From: Nereocystis luetkeana | Lineage: Eukaryota > Sar > Phaeophyceae > Laminariales > Laminariaceae | Length of the DNA: 64,000 bases | Direction: 5' to 3' | NCBI GenBank assembly: GCA_031213475.1 | Contig: JARUPZ010000025.1 | Coordinates: 8,640,592-8,704,591, forward strand | Part shown: positions 1 to 64,000 of the stretch, one piece after another | Position numbering within the stretch: the stretch's first letter is position 1 | How the letters are laid out: each line of letters opens with the position of its first letter | The notes under the pieces: generated by a model | The model's database searches: none | What the model saw: only the letters and a program-made list of their open reading frames with translations | What the model was told of the DNA's origin: nothing | Position numbers and translations under genes: made by a program

Positions 1-52
1 GCACGGGGCGCAACATGATCCCACAGGTACCGTACTGCCGGACGCTCCCGCT

Positions 53-157
53 TAACCGTTTTAGGACCGCAGTCTAGTTTTGGGGACAATTGGGGACAAA
101 TTACTTGGAATTTGACTGGTGTGTCCCCAAAACGGGACTGGAGTTCTAAAAGGGTTA
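53..157. mobile_element. MITE-B
   Basis: Family of ~97 bp palindromes: TTAACCCTTTTAGAACCGCA, then gtcccgttttggggacaaac, mirrored. This copy has a ~10 bp internal duplication (ttggggacaa). Confidence 0.75.
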
Positions 158-371
158 AATGGTTGATAACACCAAAGTTACTAACCTTTGTTTGGATCGC
201 TACCTCTGGGTCCTAAGGGAGTTCAACGCGTATTTTTTGTTTTCTGCTGGGTTCAGGGGTTTCTATCGCCCGAGGCCGCAGTAGTCAAGACCACATTGGT
301 ATGACCCAAATACCATGTATCTCCTTATGTATCTGCACGCCATACTGGGTTCTGATTTATACGTTTCCCCG

Positions 372-655
372 GGGGGGGGGTGTACTCGATAGGAGAGATG
401 TACTCGATCTCATGCATGGCCGTAGTCGTATGACCATAGACCCTCGCATCCCTACAATGCCGGGACGGAGCATGTCGGGTTTTCACCGACCAGGCAGACA
501 TTGCTTGCACCAAGCGCGAAGCGCCGTGAGGTGCCTGGCGAGTCGCATGAAGGGTGAGCTGCATCCTACTAAGAACCGCTTGTGAGGCGGACTTGCATAT
601 GGACGACAGCTTTAATGAGTTTGATTCAATTTCCGGTGTAGGCATTTTCGTTTCC
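372..655 (-). repeat. Poly-C-tailed repeat D, partial
   Basis: Reverse-oriented part of a ~550 bp dispersed family ending in a C run (here G9 at the left edge). Confidence 0.6.
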
Positions 656-674
656 CCGGGGGGGGGGGGTATAC

Positions 675-783
675 TATTACGGGGGACCACAGTAAACAGG
701 ACAAAATATTGTTAGTGAAAATAGTTAAATAGATAGGTTCTCGTGTGTACCATAGGTCCTATGTACTGCAATCCCCCGTAATA
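675..783. mobile_element. MITE-A
   Basis: Family of ~108 bp near-palindromes: TA, then TTACGGGGGACCATAG, ... , mirrored end, TA. Consistent with a Tc1/mariner-type MITE with TA target duplication. Diverged copy. Confidence 0.75.
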
Positions 784-1138
784 ATCAGAACTCACGATGG
801 ACCAAAAATGATATGTTATGCCTTGTATGTTCACCCACCATAATTGTGGTTTCTGATTACTTCGTATCACTATGCTCCCCCACATTACGGGGGGACGCGT
901 GCTGCGATAGAGGTGCCACAATGTGGGCTAAAAAAAAACGATCTCAATATCAAGGGGCCCCTTAACCCAAACTCGTCGGAATTTCCATTATTGTTTTTGG
1001 CAAATAACCTTTTTGTATGCCTAGGCCGTGGCATTCTTCATCAACCATTGCTCTTTGATTTTCTTGAAGTCAGAGTTTGAGTGGTGAGGTATAAGAGCTC
1101 CTCGATCGGGGAGCTCCGGAGAAAAAATGGTTCACCTG

Positions 1139-1249
1139 TACTACGGGCGACCAAAGTAAATAGGACCAAATATTGTTGGTAAAAATAGAGAAATAGATAG
1201 GTTTTTGTGTGTACCGTAGGTCCTGTTTAATATGCCCCCCCGTGACACT
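1139..1249. mobile_element. MITE-A
   Basis: Copy of the TTACGGGGG family; the termini are worn. Confidence 0.7.
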
Positions 1250-1386
1250 ACTATAGTACTCCATAGTAATCAGAACCGACGATGGACTGAAAAACGAAGT
1301 ATTCCCCTGTATGTGTAGGCACCACATTTTGGTTCTGATTATTATGTTGCCCGCAGGGGTAGCCACAACAACCCCGTTTTTCACGC

Positions 1387-1434
1387 TGTTCAGGGTTTCC
1401 ACGTTGGATGGGGTTAGGGTTTCCACGTAGGATG
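1387..1434 (+). pseudogene. engB: Two partial copies of EngB exon 2 start
   Basis: The acceptor and first ~20 bases of exon 2 (cag, ggtttNcacgttggatgg) recur at 1391-1413 and, more diverged, at 1415-1434. Neither has the rest of the exon. Confidence 0.6.
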
Positions 1435-1780
1435 TGCCGTTATTTCGGATGGTAGTGTTAGATATCAGTTTTATTTAAAAGTTGTTGGTACAAATTTGTT
1501 GGGCTGTGAGTACGACCGATTGAGCGATTGAAACTCATTTTTTTTGCAAGCTGCGCGGTGCGTCAGACGCGCTTGTCGGGTGTGCTTGCTCTATGTTTTT
1601 CAAATTCATGTTGTAGTGTTTGCGAGTTACACCTACGCTACAGCAATTGATACTCAGCTCTGTAAGCTTAATGACAGCAAATCGTCCGCGCGTGTTTCGT
1701 ATGGAATTCCCGGTGAAGGATATAGGTTACTGACTTATTCGTTGTAACCTCATTGACCCCTGACAATACACGCCCCTCAG

Positions 1781-1858
1781 GGTTTGCACGTTGGATGGGA
1801 TCTGCCTCAAAGGGGTGGCCTAAGTTCAGGCACCGCCTGCCGGAGGTGGCCCTCGCAG
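1781..1858 (+). CDS. engB: EngB gene, exon 2 (pre-G1)
   Basis: Acceptor cccctcag before 1781 and donor gtgatt after 1858. The exon begins with GG completing a codon and ends GCA G, so the glycine of G1 is split across the intron. It encodes a short basic stretch and LPEVALA, the strand that precedes the P-loop in EngB proteins. Confidence 0.8.
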
Positions 1859-4800
1859 GTGATTGGATGGAAGGACGGGGGCGCGGCGGAATGTCCGCTC
1901 GAAACGGAACATACCAAGGAATAGCCCTGCAATTAGTTTTTATTCCTGTTTCGGGCGCTTTACATCTATGGTATGCGTCGATTTCCTCTTGCTGGTCGTT
2001 GCGGTATGACTGTCGTTTTTTGGGCTGTTTTTGACTGAAATTTTGAACGCCTGGCAGAGGCGTTTCGTTTTTTCCGACTGCACAAGATATCCTCGGATTT
2101 ACCACATCCGAATGTCCGGGTGCCTTCGAAGGGAAACCTGTAACTTGTAGTTTTTTACAGGTCACACAAAACTACGGTAAAGTAAATTCGAAAAGCTTAT
2201 GCGCTGTTTTTCGCGCCCTATATATTCGTAAATGCTCTTGACAGGCCACACAAACTGTGGTATATATACTCTAGATGAATCGACGCCCTGTCTGGGATAC
2301 CTCCGCATTCGAACACTTACCACTACTTAGTACCACTGCTGGAGCATGACCAAACGCTCATACAATACAGACAACCTCATGGTACACAGCATTTCATGGC
2401 TAATGTAGATATTTTTTCATGTTGCTCTCAACCGTATGTATACCTGTATAGTAATAATTACTGCCGATTTGCTGCATATTGACAGTTGTATTAGAGTTCA
2501 ACTGCTGCTGCCACGAGTATATCACACGTGTGATAGGACAGCACACCCCCTCGGACAAATGCCACTGAGACTAGTAATACTGTCACTGAGACTAGTGATA
2601 CTGTCACGGAGACTAGTGCTACTGTCACTGAGACTAGTTATACTGTCACTGAGACTAGTGCTACTGTCACTGAGACTAGTGCTACTGTCACTGAGACTAG
2701 TGCTAGTGTCACTGAGACTAGTGTTACTGTCACTGAGACTAGTGATACTGTCACTGAGACTAGTGATACCGTCACGGAGACTAGTGATACTGTCACTGAG
2801 ACTAGTGATACTGTCACTGAGGCTAGTGATACTGTCACGGAGACTGTAGCTCGTTGTTCTGTACTACAGTGCCTGTCATATCTAATATGATGACATGGCT
2901 TTGCATTGCCCACTGCAGTGCATACTGCACACGTGGCAACGTAGTATCTCTGTGGCGTAGCTTTCTGTCCACATAACTTGTATCTCTTCTAGGATTGGAG
3001 AATCGGCACGGACACTGGTTGTGCTGGATGTCGACGGGTGGAAAGAACGGTTTAATGTGAAGAACACACACAGGTAGAGTACAAACGCTCGAGCGATGCG
3101 TCGATGGAAATATCTCGGAAATATCTCAACGATATCTTCCCAACGCTGCGCTTTTCCGTTGCGCGACTGACCCTCAACAGCAGCTTCGGAGAAACTCATC
3201 TATGGTCGTATGACAATTCAAACCAGGGTGTTTATATTGTATCTTGCGTGTTCCCACGCTGGACGGAACATGTAAGGGCCGTTTTTTGTGTTATAAGCAA
3301 TGCATTATATATTTCATACTGTTAGTGTGAGTAAGAGCCGGCAATACGTGCTATATGCTACCTGGTATGTGCTAGAGCTGCGAGTGGGCAGGATTTTACG
3401 ACTAATGACTACCGGTAAATCGGTAGGTGCCGCAGCCAACTAAACCGACCATAAGTCGTTGAGTCGGCTGGCAAAGCCAGCTGATGGGCAAATCGATTTT
3501 TGCCGACTTGAGTCGGGCGAGCACAGCGAACAAAATTACCCCCCCCCATCCAAAATCTAAAGTAAATGCACCCACTCTGACCGTAAATATAAGCAACATT
3601 GGAACTCTGATATTAATATCAAACGTAGATTATAATCCCGGTCAGAGTGGTACCCCGAATTAAACATCCCTTCGTACTATTAATATTATGAAAACCCGAT
3701 AAGTCGGGTTTGTCGGCACCTCCGGAAAACGACTATTCTCTTACTCTGACTATTAATATTAACTTATCTGTAGTTGGTAACTTTTAATCGTGCCGAATCA
3801 CGGCTCTGATAATTTCCGATCTGTTGGAGGACTATGCCTCATTTTGTTTGTTTTTTATCACGCGCCTTTTGTGTGCATGCTCTTGACAGGCCACACGAAC
3901 TGCGGTAAATCTACTCTGGTTAACGCCCTGTCTGGAATACACCCCCGCAGAGGTCCCGCCTCTATATCCGATCGCGCCGGCTGGACGGATCTTGTGGGCT
4001 TCTATCAAGTGGGGAAGAAACCGCCGGTGCTAACTCTGGCGAGTATTTTGTGTTGAATATCATGTCGAAATTGCTTATGCTGGATGTTATATATGGAAAT
4101 GTTGATATCACTGTTAATACTGTAGTATGATTCGATGTATCATATTCCTGGTTTATCGGTATTTTGCACTATTTTGTGTCGTAGTGTTGGTTATCATATC
4201 GAAATATTATGATGTATCGAAACACGTTGCTCGACGTGTGTGTGTTCTTCACATTACACCATTCTTTCTACCCGTCGACATCCAGCACAAACAGTGTCCG
4301 TGCCGATTCTTCAATAATATTAGTAGATAGATGCGAGTTCTGTGCTCGTGTGATATATATCGGTATGAGTGTCGCTATGTGGGGAATAAGCTGCCGGTGT
4401 CAGCTCTGGCGGGTACAGTAGTGTTGGATATCATATCGAAATACCATTATTTCGTACGTGGTATGGATATATCGGCATTCGATATGTTATACCAGGTATA
4501 TCGGTTTGCATTTGTGTCGTCAAGCGGGGTTGAAGCCACCGGCGCGAACCCTGGCGAGTACAGTACAGTGTTTGATAAAATATCTAAATATGCATAAAAC
4601 TATTCAATGTATGGGTATATATCGGTATTCGGGTCGTCAAGTGGGAAACAAGCCGCCGCTGCTATGTAAGTCTGGCGGGTAGTAGTGTTAGATGTTGTAT
4701 CAACATAATGATATTCATATTAATAGTATTATTTTGATATATGATATATCGGTATTCGTGTCGTCAAGTGGGAAAGAAGCCGCCGATGCTACTGTGAGCA

Positions 4801-7327
4801 GTGCTGGATATCTTGTCGAACTCTGAATATTCGGCATGTATGACACCGATATTTCGTATCGAAATCGTAAACATCGGTATTCATATTAAATAGTATGATT
4901 TCGATATATGATATATCGGTATTTGTGCCGTTAAGTGGGAAAGAAGCCGCCGATGCTACTGTGAGCAGTGCTGGATATCTTATCGAACTCTGAATATCCG
5001 GCATATATGACACCGATATTTCGTATCGAAATCATAGAACATCGGACCCGCCGATTCCTAACTCCAGGGTACTCTACTGTACGTGCACGCGTGCATGGTG
5101 TTGGTGTCTGTGCGGCATGACATAAGCAGGTTGATCTACCGGGGTACGGCCACGCAGTCGCCACGAAACATGCCATCAAGGGCTGGCTGAAGATGATCAA
5201 GGGATACATCACCACGCGCGAAGAGCTCATCAGGTGAGGCCCCCAAAAGCTGTCTTCCCCGCTGGTTCCTTCAGCCCCGCCGCCGAGTGCGTACACACCG
5301 TGTAACTCGCAAGGTGACGCGCCATTAAGGGCTGGACTGAAGTTCTGTGCTGATTTTCGGTTTTATAAAGAGCAAGGGGGACGGGCACGGCGAAAAGGGT
5401 TGGCTTCGGAAGGACGCACCTCTCGGTGTAGGGTCTCTCCCTGGTGTCAAGAAAACCAGCTTCGAAATTCGTCCCAGGGAGCGTGCTGTCTTGACCCTTT
5501 TATTTAATAGATCCTGCCTGAAATGAGGACACATCTATTTCATATACCTGTACGATGAGTATATTGTATGTAACCGTTGTGTAACGGGTTTGTAACGGTC
5601 TCGGAATTTTTATTTCGCTCAACCCGACAGGTGCTGCGTGCTGGTGGACTGCACCCGAGGCTTCTGCGAGGAGGACCGATCCCTTCTACGGTTACTCGCC
5701 AAACGGAACGTCCCGCACCAGGTCGGTTGCTCGCAGTGTGTCAAGCCAACGTTGGATATATCGTATCCAAGCGTATCATATGTCCTATCGAACGCGCTTT
5801 GCCCTCCACCCCCTGTATGCGTACAGCATCCCGATATTCGTATGCGGGTGTAATACCGAATGATTTTTTTCGTCGTATATGTCGAATATCGGATCACGTG
5901 GTGTGTGTAAGGTATGGCCGGGCACCCACGGGGCGGTTACGTAGTACACCCATTGCTGTCTCTGGAGGCGGCGACGCCGGAAAGAAAATCAACTAATATA
6001 CTTCGACGCTGTCATCCGTATGCGAGAAAGTACGCGAAAGGTGCCGAAGTCCGCCTCACAAGCGGGGCTTTTGTAGGAAACGGCTCACCCTTCATGCGTC
6101 TCGCCGAACAACTCACGGCGCTTCGCGCTTGGTGCAAGCGGTGTCTGCCTGGTCGGTGACAACTCGACGTGCTCCGTCCCTGTCATGGTAGGGACGCAAC
6201 GGTCTATAGTCCTACGACTACGGCCATGCATGACACGAGTACTCCCCCCCTCCCCCTCCGCTGCCGCACTGTAGAGGCATTGCTCTCTCCCTTACCGAGG
6301 CGTGACTTTCTCCCGTACCGCATTGTAGTGGCTTGGCATGAGTATCCCATGAAAACAGGCTTGTCCGCCTTGAAACCTTATGGTAAAGTCGGACCCCTCA
6401 CGGTGCGGCGTTTTTTTTCTGCTGATAATCGAACTCTCGAACGTTCCGTGATGTTGGCCGCTTGTCCCCCTCCCCTCCCCCGCCCTGCCCCCCCCTCCCC
6501 CCCCAACCCCCCACCCTTCAACCCCCCCCCCCGCTCCAAACTTTCTCCCCCTCTATCCCCCCCTCCCCCGTGCCTGCCATTAATCAAATCAGGTCGTTCT
6601 GACGAAGTCGGACCTGCTCACCCCGGAGCTGCTGTCGGCGTGTGTGCTACTCCTGCGGCGAGACCTGTCTGATCTGATTGGCCAAGACAAGAGCTCGGCG
6701 GTTACGTTCTCCGCTGTGTGCGGAAGCTCTGGGTCAGGAGTTACTGCGCTTTGGAAAGACTTGGCGAAAATGTGAGCGAGAATGTGTGTATCTCGTCGAA
6801 TCGGGCCCTCGGGGGGGGTTCGTAACAAAGAATAATGCCTTCCGTAAAAATTCCTCGACGAAACAAATTGGAGAAATATGTTCGAACCTTCAGGCTGAGC
6901 AACAGGGCCTCTGGGGAAATCCTTGGCGAAGATTGACCTCCCCCCCCCCCCTTTAACCCGGAGTGCTCCTTCCCGGCATTATAGGGATGCGAGGGTCTAT
7001 GGTCATACGACTACGGCCATGCCTGATACTGAGTACACCCCCCTCTCCCTTCCCTCACTCCCTGCCCCCTCCCTTCCCCCCCCCCCCCCCTCTTGCTCCG
7101 TCTCGAGAGGGATGCGTGGTCAATAGTCAAATGACTAAGGCAAGCAACAAATGAGTACGCCCCCCCCCGCCCCCCCTCTCTTTTCTCTTGTTTGTATCAT
7201 CAGAGCCTCCAAGGCCCCGGGTTCTTTGGTCGCTACCCAAGAGGCTCACCTAGCTGCTAGGAAGGCCAGAGAGGAAGAAACGGCGGCTGTGGAGGCGAGC
7301 AGGACCGGGGGGGAGCGGGATCACTGA
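1781..7327 (+). CDS. engB: EngB/YihA-type GTPase, six exons found, 5' end missing
   Basis: Joined exons 1781-1858, 3890-4038, 5130-5233, 5631-5721, 6593-6771 and 7204-7327 give 240 residues and a TGA stop. The order of motifs is that of the EngB/YihA/YsxC family, circularly conventional GTPases that help assemble the large ribosomal subunit and in eukaryotes usually act in plastids or mitochondria. Visible: LPEVALAG lead-in, G1 GHTNCGKST (3890-3915), G3 DLPGYG (5133-5150), G4 TKSD (6602-6613), G5 SAV (6710-6718). The usual PGRT of G2 is replaced by AGWT. All five joins keep phase. The donor after 4038 is GC (gcgagt). The C-terminus is an Ala/Glu/Arg-rich tail. A first exon, probably carrying a targeting peptide, must lie before 1781 (it must end in phase 1) but I could not place it. 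Introns hold partial copies of exons 2 and 3. Confidence 0.88.
2145..2310 (+). pseudogene. engB: Two degenerate copies of EngB exon 3 start
   Basis: At 2229-2306 the sequence gctcttgacaggccacac and a later gccctgtctggNatac match intron end plus exon 3 start at 3879-3948, but the frame is broken by an inserted TAG region. A second shorter copy with its own tttttacag acceptor lies at 2153-2182. Both sit in the intron before the real exon 3. Confidence 0.65.
2556..2850. repeat. 21-bp minisatellite
   Basis: About 14 units of actgtcactgagactagtga with small changes. Open on both strands only because the unit is a multiple of 3. Confidence 0.85.
2985..3075 (-). repeat. Dispersed repeat C (~100 bp)
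   Basis: Core cccgtcgacatccagcacaa and tgtccgtgccgattcttcaa. Other copies: 4230-4325, 20800-20905, 26790-26850, 26870-26945, 55310-55400, 55855-55905, 56990-57045, 62660-62745, 62870-62985. Confidence 0.65.
3890..4038 (+). CDS. engB: EngB gene, exon 3 (G1 P-loop and switch I)
   Basis: Acceptor ctcttgacag; starts GC so that G+GC makes the first glycine of GHTNCGKST. Continues through VNALSG and SDRAGWTD to PPVLTL. The only join that gives the G3 motif uses the GC donor gcgagt at 4039; reading on gives a stop within 15 bases (TGTTGA). Its 3' end is repeated five times in the following intron. Confidence 0.85.
4355..4990 (+). repeat. Tandem copies of EngB exon 3 end plus donor region
   Basis: Five units (near 4355, 4497, 4618, 4744 and 4914; spacing about 120-170 bp) repeat the exon 3 tail 'gtggga-aag-ccgccg-tgct' and the following intron start. 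Later units carry gtgagc where the exon carries gcgagt. None keeps a full exon. Confidence 0.7.
5130..5233 (+). CDS. engB: EngB gene, exon 4 (G3 DLPGYG)
   Basis: Acceptor taagcag, donor gtgagg. Phase 0 start gives V-DLPGYG followed by an Ala/Lys-rich helix and YITTREEL, the canonical EngB segment after G3. Ends in phase 2 (AG). Confidence 0.88.
5631..5721 (+). CDS. engB: EngB gene, exon 5
   Basis: Acceptor acccgacag, donor gtcggt. AG+G gives Arg, then CCVLVDCTRG, equivalent to the 'llDa r.g' strand of EngB, then an LLRLLAKRNVPHQ helix. Phase 0 end. Confidence 0.85.
5915..6250 (+). repeat. Repeat D copy in an EngB intron
   Basis: Contains the family blocks ttcatgcg-ctcgccg, gcgcttggtgcaagc and ctacggccatgcatga; diverged. 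A short fragment also lies at 6975-7035. Confidence 0.6.
6593..6771 (+). CDS. engB: EngB gene, exon 6 (G4 and G5)
   Basis: Acceptor atcaaatcag follows a long C-rich tract. Begins VVLTKSDLL (G4 TKxD) and contains FSAV (G5). The end was set at donor gtgagc at 6772; without splicing the frame would stop at 6773-6775. Confidence 0.85.
7204..7327 (+). CDS. engB: EngB gene, last exon
   Basis: Acceptor tgtatcatcag, phase 2 join. Encodes a hydrophilic 40-residue tail rich in Ala, Glu and Arg, ending TGA at 7325-7327. Open in only the joined frame. Confidence 0.7.
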
Positions 7328-8180
7328 CGATTACGACGTGTCACTCGTGTGCTTTCCGGCCGCGCTACGGCAGTAGTGACACACAACGCGGACCGCAGCG
7401 CGAACAAAGAGCCGCCATTGCGAACACGGTTCCCGAAGTGAAGACATTCATTCGCCTTCCAGGCCGGTTTTAAGTGGAACAAAAGATGCGACTTCCGCCC
7501 CTTTTTCTGAGACGCCGACATGGCGACGGAAGCAATGGTTGACCCAAGTTTGGTGTTATCAGCTACCGACTGTCTAGTAACAGCGGCGTGAGGGAGGGCC
7601 CAGGCAGTATGGGTATACAGTATGTAGGGTAAAGGATCATGTGTTGTGCCCGTGCCGCACGAACGCCTCCTTGCATTCAACCATTGTAATGCCGGCACCA
7701 GTTCGTACCACCCCGCCAATGGCGCACTGACCGTTACTGAAATCGTCAAGCTTCGTATGGACAATTTTCTCCCTATAAGGTCTCAAGGCGGGGTAGACGA
7801 AACGAAACAGAGAACGGAGCAATACTCGCCACAGTCTCGGAATTGAAAACAAAATTATCAGAGTTGGTTGAGCTTTTTGTCAGAAATTGTAGAAAAAGAA
7901 GTGTGGTGAGCTTAAGCTTTATTTTTACCAATCCGCCGGAGGATAAAAAAAAAAAAAATGTAAAAAAAGAAAAGAAAAACTTTTTGTATCTCGGTGTTTT
8001 ATCACCTGATTCTAGTATACCCCCTGCTCTTCTGGCTGGAACTCAAAAAATATAGTGGGGTGCCGTGTGTTTTTTGTTTTGTTTCGTGTTTCCTTGACCT
8101 TGTCTGGGACTCACAAGAATAAAAGGTGGGATGTCGTGTTTTGTTTCTCGTCTATCCTTGACGGGCATACTAAATGCTAC
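7328..8180. other. Intergenic, no supported gene
   Basis: Several short frames, none with splice support. 7895-7960 is an inverted copy of 63355-63420. A 7640-7850 piece is related to 18160-18260. Confidence 0.5.
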
Positions 8181-8289
8181 TATTACGGGGGAACCTAGTT
8201 AACAGGACCTATGGTGTACATAAAAACCTATATATTTAACCATTTTTACTAACAATATTTGGTCCTGTTAACTATGGCCCCCCGTAATA
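8181..8289. mobile_element. MITE-A
   Basis: Intact copy (TTAATAGGACC subfamily), abutting the next copy. Confidence 0.8.
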
Positions 8290-8402
8290 TCACGGGGGGG
8301 CATAGTTAATAGGACCTGTGGTATACATAAAAACCTACTGGTATATATTTAACCATTTCTACCTACAATATTTGGTCCTATTGACTATGATCCCGCGTAG
8401 TA
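8288..8402. mobile_element. MITE-A
   Basis: Head-to-tail with the previous copy; carries an extra ctggta after ...aaaaccta. Confidence 0.75.
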
Positions 8403-8453
8403 GTACCTGGTACATGATACAAGTACCCATTCTGGTTTATGAGAAGTATAGCC

Positions 8454-8690
8454 TTAACCCTTTTAGGACCGCAGTCCCGGCTACACTTTGACAGATGGGT
8501 GTGTCAGGCCTACGGGACCTCTCTTAACTCTTAACCCTTTAGAGCCGCAGTCCCGTTTTGGGGACAACTTACTTAGAATTTGAGTGGTTTGTCCCCAACA
8601 CCGGACTGCGGTTCTAAAGGGTTAAGAGATGTCCCGTAGGCCTGACACACCCATCTGTCAAAGTGTAGCCCTCAAAAGGGGGCGTTCATC
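8454..8690. mobile_element. Nested MITE-B in a longer palindrome
   Basis: An intact MITE-B (8531-8625) lies between ~48 bp inverted arms (gctacactttgacagatggg and its reverse complement), themselves preceded by a MITE-B left end at 8454. Confidence 0.75.
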
Positions 8691-8930
8691 GCTGCCAATT
8701 CATCCGATTCAATCGGACGATTCACATCGATATCGGAATCGCCCAATGCTTCCATCGATATCGGAATCGTAGAATGATTCCGTCAACCTCGGAATCGCAG
8801 AATGATTCAATCGACCTCGGAATCGCAGGATGATTCAATCGACATCGGAATCGCAAAATGATTCAATCGACATCGGAATCGTGCAATAATTCTATCGACA
8901 TCAGAATCGCAAATTGATTCAATCGGTGGC
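8690..8930. repeat. ~27-bp minisatellite
   Basis: Units like atgattcaatcgacatcgga, nine or so copies. Confidence 0.75.
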
Positions 8931-9249
8931 GGAAAATCGCGTACTGGAGACCATCGGTTTTTTCTTCCCCCGGTTCTGACCTCTCGGACGCGTGAAACGT
9001 TATTAGTGTTTGCTCTCAGTTTGTAGAGCAACAGAAGCACTCGATGAAGGTTACTGCCCGTTCAGGGGTCGTGCCGAGCCACGAATGTATCCCGTTGCGC
9101 CCGTCAGCAACTTTCGGTTTCACGGTTGGGGAGCGCCGGCGTGATCACCACAACAACAACAGCGTCGCGTCGTATGATAGCAGAGGTGGGCGCGATGTAA
9201 CGCCTCGCTTAGGTCGTCGTGCCACTGCATGGATTACGTATGGAGGCGT

Positions 9250-9498
9250 TCTACGATAGAGGTTCACCCTAAATTTGTCTGAGGCTCCTCACTTGAAGAG
9301 CTCCATACTAGTAGTAAGTCACCCGAAAACCGACTTCAGCAAAAATCAATCAAATTGCTTCCCGATGAATGATTCCATGGCCCAAGTACACAAAAACGTC
9401 ATTTTTCGAAACAAGATTGGCATGCCGACGATTTTGGGTCAAGGAGCCCCGTCAGTCAGAAAAAAAGAATGCGGAAAGGTGACACCTCTATCGTGGAA
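9250..9498. mobile_element. TIR element F, ~250 bp
   Basis: Inverted ends tacgatagaggttcacc and cacctctatcgtgga. Related interior at 49974-50206 (opposite orientation) and 27195-27372 (partial). Confidence 0.65.
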
Positions 9499-9959
9499 CG
9501 CGTCTTTGCGGGCGTCGATAAAGTCTGGCGGACTACCAGCGCCCCCTGATCCCATACCGACATCATACCACCTGGACCTGAGCCCTCCTTACCGGCCCTG
9601 AATGTATACAGTAGTTAAGCGCTGGAGGGTCTCTTGGTGACTTAACCCCACGCCCACCGCTGCAGCCGGAGGAAGAATCACTCCAAATGTAACATGTATT
9701 CTTAGAAAATCCTGCCGAACTGGATGTATGTGCGGATCGCTCAGTCACCTACCAACCTGCATTTTCTTCGAAAAATACGAAAAAAAAGTAAAGTGTTTGT
9801 TTGCTCGAGTTGAGCACCGGACACCTACTATGAAAAACAGGAAAGCTGTTCCAGGCTGGATTGAATTGGTGTGTTATTCCAGGTATATGCACTGACTCCA
9901 ATAGAACGGCTTCCGAATTTAATGTTCCTCTGTAAATCCCAGGCTGTTTTTCTCATTGC

Positions 9960-10560
9960 TCCTCCTCTCAATAGATGCCCTGTGCCGTAGGGCATATACT
10001 CTGGGGGTACCCGTGAACTTACCCAACTATGACCAAAACAACCAGGTTTGGTACGCGGGTACCTTGTTAGTAGAATATACTCCCCGGGCTGTAAGTCACG
10101 AGTAGCTGTGTGCTGTTTTGAAAAGCTGTCCATCAGTTGGGATGTTTCCGAAGAGCTAGCAAGTAATACCGACCCTGGATCCTGAAAAAATAGTTATATT
10201 TATACCCTTCCACCTCCATCTAAGGGTCGTGTTAGATGATTCTCTGGGGGTACCCAGATATGACCAAAACAACCAAGTTGAGTACTCGGGTATCTTAGAC
10301 TAAACCAGTATACCCTTTCACCTCCATCGAGGGGTCGTGGTATACTCTGGGGGTACCTGAGTACCTGCCCGAGTATAACCAAAACCTACCAGGTGAAATG
10401 TACCCTAGACTATACCAGGTATATACCCGTTTACCTCCATCGGGGGATCGTGTTAGAGTATATAACATATACCCTACTAAAACAACCCTTCAAAAGGATT
10501 GCACCTCCATTGAGGGGACGTCTTCGAGGTACCAATGTCTAACATATCCTGCGAGGATTC
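9960..10560. repeat. ~120-bp tandem repeat
   Basis: Four units with cacctccatcgaggggtcgt and gggggtacc-gagtatgacc. Confidence 0.7.
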
Positions 10561-10689
10561 AAAACACCGTTCAAAATATATTACGTGGTACCAGTACCTA
10601 TCATGCATGCATACCGGTCACGTACGGAGCTTGCAAAGGTGACTTTCGAAGCTTTTTTCGATCTCACGGCCGAGATGAGTTTGTAACTT

Positions 10690-11270
10690 TTTTCGAGTGC
10701 TTACCTTTGAAACTATTTACACATACATCCTTGTACACCAGACAGACGTTGATGGAGAAAATCCATATGCGCCCCACCTGAACTCGCCCACATATCCTTT
10801 TACACCAACTGTGAATAGAGAAAATCTATGTCACACGCCCCGTCAATTTGTTTACATGTCACTTTACACCAACCTAAAATAATACCTGGTATGAAAATAC
10901 CAGAATCACTCCCCTGAAATCGTTCGCACGTCCTTTCACACTCTTTATCAATAGAGAAAGACCGCGTACGCAACTTTGAAACTATTTACACATGATTTTA
11001 CACCAACCGCTAACAGAGAAAAATCAAGGCCCCTTGCAGCATGGGCCCGCGAGCAAGAAGCACCATCCTGAACAGATCGGACACATAGATAATGATCTGT
11101 CCGATCTATCTCGTCTACTTGTAGATCATGTGGATCGCTAACAGAAAAAAATCAAGGTCCCTTGCAGTATGGACCCGCGAGCAAGAAGCACCATCTTGCA
11201 CAGATCGGACACATTGACAATGATCTGTCTGATCAATCTGATATATTTATTTGTAGATCATGTGGATCCT
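10690..11270. repeat. Two adjoining tandem repeats
   Basis: 10690-11020: ~65 bp units with ttacaccaac-gt-aatagaga. 11008-11270: a ~130 bp unit twice (atcaaggNcccttgcag ... gtagatcatgtggatc). Confidence 0.7.
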
Positions 11271-11725
11271 AATCTGCCGTTGTGAGGTGCTGTGCAAGAT
11301 CTGTATAGTACAGATCCAACCCAGGAAACATGTGCTACAGGTCATCAATGCAGACTTTACAGCTCCGACCGAGCTAGAGTAAATAAAAAACGCCAGATAA
11401 TCGTCTTTCCTGAATGATCTAGATCATGAACTGGGGATCTGATCTATCTGATCTGTCCGATGCGCATAACCCTGTAACAAAACAAGTGAGGCTCACTCCT
11501 GTGGGCACGCACTAAGAACTGTGCTTCGTAGCTCATGCTCTCGCTGCGACTCAACATCACCCTCGTCCCGTTGCAACCCCATATCGGCCTCCTCCCTCTG
11601 CAACTCCTTACCGGCCACATACTCCCGGAAAAGTACTCGGATTTAGTGTGGGGGGGTAGTTTCTGCGACCATAAAAGGGTTAAATATAGCAGCGGACCCA
11701 TGGAGGCACCTCGTCCTCCTTGGGC

Positions 11726-11828
11726 TCAAACCCTCCCCAACCTCTCCCCCCTGTAGCTCTTATTTCGGCCTTCCTTCTTCTCCAACTCCATCCCAAACGG
11801 ATGCCGAAGACAGCTCACAGGCGCCGGG
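11726..11828 (-). CDS. GT77-like gene, alternative terminal exon copy D
   Basis: Acceptor attccccag, same phase, open 33 residues and stop at 11728-11726. Frame has drifted relative to copies A and C, giving a basic tail. Confidence 0.3.
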
Positions 11829-14800
11829 CTGGGGAATTTTTCAGGAGGTGGAGAAGGAGAGGGAGCGCGAGACTCATGTAGTCGCCTCGTCCTCCTGAAG
11901 TTCAAACTCTCCCTTGGCCTTCCCCCTCTGCAACTCCGTACCAGCCTCATCTTCCTTCTCGAACTCCATTGCGACCGGTGCCGAAGACAACTCAGGCACC
12001 GACCTGGGGAGAAGAGGGGGGGGCACGAGACTCACTTGGTCACCTCGGACTACTCGAGCTCAAACTCCCCCTCGGCCTCTCCACCCTGCAGCAACATATG
12101 TCGGCCTCATTTATCTTCAACTCCATGCTCAGAGGATCGAGGAGCGTAAGAAAACTCTGGCAGCGGACCCATGGCAGTACCTCGGCCTCCTCATCTCTCT
12201 TAACTCGAATCGTTTACCCCCTCCGTCTGCAGGTATTTTCCCACCGCCTCTCTCTGCCGCGCTGCAGCTCCGTGTCGACATCACCCCCCCTCTTTGGTTG
12301 GTGGGCCTATACTGCACAGAATCAGGGGGGCTGATTGAGTGCAGAGAACTGTGGCTGCGAACTCATGGCGGCGCCCCGGCCTCCGCTCTCGCAAACTCCC
12401 CCTCGCCCTCCGACTTCTGCAGCTCCGTCTTAGCCTCTTCCCTCGGCAACTCCACCCCAACAGAGTTCGGAGACAGCTCAGGCACTGGGCTGAGGAGAAG
12501 GGGAGGAGGAGGAGGAGGAGGAGGGGGAAGAGGGGGTGGGGGGGGGGGGGGGGGGGGAAAGAAAAGGAGGGGGAGAAGAAGAGGAGGGGGCGCGTGTCAG
12601 GCCCCGGTCGTGCCGTAGGTTGCCCCTTCCAGCCAACACAAAACCCGTAGCCTACTGTAGTACCATAGCACACCTTCAACAAGAACAGAAGACCAGTAGG
12701 CTACTGTAGTGCAGTAGCCTATCCCCTCCAACCAGCATCTCCCTTACCGTTGGAGTAGGTTATCCCTCCGACTGAACGCAAGAGCGAGTAGGCTGTTTCT
12801 GTGGTATCCCTTCAATAAAACACAAAAACAGCAAGCTACTGTAGTACAGTAGCCTATCCCCCCTCATCAGTACCCTCTCCATCGTAGGAGTAGGCCGCCC
12901 CTTCGACTCAACACCAAAGGGGGTACCTGGTAGGCTGTTACTGTGGTACCCCTTCAACAATAACAAAAAGACAAAAGGCTACTACAGTACAGTAGCCTAT
13001 TCCCTCTAACCAGCACCCTCCCTATCGTTCGAGTAGGTCATCCCTTCGACTCAACACAAAAGCGAGTAGGCTGTTGCTGTGGTACCCTCTTCAACGAAAA
13101 CTCACAACCAGTAGGCTACTGTGGTACAGTAGCCTGTCCCCTTTAAGCAGCCTATCCCCTCTATCCAGCGCCTTCCCTACCGTTGGAGTAGTCTATCCCT
13201 TCGACTCAGCACAAAAGCGAGTACGCCGTTTCTGTGGTACCCTCTTCGACGAAAATACCCAACCAGTAGGCTACTGTCGTAGGCTATTGTAGTAGGCTAC
13301 TGCAGCACTGTACGGCAGGTCATCCCCTCTAACCAACACCCCTCCGTACCGTGGGAGGAGCTGCTCCTGCCCTTTGAGCCAAAGGCCCATGCTCTTCATC
13401 CACTTGCGCTTGTCGTACGCCTCTTTGGTGGTGAGGCAGTGGGCCACAACGGTCTCGTCCGAGATTGGAGTCTTGTCGCAATCCCTCGTATACCTGAGGT
13501 GCAGGTTTTGAGGACATAATGAGGCAGACGGGCCGCCGGTGGGGGGGGGGTTAAAAATGCCCTTATCGTACCGTAGTGCCCTGTATCCCCTCATGGTGGC
13601 TATACTGGCAATATAGCTACGAAAGTCTGCCCCCTGAGTAAGAGGAGTTAAGAATATCCTACACGTAGTACCCCCCTATTCCCTCACGGAGGCATTACAC
13701 TGCCAATGACGTCATTATACCTTCGCATATTAAGGCGTTTTCTGCCCTTATATGGAGGCTTTGCTGCGTTAATAACATTCGAACAGGCGTGCTTGGAGTC
13801 GCTGAGGGATTTTCCCGTTGTGCGGAAGCAGAGACTTTTGGAGAGTCCCAGGCAGCGTCCTCGATCGATCAGAAACCCTGAACCATTCGTACGGCCTCGA
13901 GCTTGCTGACAAGTAAGTCGCCGACTAGTTCCCATAGTTGGCTAGGAACTAACAGTTTGTCGTGCGCATGTATTTTTACGGCGCTCTGCGTCTCGTCTTC
14001 TTGCCTGGTGCGCTTGCGGCTTGTCGTGAGTTGACACAAGGATAGATACTACCAATCTGCCCCTAACCCTAAGCAACATTTTTTGCTCAATACAAATGTG
14101 AAAAATGTGCTTATACGATTCAGGGGCAGATTGGCAAGTCAATTTGTTGGCGTACTTGGCCAGGCAGCCAACAGCTTTGCAGGTAGTGTAGAGAGCGTTG
14201 AGCGCACAAGGGGTGCAGCCATTTTGTCGGCGCTCGAGGTTTCCAGAACGGGGGTGGAGGTCCAGATTGCTGCCAATACTGAGCAACAACCCAACAAGGT
14301 GTTTTCGGAAACAATATCTGATCGAGGGGAGCCTTCCGAATGTTCGACTTCATAACCCTCGTTATCGTTGTTAACCCTTTTTTTGTTGCGGGGGACCATA
14401 GTTAATAGGACCTAATAGTGCTAGTAAAAAATGGTTAAATAAATAGGTTTTTATGTGTATCATAGGTCCTACCTGGTATTAACTACGATCCCTCGTAATA
14501 GGACCGCCGTCCCGTTTTGGGGACAAACCACTCTAATTCTGAATAGTTTGTTCCCAAGACGGGACTGCGGTACTAAAAAAACGATGGCACCCCTGTGCGA
14601 ACTCAACACTGTTAACCCTAGTAACCCTAGTTGGCACTCATACCTCGTATATATATACAGTACTCAGGACTTACGATGGGCCCAGAAATCAGGTACCACT
14701 GTGATCTGAAATATAAGGAACGTTTAAACTTAAAAATAGTACAAAAAGGTCCTTATATTTACGGCCGCAGGGGTACCCCCCTCTGTTCAAAATTTGCACA

Positions 14801-17800
14801 ACCTCTCCTGTCCTAGTTACTTATTATTCGTGTGTTATTATTTTTCACCATCGCTTTTACTTTCCCGGCCTTTTTTACCCTTTTAGGACCGCGGTCCCGT
14901 TTTGGGGACAAACTACTTAGAATTATAGTGGTTTGTGCCCTCAACGGGACTGCAGTTTTACAAGGGTTAAGGTAGCGGTGAGCTCCAACCAAGGCGTATC
15001 ATACTTTACCCTCTTAGGACCGCCGTCTCGTTCTGGGGTCAAACCACTCTATTTCTGAGTAGTTTGTCCCCAAAACGGGGCTGTGGTACTAAAAAAACGA
15101 TCGCACTCCTGTGCGAACTCAACACTGCTAGCCCTAACGTAAATTCCAGCCAAGGCTTACCTTACTTACTCGCGGCGCTGCGAAATCAACATACTTTCAA
15201 TACCCAACATGCTTGCAACGGTTGACGTGGCTGGCATGCTTGCAATACCTCACATGCTTGCAATGCCTGCCATTCTTACAGTACCTACCATGCTTGCAAT
15301 GCCCAACAACTTGCGATACCGAACATAGTTGCAATGCCTAACAAACTTTTAGTACCTCACATGCTTGCAGTGCCTGACAACTTGCAACACCGAACACAGC
15401 TGCAATGTCTGACAAACTTGTAATACCTAACACACTTGCAACGCCTTGACACACTTGCAATACCTAACATACTTGCAATGCCACAACACACGTGCAGTAC
15501 CTAACACACTTGCAATGCCTTAACACACTTGCAATACCCAACGCACTTGCAATACCCACGTCGCGTGCTACGAAACAGGCAGCACTTTTTAGCCTCAACA
15601 TTTGCGCCTGACGGAGCTCCCCCACCCCGAAATCACCCTATATGGCACTCACTACGGCACTCGCTAAGGCACTAACTAGAGCATGCCGTATCGCTGGAAT
15701 ATCGTCTCAAGCTAATTTTTTCCCAATCCTCCGGAGGATATTTTTTCTTAAAAAAGTCAGCGTTTGACACTACTTCTCGACGTATACCTGTACCTATCAT
15801 GTCAAGGCCATGGCGTTGCTTGTCGGGTTTTGCGCTTTTCTCTTAAGGCCAGAGGGGGATAGGCCTCCTCAAACGAGGGCCCTCAGAAAATGTTAGATGT
15901 ACCCCTGTTGTAGCAGGCATCCTGCCTGGTACAAGGTTTCCCCTTTCGGAGGCATTCGGACGCGGGGTGATGCAAGGTGAAACCCGCTGGCGTTCTGTGC
16001 AGCTGAAAAAAACGCAAGCCCTCGCCCCCCCCCGGGTCAATCCCCCCTCCCTATTATACATAGGTTGGGTGGGCGTCAGTTGGCAATGACATTGTACAAC
16101 ATTCCGCTCACTACGTGAGCTAGACAACCAGGGTACCGTTTTTGTTTTTTGTTTTTTGTTTTTTTTGGGGCGGTCGCCCACAGCTGGTCGTCGAGTTAGA
16201 TCATTTGTGCGAGGTAAAGAACCTTTACTTCGCACAAGGGAATTGATCGTATCACGTAGTGTTCAAGGTAAGGCACCCAATAGGCATTTATATAGTACTC
16301 CTATTGCTGTCTCTGAAAGTGGCTACACCGGAAATTTAATAAACTCTTTGAAGCTGTCATCCGTATGCAAGCCCGCATCACTAGCGGTTCTTTGTAGGAT
16401 GCAACTCGCCCTTCATGCGACTCGCCGGACACCTCACGGCGCTTCGCGCTTGGTGCAAGCAATGTCTTCCTGGCCGATGAAAGTCTGACATGCTCCGTCC
16501 CGGCATTGTAGGGATTCGAGGGTCTATGGTCATAGGACTACGGTCATGCATCAGATCGAGTACATCTCTCCTATCGAGTACACCCCCCCCCCCCCGGGTC
16601 AATCGCCAAATGACTAAGGCAGGCATCAAAAGAATACGCCCCCCCCCCCCCGCCGGGTCTCTGGTCATACGACTACGGCCATGTATGAAATCGACTACAC
16701 TCTCTCCCAACCAGCCGTCGAACGCTTGAGGTCCATACGGTCCGAAAAATGAAAGCCATAGATGTGTAACGCCTTGAGAAAATACGTATATAGATTGAGC
16801 GACTTGCCTGTTGTGCGGAAGCAGAGCTATTGAGAAAGTTCCCGGAAGTTTCTTCAAGGCGCCCGTGGCGATGAGCGTGCTCTCGTAGTACCTCATGTCG
16901 CTCCGGGTGGAGTCGTAGTCCCAATCCACCCCCAGCCGTAACGCCGCACTATTCACGGAGACCTATATACCAAATGGACGCAGACAGGCAGATATAGTCA
17001 GTATAACAATAATCATCGCATTGTCCTGGAAATATTCAGATTTAACCAACGGCATGGGTCCATTCTTCTAGCGAAAATTAATGAAGACATTCTCGCGTGA
17101 GCGTCCAACCTCCATGTAGACCAAAAACAGGGCGCTGGGGAGCCGAGGGGCAGCGCATGTCGTTGGCGCTGCTCTCTCTCCCTCCTGTCACGGGGGACCA
17201 TAGTAAACAGGACCTACGGTACACACAAAAACCTATACATTTACCTATTTTTACCAACAATATTTGGTCCTATTTACTATTATGGTCCACCCAGCAATAC
17301 GTGCTGGCTATGAGGGGTCGAGAGTTTTCTTTTTCCCACCGAATGGATATATGGAGTGTCTCAGAGCGGAACATTGTGACGATGAATGTCACGATTACAG
17401 CGCCGGCCATTTCGTGATCTGAGGGGGGGGGGGGGTGCGCAGTTGTTGCTTGCCTTTTAGTCATTTGATCATTGACCACACGCATCCCTTTCGAGACGAG
17501 GCACCGTTCCTACTCCTAATAGAGACAAAATCTCCAACATTTTTGAGCGCCCATCGTTGGAGTGATTTTCATGCTTGACCGTAGTCGTATGGCCATAGAC
17601 TCTCGCATCCCTCCAATGCCGAGACGGAGCGCGTCGGGGTTTCACTGACCAGGCAGGCATTGCTTGCACCAAGCGCGGAGGCGTGTGTGCTCGATATAAT
17701 GCATGGCCGTAGTCGTACGACCGTAGCCCCTCGCACCCCTACTATGCCGGGACGGAGCATTTCGGGTTTTAAGCAGACGTTGCTTGCATCAAGCACGAAG

Positions 17801-20712
17801 CGCCGTGAGGTGTTGGGCAAGTCACATGAAGGGTGAGCTGCATCCTATTAAGAACCGCCTGTGGGGCGGTCTAGCGCTTGGATGACGGCTTCCGTGAGTT
17901 GACTCATTTTCCGGTGTGGCCACTTCCAGAGACAGCAATGGGAGTACCATGTTACCATGAACAATACGCAAGGCTCTCCACCCCGCACGAATGATCTTAA
18001 AAACTCGATCGCCGGCTGCGACCGACCGCCGAACAATAAAAAAACGACACCCTGGTTATCTACAGTAGCTCAGGTAGCGAGCGGCATGTTTTACAGCGTC
18101 GTTGCCCACCGACAGATACAAGGTACGTACATATTGTAGGAGAAGGCCGAAAGGAGGACGTGATTGGGAGGATGAATGCAGAATTTGATGTCCGAGCTAC
18201 GATGGTTGAAAGCAAGGAGTCGTGCGGCACGGGGACAGCCATGGTTGATAATACCGGTTTCACCAACCCTTGTTCTGCTCGATCAACCGTCTTCGGGCAA
18301 GCAGCCTGTAATATCATATTGGGCCCGTGCCGTACGGTTCATCAGAGTGGGCTAATGTTATGGTACCGCTTTTAAATGAGGCTGAAAGGCCGGTAATTAC
18401 CTGGGTTCGGGTATTGGAATCGCATTTGTGGTATATACTCGGGAGGCGTATCTCAGGTATATTGCCAGCGAGGCACGAGCCTCGCTCTCAGTCTCCATCG
18501 TGCACGAAAGGAAACAAAGCTGCCCTTCTTCTTCCTCTAAGCGAACATCACACGTGAGTCCCAACGAGCACCTACCTCCTCAATAGGCAAACCTAACAAG
18601 GGATACAAAGTGGCCCGACCTTGAACTCAACAGCAACCCGCAGACCAACTCGTACCATCCCCCAGTCATGCAATCGCCGTTTCTGTATTCGTCCGTCACT
18701 TTTATTCGTCAGTTTTTCTCCTCTGAAGTCTCAAAAGGGTTAACGCCTTCAATTACAGTACCTGGTATATATTACGGGGGGCCATAGTAAATAGGACCAA
18801 ATATTGTTAGTAAAAAAAGCGAAACATATACCGGGTAGGTTTTTGTGCGTACCGTAGGTCCTATTTAATATGGCCCCCCGTAATAGCATGAATTAATGTT
18901 TTGTCGTTGCAACTTGTAGGTTTTGAGAACGTGGTCAAAGGGGGGCGGGGCTTTCGTGTGCTCGGAGTAGGAAAGTAGTTAATTTAACTCTAAGATACAT
19001 CAAGTGTAAAATAGGTAATTGTTTGGTGGTGTCGTCGCAAAAAAACAACAAAAAAACGCTTTTGCGCAGTCTAAAACATCTTGCAAACGACGTTTTTACT
19101 CTATGTGTACGACAGCAGCGCTCGTGGTTTTACTCTAGTGTTGTCGGAGACCACGTATGACAACAATAATCATAGTCATATCAATAGGCGCAGTTGTTTG
19201 GGTCGAAGATTAGATGATAGAGACGAGCGTGTATCGTCAGTGTATACAAAGGCCGTTTATCTACCCATACCTGCTTTTCGTACCCGGTACGTTTTCATCG
19301 CGAAACCCGTGCTACGATAGAGATACATAGTAGAGCTGTTCACGAGTCGTGTCAAACCTCGCGGGTCAGGTCGTGTCGGGTCAGGTCGGGTACGGGAGAC
19401 CCGACCCGACCCGACCCGACCCAACTCGTGATGATTTGACAAGTCCTAACCCGACCCGCGGGTGTCGTTGGGGTCATGACCCGTGCAATGATACGATAGG
19501 GGAAAGCGCGTTTTTGCCTTTTAGGGGCAGCACCTAACTTTTCTGAGGCCTTATAGGGGTAGCTCCTCGCGTCAGAGCTCTACACCCTCACCCAAACACA
19601 TTTTTTTTTGTAAAATGCCGAAAAATGCAATCCGATCACCAAACCCCAGAGCCTACTAACTGGTGTTCCAACGATACTGGGTGTAACCCTTCTAGGTAAA
19701 ACTGCAGTTCCGTTTTAGGGATAAACCAGTCAAAATCTAAGTAGTTTGTCTCCGAAACGGGACTGCAGTCTTAAAAGGGTCAAGGAGACCCCCCCCCTCG
19801 TCAGTCAGAAATATTGCCTCATAAGGCAAAAAAGTGCTACATATCTATCGTAGCACGCGTCGAATTGCTTTTAATAGCGCCTTGAGACCCCTCCTCAATT
19901 GAGGAGCTCGGGGGAAAAAACGGTTTTGAGAATAAAATATATAAAAGCTAAGAAGGCCGACATACAATCAAAACCCCCATGGGTTTAAGGTATCTCACGA
20001 ACGAATGTTGAAGACATACACCCGGTGTATCTATCGGATTTCGGCGATACTACTGCACAGGCACAATAGCCCCTCAGCTGCCGTGGTCAGCGACGAAGCG
20101 TTCGGCCTGAAATGTGCAACCCCTCATTGAAACCCCTGATTGAAACACCACATGAAAACCCCTAAATTGCAACCCCTTATTTGCAACCCCTACCCCCCTA
20201 ACTGAAATCCCAAATAGCAATCCTTACCGCAAAACGGGACCGCGAGTTTTTTTCTATACACCTGGCTACATCGAACGCCATCGCCAACTCAAATGGGGCT
20301 GTGAAGGTATTACCTGCTGAGCTATAGGGGTATAAGATCGATCGATTACCCAGCCCAGAGGGTATTCCTTATAACGCCCCCCCCCCCCCCCTCAGAACGC
20401 CGGGATATTTTGGGGGCGTCGGTACCGTATACGGCCGTACGCTGGCCTACCCGCTTCGTTTCAATACCTGCCTGTCTGTGGGGAACTAGGGAGGTATACG
20501 TGTTCAGGGACGTAAGGGCAAAAGCGCTTCTACAAAAAGAAACGTTCGAAGTGAGATTCGAACCCGTGTCCTGCCATCGACGCCACATGTGCAGGCGTTA
20601 CCTACTGAGCTAGATAGGGGTAAAGGGTCGATCGAGTACTCAGCCCAGAGGGTAATCCTTATAAGAGTATCGGGTAGAAACACAGCACGTACACCCTGGG
20701 TGTGCTGGAGAT

Positions 20713-20749
<37 letters not shown>

Positions 20750-23700
20750 AAATAATGGTTCGTGTGTGTATTCTCTCTGTCTCAGAGCTTTTTGCCACAG
20801 GGTTTGTATCTCTCCAGGACAAGAAACCAGCACGGACACTGGATGTGCTCGATGTTAACGCGGGGGAAACAGCACATATCGGCTACTACATTGAATGTAA
20901 AGAACACACACGCACACCTCCCGCTCAGAAGCTAGTTTACCTGATCGTCCCCCGTTTCCCGTATAATAGCCTGTAACATGTGTTGGAACTCCTTCATCCC
21001 CTCAGTCCCGCTGCGAAAAAACGCGAATCCCATGCACATGGTAACTCCCCATTTTTTTGCCAGCCTCTCCGGAAAGCTTCCCCTGGACATCATCATGTCG
21101 TGCCTGGTGTAGAGGGAGGAGGTGTTTTTTTCTGGCGTGTTTTGTCATTCGTTCATGAAGATGGTAATACTCGAGTGCTGGTGGGGGCTAGGGGGGGGGG
21201 GAGGGAGGGGGTTGCGGTGGTTGGAATATTATTATTATTCCTCTTGCCATCTGACAATGTGCAGCATGATCTTCAACATGGATCACTCATAACTTTCCCG
21301 AAAGAAGAAAACCTCGGAAACAAATAGAATATTGGTGTGTGTGTTGGTGTTGATGGTTGGTTGTGTTGATGGTGGTGGTGATATTGGTGGTGGTAGTGGT
21401 GGCGGTGGTGGCGGGGGGGGGGCGGGGGGGGGGGGGGGGATGGGGGATACTCGTTTGTTGCTTGCCTTAATAATTTCATCATTGACCAGACATCCCTTTC
21501 GAGACGGAGCGTGGTGGTGTTGGGAGTGAGTGGTCTTGGCGTTGGTATTGCTTTTATTACGGGGTACCATATTAAATAGGACCTACGGTACACACCAAAG
21601 ACTATATCCTTACCTATTTTTACTGACAATGTTTGGTCATATTTACCCTGCTCCCCCGTAGTAGCGGCGGCGGCGGCGGCGGCGGCGGTGGTGGTGGTCG
21701 TCGTCGTGATAACGGTGGTGCTGACATGGTTGGTTTTGTTGGTGGTAGTGGTGACGATGGTTGGTGGCGGTGGTGGAGGCTACTGCTGTGCTACTGTAAT
21801 TACGCTTGCTCCAGTACCGCACCACGATACCTGTCGAACCCGTGCATCTTCATGTCCTCCATCGGGTCTTTGAGCCAAATCGCATCACTGTCCGACAGAA
21901 GAACGTCATACCCGCTCTCCAGCAGACAACCCAGGACCTAAGGGTAGAGGGTTAAGCATGTGGTGAGAAGGAAGGAGCAAGGGCAGCATTAGAATCAGGT
22001 AGAGGTTGAGCATGTAATGAGAAGGAAGAAGCAAAGGCAGCAACAGAAGTAGATCGAGGTTAAGCAGGAAGTTGGCACGGAAGGGAGGAAAAACTCGCGC
22101 ATGTGTTTGCCGTTTGTTTCCGTGTTTTTTTCTCGGTTTTTCTCTTCTTCTTTCGAGGGGTGTTCATGAGTGATCAATGTTGAAGCTACAGTGGTCCAAT
22201 AGGATACTGTAGTCCAACAGTCTACCGTAGGCCAATATGTTTGTTTTTTCGTTGTTGTTTCCCTTGGTCTTCCTCTCTCGGAGAATGTTTGTGAGTGATC
22301 GACGTTGAAGCTACTCTGCAGTCCAATAGCCTACTGCAGGCCAATAGGTTAGCTTTTTGTTATTGTTTCCCTTGGTTTTCTTCTCTCGGGTACTGTTTAC
22401 GAATGCTTATGAGTGATAACGATGTAGCTACTGTAATCCAATAGGCTATTATTGCGGTCCTATATTCTACTTGTAGATCAGTAGGTTTGCTTTCTGCTAT
22501 TTGCTTCCCTTGGTTTTCTTCTTTCGGGTACTGTTTTTACGAGGGTTTATGAGTGATCAACGTTGAAGCTACTGTAGCCCAATAGGCTATTGTAGTCCAA
22601 CACCCTACTGTAGGCCAACATGTTGGCTTTTTGTTGATGTTTCCCTTGGTCTTGTTTCGGGTAATGCTCATGCATATCCATGAGTCATCAACGTTAAAGG
22701 TCATGTTACATGTTGTCGGACGACAAACACAACAGCAACGATGATACCGGTAGCTTCTTTGTTTGATTTCCGGTTGAGGTTTATTTGTTTTCTACTGGTT
22801 GGGAAGGACCGACATTAAAGCTGGAGCATTGTGGGACCGACATTTAAGCCGGAACATTGTGGGAGCTTGATTCTCACTGTCATCATCAACGACGCCAGCG
22901 CGCTACAGCTAGGATGCTAGGATGAATGTAAGCTCATGTCAATCTCAATGTCAATGTCAATATCGAGCAGCGTCAGCGCCTTTCCCCGTGTTGAACTACA
23001 GTAGCACCTACTGCTGCTAAATAGAGTCCGATCGGGGAATGTCGTCAAGGCCGCTCCAATTTCGACACCTGAGCTCTCTAAAGCACATGACACGGAACAA
23101 ACCAGCGGGCGCCTTAAACCGCACGCTGTATTTCGGTTGGTATTGTGTCCGTTGGCTGCGGTTTGTCGAACACCAAAACCGCCTCGGAGTCGGGGGAGAG
23201 GAGGAACAGCTACGTAGTCGTTTCCTCCCAGCCAACTACCAAGCCGCCAGCGCTTTTTTTCTTGTAGTCGACGTACTCACCGCTCTGCTAAAACCAACAC
23301 CAACACCAGCAAAAAAACAACAACCAGCAAAGGCGCAAACTATTTCCAGAGTCGAGCATGCGGGAGAGAAAACCACAGGTCGGACACCAAGTACACTACT
23401 ACTGTATTTTAGATGTCCTTCCCGTCCTCGCTGTGTCGTTTATAGTGTACTGTACGTAGTGGAAAGCCCGACTTTCTCTGGCGGAGAGCGCGCCTATTAC
23501 GGGGGGCTACATTAAATAGGACCTACTGTACACACAAAAACCTATATATTTCGGTGTTTTTTACGAACAATATTTGGTCCTCTTTACTATGGTCCCCCGC
23601 AATGGTTGAGATTCTCGGGGACTTCGGCAGGGATGGCATCCCGCACGCTGTTTTCAGTGCGTCAGTGTTTCATTGGTTGTGTCTGATGGCGAAACGCGTA

Positions 23701-26700
23701 GCCGGACCAACCTCAACAGACCCCCCACGCCCATTTTTTCCGGGTAGAAAACAACAACCCACACCTCCTCGCCCTGATCCCACCCGGACCTAATCTCATT
23801 CGGCACTCTGCTCCCACATACACATAGTGGTGCAGAAAACATAATCATCTCTCCGCAGGAGCCGCTGGAGAGCGAGAGCGCGAAGCGCGGACCGCTAACG
23901 TGCGGGTTCGCTAAAACAGCTAAAGTTCAACTATTGTGCTGCCTTTGGTGGATTGAACTGCTTGGGACGGGGGGTGCTTGGCAAGTCCTGCAGGCGGCTT
24001 ATTTTGTATCCATGTTTAGTTTGGAGGGCTCAGGGTTCCCGCGTGGGGTCAAGCCGGCATGGGGCCAGGGTACAGTAGGCAGTCCGCTTTAACCCTTGTA
24101 AGAATGCAGCCCCGTTTTGGGGGCAAACCGGTCTAATTCCAAGTACTTTGTCCCCAAAACGGCACTGCAGTCCTAAAAGGGTTGAGACGCTAAGGTCAGC
24201 ATTTACTTGGGAACGGAGGTCCCTGATACACGGTAGCGACGCCCCTGATCAGAGCGGGTGACGGCCCCTTACAGCAGTCAGTGCGTAGTGGGAAAAAATG
24301 GCGTGGGCAGGAAGTTGAGGTCCTTCGTGTTCCGTTTTCCCTTTGTAGCGGGACCCCTCACAGGGGGCGATGCGTACTGCGCCGCGTGAAAGCAGGGTCT
24401 CGGCAAAAGCGCCGACCTGTGAAGTTCTCTCTGACAGGCTTATTATTATTCCTCTTGCCATCAGACAATGTGCAGCATGATCTTCAACATGGATCACTCA
24501 CAACTTTCCCGAAAGAAGAAAACCTCGGAAACAAAAGTCGTGTCTACAGGTCATTTACAGATCATTTACAGATCATTTACAGATCATCTACATATCATCT
24601 ACAGATCGTCTACAGATAATTTGCAGGTCATCTACATATCTCTACATATCATCTACAGATCATTTACAGATCATCTACAGCTCATTGATTATTTAGATCT
24701 TTCAGGGCAGGTAGATAATCTGTTCCTGGTTTGCAGGATCTAGCTCATGTTGCTTTAGGGTGGAACCCGTGAGTTCTGAATGACCTACTATTAATAGCAC
24801 ATGTTTCTTGGGTTGGATCTGTATTGTACAGATAGATAGATCCTGCACAGCCTCTGACAACCGTCGGTGAGGAACTAGATCATCTACAGTAGTTAGATAT
24901 ATCACGATCTGTCTGATCTGTCCATAGTGTGACTTGTTCGTCACTATTGCGGGGGACCAAAGTAAATAGGACCTACGGTGCACACAACAACCGATATATT
25001 TTCCTATTTTTACTAACAATGTTTGGTCCTACTTACTGTCGTCTCCCGTAATAGACACCAGCTGCGGAAGGGGTGATTGCGCCTGCTTTGTTCTGGGGTT
25101 CCTGACTTGATTGTAGTTTAGGAGCTCCACACCTCACCCCACAGCACTCACCTTTTGAGGAAAAAAAAGTGCACCCCGATGGCCCTATTACGGGGGACTA
25201 TAGTTAATAGGACCTATGGTGTTCATAAAAACCTATGTATTTAACCATTTTTACTAGCAATATTTGGTCCTATTAACTATGGTCCCCCGTAATAGGTGTG
25301 CAATAGATTACATCTAAAACACAAAAGGTGTTGCGACGATATTGGGAAGAGTTCCTCGGTTAACCCGTTTAGCACTGCAGTCCCGTTCCGGAGACAAACT
25401 ACTTAGAATTTGACTGGTTTGTTCCCAAAACCGGACTGCTGTGTTGTGATCAAGGTCGGACACCGGGAAAACCTCTGGTTTTCCAGGTACGCCTCCCAGG
25501 CAATACAAATACGATCCCGATACCTGAACCCAGGTGAATACCGGGCTTTCGGCCTCATCGAAAGCAGTACCATAACAACCGCAGCTCTAAATGTGGGGTT
25601 AAGCAAGCCACGACCGAAAAAAAAAACTAAAAGCTAAAAAAACGGCACTGCAGCACCCCAATCTTGAAAGCACGCTGAAAAACAATGTTGTAGCCGTACC
25701 TTCACCCGCATCCTGTATATCGGTTGGTGTCCGTTGACGCCGGTTACCCTAGCGCAGGGGATGCCCAGCTTTTCGAAGACCGCCACCGACTGGGAGTCGA
25801 GGCAGAGGAGGAGCAGGTTCTCTCTAGAGAACACAGAGTTTTTCTCCATCAGGAGGATGAAGTTTTCTTCCAGCGGGATGAAGTCGTTGCTCACAACCTG
25901 TCGGCGTTTTTTTTTTTTTGGCGGCAGAAAAAGTTAGGCTGCTTTGTTGTGGAGAGTTCGATGTCATTCTGTCGGAAAAAATGAGGTTCGTTTGGGGATT
26001 CGTGTTCGAAAATTGATACCTGGTACGAGCAAACTTGAGGCTGTTTTGGAGTGCGATACACACCACTCTGCCGGGGGATATATGGCGCCTGAGTAGAGCA
26101 TGTAGTCCACCTGGCAGCGATTGTGAGCAAACTTGAAGTTATTTTATCATTACGGGGGACCATAGTAAATAGGACCAAATGTTGTCGGTAAAAACAAGTA
26201 AATATATTGTTTTTTTTGTGTGTACCATAGGTAGGTCCTACTTCTTATGATCCCCCGTAATAGGAGTGCTGTAAACCGCTTTTTCCGGAAACGCGAGGAA
26301 TGCCGGTGCAAGTTTTCGTCTCCAAACGGCCCTCGCATTTCCTCCAGGGTACAGGGTTTTCTACGTCGAGTGGACATATTGCGGGGGGCCATAGTTAATA
26401 GGACCAAATATTGTTAGTAAAAATGGTTAAATATATAGGTTTTTATGTATACCATAGGTCCTATTAATTATGTTCCCCCGTAGTAGTATTATTCAAAGCG
26501 GGATAACGCGTGTGCTCTTCACCGCCTGACTGCGGTTGATGTCTGTGCTAGGTCTGGGATGTCGCTATTTTACGTAAGCGTCTTCATTTCTTTTTGTGTC
26601 TTCGTCATTTTTTGCGATTTGACACACTGTAAACACTGTCGGATGGCAAACCTGCTCATGATACTCGTCGCAAATACTGGTATATATTACGGCGTGCTTT

Positions 26701-28863
26701 TTTAACTGCGTGCGCATTCATTCATATGTTCGTACCCATATATAGGTAGACAGGGGAAATAAAAATAGCTGTGTGATCTGCATCTTAAACAGTTCTTTCT
26801 ACCAATCTACATCCGGCACACCCAGTGTCCGAGCTGCTACACGTAGATAGAGGAACTCATACAGTGCGTGTTCTGCACATGAAATCGTTCTTACTGCCCG
26901 TCGACACCCAGCACACCCAGTGTCCTTTGGCGATTATTCAATCCTAGAGAGATACTGGTACAAGTTATGTGAGAACAAACCAAGGCAGAGATAGTAGATC
27001 GCAAAACTAACCATTGGGATGCCGTGTCGTGCTGGATACGAAAAGTCAGACCACACACAAAAATCAGACAACATGTAGGAGAGAAAAAATAAAGCACCGA
27101 TAGACAAGGAAAGCACTGTCCGTACCATGCTTACAACCGGAACACCTGTGGTAGGCGCTTCGGATCTCGGCAGTAGGGGGGGGGGGGGGGGGCGCACTCA
27201 GTTGATGCTGACTTCAGCAAAAATCAAATTGCATCCCGATGAATAATCCCATGGCCCACGTACACAAAAATATACTTTTCCTAAACAAGATTGGCATTCC
27301 GACGATTTTGGGCTAAGGAACCCCGTCATCCAGAAAATATTTTAGCGGAAATGTGATACTTTATCCTAGAACGCTTATCTTGGTCGGTTGTCCATTGAAC
27401 ACACACCCCTTTCCTGACGGAGCACCGTTCTTTCATAAAAAAAAAGGTTCCTGCATCAAATACAAGAGACCTCTTACCTTTGGGCTCTCTTCTTATTTTT
27501 TCCATGTGAATACGTACCAGGTACATCTACAGTATATATGTCTTGAGGCTCTCGGCCACCTCTCGCAGTTCTATACTCGCGACCCCGGCGATCCAACCCG
27601 GAAGTAAGTGGAAAACGCTATCAAATTTCCGTAGCTTTACCCAGGAAGCAAACGTCCAAACGTATCCGTCCGTCGGCCTGTCAGAAAATCAATACTGTCA
27701 TCAAGCAGTACACATATAATTTTGGCATTTAAACTATTACGGGGGGACCATAGTAAATAGGACCAAATATTGCTAGTAAAAATCGCGAAATATAGAAGTC
27801 TTTGTGTGCACCATAGGTCCTATGTAATATGGTCCCCCGTACTAACACTACTGGAAAGGGCATGACCAATAGTAGAGAGGTGTGTGATACTGCCGTAACC
27901 GGCACCGATATCCCTGTGTGCTCGGGTCTCGACAGTACCTCAACCCTTTTTAGCCGCTGAAAAAAAACGGTCCAATTGGTTTCTCCCCAGGATGTGAGTG
28001 CAGGTATGAAAAGGGGAAACGGATCTGACAGGCGTCACGGGTATCGGGAATCGGAGGGGGGAGGGGGGGCAAATATTTTTTTTCTCGAGGATAGAAAACT
28101 TTTTTCACTTCTGAACTCGCGACCCCGGCGACGAGTCAATCCGGACGTGGGGATAAAGCGCAATCGACACGAATCAGGATGCGCGTTTGGGCCAGCAGCA
28201 CTGATGTAACGTAAATTTCTGCCGTGTCTGCGTCTGGACAACGCCTCAAAATGAGCCCTTTCGAGGCTTAGCCGAAGCAACACAGAACAGAAAAAAAAAC
28301 CACAAACATGAACAGGACGAGGGTAGTCAACCATAGTTATGTTTGGACCCCACCCTTACCTGAACGACGATTGCGGGGGTGACGCGAGGAGGCGCCCAAG
28401 CAGAAATCGCACCGCACGAGCTATGCTGCAGCGTGATCGGGGGCAGCTTCGGCGACAGAGGCAGCGGTGGCTCAGCGATGGGTTGCCGCGAAGGTTCGAT
28501 AGCCAACGGGGGAACAGCCTCGACGCCAGGTCGAACGAGCGCTGTTGAGACTGGTTCTGGGACCGATTCTGCGACCGGTCCTGGGATCGATCTTGAGACT
28601 GATCCTGAAACCGAAACGGGGGTCGACCCTGAGACCGAACCTGGGATCGATCCTGGGACCGATCCTGAGACTGGTTCGGGCTGGACAGGATGTTTGAGGG
28701 CCGACTGGACGACGGGCGGGTCGGTGGTCACAAACGGGAGGGAAACACCCACCTCCATCGGTTCATCTACGCTGGACTCATCGTCGTCATCATCGAGGTT
28801 TTCGTCGACAAGCGGTTGCATTCGCGGACGTCCTAACCGATCGGAGGTCGGGTCGAGGGTTGA

Positions 28864-28894
<31 letters not shown>

Positions 28895-31234
28895 CCGCCT
28901 GCGCTTGCGAACTCCCCCGAGAAACCCGGGTCCACGCCCGGACCCAGGGATGCTTCTTCTCCCGTTTTTTCTGCCGTTTCTTGTGATGCTTGGGCCGGCG
29001 AATTTTCTTGTGAAGCTTGGGCTGGAGCACCCTCTTCTGATGCTCGGACCGGCGCATCCTCCTGTAAAACTTTGACCAGCGAGTCCTCTTGTGAAGATTC
29101 GGCTGAGGCCGGTTGTGTAGATTTGGCCTGCCGATAGTCTGGAGACGCTTGCACCGGCCCGGATTCATCTTGTAACGCCTGGATAGGCGCGTCTGTCCCT
29201 CGCGGAACCTCCGCTTCCGCCAAGTCCGGCCTAATACTCTCGTCTTGGTCTATCCAACCGGATGCGTTGTCGAGCTGACCCACGACACCGTCCTCTGTTG
29301 AAAAGGTTTGATCGTTTACGTCCCACCGATTCACGCTGTACGCTTGTGGTTCCGTCGGTAAGTGTCCTTCTTTGTTCGTCGCGGGGGTCGGGTCGACCGT
29401 TCGCCCCGGAAAACCCACCTCCTCGGCTAGGAGGACCGCCGCTTGGTCTGGTTCCACCGCGTCTTGATCTGATTCTCCCGCGTCTTGGCCGATCACCGTG
29501 CCCCCCTCTTCGCCATCTGGGTGATCGTCGCCGTGCTTGGCGTCTGCACCATCCTTCTTATTCCCCCCCCCTTCTTCCTGTTGTAAACCTTCTCCCTCTC
29601 TCTCTTGCTCTACCTCCGCCCCTAGTAGTCCCTTCTCCCGCTCCGCCACCTCCTGAATCTCCTCGCCTACCTTCACGCTCCCCTCCTCGTCTCGAACCAC
29701 CCCCTGGACTGCCTCCTTCGACCGCCCCAGCCCCCCTTCCTCGTTCTCCTCCTCACCTCCCTTCGCCTCCCCTTCCCCAATTTCCCCCTCCTCTTCTTTC
29801 TGATCTACCTCTTCCACTCCCTTTCGTCCCTCCTCCTCCTTCTCTTCCTCCTCCTTTCCCCCCTCCGCCTCCTCCTCCTCTTCCCCCCCCTCCGCCTCCT
29901 CCTCCTCTTCCCCCCCCTCCCCTTCCCCCCTCCCCCTCCCCCCCCCCCCCCCCCCCCCCCCCTCCCCCTCCCCCTCCTCCTCCTCCTCCCTCCCCCCCTC
30001 CCCCTCCCCCTCCCCGTCCTCACCCGCCCCCCCCTCCTCTCCCACCTCCTCCCCCTCTTTCCTCCCCTTCTCCCCCTCCTCCTCCTCTCTCTCTCCCACC
30101 AACCTCCTCCCTTTTCCCTCATCCCCTTGGTTCGCCCTTGACGGTGCCCGTGTCTCCGAGTCGGCCTGCCCCGCATCACCTTGCACCCCTTCCTCGCCTG
30201 ACGAAACCAAAACCTCGGGCCTCTCTCCTTCCGCCAACCCTCGCGACTCAAACAGCACCCGAGATTCAGCGAACTGGCTAGAATATACATTGCGCGAGCG
30301 TCCCCATACCTCTTTTTTATGCACGACGGTTTTTTTCTCCGGCTCTCCCCCCCCCCCCCCCTTCCTGTTCCGCGGCCTCCTCCTCATTTAGCTCCCCCCC
30401 TTCCCCTTCCATCCCTTTCTCCTCCTCCTTCTCCTCCTCTTCCTCGTCCTCCACGTCCTCCCCCCCCTCCTCCTCCTTCTCTTCGTTCACAACACCGTCC
30501 TTTTCCACACCAGGGGACAGTTCATCACCATCCCCTACATGGGGAAAAATCCCTCTATCTTCGCTGTTACTGGTGCTGGTGCTGGTGCTTTTTCGCGCCT
30601 TCTCCTCCTCCTTTTGGTTCGTTCGCTGTGTCCGTGAAGACGTGGAGGCGCCTTCCGCAGCCGCGGCTAAATTAGGGAGGTCGGGGGAGAGGACCCCAAA
30701 TCGATTTTCTTTCGACCGCCTACTATTAATAGGCAACAACGACGACCGCACCACCTCCCTTTTGATTTCGGCCAGATTTTGTTGTTGTTGTTGGTGGTGG
30801 TGGTGCTGCTGCTGCTGTGGAGGCGCCTTCTCCCCCCCTCGCAACAGAGGGGAAAGGCATTGGCCCGTCGGGAACAACCCGAGCAGCACCAGCAGCGGCA
30901 GCAGCAGTGGTAGCACACGCGTTAGAGGCAATAGTGGCAGAAGCTTCAGCGGCAGCAGCGATTGCGGCGGCGGTGGCGGCGGTACCAGAGAAAGAGAGTG
31001 CAACCGGTCCGACGTCCTGCGAGCCGACGATGTCTGTGTGACCGCCGCTCCAATCGTAGTATTCTTCATAGTTTTAGTGTCCCCCTTGCGCTGATCGCCA
31101 ATTTGTTTTTCAGGAAACCTTAGGGTTGGTGCTTTGGCCGTCGCTCCCATCGCAGATTTTTTCCTGGTCTGATCACCCTTGCTCCGGACGCCAATAATTC
31201 TTCGAGGAAACCTCGGTGAAGGTGCCGCTCCCAT
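11726..31234 (-). CDS. GT77-like glycosyltransferase, type II membrane protein
   Basis: Exons (in transcript order): 31234-28360, 25897-25748, 21937-21831, 21103-20941, 16962-16808, 13493-13350, then a terminal exon (12489-12363 or one of its downstream copies). All joins keep phase. Exon 1 has a hydrophobic Leu-rich signal anchor about 30 residues after a usable Met, followed by a His/Gln run and a long Glu/Gly/Ser stalk. The catalytic part follows the nucleotide-diphospho-sugar transferase fold of family GT77: DVLLSDSDAIWL (DxD, 21.9 kb), SRGSFP then CMGFAFFRS (21.0 kb), GDDQ-VSVNSAALRLG and SDMRYY (16.9 kb), TVVAHC...MGLWL (13.4 kb). Such enzymes work in the Golgi on cell-wall or glycoprotein glycans. 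A segment of 20-30 residues before the DxD exon may be missing. Exon 1 needs a frame change at a poly-G tract. Substrate cannot be inferred. Confidence 0.82.
11874..12003 (-). CDS. GT77-like gene, alternative terminal exon copy C
   Basis: Acceptor cttctccccag, same phase as copy A. Open for 42 acidic residues (VPELSSAPVAMEFEKEDEAG...), stop at 11876-11874. Copy B upstream (about 12160-12030) has in-frame stops. Confidence 0.4.
12363..12489 (-). CDS. GT77-like gene, terminal exon copy A
   Basis: Acceptor cttctcctcag, phase fits exon 6 (CG+C). Open for 41 residues of acidic sequence (VPELSPNSVGVEL...) and stops at TGA 12365-12363. First of six tandem copies, so it is the default last exon if nothing skips it. 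Confidence 0.55.
12650..13320. repeat. ~155-bp tandem repeat in a GT77-like intron
   Basis: About five units, each with a palindrome aggctactgtagtacagtag and a ccttcgactcaacacaaaag block. Confidence 0.8.
13350..13493 (-). CDS. GT77-like gene, exon 6
   Basis: Acceptor cacctcag, donor gtacgg. Encodes a short basic stretch and ETVVAHCLTTKEAYDKRKW then MGLWLK, the C-terminal end of the catalytic domain (vaHc motif). Confidence 0.85.
13795..13862 (-). pseudogene. Partial copy of GT77-like exon 5 end
   Basis: The 20-base core ctctgcttccgcacaac and flanks of exon 5 recur here, in the intron between exons 5 and 6, without the donor. Confidence 0.5.
14385..14500. mobile_element. MITE-A with 7-bp insertion
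   Basis: Copy with cctggta inserted after ...ggtccta (14472-14478). Confidence 0.75.
14499..14583. mobile_element. MITE-B, partial
   Basis: Abuts MITE-A; ends ggtactaaaaaaacg, the same variant end as at 15.1 kb. Confidence 0.7.
14875..14970. mobile_element. MITE-B
   Basis: Complete, diverged copy. Confidence 0.75.
15006..15100. mobile_element. MITE-B
   Basis: Variant right end; followed by the same ~45 bp flank (gtgcgaactcaacactg) as the 14.5 kb copy, so the two share a duplicated segment. Confidence 0.72.
15190..15560. repeat. ~19-bp minisatellite
   Basis: Variable units acttgcaatacctaacaca. Confidence 0.8.
16040..16590 (+). repeat. Repeat D, long copy
   Basis: Runs from ataggttgggtgggcgtc through cactacgtgagctagacaac and gcgcttggtgcaagcaatg to a C14 tract. 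Fragment repeated at 16640-16700. Confidence 0.7.
16808..16962 (-). CDS. GT77-like gene, exon 5
   Basis: Acceptor gtatatag, GC donor gcaagt. Encodes VSVNSAALRLGVDWD, SDMRYY and FSIALLPHN; the LPH motif is conserved in GT77. Ends in phase 2. A copy of its 3' end lies at 13.82 kb. Confidence 0.87.
17187..17294. mobile_element. MITE-A
   Basis: TAAATAGGACC subfamily; right end ggtccacc is worn. Confidence 0.75.
17470..18125 (-). repeat. Repeat D, long copy with partial duplication
   Basis: Reverse-oriented; its distal ~120 bp is present twice (17570-17690 and 17695-17815). Confidence 0.65.
18770..18885. mobile_element. MITE-A with 7-bp insertion
   Basis: Intact ends; ccgggta inserted after catata. 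Left edge adjoins a TACCTGGTA motif. Confidence 0.78.
19330..19480. repeat. acccg-rich palindromic repeat
   Basis: gggtcaggtcgggtacggg facing cccgacccgac, flanked by gctgttcac; relative at 47305-47490. Confidence 0.6.
19684..19783. mobile_element. MITE-B
   Basis: Complete copy. Confidence 0.75.
20545..20625 (-). tRNA. tRNA-like sequence, probably pseudogene or SINE head
   Basis: Box A tagctcagtagg and box B gggttcgaatc correctly spaced, but acceptor and anticodon stems do not pair well. A truncated second copy lies at 20305-20365. Confidence 0.35.
20941..21103 (-). CDS. GT77-like gene, exon 4
   Basis: Acceptor acaccag, donor gtaaac. Encodes MMMSRGSFPERL, a CMGFAFFRS strand and a helix ending ETGDDQ. 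The GDDQ is the conserved motif that precedes the next exon in this family. Confidence 0.87.
21555..21662. mobile_element. MITE-A
   Basis: In the intron after GT77-like exon 3; worn right end. Confidence 0.75.
21831..21937 (-). CDS. GT77-like gene, exon 3 (DxD motif)
   Basis: Acceptor ccttag, donor gtatcg. Encodes LLESGYDVLLSDSDAIWLKD, the metal/UDP-sugar binding DxD region typical of GT77, ending in phase 2. Confidence 0.88.
22140..22730. repeat. ~125-bp tandem repeat in a GT77-like intron
   Basis: Five units with tttcccttggt-ttc, atgagtgatcaacgttgaag and ctactgtagtccaatag. Single related pieces at 21227-21327, 24440-24540 and 31490-31520. Confidence 0.75.
23112..23210 (-). pseudogene. Partial copy of GT77-like exon 2 and its donor region
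   Basis: Matches the second half of exon 2 and about 45 bp of the following intron (motifs ctcctc-cccgactcc, gtgttcga, aacggacac, aaccgaNatac), with frame loss. Lies in the intron after exon 2. Confidence 0.6.
23495..23603. mobile_element. MITE-A
   Basis: Within the GT77-like intron 2. Confidence 0.78.
24090..24184. mobile_element. MITE-B
   Basis: Complete copy. Confidence 0.75.
24540..24930. repeat. GATC-rich dispersed repeat
   Basis: Head of atcatctacag units, then a conserved ~200 bp body (gggttggatctgtattgtac). Relatives at 11290-11460, 35670-35900, 43370-43740 and 46960-47260. Confidence 0.65.
24945..25053. mobile_element. MITE-A
   Basis: Within the GT77-like intron 2. Confidence 0.78.
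25186..25294. mobile_element. MITE-A
   Basis: Near-perfect copy, TTAATAGGACC subfamily, ~130 bp from the previous one. Confidence 0.82.
25361..25440. mobile_element. MITE-B, right end lost
   Basis: Left arm and centre present; diverges after ccggactgctg. Confidence 0.6.
25748..25897 (-). CDS. GT77-like gene, exon 2
   Basis: Acceptor gccgacag after a C-rich/A-rich tract, donor gtaacc, exactly 50 codons. Encodes VVSNDFIPLEENF, ENLLLLCLD and VFEKLGIPC, the first beta strands and helix of a nucleotide-diphospho-sugar transferase domain. Confidence 0.82.
26149..26262. mobile_element. MITE-A
   Basis: Within the GT77-like intron 1. Confidence 0.76.
26377..26485. mobile_element. MITE-A
   Basis: Within the GT77-like intron 1; left end ttgcgggggg. 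Confidence 0.76.
27195..27372. mobile_element. TIR element F, partial
   Basis: Interior and one worn end match the 9.25 kb copy. Confidence 0.55.
27735..27843. mobile_element. MITE-A
   Basis: Within the GT77-like intron 1. Confidence 0.78.
28360..31234 (-). CDS. GT77-like gene, exon 1: signal anchor and acidic stalk
   Basis: Two overlapping frames, 31234-30317 and 30387-28327, together span this exon; the shift is at a run of ~14 G (30348-30361 region). The first frame has three ~90 bp repeats (MGA-/PRF/IG-R motifs), then a Leu-rich transmembrane segment. The second is Glu/Gly low complexity, then about nine copies of a QASQEDSP-like unit, a Ser-Val-Ser-Gly-Ser stretch, and PAIVVQ before donor gtaagg at 28359. 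PAIVVQ runs directly into VVSNDFI of the next exon. Start codon uncertain: Met at 31234 or the one just before the NTTIGA motif near 31070. Confidence 0.65.
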
Positions 31235-31757
31235 CGCGGTCTTCTTGTGATCCTGATTCCTTCCTTGCGCCGGACGCCGATGTTCCTATGAGGAAACTTA
31301 TAAGCAAGAAGCAGGAAAGAGGCCCGCTGGATTTTTTTAGCTGAATGTGCTAACTTTTTCAAGGGTCTCGGTTTCCGAATAGCAAGGACAGCGAATGGGA
31401 TAGATAGTTCTCAGGTCGGAAATAGGCACGGAAGGGAGGTAGCGTAGTTTTCTTTGCTTCGGGCTCCTGTCGCGTTTCTAGGTTTCCTGTTTCGGGGTGT
31501 TTATGAGTGATCAACGTTGAAGCTACAGCAATGTTACACAGTGACTATCGGATGTAAATAATGATGTTAATATTAGTAATAATACTATTAATAACATACC
31601 AGTGTTTTTTTCTAATCGTCTGTCCCGCGTATAGATGAGTAAAACGCTTGAGGCATTGTGAGTCGTACTTGGATTGATTGCGTTTTTGGCTCGAGGCGAT
31701 ATGTTGCTGCTGTGTAAAAGCAAATAAAACCCCCCAGATACATGGAGTGCGCGCTCC

Positions 31758-31866
31758 TATTACGGGGGACCATAGTTAATGGGACCTATGGTATACATAA
31801 AAACCTATATATTTAACCATTTTTACTAACAATATTTGGTCCTATTAGCTTTTGTCCCCCGTAATA
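31758..31866. mobile_element. MITE-A
   Basis: Intact copy, upstream of the GT77-like gene. Confidence 0.8.
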
Positions 31867-31971
31867 ACAGGGTATACATCTTTCGGTGTACCCTGGAACT
31901 GATCCACGACGATAATCCTTGATCTTGTCGTTGTCATTGTTGTTTGCAGAACCCCGCCATGCGGCCGCCCC

Positions 31972-32155
31972 GGTGGTGTAACGGTTACCCTCGAATACTG
32001 CTATTAAGGGGGGCCATAGTAAATAGGACCTACGGCACACCCAAAAACCAATATATTTACATATTTTTACTTACTGGTATAATATTTGGTTCTGTTTGCT
32101 ATGGTCCTACGTAATATTAACAGAGTTGATTCCGTGAGTTCGAATTCTACCACCG
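31972..32155 (+). tRNA. tRNA-like gene split by a MITE
   Basis: 5' part ggtggtgtaacggttaccc (31972-32001) and 3' part with gagttcgaattctaccaccg flank MITE-A 32002-32116. cggtggt and accaccg can pair. T stem has a mismatch, so it may already have been a pseudogene. Confidence 0.4.
32002..32116. mobile_element. MITE-A inside a tRNA-like sequence
   Basis: Both ends present; separates the two halves of the tRNA-like sequence 31972-32155. Confidence 0.78.
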
Positions 32156-32177
32156 TGATGATAAGTTGTTGAGAATT

Positions 32178-32267
32178 TTCGTTCTATAAAGGATAGACCA
32201 CTGAGCTACCCAGTCAACAGTCAACTGCTGACTGGGTAGCTCAGTGGTCTATCCTTTATAGAACGAA
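32178..32267. repeat. Hairpin made of two tRNA 5' halves
   Basis: Arms 32178-32220 and 32225-32267 are inverted copies with one mismatch and a 4-base loop. Each arm carries gggtagctcagtggt, a Pol III box A. Confidence 0.7.
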
Positions 32268-32299
32268 CACGAACATATAATTAACTGCTGAAAACGCGT

Positions 32300-34090
32300 A
32301 GCGCTGGTAGGCGCAATTCGGCGCGAGTCGACGAGGGAAGCAATGAATGGCTGAAGTCTTCTCGCGATAAAAATGCCTTCCAAGGCACGAACCGTAGTAG
32401 GGAGGGAAGCAGAGGAGGCTACTGGCACTATCTGACCCCGGATCAGAGTTACGACTATTGGTATTGATAGGAGGGGGCAGAGAAGAGAAGGGCGCACATT
32501 GTAAATGGTGAGACTAGTTTATACGTTTTGTCAAGTATTGCACGAAGTTGTGGCTTGTTGTCGTTTCTGTTCATTTTGTTGTTTTCACATCGCCAGAGTC
32601 TAAGCCCGTGGTCACAAGAGAAATACTCGTATGCATACGAGTGAACAGGCTCAAAATATTGCAGACAGCTCCATACTAAGTTGAAGTGGGAGTACGTATA
32701 CCAGGTGCTATTAATAGTATCATATGAGTTCGTGCATACTGTATGTAGTACGTCTTGCTTGTTGGCGGGCCTACTTGTAGACGGGGAGTATCCGCAGGAA
32801 ACAGGATGGTCTAAGCGACCCACCGGACAACCAATCGCATACCATTGATTACTGTCGGTGCATCTCATGCCTGTACCATACACCAGATACCCACGTATCA
32901 TACAACAGCGCGTTATCAAACGCAGAATCCACGGACAATATCTTCGTACGTACCTGGTTCTGGTGTATGTCACCAAGCATCAAACGACAAGGAATGAAAT
33001 AGTTATCATGTATGTACTCGTACGAGGTACATGTGTCCAACGTGCTCACCTGTGTAAGGTATAGGTGTACCAGATATTCGTACAATAGTTAATCTTGCAT
33101 CAAATCTATTACATCCACTGCTGCTGCTATGTCACCGATGACACCCAGTAACGCAGCCACCAGCTGTCTCTTTCTCTCTCCCTGAGGGAATGTCGGGCGC
33201 CGACTATCGTTGGTCGGGGAAGCAGAGTACGATCTTTCGTCTTTCGTACTACAGCTAACGATCTTTCGTGTTGCGTGAAGCTAACGATCTTTCGATCTCT
33301 CGTGGAAAACAGAACGAAACGCCAAAAAAAGCTCGAAACGGAACAACGAGACACCAACGGATGGATATACCCTGGTATAGAATATATCCAGTGACATCCA
33401 GAAAGATCCGCATATGTAACCGAAATAAAACGCCCGTTTTGTCTGTTCGCGTGTTGTATACCTGGTACCAGTCTGCCATCACCGTTCCGTGCGGTATCCA
33501 CTATTAATAGTTACCCCCACACTGCACAAGCGCGATCAACCAAACAGCGCCCGCTGCTGCTGTCGAAGCGACCACGTACTATATACTGATGCGTACCCAG
33601 CCAAAGAATATGAACCATAACGCCTAATTCTCTCGCTACAACAACAAACTGCTGGCACGGTATCTCATCATTTGCGCTGGCCCGGTTCGTCCTCTGTTCA
33701 ACCTGCTGGTTATATTGTACGTACGAGTACTGCGTAATGATTACATTTCCATTGGGCGAGTAACCGGTCATCACCGCTTTTCCTATTTTTATACACCCGT
33801 GGTACCTCTATTCTACGTACTGTAGCAGTTGCATGGATGTCTGTGTGTGTTCTGTGTTGTTTGTTTTTTTTCCCCTTCCCCTCCTGCTCCAGAGTTTTAC
33901 TACGTATATTGGAGCCTGTCCTGTGAGCACGGACGGGCTCGATCACAGTATGGCGTCAACAACTGTGAACAGCGACGGGGTATTATTATATAGGACCAGG
34001 CGCATGGTACTCAAACTACAGTTTAGTACATACAGCAGTAGTAGTACTACAATTTGTAGTTTATTATTTAATCACACGTACCTGGTACTC
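32300..34090. other. Intergenic, no supported gene
   Basis: Rich in TACCWGGTA, tattaatag and tacgagta motifs. 33440-33660 is homologous to 49790-50230. Confidence 0.5.
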
Positions 34091-34093
34091 GTA

Positions 34094-34155
34094 CCACGGG
34101 GGACCATAATAAATAGGACCTACGGTAAACACAAAAACCTACTGGTATGTTTATA
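34094..34155. mobile_element. MITE-A, left half
   Basis: Left half only, with extra ctggta; another half copy follows at 34194. Confidence 0.65.
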
Positions 34156-34193
34156 TCGAACTCCAACCCCACAGCCCTACAGGAGATAACTCC

Positions 34194-34243
34194 TACTACG
34201 GGGGGCCATATTAAATAGGACCTACGGTACACACGAAAACCTA
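34194..34243. mobile_element. MITE-A, left half
   Basis: Left ~50 bp only. Confidence 0.65.
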
Positions 34244-34919
34244 TACGAAGTGATGGCTAATAAGTCATGCCCATTAGCGCCGAGTGCTACGCTAAATCCT
34301 GGTATAAAATAGGCTGCGCTCAAGGTTATTCAAGGATGGTTTCGCAATAGCTCGGTCAGATAACATAAGAGCTGGTGTTTCTTGTTGTCATACTTGTGTA
34401 CCACGTGTGTTGTTGTATTGTTGTCCGTTGTGGGCGATGTTCGCAGCAGCAAGCAGCAGTCAATATCCTACATACCCGCGGGCACAATTACTCACATATC
34501 CACATGTATATGTAGGAAACCCGGGCATGTCCCCTGACTACGCCACGGGTTGGACGGTAGTTCTCATCCAACCAAAAAAGTGATATTTTCGTCGATTATC
34601 ATGTACCAGGTACCAGGTAAAAGATACGGTGCGAGCATGCGGATATACGTGCAGTATGTATTGTTGATGTGCTCCCGATATATTCCACGGACTACGTCGC
34701 GGAGGAGACGCACGCAAGTCTACCCTCTCATCCACTCTCTCATCCACCCCCCGTCCCCACCCACGCTCCCTTGCTGACTGGTCTACTCTCTTACAGACGT
34801 GTTCCGTCTTCACCTGCTTTCCAAAACACACGCATCCTTGCCACAACCCCTTGCAGCCCCTGCCGACACTCTGTTCGTGGCCTACTCTGTGGTTTAATAC
34901 AAAGGGGTACTTGACAACG

Positions 34920-35500
34920 TCACCCCCCCCCCCCCCCCCGACCCCTCCCCCTATTTTATATAGGATGGGTTGGCGTCGGTTGCCAACGACACTGTAAAAC
35001 ATGCCGCTCACTACGTGAGCTAGACAACCAGGGTACCGTTTTTTTGTTTTTGTTTTGGGGCGGTCACCCACAGCCGGCTGTCGAGTTAAATCATTTGTGC
35101 GAGGTGAAGAACCTTTACTTCGCACAATTGGGAATTGATCGTATCACGTAGTGTTCAAGGTAAGGCACCCAAGAGGCAGTTACATAGTACTCCCATTGCT
35201 GTCTCTGGAAATGCCTGCCTACACCGGAAATCAAATCAACTCATTGAAGCTGTCACCCATATGCAAGTCCGGCTCAAAAGCGGTTCTTAGTAGGATGCAG
35301 CTCACCCTTCATGCGACTCGCCAGACAACTCACGGCGCTTCGCGCTTGGTGCAAGCAATGCCTGCCTGGTCGGTGAAAACCCGACATGCTCCGTCCCGGC
35401 ATTGTAGGGATGCGAGGGTCTATGGTCATACGACTACGGCCATGCATGAGATCGAGTACATCTCTCCTATCGAGTACACCCCCCCCCCCCCCCCCCCCCC
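34920..35500 (+). repeat. Repeat D, long copy
   Basis: Full family block, C run at both edges (C19 at 34922, C22 at 35479 region). Confidence 0.7.
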
Positions 35501-36239
35501 GACCCCTCTAAAAACTCCCTCCCCTCTACGAGCCTTTCCAACTCCCCTCCCCTCCCCCCTCCTTCCCGATCATCGGTTCGAACTTTCAGCAACTGACCGA
35601 GGGAAGTGCCCCCCCACGCCCCCATCGTCTCTTCTGACTTTCAGCATCTATTAATCGAAGACTTGAGCACGGCTGCACGCATTGGACACATCAGATAGGT
35701 CAGATAGATCAGATCTCCACCTGCTTCATGATGTACATATTTCAGGGCAGATGATCTGTTATGATCTGTTATGATCTGTATGATCTGGCTCAAGTTGCCG
35801 GGTGGAACCCGTGCAGCCTTCACGGTACACTCTGTTGTTGCAAGCAAGTGTTTTCTGCATTGGATCTGTACCTCGCAGATCCTGCGCGACCTCTCGTGAC
35901 GGCAGGTCGTACAGCATGCAACAGATGGTCTGCATCGCTACCTGTTCGAGGTGTACACGCAACCCTTCGAGCGACGATAACGTGCGTGTGTACACGTACG
36001 TTCGTGTTCTAACCGCGCCCGATTTTCGCAAACCTCACAGAGCGCAAAAAGAGCCTACTGTGGAGAACAAGAGACCGCCCGGTTTGACGTCCTTCTGACT
36101 GACCGCGTCCCCCAACACTAGAACCAGTATAATACGCCCTTTATGCCCACCCCGCCGAACAGTAAATTTATTCATTTATTTTTTTGTTTGTCTCTACTCG
36201 GCCCACTAACCAACCATGCCTGTGGGATATACACTCCTT

Positions 36240-36765
36240 AGCCCAGGGGACACATATCAAGCAGCCCCCCTTCCGTCCCCCTCCACCTCCTAGCAAGAGC
36301 GATGATACCTGGAGTTGGGGTTCAGCCGACCCCCCCCCCCCCTCCCCTCCCGTCTTTGCGCCCTCACACCAGAAAACATCGGGTAAATGTCCTCCCCCTC
36401 CCCCACCCCCACCCCCCCAACCCCTCTCTTGCCCAACAGCTACATCCGGGGGTGGAATCATCACGTCCTCTCCGACAGGCCAGCGGCGTAGACGACAACA
36501 GAGCAAGTCGCCCGCTTGCCCTCCCCCCCTCACCCTGAACGGCTATCTGGGTGTTGGGATCAGCATTTCCTTCAGGCCTTCGGAGCAGACGACACGGAGC
36601 AAATGCCCCCCCCCCCCCCCTCCCCCACTGCGACCACGTCCATGTATAATATCGAGTACACACACCCCTCTTTCCGCCCCCCCCCTCCCGAACGGGTACT
36701 TTATCCCGGTTGTGGCATGGTTGTCCTTCAGGTACGATAAGACCATCCGACAATGCCCCCCCCCC
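36240..36765 (-). repeat. Diverged tandem units split by poly-C tracts
   Basis: Units of about 70-100 bp (near 36450, 36570, 36720) share a tgctc-gt-cgtct core and are separated by runs of C. The 36720 unit is open (YLKDNHATTGIKYPFG) but I cannot place it. Confidence 0.35.
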
Positions 36766-37435
36766 CTCCCCCTATGGTCATACGACTACGGCCATGCATG
36801 AGATCGAGTACATCCCTCCTATCGAGTGCACCCCCTCCCTCCCCCCCCCAGCCCCAACGGATACACACAACCCCACCTAACGGATATATACCCCACACAC
36901 ACAACGGATACACCCCCCCTCCTCCCCCGACGGGTACACCTTCCCCTCCAACGGATACTCCCTCCGTCCCCCCCACCGTTCCCCAACGGATATATCGGGA
37001 GTTAAAAACGGTACTCCTCCCTGTGAGTCGCTTCGTTGGTTACCGTTGCTACGCTGCGCTCGTGTACGTGATTCATGGTTTGATACCCGTGGTTTGTGCG
37101 GGGTTTTTTGTCGTTTTTGGACAGCATGTTGCGCCGCATTCTTTGTTTTCGTTCGCCGTACGTGAGTGTGTGCGTCTTTTGTCGTGCAGCACACACGTGC
37201 AAAAAGATACACACGTGTACTAATTAATACATACAGCAATTAGCTAACAGAAAAGAAACTGGTAACCAAACGACAAAAAATAATAGAAAAACGGGGAAAC
37301 AAAAAAATGACAAAAAAATAAGACCAGAACCCATGAAGAGCGCAACACAAAAGTAACGCCAAAGACGAGAAAGAAAAGAAAAAACACGGAAAACAAAACG
37401 AAAACGAAACGAAGAATTTTTCTGTATAATAGTAC

Positions 37436-37562
37436 CTTTCCCCTCTGGCAGCTCGGGACTGTCACTTGTCAGAGACACACGGACATCCTCATGCACACCA
37501 TCGATAGCCGCCACCGCCCCCAAGACGCATCCCCCCACGAAAATATGTCGGCCGAGAACACT
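37436..37562 (-). CDS. Unassigned exon candidate
   Basis: Acceptor cgttaag, donor gtacta. Encodes HIFVGGCVLGAVAAIDGVHE and a polar stretch SDSPELPEGK. Good composition and splice sites, no partner exon or family found. Confidence 0.3.
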
Positions 37563-38030
37563 CTTAACGGACAGCCGTCAACACCTTGAAAGGAAGGCGT
37601 CAAAGCCTTGACGGACAAACGCCAAACCCTTGACGGTACGTGTGGCTTGGACGCCCCCCCCCCCCCCCCCCCCCCTTGCACAATGTGAGCGTGAATAAAT
37701 TCTTGTGGAGGCGTTGAACAATGTACCGCACCCTTAGGCGTACCGAATCGAGAGGTTGTCGACACCTCGTGGGAACGTCTACATTATTCAACGTCTCCAC
37801 TCCACAAGGAGTTTTCTACGCCCGCATTTTGCAGGGGGGGGGGGGGGGGGTCACGAGCGCCTGTGGGACAGCCGTCAAAACATTTGACGGACAGTCGTCA
37901 AACCCTTGACGGACATCTGTCAAGGAAATATCACACTACAACTAGTATGTCAAGTCTAAAAAGTCCTTGAAGGGCCAAATCTAGAGCGTCAACTGACATT
38001 TTCTCCCCGGTACCCGATGCAAACAGGAGT

Positions 38031-38127
38031 TAACCCTTTTAGAACCGCAGTCCCTTATGTGGGGACAAACCACTTAAATTTCAAGTAGTTTGTCCCCAAA
38101 ACGGGACTGCGGTTCTAAAGGGGTTAA
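38031..38127. mobile_element. MITE-B
   Basis: Near-consensus copy. Confidence 0.82.
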
Positions 38128-38179
38128 GCAACTCCGGGATTCCACCGTCCTTCCCCTTCCACCTCCTCCCGGGTATTCT

Positions 38180-38920
38180 TGCTCATCCCCAAGAATTTCA
38201 ACCGATCGAACCGAACCAAATCGAGTCGAACCTATTCGAGCCAAACCCAGCCGAGCCGAAGCGAAACGATTCAAACCGATTCGAACCGAATGGAGCCGAA
38301 CCGAATCGAACAGTCGAACCCAACCGAACAAAGCACTACCGACCCGACACGAACTAAATCGAACCGCACTATAACCGAGCCCAACCGAGACGAGACGAAC
38401 CGAATCGAACCGAGCCGGACCGAACGGAGCCAAAGCAAGCCGAATCTCACGGAGACGAACCGAACAGAGCCGAACGGAGCCGAGCCGAGCCGAACCAAAC
38501 CGATTGGAACCGAGCGGAGTCCAACCGAAAGGAGCCGAAGCGCACCGCACCGATCCGGGATTAACCGAACACAGCGGGACCGAACAGAACAAAACCGAAA
38601 GAAGACGAAGGAACCACACCTAGCCAAGCGGAGCCCAGCCGAACCGGACGGAAGGGAACCGAACCGAATCGAATCGACTAGAGCCAAAAGGAACCGAACG
38701 CAACGGAAAGGACCCACCAGACCCAAGTGGAACCCATCCTAGCCGAACAAAACCGAACCAAAAAAGATGGAACATAATTCAAGGGGAAAAAACTAACCCA
38801 GCGGAGCCTAACCCAACCGAATCAAACGGAATTGAATCGAAGCGAGCCGAACCGAATCCTACAAAAACCGAACCGAAACGAACCGAGCCGAACGGAATCA
38901 AACCGAACGCGCCTCTCTTC
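38180..38920. repeat. Degenerate gaaccgaaccga satellite
   Basis: About 740 bp of drifting 5-10 bp units rich in accga. Confidence 0.85.
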
Positions 38921-39105
38921 CTTCAACTTGTTTTAGCAGCTAACGCAGTTACAAACTAACCGCACCCGCGCATAAGAGGTAGAAAACTACTTGGTAGCGA
39001 GACTGCATAACGCCTGCAGCAAAACCCCGGTCAAAACGGCTCACGCGTGCAGGGGCAAAAGGAGCACTACATGTAGAGGCGTAAAAATTTAATAAATCGG
39101 ACCAA

Positions 39106-39136
<31 letters not shown>

Positions 39137-40039
39137 TGATCAGATTCGAAAGACGGCGTGTAAACATACGCGGGGATAATATGTCGGTTTGGGTCCATTT
39201 TGAACGTCTGAGTACTGACCCCCCCCCCGGAAATAGATGACATTGAAAACCCCCTACTAGCGTGTAGTAACACGAGTGATAAGATAACACACAGGGTGAT
39301 AAGATAGCACACAGTGTGATAAGATAACACACAGGGCGATTAGAAAACACACCCCCTGGGACGACTTTTCCGAGACTACTTTATTTTCCAGAACTAAGGC
39401 GGGGGGGGGGGGGGGGGGGGGGGGGGCACACACAACAAAAACGATGGCTGTGGAAATATCTCGCCGAGAATTCTCCATTTCACAGATGCATCGCTCGGCG
39501 TTTGCACTCTCAGTTGCCCGAGGAAGATCGGAACGGAGATTTGTCCGAGGGGGCGGGGGGGGGTTACCTTATCACACGTGTTGCAGTACCGCATAGTGTT
39601 CTTTCGTCACACGCGTAGGGCGGGAGGTACTTGGAAGCAGACTCAAGTATGGATGTAGTCCAGCCTTCTTACAGAGCCGCATTTACGTCTGCGTGGAAAA
39701 CTACTTGACATTTTAGAGTGACACACAGGTTTTCAGAGAAAAAAAACGCCCCAGAATCAACCGCGGAAAACTGTGTGGAATTGTATCAGAAAACAAAAAA
39801 AAAGATAGCAGTCAAGCCACCGTTAGAGCTGTACCTACGTCTAGGGAGGGGGGACAAGCGCTTGGGAAAATACTGGAAAACGTTTGCAGTACTGCATTCA
39901 TAGTCGGAAGCGTTAACCTTCCCAATCGTCAATCACCACAGCCGTAACATGGCCAAGCAACAAATCCGAAGTACGACCAATCCACAATCAACGAATATAA
40001 TGACCAATCAACAGAGCCGGAAGCTGGCAAGTTACCACA

Positions 40040-40610
40040 GCGGAAAGACGATACGTCATCAATCATCGCAGTCAATCAGTGACCAATAACAAATCACCAC
40101 AGCCGAAAGACGACCAATCGCCAATCACCACACCCGACCGACAACCAATCACCATCCACCACCGCCAAACGTTGACCAATCACCAACCCCCACAGCCGAC
40201 AGAGGGGGTGCTCGTCTGTTGTAGATACTCCCCAAGTTTTACCATTCATCACAACAAAATGTTGACCAATAATTGATGACCACACACGACCACGACCGAT
40301 CACCCATCACCACCGCCAAACGTTGACCAATCACCAATCCCCACCGCCAAAAGTTGATAATTCACCAATCACCACAGCCGAATAAAAAGATGGGGTGCTC
40401 TTCTCTTGTACTCCTGGTACGCCGCCAGCGACCCGATCTGTATTCTCAGTCATCACAGGCAACAGGTTGACCAATCATCAATCACCACAGCCAGACGTTG
40501 ACCAGTCACCGATCACCACATCCCACCGACTACCAATGACCAAACACCACCGCCAAATGTTGACCAATCAGCAATCACCACAGCCGAAATAACAGAGAGG
40601 GCGCTCTTCT
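40040..40610. repeat. caatcaccacagccga minisatellite
   Basis: Units of ~25 bp that enclose the DUF1295 last exon and its copies. Confidence 0.75.
40190..40445 (-). pseudogene. Extra copies of the DUF1295 last exon
   Basis: At about 40440-40378 a copy is open to a matching TGA (GSLAAYQEYKRRAP...), lacking the 5' half. A shorter, diverged copy lies at about 40238-40195. Confidence 0.6.
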
Positions 40611-40677
40611 CTTGTAGTCCTGATAAGCCGTCAGCGACCCGTATTTCTTATCGGCCCCATGCTCTAGGGTGGGGGTG
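40575..40677 (-). CDS. DUF1295 gene, last exon
   Basis: Acceptor ctgatcag. TLEHGADKKYGSLTAYQDYK and a basic end match the family C-terminus (LLE..ADkkyG...Y..Yk). Stop TGA at 40577-40575. Embedded in a minisatellite that carries further copies. Confidence 0.85.
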
Positions 40678-43600
40678 CTGATCAGGATAAGGATAGCCGC
40701 CTGATATTATACATATGTATAGATATCCCGGAAATATGCACACGCGAAAGCGGGGGGGGGGGGGGGCAAGACGGGGGGAGGGTGGGGGGGAAGGGGAGGG
40801 AGAGGGAGGGTGGGGGGGGGGGGGGTGGAAGGGAGGGAAGGAGAGGGGGGGTAGGGGAAGTGGGGGGGGGGGGGGGAGGGAGGGAAGGAGGGATGGAGGG
40901 GAAGGGGGAGGGCAGTGGGAGGGAGGAGGGGGCGGGGGACAGAGGGAGGGAGGAGGAAGGGGGGGAGGGGCAGAAGGAGGGAGGAGGGGGGGGGGGGAGA
41001 AGGGACAGAGGGAGGAAGGGGGGAGTGAGGGAGTGAGAGTACGGGGGAGGAGGGCGGAGGAGGGGGGGAGGGAAGGGGGAGGCGCGTAGTGCGGTAAAAC
41101 ACCACAAGCTGCATAGGATCACTCCGTCCGGAAAGGTAAGGACTGTTCTCCTTGGGTATTCCTCTCATCCCCTTCGGGGTTTCCGATGAAAAACATGAAC
41201 AACTGTGGGGAAGTGTGGTGATCTCAACCTTTCATGTTTACCAATCCGTCGGACGATCAGAATGGGGTCCGAGTAGGAACACAGTAGTACTGATATTTCG
41301 GGGGGGGGGGGGGGGGTTCCCAACACGGCGGCTGGCGAGGCTTTTCTCCGTTCCGGCTCACCACAAAAGCAGGCCCAGCGAGAGTGATCCAACCCGCGCC
41401 GCCCACAACTCCGCGGCTGCAGAAGACGAAAAATCCCGACCAAATAACCTGAAAGAAAATTCCGAGAAAATTCCGAGAAAATTCAGAACGAACACACATC
41501 GTATATATGGCAGTGCCTTGATGGGGAACTGGAAAGCTCTCCCTCGCACCTGTCTTCGAATGGCAAACCCTCGTTTACCTTATATATACCATTGAGGGCC
41601 GGTACTACAGTACCGTACCCGAAACATAAAAATAAGGGGAGAAAAAAGACAGCACCAGGTTAGGAAGAGCTCCACAATCCTTTCGGGCTGACCTGTACCG
41701 CAGTTTTGTTTGGAACACACCTTTTTTTTCAAGCAAGAAAACTCCACAAACTAAGAAGTACACTCAAACGAGAAAATTATCCTGGGCCACTACCTCGTTT
41801 TCAAGTCAGAGCGCCGGTACTGCCCCCGAAAAACCTACCCCTGTGCTACCGCTGTGCCTATTACGGGGGACCAGAGTTAATAGGACCTATGGTATACATA
41901 AAAACCTATATATTTGACCATTTTTACTAACAATATTTGGTCCTATTAACTATGGCCCCCCGTAATAGGACAATTTCTTTCGAAAAAAGGTTTTTGCTTC
42001 TTATTCTCGAAAAAAAGAGCTGGAAAAAGAGGGAAAAGAGGAAAAAAAGGGGAAAAAAAACTAAACCAGGAAAATATGACAGCGGGCGAAAAATCAGGAA
42101 CGCTTGGATTTTCCCTTCAAGGAAGTAAAACCAGGATAATCAGTAAATTCAAGGCAAAACCACTTACTTCGCAAATAACGGGCCTTACACCTTACCAGGT
42201 ACCACACACGCCTTTTTTCCGAGACCTACGTATACTAAGGGTATACAAAGGGGGGGTGTATTATACCGGAACCAACATGAAAAAACAAATGCTCACCATC
42301 TCGCCGATGTAGTTGGGGTGGCGGCATCGAGACCAGAGTCCGACGTCGATAAATTTCCCAGCATTTTCCGGGTCAGCCTTGAAGTCTCGCTTCTGGTTGT
42401 CGGCCGTCACCTGCATAAATTGGGTATTTATTGGTGAATCCCGAGTGGTTAGTCGTGGTGACCAGTCACCACGCAAGGTGGGGATGGAGCACATCTGAAT
42501 ATTCGTTGTTTGACTTTTAGGACCGCAGTCCCGTTTTTGGGACAAAACATTCAACTTCTTAGTAGTTTGTCCCCCAAACGGGACTGCGGTTCTAAAAAGG
42601 TTAAGGAGTCCGTTTACGGTCATTTCTAACCAGCGCAAGAAACAAGATTCGTGCCCAGACGACATGAAAACATACCAAACACGTTTCGAGCAAAAAAAAT
42701 AGAACGCCAAAACAACAGAGCAGTATTCGTGATAAAATACCATGCAAAAAAAAACAAAAAAAAACACCGGTCACAAAAATGTCACACGATTCATACACAG
42801 GAGGGGGGCAGCATTTCATCTCCGGGGAAAAAACGCCTGCGATGGTGTGGAAACTCCCTGTTTCGCTTTCGTCTGCAACCACAAATGATTGGCCTGAAAA
42901 CCTATTCTCGAAAAGGAAGAAAACCCTACTGTAGAAAGAACAACCCCCGACACATTTAAAGCTCAAAAAGAAAGAAACGCCTACCTATCACTACGTAACA
43001 ACTCTTACTCTTTGCAAACCCAGAAATCCCCGAAACACGAAACACTAGCGTGTGTGTACTACGTATCACTTTGTTCTGATTTATAACAAGTGTTAGTACA
43101 GTGTTATTTAGTACAAGCGGTCCACGTATTTTCGGACGGAGTGGAAACATGAGTATCACGTACACTCTGCCCGAGAATGTAAGCAGGGTGGTTTGGGGTA
43201 TTTCATCTCACCATGAAGATGTTGCTTGCGTTGCGGAAGAGAGTGGTACCGCTCTCTCTCAATATGTAAGGGTCGTTTTGATGATATTTATACACAAATG
43301 TTGTTTTATTTGGGGATATAGTGGTATTAAATTACCCATTCGTCGAAGTCACACGTCGGACATTTCATATACAGATCCAAGATGACCTACAGATAGATCA
43401 TCTAGATCATCTACAGATATATAATCTACAGATAGATAATCGAGATCATCTACAGATCGATCGTCTACAGATCGGTCATCTACAGATAGATCAACTACAG
43501 ACATATCCTATAACCTGCCGCTACGACGTGCTTGTGCAGGATCTGTACTGTACGTATCCAACCCAGAAAACATGTGTTAATAGACCCTGCCGATTAAACG

Positions 43601-44853
43601 GCTCCCACTCGGCAACATGATCTAGATCGTACAGATCGTACAGATCATACAGATCAGGGATCTAACTGCCCCGAAAGATATAGATTAACAGGTAGGAATG
43701 ATCTGTAGATGATCTATCCGATCTGTGCGACGTGTGCTACTATCCACGGCGCGAGTGTCTCTCAGCAAGAAACTGCCCTATCTTGCGTGACTTGTCCTAT
43801 CCTGTCCTGTTCTGTGATCGTGATGATGATGATGTTCTCATACGAAGCTCATTTCCCTGATGAAGAAAAAAAAAATACCCCCGTTGTCGCAAAAACAGGC
43901 GAAAAAAAAAAAAAAAGCCTTGGAAGAAAATAAACTACTGCTGTAGCGTATACCGGTGTAAAATAATCCGGTAGGTACACCACCAGAACTATTACGGGGT
44001 ACCATAGTAAATAGGGCCCACGTTACACACAAAAACCTACCTGGTATGTATTAAACTATTTTTAGTAAAAATAATTGGTCCTATTTACTATGGTCCACCG
44101 TAATAGAAAGGGGCCGGCACGAACGGGCTGTGGTATACCATCTTGATAGCAGGAACACTTCTATGGCATGTTGTTGTTCTTGCTGTGGTAATTATCAACG
44201 TCATCGCGTCAATAGCTACTGTTATTCTTGTTGCTGTTTTCACATTAATCCAACGCTTTCTTTATAACCTAGCGAACGACAGGCTCCAAAACACTAGCCA
44301 GGTACCAGGTATGAGGTACGAATGGAGTGGAAGAACACCTCAGCAACGCAATAAAAAAAGCAAAACAAAAATACAAACGCACGAAGCGGTACGACACATG
44401 CACACTGCAACGACGGTAAGCACGTCGAACACCCCAGGCCAAAACACAAGTGAAATCAGCGTATTGTATCCTGTAGTGCATCCGCCGCAGGTGAAGCAGT
44501 TGTTAGCGTGCGTGTGCCGTGTGGCACGTGCCATACCTCTAGAGAGAAGCCTGCTAGCCAAACCGCCAACCCGATGGCCTCCCGTCCGCCTAGACTCCCA
44601 AGATCGCCTGTAGAGGATGGAGTGTTGCCGTTACAGTAGAGTCAGTAGGGGTAGGGGGTAGGGGGAGGGTGGTTGGGGGTGGTGTTAGTGTTGGTGTTGG
44701 TGGGATGGCGTGTTGTCGTTACAGTAGAGTCAGTAGGGTGGGGGAGGGTTGGGGGTGGCGGTGGCGGCGGCGGCGGCGGTAGCAGTGGTAGCCGTGGTAA
44801 ATGAGGTGGACGTAGTTGAGGTAGTAATTGAGGTGGAAGAAGTGGTGGGGAAG

Positions 44854-44901
<48 letters not shown>

Positions 44902-44927
44902 ATAGTAGTAGTAGTAGTAGCAGTAGC

Positions 44928-44986
<59 letters not shown>

Positions 44987-44993
44987 CAGTAGC

Positions 44994-45034
<41 letters not shown>

Positions 45035-46363
45035 TAAAGAGCAGTCGAAGTAGCATCAGCAGTAGCACTAGTAGTGGCATCACAAAATGACGCAACTCTT
45101 ACCAACAGTTCCAAGCACAACAGACTTGATCTCGAAACGTGGTTGCAGGCTCTACACATATTTCCAAGTAGTCTCCAAGGACGAGGGTGTCGTTTCTAAA
45201 AGGGTTGCTCGGGAAAGCATTCCCCGTTCGATATTCCTATCATCCGTAGACTTGCATGTCGGCACGACTCGTCACCAACTAGTTACATATGTTGGACTAC
45301 TCTGTTACTTCGTCGATTCTCGGAGGTGCCGACTATTCGAGTTCTTGGGTTTTCATACATGTAGGGGGGATAATTGAATACGGGATGTGTTTTCCCTTTA
45401 TTGGCTGGGGCCGCCTCGGCCGGAGAGGGCTCATGTTTGGCTGACTCAAGTCGGCAAGTCGGCTGTCCATCAGCTGGCTTCGTTAGCCGACTTTCCAACC
45501 AGAGTCGATTTAGGTGGCTAACGAAACCTCTTTGAAAGTGATCAGGACCCCTATTACGCACAAAAAACTACCAGGTACAATTTACAGTATTTTTACAATT
45601 TACGGGGGACCATAGTGAAGAGGACCAAATATTGTTGGTAAAAATAGGGAAAATATAGGTTTTTGTGTTCACCGTTGGTCCTATTTACTATGGCCCCCCG
45701 TAAAATAAGGATATTTGGTGCTGGTCCCCGGTATTAATCGTGAAATCCTGCAGACTCGGACATCCATCCATCAACTCTGCCGAAACTCCATTTTACGCAT
45801 GTGGACATGAAATTTTAAACACGGTGTCTTTGTCCATTCAACATTCGAAACACGTTCCGTTCTGACTTTGTATCTTTCTTCTTCTTTTCCTGTCCCGAGA
45901 ACTATGACCGGTTTAACGATCCGAAGCAAAAAAACAAAACAGCCACGATATCCCTCCCGAAAAACATCTTCAGTACTTCAGAAGGGGCTATGACCTATAC
46001 GTCTCTCTCACCTCTAGGATCCACCATGTGGAGGGCTAGCATGGGCAGAGGGGTGAAAAACACCCACATCCCCTGGTTTCCACATAAAAGGGCGAGTCGA
46101 TACATGGATAGAATGGGTGGAAGGAGATGGCGAGGGAGAAGGAAGGGAGGAGAGGGGAGGGGGGGGAGGGGATAGGAGGGCGGGGCGAACCTTACGCGAG
46201 GGAGAACACGTTGCCTTACTCCAACCAGTCTTCTACTCCAAATGTAAGCATGCATGTCAGGACCGGAGGAGGGAGAGGGAAGGAGGAGAGCGAGTCTTGT
46301 TCGCGACAGAAAGCTACTACTACTACTACTAATTGTAGTAAATCACTACTACTACTACTGCAG

Positions 46364-46421
<58 letters not shown>

Positions 46422-46456
46422 TATTACTACTACTGCTGCTTCTACTACTGCTGCTT

Positions 46457-46517
<61 letters not shown>

Positions 46518-46540
46518 CACTATTACTACTACTGCTGCTT

Positions 46541-46596
<56 letters not shown>

Positions 46597-46609
46597 GCTA
46601 CCACTGCTC

Positions 46610-46659
<50 letters not shown>

Positions 46660-46669
46660 GCTACTGCTT

Positions 46670-46741
<72 letters not shown>

Positions 46742-49700
46742 TTACTACTACTGCTACTGCTACTGCTACCACTACTACCGCCGCTATCCGTACACCTCCA
46801 TTAGTATCTAGCCCTGCTCAAGTATCTAAGGTAAAGCTACCTGGACGGTCCAGAAGAGGAGGAACTTGAGTGGTCTATCCCTGACGTGGTTGAACCTGGA
46901 ATCATGTCTTTGCCGTCGGATCCTTTGGAACAGAAACGTTCCGAGCCTGGTCGAGCAGAATGGGATGTATCAGACAGATCGGACACGTTAGACAGATCAG
47001 GCAGGTTAGATAGATCAGACAGATCAGGCGTATCAGATACCCTGGTATACAATATCTATCAGATACACCAGACAAATCAGACACACCAGACAGATCAGAT
47101 ATATCACACATATCAGATAGATCACACAGACCACACAGATGAGACATATCAGATAGACGAGACATATCAGAGAGATTACATAGATTAGACATATCAGACC
47201 GGCCAGACAGATCAGATAGATCAGACAGATAAGACATGTCAGGCCCCCATTTCATCACCTAGATCTTCCAGGGGCAGACATAAACTCCGCTTTGCGAGCA
47301 GGAAAGCATCAGGGCTGTTCACGGATCGGGTCATGCCTCGCGGGTCAGGCCGGGTCGGGTCGGGTACGGGTAATCCGACCCGACCCGTTAGAGTTTGAAA
47401 ACCTCCTGACTCGACCCGACCCGTCCTGACCCGTGAGATTCCAAAACCTTCCTGACCCGACCCGCGTATCGGGTCATAATCCGTCAAGAGCTCTAGAAAA
47501 AATAGCAAACAAGAACATACAGACTATATCCGCATGCTATTTTTTAGAAAACGCAAGCCTCGGGAGTAGGGGAAATAAACTAACACATCGGGCACACCAG
47601 ATCGTTATTTCATGATCTAGCTTTTCCAGGGAAAACGTAGGATCTGTAGATGATCTACTACACTAGAAATCGTGATTTTTCGAAACAGAGACCTTCCGAG
47701 CCTGATGAAGGAGCGCGGGACAGAGCGGGGGGAAAAATACACGTGTAAAAAACAATTTAACAACTACCTACATTTTCGAAGTTAGTCGTTTCGTAGTGAA
47801 CGAAAAACTAATTATTTATTTTCCGAATTCGGGCAGACGAAATGAAACATATCAAACAGATCAAGATCCCCCCCCCGCTCCACCGCTACCACCATCACCT
47901 TTCCTCCCCACCCTCGCCACCAACATACCAGGTAACTACCAACACCACCACCAACCCCTTCCCCCCCCTCCCCTTTTTCTATAGGTTGGGGTTGGCGTCG
48001 GTTGGCAAAGACACTGTAAAACATGCCGCTCACTACGTGAGCTAGACAACCAGGGTACCGTTTTTGTTTTGTTTTATTTTTTGGCGGTCGCCCACAGCTG
48101 GTTGTCGAGTTACTGTAGATCGTGTGTGCGAGGTAAAGAACCTTTACTCCGCACATGGGAATGATCGTATCACGTAGCGTTCAAGGTGAGGCACCCAAGA
48201 GGCGGATACATAGTACTCCCATTGCTGTCTCTGGAAGTGCCTACACCGGAAATCAAATCAACTCATTGAAGCTGTCATCCATATGCAAGTCCGCCTCACA
48301 AGCGGTTCTTAGTAGGATGCAGCTCACCCTTCATGCGACTCGCCGGACTCTTCACGGCGCTGCGCGCTTGGTGCAAGCAATGTCTGCCTGGTCCGTGAAA
48401 ACCCGACATGCTCCGTCTCGGCATTGTAGGGATGCGAGGGTCAATGGTCATACGACTACGGCCATGCATGAGATCGAGTGCATCCCTCCTAGCGAGTACA
48501 CCCCGCCCCCCCCGCCCCTTCCCTCTATCCCGGCAATGCAGAGATGCGAAGGTCTATGGTCATGACATGAGTACCCCACCCCCGCCCCCCCCTCTCCGCC
48601 CCACCACCTACCTCGTAGTCCAGATCAAGACCAACGTGGTGGCGATGAGTTGCCTGGGAGCGGTGATGACGAGGGACCGAACATCAAGCAGCCCCTCCCC
48701 GAAAAAACGCTTCAGTGAGCCCATCTGGCTGAAGACCGCCACGGACATGAAGGCAAGCATCCCTAGAGAAAAATCCAGGAAAGGGGTACGTGGAGAATGA
48801 CAAAAGGTCGGGGAGGGATGTGTGGGAGGGGGGGACTCATTTGTTGCTTGCCTCAGTCTTCGCCACGCGTCCCTTTCGAGATGGAGCACCGTTCCTACTC
48901 CCATTGATAATAGAGACACCTCCAACATTTGGGCGCTCATGACGATTTTTCCATACATTCAGCATTCTACGCTTAAAACAAAAATGCTCGATCTTATCGT
49001 ATTAATGTTAGTAGTACATAAAACACGTTTTGTTGTAAAACATCTTTCGAATTGCGTTGTCGATTTTCATCTCCTGTGGCTTGGAAGGGTATGCAGCTGG
49101 CTGACATGTCTACCGCATCATCAACCTTGATGTCATACCCACATGTCTTCGCTCATAAACGCACCTCCCTCCCTTCACTGTCCGGGGATGACCGAGAAAC
49201 CCTATGGTCCAACACCATTGCACTCCCCCAAGAAAATCATACACCATGGTAAAAACCTCCGCATTTTTTTTATTTTATTTTTCAATCATCACTTTCACTT
49301 TCCTGCCTTACTCGTAGGAGGTTTTACCCTCAACGAGCTTCTGGACAAGCCGTGGTCACAGGTGTCTACCCTTCTCCCCCCCGGTACGTGCCTTTTATTT
49401 TTTGTCGCGCATAGGGTTCAGCATTCCCACTGCTCGTCGATTTTCATCGAATGTAGCTAACTCACGCTCTCGCGCTTTCCGCTAATCAATTTCTTTTTTG
49501 CAAGAAAAAGCCACGAGCATGCACTCCTCGGTGAGACTTGAACCCACGAAATTGACCTTGATAGGCACGCGGGCCACCCACCAAGCCACCGGGGACGCCG
49601 AAAAATGAAAAAAAATGTAAGTAGATACTTCGTATTCGCATACACTCGGCTATACCATATCAACCGAGAGATTACCTATTTACACCCTCGTAAACATCTA

Positions 49701-52700
49701 CATAGACCGAAAAAGGGCGGGTGGGTGGGCGGGAGAATCAACGAATTATTGGCCCGGTGAGCGACCGCTGTCCAGATGCAAGCCACAGGCCCTGTCTGTT
49801 CGCGTGTTCTACCAGACTGCCAGGACCGTTCCGTGCCGTGTCCACCTGGTACTCCCACAAGCGCGATCGGCCTAACAGCGCCCGCTGCTGTTGTCGGAGC
49901 GACTACGTACTAGTGATACGTACCCAGCCAAGGAATACGAACCGTAACGCCTGGTTCTCTCTACGATGCGTTGTACGATAGAGGTTAGCACATTTCCGAC
50001 AATTTAGTTTCTGAATAACGGGGGTTCATATACCGAAAAACCGTCGGCATGCCAATCTTGTTTCGAAAAATGTCGTTTTTTAAAACTTGGGCCATGGGAG
50101 TATCCATCGGGAAGCGATTTGATTTTTGCTGGAGTCATTTTTCGGGTGGGATATGGAGCCCCTTAAGGGAGGGGCCTCAGAAAATTTAGGGTGAACCTCT
50201 ATCGTAGAACGCATGCTACAACAACAAACTACAGATTATTATCATATCGGTTGCCGATCCCAAATAATCTTCTCCTTTACGCTACCATGGTATTGTTTAT
50301 ATTAGGGTGGGCAGTAAAAGCTTCTCGAGTACAAGGAGTACATTGGGGGCGGGAGGGGGGGTACTCGGTATCATGCATGGCCGTAGTTCGGGAGGGGGGG
50401 GGGAGGGGCACCCACGTTTCTGAAAAAAAAAATACGTGGAACTATTAATCGTGATAGTGATGTCCATTTGTCACAATAGTAGTAATAAATCTTACCGGTA
50501 AAGTCGTAAAACTTTTCGCTCTGGGCCAACGCAGAGGGAATCCACGCTACAACCTGTCCAGGCGTTTTTTCAACGAGGCGGGGAGGGGGGGGGGGGAGTC
50601 CGAGGCATGTTTTTCACAAGCGGGGAGGGGGGAGAGGGGGGGGTCGAGGCACATTTCATCATAGCAGGAGGGGGGAGTCGAGGCGTCGAGGCATGTTATT
50701 AACAAACGGGGAGGGGGGAGGGGGGGGGGCAAGACATGCTCCTAACCTATGGGGAGGGGGGGGGGGGCGAGACAGGTTTGAATATGGGGGGAGGGGGGAG
50801 TTGAGGCATGCTTCTAAAGCCGGGGGGGGGGGCGGGGGGGGTCGTTGCAGTACTATTCCGATCTGAGCGACTTGAACCTATGCCAATGGGAACAACAAAA
50901 AACTACAAAACGTTTGAGTTGCAAAGATTCCCGCCAGACTTTTTCAGAACAAGCTTTCTATGAGCACGATTCTTCGAACGAAAAGTTCCAAGCTTTTCGA
51001 AAAAAACCCGAAATAAACAATTCTGGGGGTGATGTTGGGCCAAGATCGGCTTCATAAAAACTCGGGCGGATGATTTGTTCGAAGCGGCGAGATTCCGAGT
51101 CCTCGACAGACATCGATCGAGACAACTAGCGACTGCGTCATGAATTCGGAACGAGATGCGCTCGTTGTAGGGGCTCCGACCCACCCTATTACGGGGGATC
51201 ATCGAGCAGTGGGAATGTTGAATGAACCCTATGCGCGACAATATACAAAGGCACGTACCGGGAGGGAGAAGAGACGACACCTGTGACCACGGCTTGTCCA
51301 GAAGATCGCTGAGGGTAAAACCTCCTACGAGATAGGCTGGAAAGTAAAAGTGATGACTGAAAAAAAGAAAAAAGTAAATAGGACCAACTATTTTTTAGTA
51401 AAGACAGGGAAATATATAGTTTTTTTTCGTGTGTACCGTAGGTCCTATTTACTGTGGTCCCCCGTAATAGGGTCACCTAGTTTACATAACGGCCGGTGAT
51501 ATGTGGCGGGCGCTGGCCAGACGTATGATAAAAAAAAAAAGTGGCCGCTGGTGTGCACAAAACAGATGACAAAGTTCTCGATCCACACCGAATGGAAACA
51601 TTACTTTTCTTTTTAGGTGTTTTTTATTTTAGGTCTGGGAGAAGAGCGTAGGACGCCGCCGGCAAGCTCTCGTCCCCTAGACCATGGATCCATTCGGGGC
51701 CGTCATTGGCACTCGTTGGCCTTGTCCGACACCAAGCGGGTTGGCCGTGGGCTGGCTCTGTGTCGAGATAGAAGGTTTATCGTCGCACGAGCTGATTTCT
51801 ATCAGCGTGTTGACAATTTTACAACGAAGAAAAACAAATAGCAACGAGAAAAAAACAAAGAGCTCCGTCTGCAGCCGCTTAAAAAAACAAAAAAGGGGGG
51901 AAAAAACGAAGCCTTTTTAATTCTTCTAGGTAGGTCTTCACCCTTTTAATACTGCAGCCCCGTTTTGGGGAAAAATCACTTGGAATTAGACTGGTTTGTC
52001 CCCAGATCGGGACAGCAGCACAAAAGGGGTTAATAAATGGGGGGGAGTTGAGCAACGTCCGGCTCGACTTTTAGCAAGAAACGTGCCAGGGCAAGAAAAT
52101 ATTTACTGCTGTCGTGTTGAAATTAGCGCAGGCCACACCAGGCCAGGAACAACAACAGGAGCATAAGCGTACCACATAAGAACCTGGGCGTAACGCACAT
52201 AAAAATAAGAATAAGAACTCGAGCCAGTCCCTGAATAAGATTTTCTTGCAAGCCCTTTATAGTGGGCAGGCAGTGCCGTTCCGTACGAAACAGGGTCGTT
52301 TGTTTTTTGCCTGTTTTTTTGTGCTGTTGGTTCATAGCGTTCACGTCATAACTCCACTGCTGCTGTGATTTATGAGATGGATGTTTTTTGACTCGAGGAA
52401 AGCTATGCCAGGAACGGTCCCGAATGCTTGGGAAGCTGGGGAGCATCCTTGGTAGAAGCTATGATACATAGTTTACACAGCTTGGAAAGATGAGTTTCGA
52501 CGAAATGCTCGATTTCACAGCTATTGCATATATAAAACAAAAAAACTACGGTTCAGTATCGTCTCATCAGATTATCTATTAATAAAGTACTGACGTCGAT
52601 ATTTCGATTCCCTGGTTTACCGAAATTGCCATCATTCGATAAAGAACATCGAAAGTTCAGCCTTTTTGGGGGGGAAATATCGGAACTTTTGATGTTATCT

Positions 52701-54010
52701 AGCGAACACTATTACGGGGGACCATAGTTAATAGGACCTATGGTATACATAAAACCTATATATCTAACCATTTTTACTAACAATATTTGGTCCTATTAAC
52801 TATGGTCCCCCGTAATAAAATACTGACGTCAATATTTCGATTACCTGGTTTACCGAAATTGCCATCATTCGATAAAGAACATCGAAAGTTCAGCCTTTTT
52901 GGGGGGGGGAATATCGGAACTTTTGATGTAATCTATCGAACACTATTACGGTGGACCATAGTAAATAGGACCAAATATTGTTAGTAAAAATAGCGAAATG
53001 TATAGGTTTTTGTGTATACCGTAGGTCCTATTTAATATCGTCCCCCGTAATACTATTGATACAGTATTACAAGCAGTGGGTACCATGACTTTGAACCCTT
53101 TCATGGATAGTACTGCGGTCCCGTTTCGGGGACAAACAACTACCTAGAATTTGAGTGGTGTGTCTCCTCTACGGGACTGCAGTCCTATCAATAGAAGGGA
53201 TAAGAGAGGCCTGGTACGGCACAAGCCGAACACGCCTCTCTAAAAAACGCGCTATCTTGTCCACAGTGTGAGACACAGCACCCCTCTGTAAGGAGCGTTC
53301 GTTGATAGGTTGATCTTAAGACGAAGCGGTCCTTACATTCCCGCCTGGGATGGTACGTGGTCTTTCCTAAACTGTACAATTGTCCTACTATTACGGGGGG
53401 GCATAGTAAATAGGACCAAATATTGTTAGTAAAAATAGCGATATATGCAGGTTTTTGTGTGTACCGTAGGTCCTATTTACTATGGCCCCCCTTAATACTG
53501 TTGGGTGCCCCTCTCTTCAAGTCGGGGTATCAACTGCTGCTACACTATCTCAACTCGGGGTACCCACTGCTCTGCCTACCGGTGGTGTCTTCTTGCCTGG
53601 CGAAAGTTGCGGCCGCGTCGACGCCAAGAGAGTGGGGAGAGTGGGGAAGAAAGCTCGAAATCAAAAGTTTGGTGTGTCTCATGTCTCATGTATCGACATC
53701 GCGATATTTTGATTACGTACATCGACAGCTCGGCACTTTTTCGAAATATCGGAACTTTCGATTCGTTACTAAAAACGCTACCATCAATATTAATATGGAA
53801 AATACATTAATGCTGAACTAATGCTGTCTTCCTTGCCTGGATGCCCATAGCGAGGGTGGCGGCCGCGTCAACGCCGAGAGAGTGGGCCACGCCCAGAGCA
53901 CAGGCCCAGCAGAAAAACACGCTCGCCAGGTCTTTAGAAAAGTCGTCCCCCCTCGGGTCGTCGCTCCGTCTGCGCGGCGGCTGAGGATTGAACACAGGAA
54001 GGACATACAA
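40575..54010 (-). CDS. DUF1295 / steroid 5-alpha-reductase-like membrane protein
   Basis: Ten exons: 54010-53837, 50553-50496, 48762-48612, 46946-46841, 46072-46012, 44607-44537, 42410-42297, 41448-41362, 41202-41123 (uncertain), 40677-40575. All phases match; about 334 residues. The protein is hydrophobic with several membrane spans and follows family PF06966 (DUF1295) in order: WIPSALAQSEKFYDFTG, RQLIATTLVLIWTTRLG, HDSRFNHVR, FWTVQGMWVF, AVWLAGFSLE, VTADNQKRDFKADPENAGKFID, GLWSRCRHPNYIGE, then LEHGADKKYG and a Tyr/Lys C-terminal stretch. Members are predicted NAD(P)H-dependent reductases of ER or plastid membranes related to steroid 5-alpha reductase and isoprenylcysteine methyltransferase; the substrate is unknown. 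Exon 1 uses a GC donor. A start exon at 58656-58633 is an alternative 5' end. Confidence 0.87.
41123..41202 (-). CDS. DUF1295 gene, candidate exon 9
   Basis: Acceptor ttccccacag; LFMFFIG resembles the family's LLLFVSG strand and phases fit both neighbours if the donor is gtgatc at 41122. It adds about 18 hydrophilic residues the family lacks, so the true link may be a microexon I did not find. Confidence 0.35.
41362..41448 (-). CDS. DUF1295 gene, exon 8
   Basis: Acceptor aattcag, donor gtgagc, 29 codons in phase 0. Membrane span VIWSGFFVFCSRG and a second hydrophobic stretch ending AGPAFV, as the family requires after NYIGE. Confidence 0.87.
41859..41967. mobile_element. MITE-A
   Basis: Intact, in the DUF1295 intron 7. 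Confidence 0.82.
42297..42410 (-). CDS. DUF1295 gene, exon 7 (core motif)
   Basis: Acceptor tttatgcag, donor gtgagc, 38 codons. VTADNQKRDFKADP, GKFIDVGLW and CRHPNYIGE: the most conserved block of DUF1295, thought to bind the nucleotide cofactor by analogy with related reductases. Confidence 0.92.
42512..42604. mobile_element. MITE-B
   Basis: In the DUF1295 intron 6, ~100 bp from exon 7. Confidence 0.78.
43990..44105. mobile_element. MITE-A with 7-bp insertion
   Basis: cctggta inserted after aaaaaccta (44040-44046). Confidence 0.78.
44537..44607 (-). CDS. DUF1295 gene, exon 6
   Basis: Acceptor cctctacag, donor gtatgg. Encodes a Gly-rich turn and IGLAVWLAGFSLE, the helix before the conserved VTAD motif. 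Confidence 0.87.
44855..45035. repeat. (gta)n microsatellite
   Basis: About 170 bp of gta with few interruptions (cagtagcagt). Confidence 0.95.
45599..45705. mobile_element. MITE-A
   Basis: In the DUF1295 intron 5; a short extra fragment lies just upstream at 45552. Confidence 0.76.
46012..46072 (-). CDS. DUF1295 gene, exon 5
   Basis: Acceptor ggaaaccag, donor gtgaga. GMWVFFTPLPMLALHMVDPR, a membrane span and luminal turn. Phase 1 end. Confidence 0.85.
46315..46780. repeat. (cta)n microsatellite
   Basis: About 460 bp, in the DUF1295 intron 4. Long Leu, Tyr or Val frames here are artefacts. Confidence 0.95.
46841..46946 (-). CDS. DUF1295 gene, exon 4
   Basis: Acceptor ctcgaccag, donor gtagct. 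LGTFLFQRIRRQRHDSRFNH then a span ending FWTVQ. A gt...ag 15-mer inside (46895-46881) is in frame and encodes conserved RFNHV, so it is read as exon. Confidence 0.88.
47950..48505 (+). repeat. Repeat D, long copy
   Basis: Full family block in the DUF1295 intron 3; a partial extra end at 48520-48570. Confidence 0.7.
48612..48762 (-). CDS. DUF1295 gene, exon 3
   Basis: Acceptor ttttctctag, donor gtaggt. Two membrane spans, MLAFMSVAVFSQMG and RQLIATTLVLIWTTR, joined by a basic loop. Confidence 0.88.
49255..49605 (-). mobile_element. tRNA-derived SINE, full length
   Basis: Starts (49604) with a tRNA-like head: box A-like tggcttggtgg, box B gggttcaagtc, five-pair T stem. About 230 bp of body, then an A/T-rich tail near 49266-49281. 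Related to the copies at 56.6-56.9 kb and 51.2 kb. Confidence 0.65.
49974..50206. mobile_element. TIR element F, ~233 bp
   Basis: Ends tacgatagaggtt and aacctctatcgta. It interrupts a sequence that is continuous in its relative at 33.64-33.65 kb, which marks a clean insertion. Confidence 0.7.
50496..50553 (-). CDS. DUF1295 gene, exon 2
   Basis: Acceptor ctggacag, donor gtaaga. VVAWIPSALAQSEKFYDFT is the signature N-terminal motif of the family; ends in phase 1. Confidence 0.88.
51187..51469. mobile_element. MITE-A interrupted by a SINE
   Basis: Left 14 bp at 51187-51200, remainder at 51370-51469. Confidence 0.7.
51201..51369 (+). mobile_element. 5'-truncated SINE inserted in a MITE
   Basis: Body of the 49.3 kb SINE in opposite orientation, without tRNA head, ending in an A-rich tail (gaaaaaaagaaaaaa), inside MITE-A 51187-51469. 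Confidence 0.65.
51939..52034. mobile_element. MITE-B
   Basis: Diverged copy. Confidence 0.7.
52710..52817. mobile_element. MITE-A
   Basis: First of two copies in a duplicated block (TTAATAGGACC subfamily). Confidence 0.82.
52944..53052. mobile_element. MITE-A
   Basis: Second copy in the block, but of the TAAATAGGACC subfamily. Confidence 0.82.
53093..53206. mobile_element. MITE-B
   Basis: Diverged; right arm carries extra atagaa. Confidence 0.68.
53389..53497. mobile_element. MITE-A
   Basis: Intact left end; right end ccccccttaata. Confidence 0.78.
53586..53635 (-). pseudogene. Partial copy of DUF1295 exon 1 end with GC donor
   Basis: The stretch cactctcttggcgtcgacgc and the downstream ccaggcaagaagac match exon 1 end and its GC donor (53870-53826). 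Lies in the following intron. Confidence 0.6.
53837..54010 (-). CDS. DUF1295 gene, exon 1
   Basis: Met at 54010 is in frame; alternatively an acceptor (caatcctcag) at 53981 would join an upstream exon. Encodes an Arg/Asp-rich lead, then a membrane span (DLASVFFCWACALGVAHSLG). GC donor gcaagg at 53836, phase 0. Confidence 0.72.
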
Positions 54011-54322
54011 CGGGAGGGAGAGAGGGGAAACAAGAACTGTTCATGATGGTATCATACAAAACAAGTCACGAGCCACGAGGCACGCCATGCAAGGCAAAAC
54101 GTGTGCTGTGAAAAGGGCGTACATAGGGCCGAGTGTTCGACTCTAGAACCGATCTGGTATAACAGCAGTAGTACGAGTACCCGCCCGGTACGTCGGTGGT
54201 TCACTTGCTTTACTCACTGCATTTGCGATTATTCCTTCGATTTTACTTTCCCCGTGAATTTGCGATTTTCTTTGATTTGGTTTTCTCCGTCGCAGTCCGT
54301 GATCTCGGAATTACAGTATAAA

Positions 54323-54428
54323 TATTACGGGGGACCATAGTAAAGGTAAACACAAAAATCTATATACTCACCTACTTTTTATAAAAATATTTGGTTCTAT
54401 TTACTACCAGGTATGGTCCCCCGTAATA
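54323..54428. mobile_element. MITE-A with 7-bp insertion
   Basis: ccaggta inserted after ttacta (54407-54413); a short internal deletion follows accatagtaaa. Confidence 0.76.
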
Positions 54429-54593
54429 GTATCTCTCTAGGATAAGGAATCAGGACGGACGACATTGGACACTTCTGGTAGTGCTGGAGGTGTATTGATG
54501 TACCACTTCTGTGGACGGAATTACAAGGACCGTTTATACATTAATATGGAGACCAAGCGATTCTTATATTTACGTCCGGAGTGGCATTAATAG

Positions 54594-54680
54594 TTGGGTA
54601 GCAGTCTCGTTTTGGGGACCAACCGCTCAAATTCTAAGTAATTTGTCCCCAGAACGGGACTGCAGTCCTAGAAGGGATGG
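54594..54680. mobile_element. MITE-B, left end lost
   Basis: Starts within the left arm at gcagtctcgttttgggg. Confidence 0.65.
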
Positions 54681-55402
54681 CAGTTGCCTTGACCTGAACC
54701 TACGACTCACCCGTAATTACGCGGTTTCGGCTTTCCTATGTACTTCAGCGGTAATTAGCTCAAAAGCCGGGGATTATTCGGGCCATCCCCGGGGTAAGAA
54801 ATGAAGGCGTTACGATTCGCATGTGATGCGCCAAAACAAACGCAACGACGTTTTCCTGGGACGTGCTGCTGCTGTGCTCTACTATCATGGGTCTCTCTTG
54901 TGAGTGCTTCCCATTACAGTAGTTCATTTTTACGGCGTTTTGGCTGGGTTTCGATTTGATATTGTTTTTTTAGGGGGACCGGGGGCGCCAAAAAATAACC
55001 TAGTTTAAGAATTACTAACCTCTTACTTCAGCTACCGGTCAGTTACCGGTAATTACCTGTTACCGGTAACTGCCATCCCTGGTTTTATGTGAAGGCAATA
55101 CAATATACCCTGGTACGATATACCTGGTATGTGAATAGCCTGGTCATCCTCTTACGTATTATTTTATACCTGGTACACAAGAAGACACACAGGACGAATT
55201 CAGAGCCGAGTCGGCTCAAAACAAGCGCACGGGGCAAACGGACACACACACAAGACAACACAAGAATCGTCTCTCGCTGCAAAGATATTGTTGAGATCTT
55301 TCTGTGTGTGTGCTCTTCCTTCACATTAAACCGTTATTTCTATCTATCGACGCACAACCATTGCCCGCGCCGATTCTTCAACCCTACTATTAACACCGGG
55401 TA

Positions 55403-55500
55403 TTAACCCCTTTAGAACCGCAGTCCCATTTGGGGACAAAACTACTTGAAATTTGACTGGTTTGTCCCCAGAACGGGACTGCGGTTCTAAAAGGGTTAAA
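55403..55500. mobile_element. MITE-B
   Basis: Near-consensus copy. Confidence 0.82.
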
Positions 55501-56488
55501 TATCAATAATAGAGAGATGCAAGCTCTGTGCTCACGAAACTACGGAACTACGAAACTACGACACATGAGATAAACAACAAGTTATATTGTTACGCAGAAG
55601 GCAGAGTAGAGGCGTAGACGAGATAGACGCATTGCTCGGCGTCTGCAATCTCCCCGGCGTCCAGAACATCAGCTTCGAAATTCGTCCGAGCGTGCGTGTT
55701 TCTTACGCAGTACGGTGGCTTTTGTTTTGGCTCGTGTGTTATCCCGCGCGTGTTTTGGAGCGCAATAAAGAGAACGCAGCCCCCTGAGATGCGTTTCAGA
55801 GCCGATATTCTCCAACACAATCGAGGCACCTGCTGCTGCTGTTCTGCTGCGTGTTGCGTTCTTCACATTAAACCGTTATTTTTACATACCCGTCGACATG
55901 TGTATACCGTTAGAGATCGAACGATAATCGAGTTCGATATGTACGATATTTAAAGAAAAACGAAACGAAAAGCTACACAGAAATAGTACGTGCCGTACGT
56001 AATCGATACGATCTCGCTGTTTGATACAACCTGGTATGACACCACACGTACCGGTATCAGGTACTGGTACTTGGTAAGGTTAAGGTTTCGGTCAGCGTCA
56101 CCAGGGACGCCTGGAACTGCAGTCTTTTTTCGAAAATATCAGCATGAGAAAAACAAACCTGAGCGCTGAGAACCCACGGCGGATGTACGAGAGAATTAAA
56201 AAAAAAAAAATCGTCCTCTTGTCCCAACTTTTGGATCCCTTGGTTCTAGAGACTGGGGGGAGGGGGGGGAAACAACAACAAGCAGTAGGGTCTCCGAACC
56301 CAAGTAAACCAAAATTGGCAAAGAAAAGAGGAAAAATATACCACTCTGTCTCGAAATATAAGAACCTTTTGGTTTCACAATTAGTGTAGAACCGGTGCTT
56401 ATGTAATGGGACAGAGTGGCAAGCTTTTTTGTCGCAGTTCGTCCTGCGCGTGTTCACAGCGCTCCGGTTAGTTTTACATGTTTTTTTG

Positions 56489-56586
56489 TTAACCCTTTTA
56501 GAACCGCAGTCTCGTTCTGGGGACAATCCAGTCAAATTTCAAGTAGTTTTGTCCCCAAACGGGACTGCGGTTCTAAAGGGGTTAAG
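56489..56586. mobile_element. MITE-B
   Basis: Near-consensus, immediately downstream of the SINE tail end. Confidence 0.82.
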
Positions 56587-56589
56587 TCA

Positions 56590-56930
56590 CTTTCACTCTT
56601 GTTGAAGGTTCTTTTGTGCTCAGCGATCTTCTTTCTGCACAAGCCGTGCTCACAGGCGTCGTCCCTTCTTCCCTTCCGTACGAGTACACGTGTCTTCAAT
56701 TTTATCGTGCATCGATGAATAGGGTTCAGCATTCCCACTGCTGTCGCTCGCCGATTTTCATCGAATGCTGCCATTAGTCACTCACCACGCGCTTGCCGCT
56801 CATCAATGTTTGTACAAGAAAGAGCCCTTTCGCACGAGCATGCACTCGGAGAGACTCGAAAACACGAAATTGGTCTTACTATTAATTGGCACGCGGACCA
56901 CCAACCAAGCCACCGGGGTATTAGGCCTAT
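56590..56930 (-). mobile_element. tRNA-derived SINE, diverged copy
   Basis: Aligns with the element at 49.3-49.6 kb over its length, including the degenerate tRNA head (56930-56850) and the ttcagcattcccactgct block. Confidence 0.6.
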
Positions 56931-57550
56931 CTTACGAGTGCATCTTACTTGGTCCTTTTTTATGTACCAGGTATGTACTATGGTGCGGTTTGTTGTGGTG
57001 TGTGGATGTCGACGGATAGAAAGAACGATTTCATGCCAAAAACAGCATATGCATGAACTAAATACACACGCACGACGAAAGAAAATCGTCTACGTAGTCG
57101 AGATATTTCCATAGACTGCACCGCGCACCGCTCGGCGTTCTCACTCTCCCTACTAGCCTGAGCCTGATGTCTCGAAAATCAGCTACCAGGTACCACTTTG
57201 GCCGTAAATATAAGTACCGTTGAGACACTAACATGAACACCAAGCGGACCTTACAGTCACACCCAGATTGGTATGTATAAATTATCACATTCGTCCGAAG
57301 GGGTGTGTTACTACTGCTGTAGTAAAAGTTGTCCTATTGTTTTGGGTCTTTCGACCAGGTTCGTCTATACCTGGTACCAGCTTGGGTACACCATGCACAG
57401 TGCAAGACAACACGCCCCCACATCCTGGGATGCATTTTCCGAGCTGATTTTTCTCCAATACAAGCAGGGCAGGCAGGCAGGCAGGCTCTTGATGTAAATA
57501 TCTCGGACTGCTATAAATTGAACTGACAGCTGACGTACTCTTCTAGCTTT

Positions 57551-57648
57551 TTAACCCCTTTAGAACCGCAGTCCCGTTTTGGGGACAAACCACTCAAATA
57601 TCAAGTAGTGTGTCCCCAAAACGGGACAGCGGTTCTAAAAGGGTTAAC
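57551..57648. mobile_element. MITE-B
   Basis: Near-consensus copy. Confidence 0.82.
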
Positions 57649-58091
57649 AAAAAAGCGTAGAGATCATCCCACACCAAACGCATTGCTCCGCGCTTGCGCT
57701 CTCCCACGTTGTACATATCATACAACTATTACCTATTAATAGTAAAGAACATGAGCTTGGAGATTCGTCCAGCAGTATATATACCCCGATGGAAATACTG
57801 CGCGTCGGGGGGATGTACAACTTGCCGGCAAAGATGTCAGGAGACGGTCTGTCAAGGGAAAACGTGCATCGGTCAAGGGTGTAGATCCTATTAACAGTGT
57901 TCCAAACTGAAACCTAGTAGTGTGACGTCCGTCAAGATATACAAGCGGGAAAACACCGTCCGTCAAGGGGTTAAAGTGCCGTCTCCTGACATATTTGCTT
58001 GCTGGAGTGTCATCTTAGGTGAGTAGGTTTAGTAGGTACATGCAGCAAAAGTTCTCGGGCACACGTGCACCTGTACTGTTTGTTGCACAGC

Positions 58092-58436
58092 AGCAGTAGA
58101 CTGACAGATCAAGATGGCGAGATCATTGCTGCCATGAATGCTGTGCGCTCGAACTCGGGAGGATATTGCCACACCGTGCTCGAAGCCCCCGGTAGCAGAG
58201 TGGCCCAACAGCGCGAAGCAATCGCAAGAGAGCGGTGATAGCCTCGAGCCACGAGCCACGAGCCACCTTGTTGCACAGCAGTATTAATAGTAGACTGACA
58301 GATCAAGATGGCGAGATCATTGCTGCCATGAATGCTGTGCGCTCGCACTCGGGAGGATATTGCCACACCGTGCTCGAAGCCCCCGGCAGCAGAGTGGCCC
58401 AACAGCGCGAAGCAATCGCAAGAGAGCGGTGATTGC
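58092..58436 (+). repeat. Duplicated terminal-exon-like unit
   Basis: Two ~180 bp copies (58092-58240 and 58282-58432). Each is open from an ag|T AGA CTG junction through GEIIAAMNAVR and APGSRVAQQREAIARER to TGA. Differences are few and partly silent. Either a duplicated last exon or a recent noncoding duplication; no upstream exon found. Confidence 0.45.
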
Positions 58437-58632
58437 CTCGAGCCACGAGCCACGAGCCACGAGTGCATACAATGCGTCGGCGCTGTTGGATATACACGCG
58501 GAAGGATGGAAGGTGCTGTGGTCTACGATATCATAGACCTTGGTACTATTAATAGGTTAATAGTACGTAATAAATTAAAATGAAAAAACTGCTGAACAAA
58601 TAATTAGCTACCAGGGTAGTTGCAAAGCAAAC

Positions 58633-58656
58633 CTTTCCAGCTGAAGAGGTAGCCAT
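58633..58656 (-). CDS. Candidate start exon MATSSAGK, minus strand
   Basis: Short start exon, phase 0 end, donor gtttgc. Its phase would fit the acceptor at 53981, so it could be the true first exon of the DUF1295 gene; this rests only on phase and strand. Confidence 0.35.
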
Positions 58657-58953
58657 CTCCACGACGACACGCCACTCGCTCTGCCTGCTTCTCCTCCTCT
58701 CTCCCGTTCGTCCGCCTAGCTCTCTCCCTCTCCACGAGCGGCCCACTGTGTAGCGCAAAAAAACTGCACTTTGCACTTTTCAACTCTCGAACTCGAACTC
58801 TTCATGACGTTATGGAGTTCAATAAGACGAATGGCGTTGTTTATGTGGGAAACCATGCATAAAAACCACGACTGCTATTGCCGTGTTGTTGGGTTCAGTA
58901 GTGCTGGTTTCCGTTTGAAAAGGAAAGACTCGGTTGTGAACACACGGCGAACG
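58657..58953. promoter_or_regulatory. Possible divergent promoter
   Basis: About 300 bp free of MITEs between two back-to-back start codons (58656 minus, 58954 plus), with CT-rich stretches near 58685-58735 and a TATA-like gcataaaaac at 58857. Confidence 0.3.
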
Positions 58954-59027
58954 ATGAGCGACGAACCAGACGAGGGAAAGGGGCCTCCTGCTGAGGGATC
59001 ACCCCAGAATTTCGGCCGCAAGAGGAG
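58954..59027 (+). CDS. Candidate start exon, plus strand, hypothetical
   Basis: ATG then a hydrophilic Glu/Gly/Pro-rich stretch ending GRKR, donor gtgaag, phase 2. No family recognised. May start the gene whose later exons are at 60633-61273. Confidence 0.4.
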
Positions 59028-59684
59028 GTGAAGATGTCCCACCTCGTTGTCAAATAGATCATTTTTTGTTTTTGCAGCTGTTTTCTTCAGCTTGCCTCAC
59101 CAATGCAACCATCCACCAGAGATTGCTGTTTCTTCAAGCCCTGGAGCTAACCACAGCAGTACTAGCAGATGCAGGCACCACTCTTACTTAGCGCAGCGAA
59201 CAAGAAAGCAACGCAGGTTGGCTCGTTGTATGTGTGTGTGGGAAGCAAGCAAGCGCACGCTGGGTTCGCTGAGGGCAGACCGGGGTGACTTTTTTGCTCT
59301 GACTTGCGTTGACGCCCCACGCCTGCACTGAAACTCATATGATTTGATACCAGGTACTCCTGATGCCTGGTACAGCCCGATCATCACCTCTTGTCTCTTC
59401 GCGAATCACCTCATGCAACTACAATACGAGTAGTACTACAATACCAGGTACAATAGAATACACCAGCAGATACTGCTGTCGTATTGAAACTGCTGCCGCA
59501 CCTACTGCTGTAGCCAACTATTAATAATAACTACGAGCTTGAATCCATCCAGCTCACCTCCCTACTTCTTGGGGAGCAATGCCAGGTACGGCAGTACGAG
59601 AACAGATATTACTACGAGTATTAATAGTATCATGTTCCGTCCTGATCCTGGTTGCGCTCAGTGCTGCCTTCATTTGGGTAGAGG

Positions 59685-59793
59685 TATCACGGGGGACCAC
59701 AGTTAATAGGACCAAATATTGTTAGTAAAAATGGTCAAATATATAGGTTTTTATGCATACCATAGGTCCTATTAACTATGGTCCCCCGTAATA
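59685..59793. mobile_element. MITE-A
   Basis: Right end intact, followed directly by an acccgc-rich repeat. Confidence 0.8.
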
Positions 59794-59794
59794 G

Positions 59795-59960
59795 GACCCT
59801 GCGGGTACCCGCCAAAAACAGGTACCCGCCAAAAACGGGTACCCGCCAAATTTTGGAGCCCGGACCCTACCCTACGGGGCACCCGCCGGGTAATGCCATT
59901 TTGACGACCGGGTACCCGGGTACCCGTTTTTTTGCCGAGTACCGGGTACCCGGCCATAAT
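59795..59960. repeat. gggtacccgcc-type repeat
   Basis: Short mirrored units gggtacccgccaaaaacggg; a relative lies at 60870-61040. Confidence 0.65.
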
Positions 59961-60632
59961 TTTGAAGTTTTTTCACATAATTTCAGTGCCACAAAGAATG
60001 AGATTTAAGTGGAGGATAGTGTGCAGTACTGACGTGTCCTTGCCGCAACGAGGAGTACTAGCAGTTTCTATTATTGATTCGATACACCACACAGACGGCC
60101 TAAAGTTGCCGTGTCGTGTATTACTTCATTGCGCTGGCGTGATATTTTGGGTTTGAATGCGCGGAAAGGTACGACCGAGGAGATGGTTGACGGCCTCCCG
60201 CTTAGAAGACTGCTGTGACCATTTTTCGACCCACTGCTACGTGACAGACATCGGAAAGTACCATAGCACCATGTCATCAAGATAATTGATCGTGTAACGC
60301 TGACTTACACTCCGTTGTATCATAGCATAGTAATGCCGAACTACCTGTACAGTCGATAACATATCAACGACCGCCTGCGCTCGAAAATCGAAGGAATCGT
60401 GGACGGATAGAAAACAAACGAGCATAAAGAAAACGAGTACATGGTTGCTCGCAAAGAAGCGGCTACCCACACCTACACCCCTGCCCTCGGGAGGGGCCAG
60501 GGGCCAGCATCACATAAGCACACTCCGATACGACTCTCCACTGCTGCTGCTGTCAGAGCCGGGACCTGCAGAGCCGTCGCTGTGCTGCTGTCTGCATCGC
60601 TTTCGAGGGTGCTTTGCACTTCGCACAGACAG

Positions 60633-60819
60633 GCCGCTTGCAACTTTCGGCAGGATTCTCAGAAAAGATCGCCCCCCGCCAGCAATTAAGTTTCCTGAGA
60701 GACCGCGTCAGGATCCCGCGCCTCTTGGCTCATCGTGCCCAGCTGGTGCCGTGTGACGATACTGCCGTGTGCCGGGGGCGTCCCCTTGAGCTAGTTGATG
60801 TGTTGTGTGCTTGGCTTGT
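60633..60819 (+). CDS. Hypothetical exon, plus strand
   Basis: Acceptor cgcacagacag, donor gtgagt, 62 codons open in one frame. Encodes an Arg/Leu-rich helical sequence ending LELVDVLCAWL. An alternative acceptor (ttctcag) lies 30 bases in. Family not recognised. Confidence 0.5.
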
Positions 60820-61088
60820 GTGAGTGCATGTTTTGAAAGGGTTTCCTACAGAGATTGTACAGGCATAATGAACCGGGAATACCAATTACCCACGGGTACC
60901 CGAAAACCCGCGTGTACCCGGTTACCCGGTACCCGACGACCCAATTACCCTTCAGGCTCCGATTACCCGCGGGTAAGAAGCTCGGACCCTACCCGCCAAA
61001 CGGGTAGGACCCTGACGGGTATACCCGCCGGGTACCCAAGTAATTGAAATCAGGGTCCTACCTCTACATTTGGGAGACAAAAGGACTT

Positions 61089-61595
61089 CTACAGCAGTAA
61101 TTTCGATTGGATGCCATTTCTTGTGCAGTCGGAAACTAGGATTGAACAAGCCGCTTTCCGATCGGTTATTTTTCCGACTTGCTTGTGAGTGGCTACCCTT
61201 CTTGTCGTCCGTCGGATCGAATACACAGTTTTTGGGGTTTTTTCTGGAGGCGTTTGATGTAATAAGGGGGTGATTCTCAATAGATTGGCTATATTAATCG
61301 TAGCTCGAAGAGAAAAGGGTACGTGGTGCAGGCGGAAGTCGATTCGGAACTGGTTCGCCGTAATGCTCGTGGAGTGAGAGAGGTCTTCATTTTCCAGCAG
61401 CTGCGCCCAACCACAAGTACATGCTGATGTCTCGCTTCTTCCTCGAGCAGCGTGGGGTGTGAGCTTCACACGCGGAGCGTTCTCCTCCATCTCGTCCTCG
61501 AGGCCATCGCGGCGCTGGGTATCTTCGAGAGTCGCTAAAGCTACAGCCAGAGCAACAGTAGGCAAAAGGTCATCGATACTGCGCACTGCGGCCAT
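61089..61595 (-). CDS. PIF/Harbinger-like transposase N-terminal fragment (tentative)
   Basis: ATG at 61595 opens 168 codons. Residues 60-91 (WAQLLENEDLS then FRIDFRLHH) resemble the spacing W..LL..-dL...FR..FR seen at the start of DDE_Tnp_4 (PIF/Harbinger) proteins of algae and oomycetes. A donor gtaccc at 61322 would end the exon after FRLHH. No catalytic DDE region was found, so this is a fragment or a different protein. Confidence 0.4.
   Translation of the reverse strand: MAAVRSIDDLLPTVALAVALATLEDTQRRDGLEDEMEENAPRVKLTPHAARGRSETSACTCGWAQLLENEDLSHSTSITANQFRIDFRLHHVPFSLRATINIANLLRITPLLHQTPPEKTPKTVYSIRRTTRRVATHKQVGKITDRKAACSILVSDCTRNGIQSKLLL
61129..61273 (+). CDS. Hypothetical last exon, plus strand
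   Basis: Acceptor cttgtgcag; phase matches the donor at 60820. Encodes a Phe/Leu-rich helical stretch (RLACEWLPFLSSVG...) to TGA at 61271-61273. Lies antisense to the minus-strand ORF at 61089-61595, so at most one of the two is likely coding in the overlap. Confidence 0.4.
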
Positions 61596-61639
61596 CGAGT
61601 GCTGTCACGTGCTGCTGACGGGGGTAGATAAGGATGTAT

Positions 61640-63687
61640 CACGCTGACTCGCGCCGAGCAGCAGCAGAAGTGACAGCAGCCAGGCCAGCGTTGCCGATGT
61701 TGTGGTGTTGGGTCGTGTCGTATGTCGTGTGTTGCTGTGTGAGTGTGTGATACTCGTACGAGTATGCGGCGGGACTTTCTAACATTTCCGATGCATGAAT
61801 CCGACTGGAGAGTTGGATCGAAAATCTCATTTTTTGTTCTCTGTCTGGTCCAGTCACAATCGAAAAATCTTGGGTTCAAAAGGCGCTTTTTCAACTGCAT
61901 AAGAATGCCAGTTTTTGTCTCCGATCGGAAACCGGCTTTTTCAATCCTACTGTAGTTTCAGACTGCATAAGCAGTGGCCTTACGTATAAATGCTTGATTT
62001 TCGCGCGCACTCGATGCTCGGTATTCGGTATTAACTGTACCAGGTACCAGATATCATACCTGATACTCGGTACTCAACAATCGATTACACTCAACACTCG
62101 AGGTACTCGGATACTCGATGCACCTAGGTCTACTCGAGTAGAAAAAGAGTAAAAGCATACCGGTATGATACGTGAGATTAGGCAATACCAGGTACATACA
62201 GATTAGTACCAGGTAATACGAGTATATAAGTAGGTATTTTTTATTAAATAGCCTTAGTAGAGAGAACCAAGATAATATCAGGACAATTGATACACGAGCG
62301 TTTTGCGGTTTGAGACTTGAGAGCTTGAGAAGGGAAACAGGACGAAGCTATTTGTAGTTAACAAATTACGATGGCAGCAAGGACGGCCTCGGCCATCGGC
62401 AGCATGCAAAATGCCGGGTTTCTAGGGTATAGGGGCGTTCGAACGCCATTGGATTGGAGATGTACGACACGAGGCCTGATTGCACGCCGAGTGGGCAATT
62501 ACCAGCACATACAACAGCAGTATCAATAGTGGTGTACCCTTTTAACATTTAACCCATTTAGTAATGCAGTCCCGCATTGGGGACATACCATTCAAATTAT
62601 AAGTGGTTTGTCCCCAAAACGGGACTGCAATCCTAAAACCCCGTGACAGACGTGTGTGTTGTTCTTCACAGCAGTGAACAGTTCTTTCTACCCGTCGACA
62701 TCCAGCACACCCAGCAGTGTCCGTGCTGTTTCTTCAATCATAGAGAGGTACGAGTATACACCAGCTCTCTGTGGTCATACACAGAGATACTACATTGTTA
62801 AGCAGTAGTCACGGTAGACAATGCAAGTTACTGCATTCGTGGCAACGTAGTGTATCTGAGGCGTAGCTTTTTGACCACATAACTTGTATCTCTTCTATAC
62901 GATTGAAGAATCGGCACGGACACTGGTTGTGCTGGATGTCGACGGGTAGAAAGAACGGTTTAATGTGAAGAACACACACATGCAACGCCATGCCATGTAC
63001 TGGATGCGAGAGGCACGGCATTCACATTCTATGAAAAAAAACCAAAAAAAAATGTCGTGCCCTCCAGAAGCAGGAGGTGTGGCAGACAGTAAAAAAACAG
63101 GCAAGAGAAGCAATACCACCACATATGTACAGAGTAGGGCTAAGAACCTGAGGAAAGAGCACTGGGCAAAACCGAAGCACGAGACAACAAAAGCATCCTT
63201 CAGGCAGCCGAAGCAGGTTTTGGTACGAGCAGCGTAGACAGGTTTTACTCTTGCACCTTGACTACTGAAAAAACGATTCCTTGCTAGCTCTCTCGTGACA
63301 TAAGCCAATTCACCTGAGCTTATCTCTATCAATGTTGTTGTTGTTGTTGTTTTTGTTTTTTGTTTTATCCTCCGGCGGATTGGCAAAAATAACGCTTAAG
63401 GTCACCACACTTCCACGTTCCCGTGTCGTGTGTCAGTTTAGCCTATATATAGCTCCCGTTGCAGCATATCAGCACAGGCTGCTGTTACTGCTGGCGCCTG
63501 GGCACGTTGACCCGACCTGACTGACCCCCGAGAGGAGCAGGTGCGATGGAGATAGCCACACGGGAGGAGAGTCATATCTCCCGGGTAGTGTGGGACTTGC
63601 GCGAGCTCACCCACCAACAAAAACCGAGGCTATAAGGCCTTCCCGCCGGACTTGGTCCAGTTACGGTCCACCCTACCCGTTGCTCCG

Positions 63688-63723
<36 letters not shown>

Positions 63724-64000
63724 TTTTCTTTTTCTTATTATTTTTCTTCTTCTCTCTCGTTTACTCTCGTATCAACGAGTGCGTGGTCGCACAAAGGTGG
63801 TCCTCGAGCCCCGTTGGTAGTAAGGTCCGAAAAACCATCAATAATCAAAATTCGTCTCTATGAGTGATAGGGGCCTCAATCCGGATGGTCGGTCTTCGAA
63901 TGGGTACACCAGTACAGGCTGTATGCATGTACCCGTACTGTAAAAAGCGGTTTGGTTTCGCACAGGAGGTGCGATCGTTTTTCAGCGCTCAATGTTTCGG
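61640..64000. other. Intergenic, no supported gene
   Basis: Contains repeat C copies, a MITE-B, dense taccaggta motifs at 62038-62215 and a (gtt)n run at 63690-63720. A short frame from 63546 (MEIATREES...) is not supported by splice evidence. Confidence 0.45.
62549..62640. mobile_element. MITE-B
   Basis: Right end worn. Confidence 0.72.

Follow-up and report, generated by a model that had tools for sequence, protein, structure and literature searches.

The word TACCWGGTA in the genome of Nereocystis luetkeana is very probably the excision footprint of a family of cut-and-paste DNA transposons that insert at TA. We analyzed a stretch of 64,000 nucleotides (the window) together with a 200-kb replicate (264 kb in all). 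Among the three origins offered in the initial annotation, the footprint of a TA-targeting transposon is supported by the duplication of TA, the W-centered palindrome, length variants, a target preference, and an internal control; there is no need to invoke a minimal mobile palindrome, and a repair signature in its pure form would leave the target preference unexplained.

The window holds 30 copies, against a mean of 0.61 and a maximum of 3 in 100 dinucleotide shuffles, in line with the earlier figure of at least 26 copies and about 0.5 by chance. Of the 27 coordinates listed at that time, 26 are exact, 47936 should read 47926, and three copies had been left out (4490..4498 and 59348..59356, with CCAGG, and 12924..12932, with CCTGG). 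Further CCTGG copies lie at 3359..3367, 8404..8412, 10883..10891, 26017..26025, 33459..33467, 34079..34087, 55121..55129, 55167..55175, and 57368..57376, and at 18759..18767 adjoining a MITE-A copy. CCAGG copies lie at 10413..10421, 27515..27523, 44303..44311, 45569..45577, 47926..47934, 56965..56973, 57184..57192, 59442..59450, 62038..62046, 62186..62194, and 62207..62215, and at 42193..42201, with a DUF1295-like exon about 70 bp away. The window holds DUF1295 and GTPase exons, one homolog bearing the JGI label EcfA2-type ATP-binding protein.

Of all 9-mers in the window's masked part (35.8 kb), only a C homopolymer was more over-represented than TACCAGGTA and CTATTAATA. Across the 264 kb there are 123 perfect W-centered palindromic copies, with S-centered words numbering 4 in the window and 7 in the 200 kb. 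The genome-wide count that had been proposed was likewise positive, at 182,395 copies in 465 Mb compared with 1,744 for the reversed word as control, so that inserts of 7 bp would total about 1.3 Mb of the genome (182,395 x 7). Whole-word searches of the open-licence PMC literature for TACCAGGTA, TACCTGGTA, or TACCWGGTA found none, and an Rfam scan of the window at gathering thresholds gave no match. Searches of IMG/VR with tandem footprints matched 5 and 7 stretches, and the 5 from the first search had no sites apart from the matched pair.

Origin by insertion and length variants

Filled and empty copies of the same repeats show that the word originates by insertion at TA, with TA duplicated, as had been noted for MITE-A. 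We kept 25 well-aligned full MITE-A copies from the window (4 of 29 were left out, two diverged and two partial), in which six of seven insertions of at least 6 bp were of the CCWGG+TA type or the CTGG variant, at four consensus sites. They comprise 7-bp insertions at 14470..14478, 44038..44046, and 54405..54413, a 7-bp insertion of the S-centered CCGGG at 18829..18837 (the sole insertion among the window's four S-centered words), and 6-bp insertions giving TA-CTGG-TA at 8336..8343 and 32072..32079. Five are clean, and at 32072 substitutions surround the site; the seventh insertion was a poly-pyrimidine artifact at the end of a copy. The three insertions first cited (54405, 14470, and 18829) are real and not the only ones. 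Descent from one ancestral site per repeat family does not hold, given the varied contents of CC|TATATATTT: this site is filled in four copies, three of them full and one partial, by CTGG, CCCGG, CCTGG, and CTGG. Alignment also placed a TA-CTGG-TA short variant in a partial MITE-A copy at 34140..34147. The copy at 12924 forms a filled/empty pair with the neighboring, empty unit of a non-MITE tandem repeat (of four alignments shown, one is clean). Over the whole 264 kb, the 74 full MITE-A copies had 19 insertions of at least 6 bp, of which 11 were of footprint type, among them one 8-bp CCCTGG event and one tandem event; the 51 full MITE-B copies had six such insertions, one of them of footprint type. 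Insertions of other kinds, of 3–4 bp, are also present in the window's MITE-A copies, and MITE-A has TA-flanked insertions with other cores.

Footprint variants include CCGG, CCAG/CTGG, and CCAGGG/CCCTGG, the long forms lying in the window at 33368..33377, 47038..47047, and 55106..55115 (CCCTGG) and at 58609..58618 (CCAGGG). Together, CCGG, CCAG, and CCAGGG suggest terminal repeats starting CCAG. In the 264 kb, TACCAGTA occurred 28 times versus 8.4 expected and TACAGGTA 10 times versus 11.9, an asymmetry predicted by CCAG ends, and TACCGGTA occurred 29 times versus 4.8. One-base mutants in the same DNA comprised 58 transitions versus 16.7 expected and 39 transversions versus 35.4, and this decay by transitions is like that of inherited DNA. 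Tandem footprints (in the window, 34604..34612 and 34611..34619) agreed in their W in 11 of the 12 pairs of the 264 kb and in five of eight among the genome places listed; given the shared W, part of the tandem units may have arisen by slippage.

Target preference and the resident MITE-A

CCWGG footprints have a palindromic preference, TA-NNWNR-TA-YNWNN-TA, as would be expected of a dimeric integrase. Window flanks carried Y at +1 in 49/60 and W at +3 in 46/60, and TA stood 5 nt outward (+6/+7) in 22/60 versus 8% in the background, still in 16/52 (P=3e-6) once MITE-A sites and the tandem junction were removed. The 200-kb replicate had TA at this distance in 60/186 flanks (P=3e-22), and CWGGTA without a left TA or TAC was at background (5/64). 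The CCAG variant had the target signature in the window (5/14 flanks) but not in the replicate (5/42, P=0.22); S-centered words lacked it in both sets (0/8 and 0/14). Decay of W should place some true footprints among the S-centered words, although most of these are probably sequence of other kinds. In the window, TA 5 nt outward was also seen for two control words, TTWAA in 5/14 and TACCGTA in 7/30, both within the MITE-A interior, and for this reason TTWAA was dropped as a footprint class. TACAGTA was found 43 times in the window versus 12.6 expected, with neither flank signature there; the 200-kb replicate showed a raised GTA flank for it (12/98, P=7e-5).

A second class, TATTAATA, occurs 16 times in the window versus 0.5 expected (for example, TA-TTAA-TA at 33502..33509), and we read it as the excision footprint of MITE-A itself. 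MITE-A has the terminal inverted repeat TTACGGGGG and a TA target-site duplication; the resident copy at 52710..52817 on the forward strand (TA-TTACGGGGG...CCCCCGTAA-TA) exemplifies what we read as the source. The 264 kb hold 88 MITE-A loci, with 76 copies of at least 90 bp, and 76 MITE-B loci. Flanks of TATTAATA (158) and of resident MITE-A elements (141) have the same commonest base at 7 of 8 positions, one TTAA event in the 264 kb is a 6-bp insertion in MITE-A, and CCWGG flanks (246) score against the TATTAATA/MITE-A pattern. With a resident source, the TATTAATA class serves as an internal control that supports the footprint reading of CCWGG. An IMG/VR search with MITE-A and MITE-B words returned nothing, and 33 GTDB contig matches to a 17-base MITE-A word were read as chance.

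Search for the source element

Across the 264 kb, despite the 123 footprints there, we saw no element ending in TA-CCAG...CTGG-TA, nor did we find there the TA-flanked transposon with CCAGG/CCTGG ends suggested by the initial annotation. We searched the window for TA-flanked inverted repeats beginning CCWGG or with any start, and the window plus 200 kb for CCWG-starting pairs up to 10 kb and exact 10-mer pairs up to 6 kb. Source ends were also sought among the k-mers that follow TACCAG. An apparent 9-kb element in the 200-kb stretch (73178–82197), with shared CCAGGGTATAC ends, was rejected: the six of its ORFs that were scanned held no Pfam domain, and the 648 genome copies of TACCAGGGTATAC (7 for the control) are close to the number estimated for a CCAGGG footprint followed by TAC. 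In a second CCAGGG-ended pair, on C2, terminal similarity was confined to the shared word. Scanning 150 window ORFs detected no transposase. Genome-wide, pogo-type DDE_1 had 28 matches and Tc1-type DDE_3 none detected; two of the 28 loci (L092 and L093) showed no convincing terminal repeats, and no link to CCAG ends, in the stretches examined. By the rule of three, scars would outnumber similar-ended residents of at most 10 kb by at least about 40:1 (123 versus none in 264 kb).

Excision model and comparison with known systems

Insertion of the transposon at TA would duplicate TA, and a staggered cut at excision would leave each flank with a 3' overhang made of the last few bases of the transposon (its ends being read as 5'-CCAG(G)...). 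The identical overhangs could then anneal C:G and G:C about a single A:A mismatch, which, fixed either way, would give TA-CCWGG-TA, with imperfect joins yielding CCGG, CCAG/CTGG, and CCAGGG/CCCTGG. The core length and the variants suggest an overhang of 4–5 nt, compared with the Tc1/mariner norm of 2–3 nt, the cut itself not being visible in sequence. A transposase, these terminal bases, and long germline activity of a low-copy element are what we infer from the scars. We propose, tentatively and at somewhat less than even confidence, a ghost transposon known by about 182,000 scars, with a 4–5 nt stagger and the target TA-N5-TA-N5-TA, which moves far more than it multiplies.

Quite possibly, though we would not call it probable, the footprints instead arose through an overhang of the usual length, 3 nt or 2 nt, with gaps then filled or an A added, an explanation that overlaps the one above and in which the cut is not new. 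TTAA of MITE-A would be compatible with a 3-nt TTA overhang, and the excess of TACCGGTA with simple fill-in of CC ends; however, CCA overhangs pair solely through an A:A mismatch, yet CCWGG predominates, and the CCAG and CCAGGG variants require at least 4 terminal bases. It is improbable that the 7 bp are added directly, by a minimal mobile palindrome or by some template-free process, with a transposon never at the site. Such a process would suit the very uniform product (123 perfect copies) and the lack of a visible source element in the 264 kb, but the variants resemble end-joining products, a resident source exists for the second footprint class in this DNA, and the palindromic target preference would fit a dimeric integrase. 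Still less probable is programmed elimination, in which elements of the germline genome are removed from the sequenced somatic genome and leave scars, as MITEs are reported to be eliminated during development in the ciliate Blepharisma (PMC9942856). Scars without residents would thereby be accounted for, but the decay of the scars is by transitions, like that of inherited DNA, and MITE-A and MITE-B loci are still present. A functional motif under selection (binding site, origin, splice, or CCWGG-methylation signal) is hardly credible: the word is strongly palindromic and CCWGG is the Dcm/EcoRII site, but copies originate as insertions with TA duplication within repeats, the filled/empty pairs already contradicting selection on a motif, and one-base mutants are in excess.

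To our knowledge, excision footprints are usually noticed locus by locus. Here, in the window's non-repetitive DNA, only a homopolymer gives a stronger word signal than the two footprint classes, and excision thereby becomes countable, datable, and assignable to families from flanking preference alone. Transposon ends, target site, and repair outcomes can be inferred without the element in hand, and its scars open to study a mobile element that the DNA examined did not yield. The results suggest that a genome can be rewritten by cut-and-paste movement that leaves few or no copies.

Under this footprint reading, TACCWGGTA resembles the TA-C(A/T)G-TA footprints of Sleeping Beauty and Frog Prince in its TA duplication, W-centered palindrome, and proposed origin from end joining of 3' overhangs (PMC3878927, Table 1, and PMC7827188); in both cases a single mismatch would give W. 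It differs in its 5-bp core (CCWGG), one base longer per side, in a target with TA at plus/minus 7, in its roughly 182,000 genomic copies, and in being known here from scars. The overhang proposed, 4–5 nt, would also be longer than the 2–3 nt published for Tc1/mariner (PMC3878927). Stowaway MITEs of Triticeae likewise leave TA-flanked terminal-repeat fragments in several variants at empty sites, with reinsertion adjoining a footprint; that work (PMC1925063) started from a known element in single genes, whereas TACCWGGTA is inferred from genome-wide scars. Passer, of the pogo lineage, leaves footprints of 0–4 bp (PMC9976928); pogo-type DDE_1 transposases are present in N. luetkeana, but the two loci examined, out of 28, revealed no link to CCAG ends. 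Within the same DNA, both MITE-A and the CCWGG source are read as leaving TA-flanked palindromic scars, whereas MITE-A differs in its ends, its target preference, and its many residents.

Insertional origin of TACCWGGTA

The strong over-representation of TACCWGGTA put forward in the initial annotation was borne out at both scales, with 30 copies in the window against 0.6 in shuffled sequence, and 182,395 in the 465-Mb assembly (1987 contigs), a density of about one per 2.5 kb; the reversed pattern occurs there 1,744 times. The window is bases 8640592-8704591 of contig C25 of this assembly. One-base neighbours of the word in the window, centre excluded, summed to 26 against 14 expected. Among 9-mers ranked by excess in the masked window sequence (35.8 kb), TACCAGGTA (20 vs 0.41) and CTATTAATA (14 vs 0.09) came directly below a C homopolymer.

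TACCWGGTA arises by insertion. The 25 of 29 window copies of the short element MITE-A that were kept (minimum 96 aligned bases and 85% identity) contain seven insertions of at least 6 bp, and, as originally proposed for a 7-bp insertion, six of the seven hold CCAGG, CCTGG, CCCGG or CTGG between two TAs. The TA of empty copies is cleanly duplicated in five of these six; the remaining one, at 32072, has substitutions around the site. The seventh was rejected as a footprint, being a poly-pyrimidine artefact at the end of its copy. Rather than one ancestral site per family, four MITE-A consensus sites were struck, one of them repeatedly with differing contents, and a tandem repeat at 12.9 kb provides an independent filled/empty pair. 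Across the window plus 200 kb of upstream DNA (264 kb), 74 full MITE-A copies contain 19 insertions of at least 6 bp: 11 of the CCWGG family (including one 8-bp CCCTGG and one 13-bp tandem), one TTAA and seven outside both classes, two of them likewise TA-flanked. The 51 full copies of a second short element, MITE-B, contain six such insertions, one of the TACCAGG type and five representing an internal duplication.

Target rule, length variants and age

Outward from the footprint TA, window flanks have a pyrimidine at +1 (49/60), W at +3 (46/60) and a further TA at +6/+7 (22/60, background 8.3%), giving the palindromic consensus TA-NNWNR-TA-YNWNN-TA. The outer TA persists in 16/52 flanks once MITE-A sites and the tandem junction are dropped (P = 3e-6), recurs in 60/186 footprint flanks of the 200-kb replicate (P = 3e-22), and is at background level (5/64) beside window CWGGTA words without the left TA or TAC. 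Empty MITE-A copies already carry the outer TAs of the site at 14470, which there are thus target and not insert. The control words TTWAA (5/14) and TACCGTA (7/30) in the window also have TA 5 nt out; by sequence, both are MITE-A interior words.

Length variants in 264 kb included TACCGGTA (29 vs 4.8 expected), TACCAGTA (28 vs 8.4) and TACAGGTA (10 vs 11.9), while TACCAGGGTA and TACCTGGGTA numbered 4 and 0 in the window (0.25 expected for each) and 8 and 2 in the 200 kb. Joined CCAG...CTGG fragments explain these counts, and CCTG...CAGG fragments do not. The target signature accompanied CCAGGG in both sets (5/8 window, 7/16 in 200 kb), was weak on CCGG (4/14 and 8/44) and was found on CCAG only in the window (5/14; 5/42 in 200 kb). 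Words with C or G at the centre lacked it (0/8 window, 0/14 in 200 kb), so that the majority of them are probably not footprints, although the one at 18829 is an insertion in MITE-A.

One-base footprint mutants in 264 kb exceeded expectation almost exclusively through transitions (58 observed against 16.7 expected, compared with 39 against 35.4 for transversions), and by our own arithmetic mean decay is about 4.6% per site (an excess of 45 over 123 perfect copies, 8 positions). Given this transition bias, the CCWGG scars look inherited and old rather than newly made in the soma. In 264 kb, the two units of a tandem footprint carry an identical W in 11/12 pairs, which hints at slippage or at directional stepping; among the 100 genome matches listed, W is identical in 5/8 pairs.

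Putative MITE-A footprints and other repeats

We read TATTAATA (16 window sites vs 0.48 expected; examples at 3611, 24789, 33502 and 58547) as a second footprint class, the scars of MITE-A excision with TAC/GTA flanks, and used it as an internal control. GTA adjoins it in 10/32 window and 19/126 200-kb flanks (background 3–4%). Resident MITE-A has the structure TA-TTACGGGGG...CCCCCGTAA-TA, and a 3-nt TTA overhang paired over 2 bp would yield TTAA. In 264 kb, the commonest flank base agrees between TATTAATA (158 flanks) and resident MITE-A (141 flanks) at 7/8 positions, and one TTAA event is visible as a 6-bp insertion inside a MITE-A copy; together, these indicate that the genome retains excision footprints. 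On the MITE-A flank profile, TATTAATA flanks score +0.61 bits, CCWGG flanks (246) −1.47 and background −0.95 (264 kb), such that footprint families are distinguishable by their flanks. Other TA-flanked insertions in MITE-A copies of the upstream 200 kb have cores such as TGAA and TTTCGAAG, a hint of additional footprint families.

MITE-B (17 window copies, including 8524-8632, 38024-38133 and 57545-57653) is palindromic and bounded by TTAACCCTTTTAGAACCGCAGTCCC; judging by its TTAA ends, we take it to be piggyBac-like in look. A 72-bp inverted repeat at 32187-32258, with perfect arms of at least 20 bp that resemble a tRNA D-arm (TAGCTCAGTGGT), is perhaps an inverted tRNA fragment. Members of a repeat family of about 260-550 bp (371-621, 16239-16592, 35135-35488, 48157-48510) are 86-96% alike in two orientations, and four scanned ORFs of the family had no Pfam domain. 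Two similar fragments 1.6 kb apart (2200-2330 and 3845-3970), the latter within an ORF with P-loop GTPase homologues, are perhaps duplicated exons or pseudogenes.

Source element and known footprints

A TA-flanked transposon with CCWGG-type ends, as envisaged in the initial annotation, was not found in 264 kb. Of 280 filtered stop-to-stop ORFs in the window, the 150 longest (at least 89 aa) matched ten Pfam families at E up to 0.01, none a transposase and only DUF1295 (3e-15) and P-loop GTPase (1e-5) convincing. The DUF1295 domain is a short exon-like piece and long coding frames are scarce in the window, two features on which its reading as eukaryotic is based. Genome-wide, the pogo-type transposase domain DDE_1 had 28 matches (best 3.4e-28) and the Tc1-type DDE_3 none among 30 candidates scored, in a search in which genes are split by introns. 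Two of the 28 DDE_1 loci had no convincing terminal repeats within the stretches examined, and a pogo-type enzyme is accordingly no more than a candidate maker of the CCWGG scars. Five equal-score DDE_1 matches with three TAG stops each (C809, C872, C1099, C1378 and C2:7920664) are probably a multi-copy decayed pogo-type element.

Sleeping Beauty makes a staggered cut leaving 3-nt 3' overhangs, with end joining forming the footprint (PMC7827188); C(A/T)GTA is the listed footprint of both Sleeping Beauty and Frog Prince (PMC3878927); and Stowaway footprints contain terminal fragments of 1–4 bp (PMC1925063). We assign the CCWGG scar to no named family; it is akin in kind to these footprints, differing in its longer core and its target rule.
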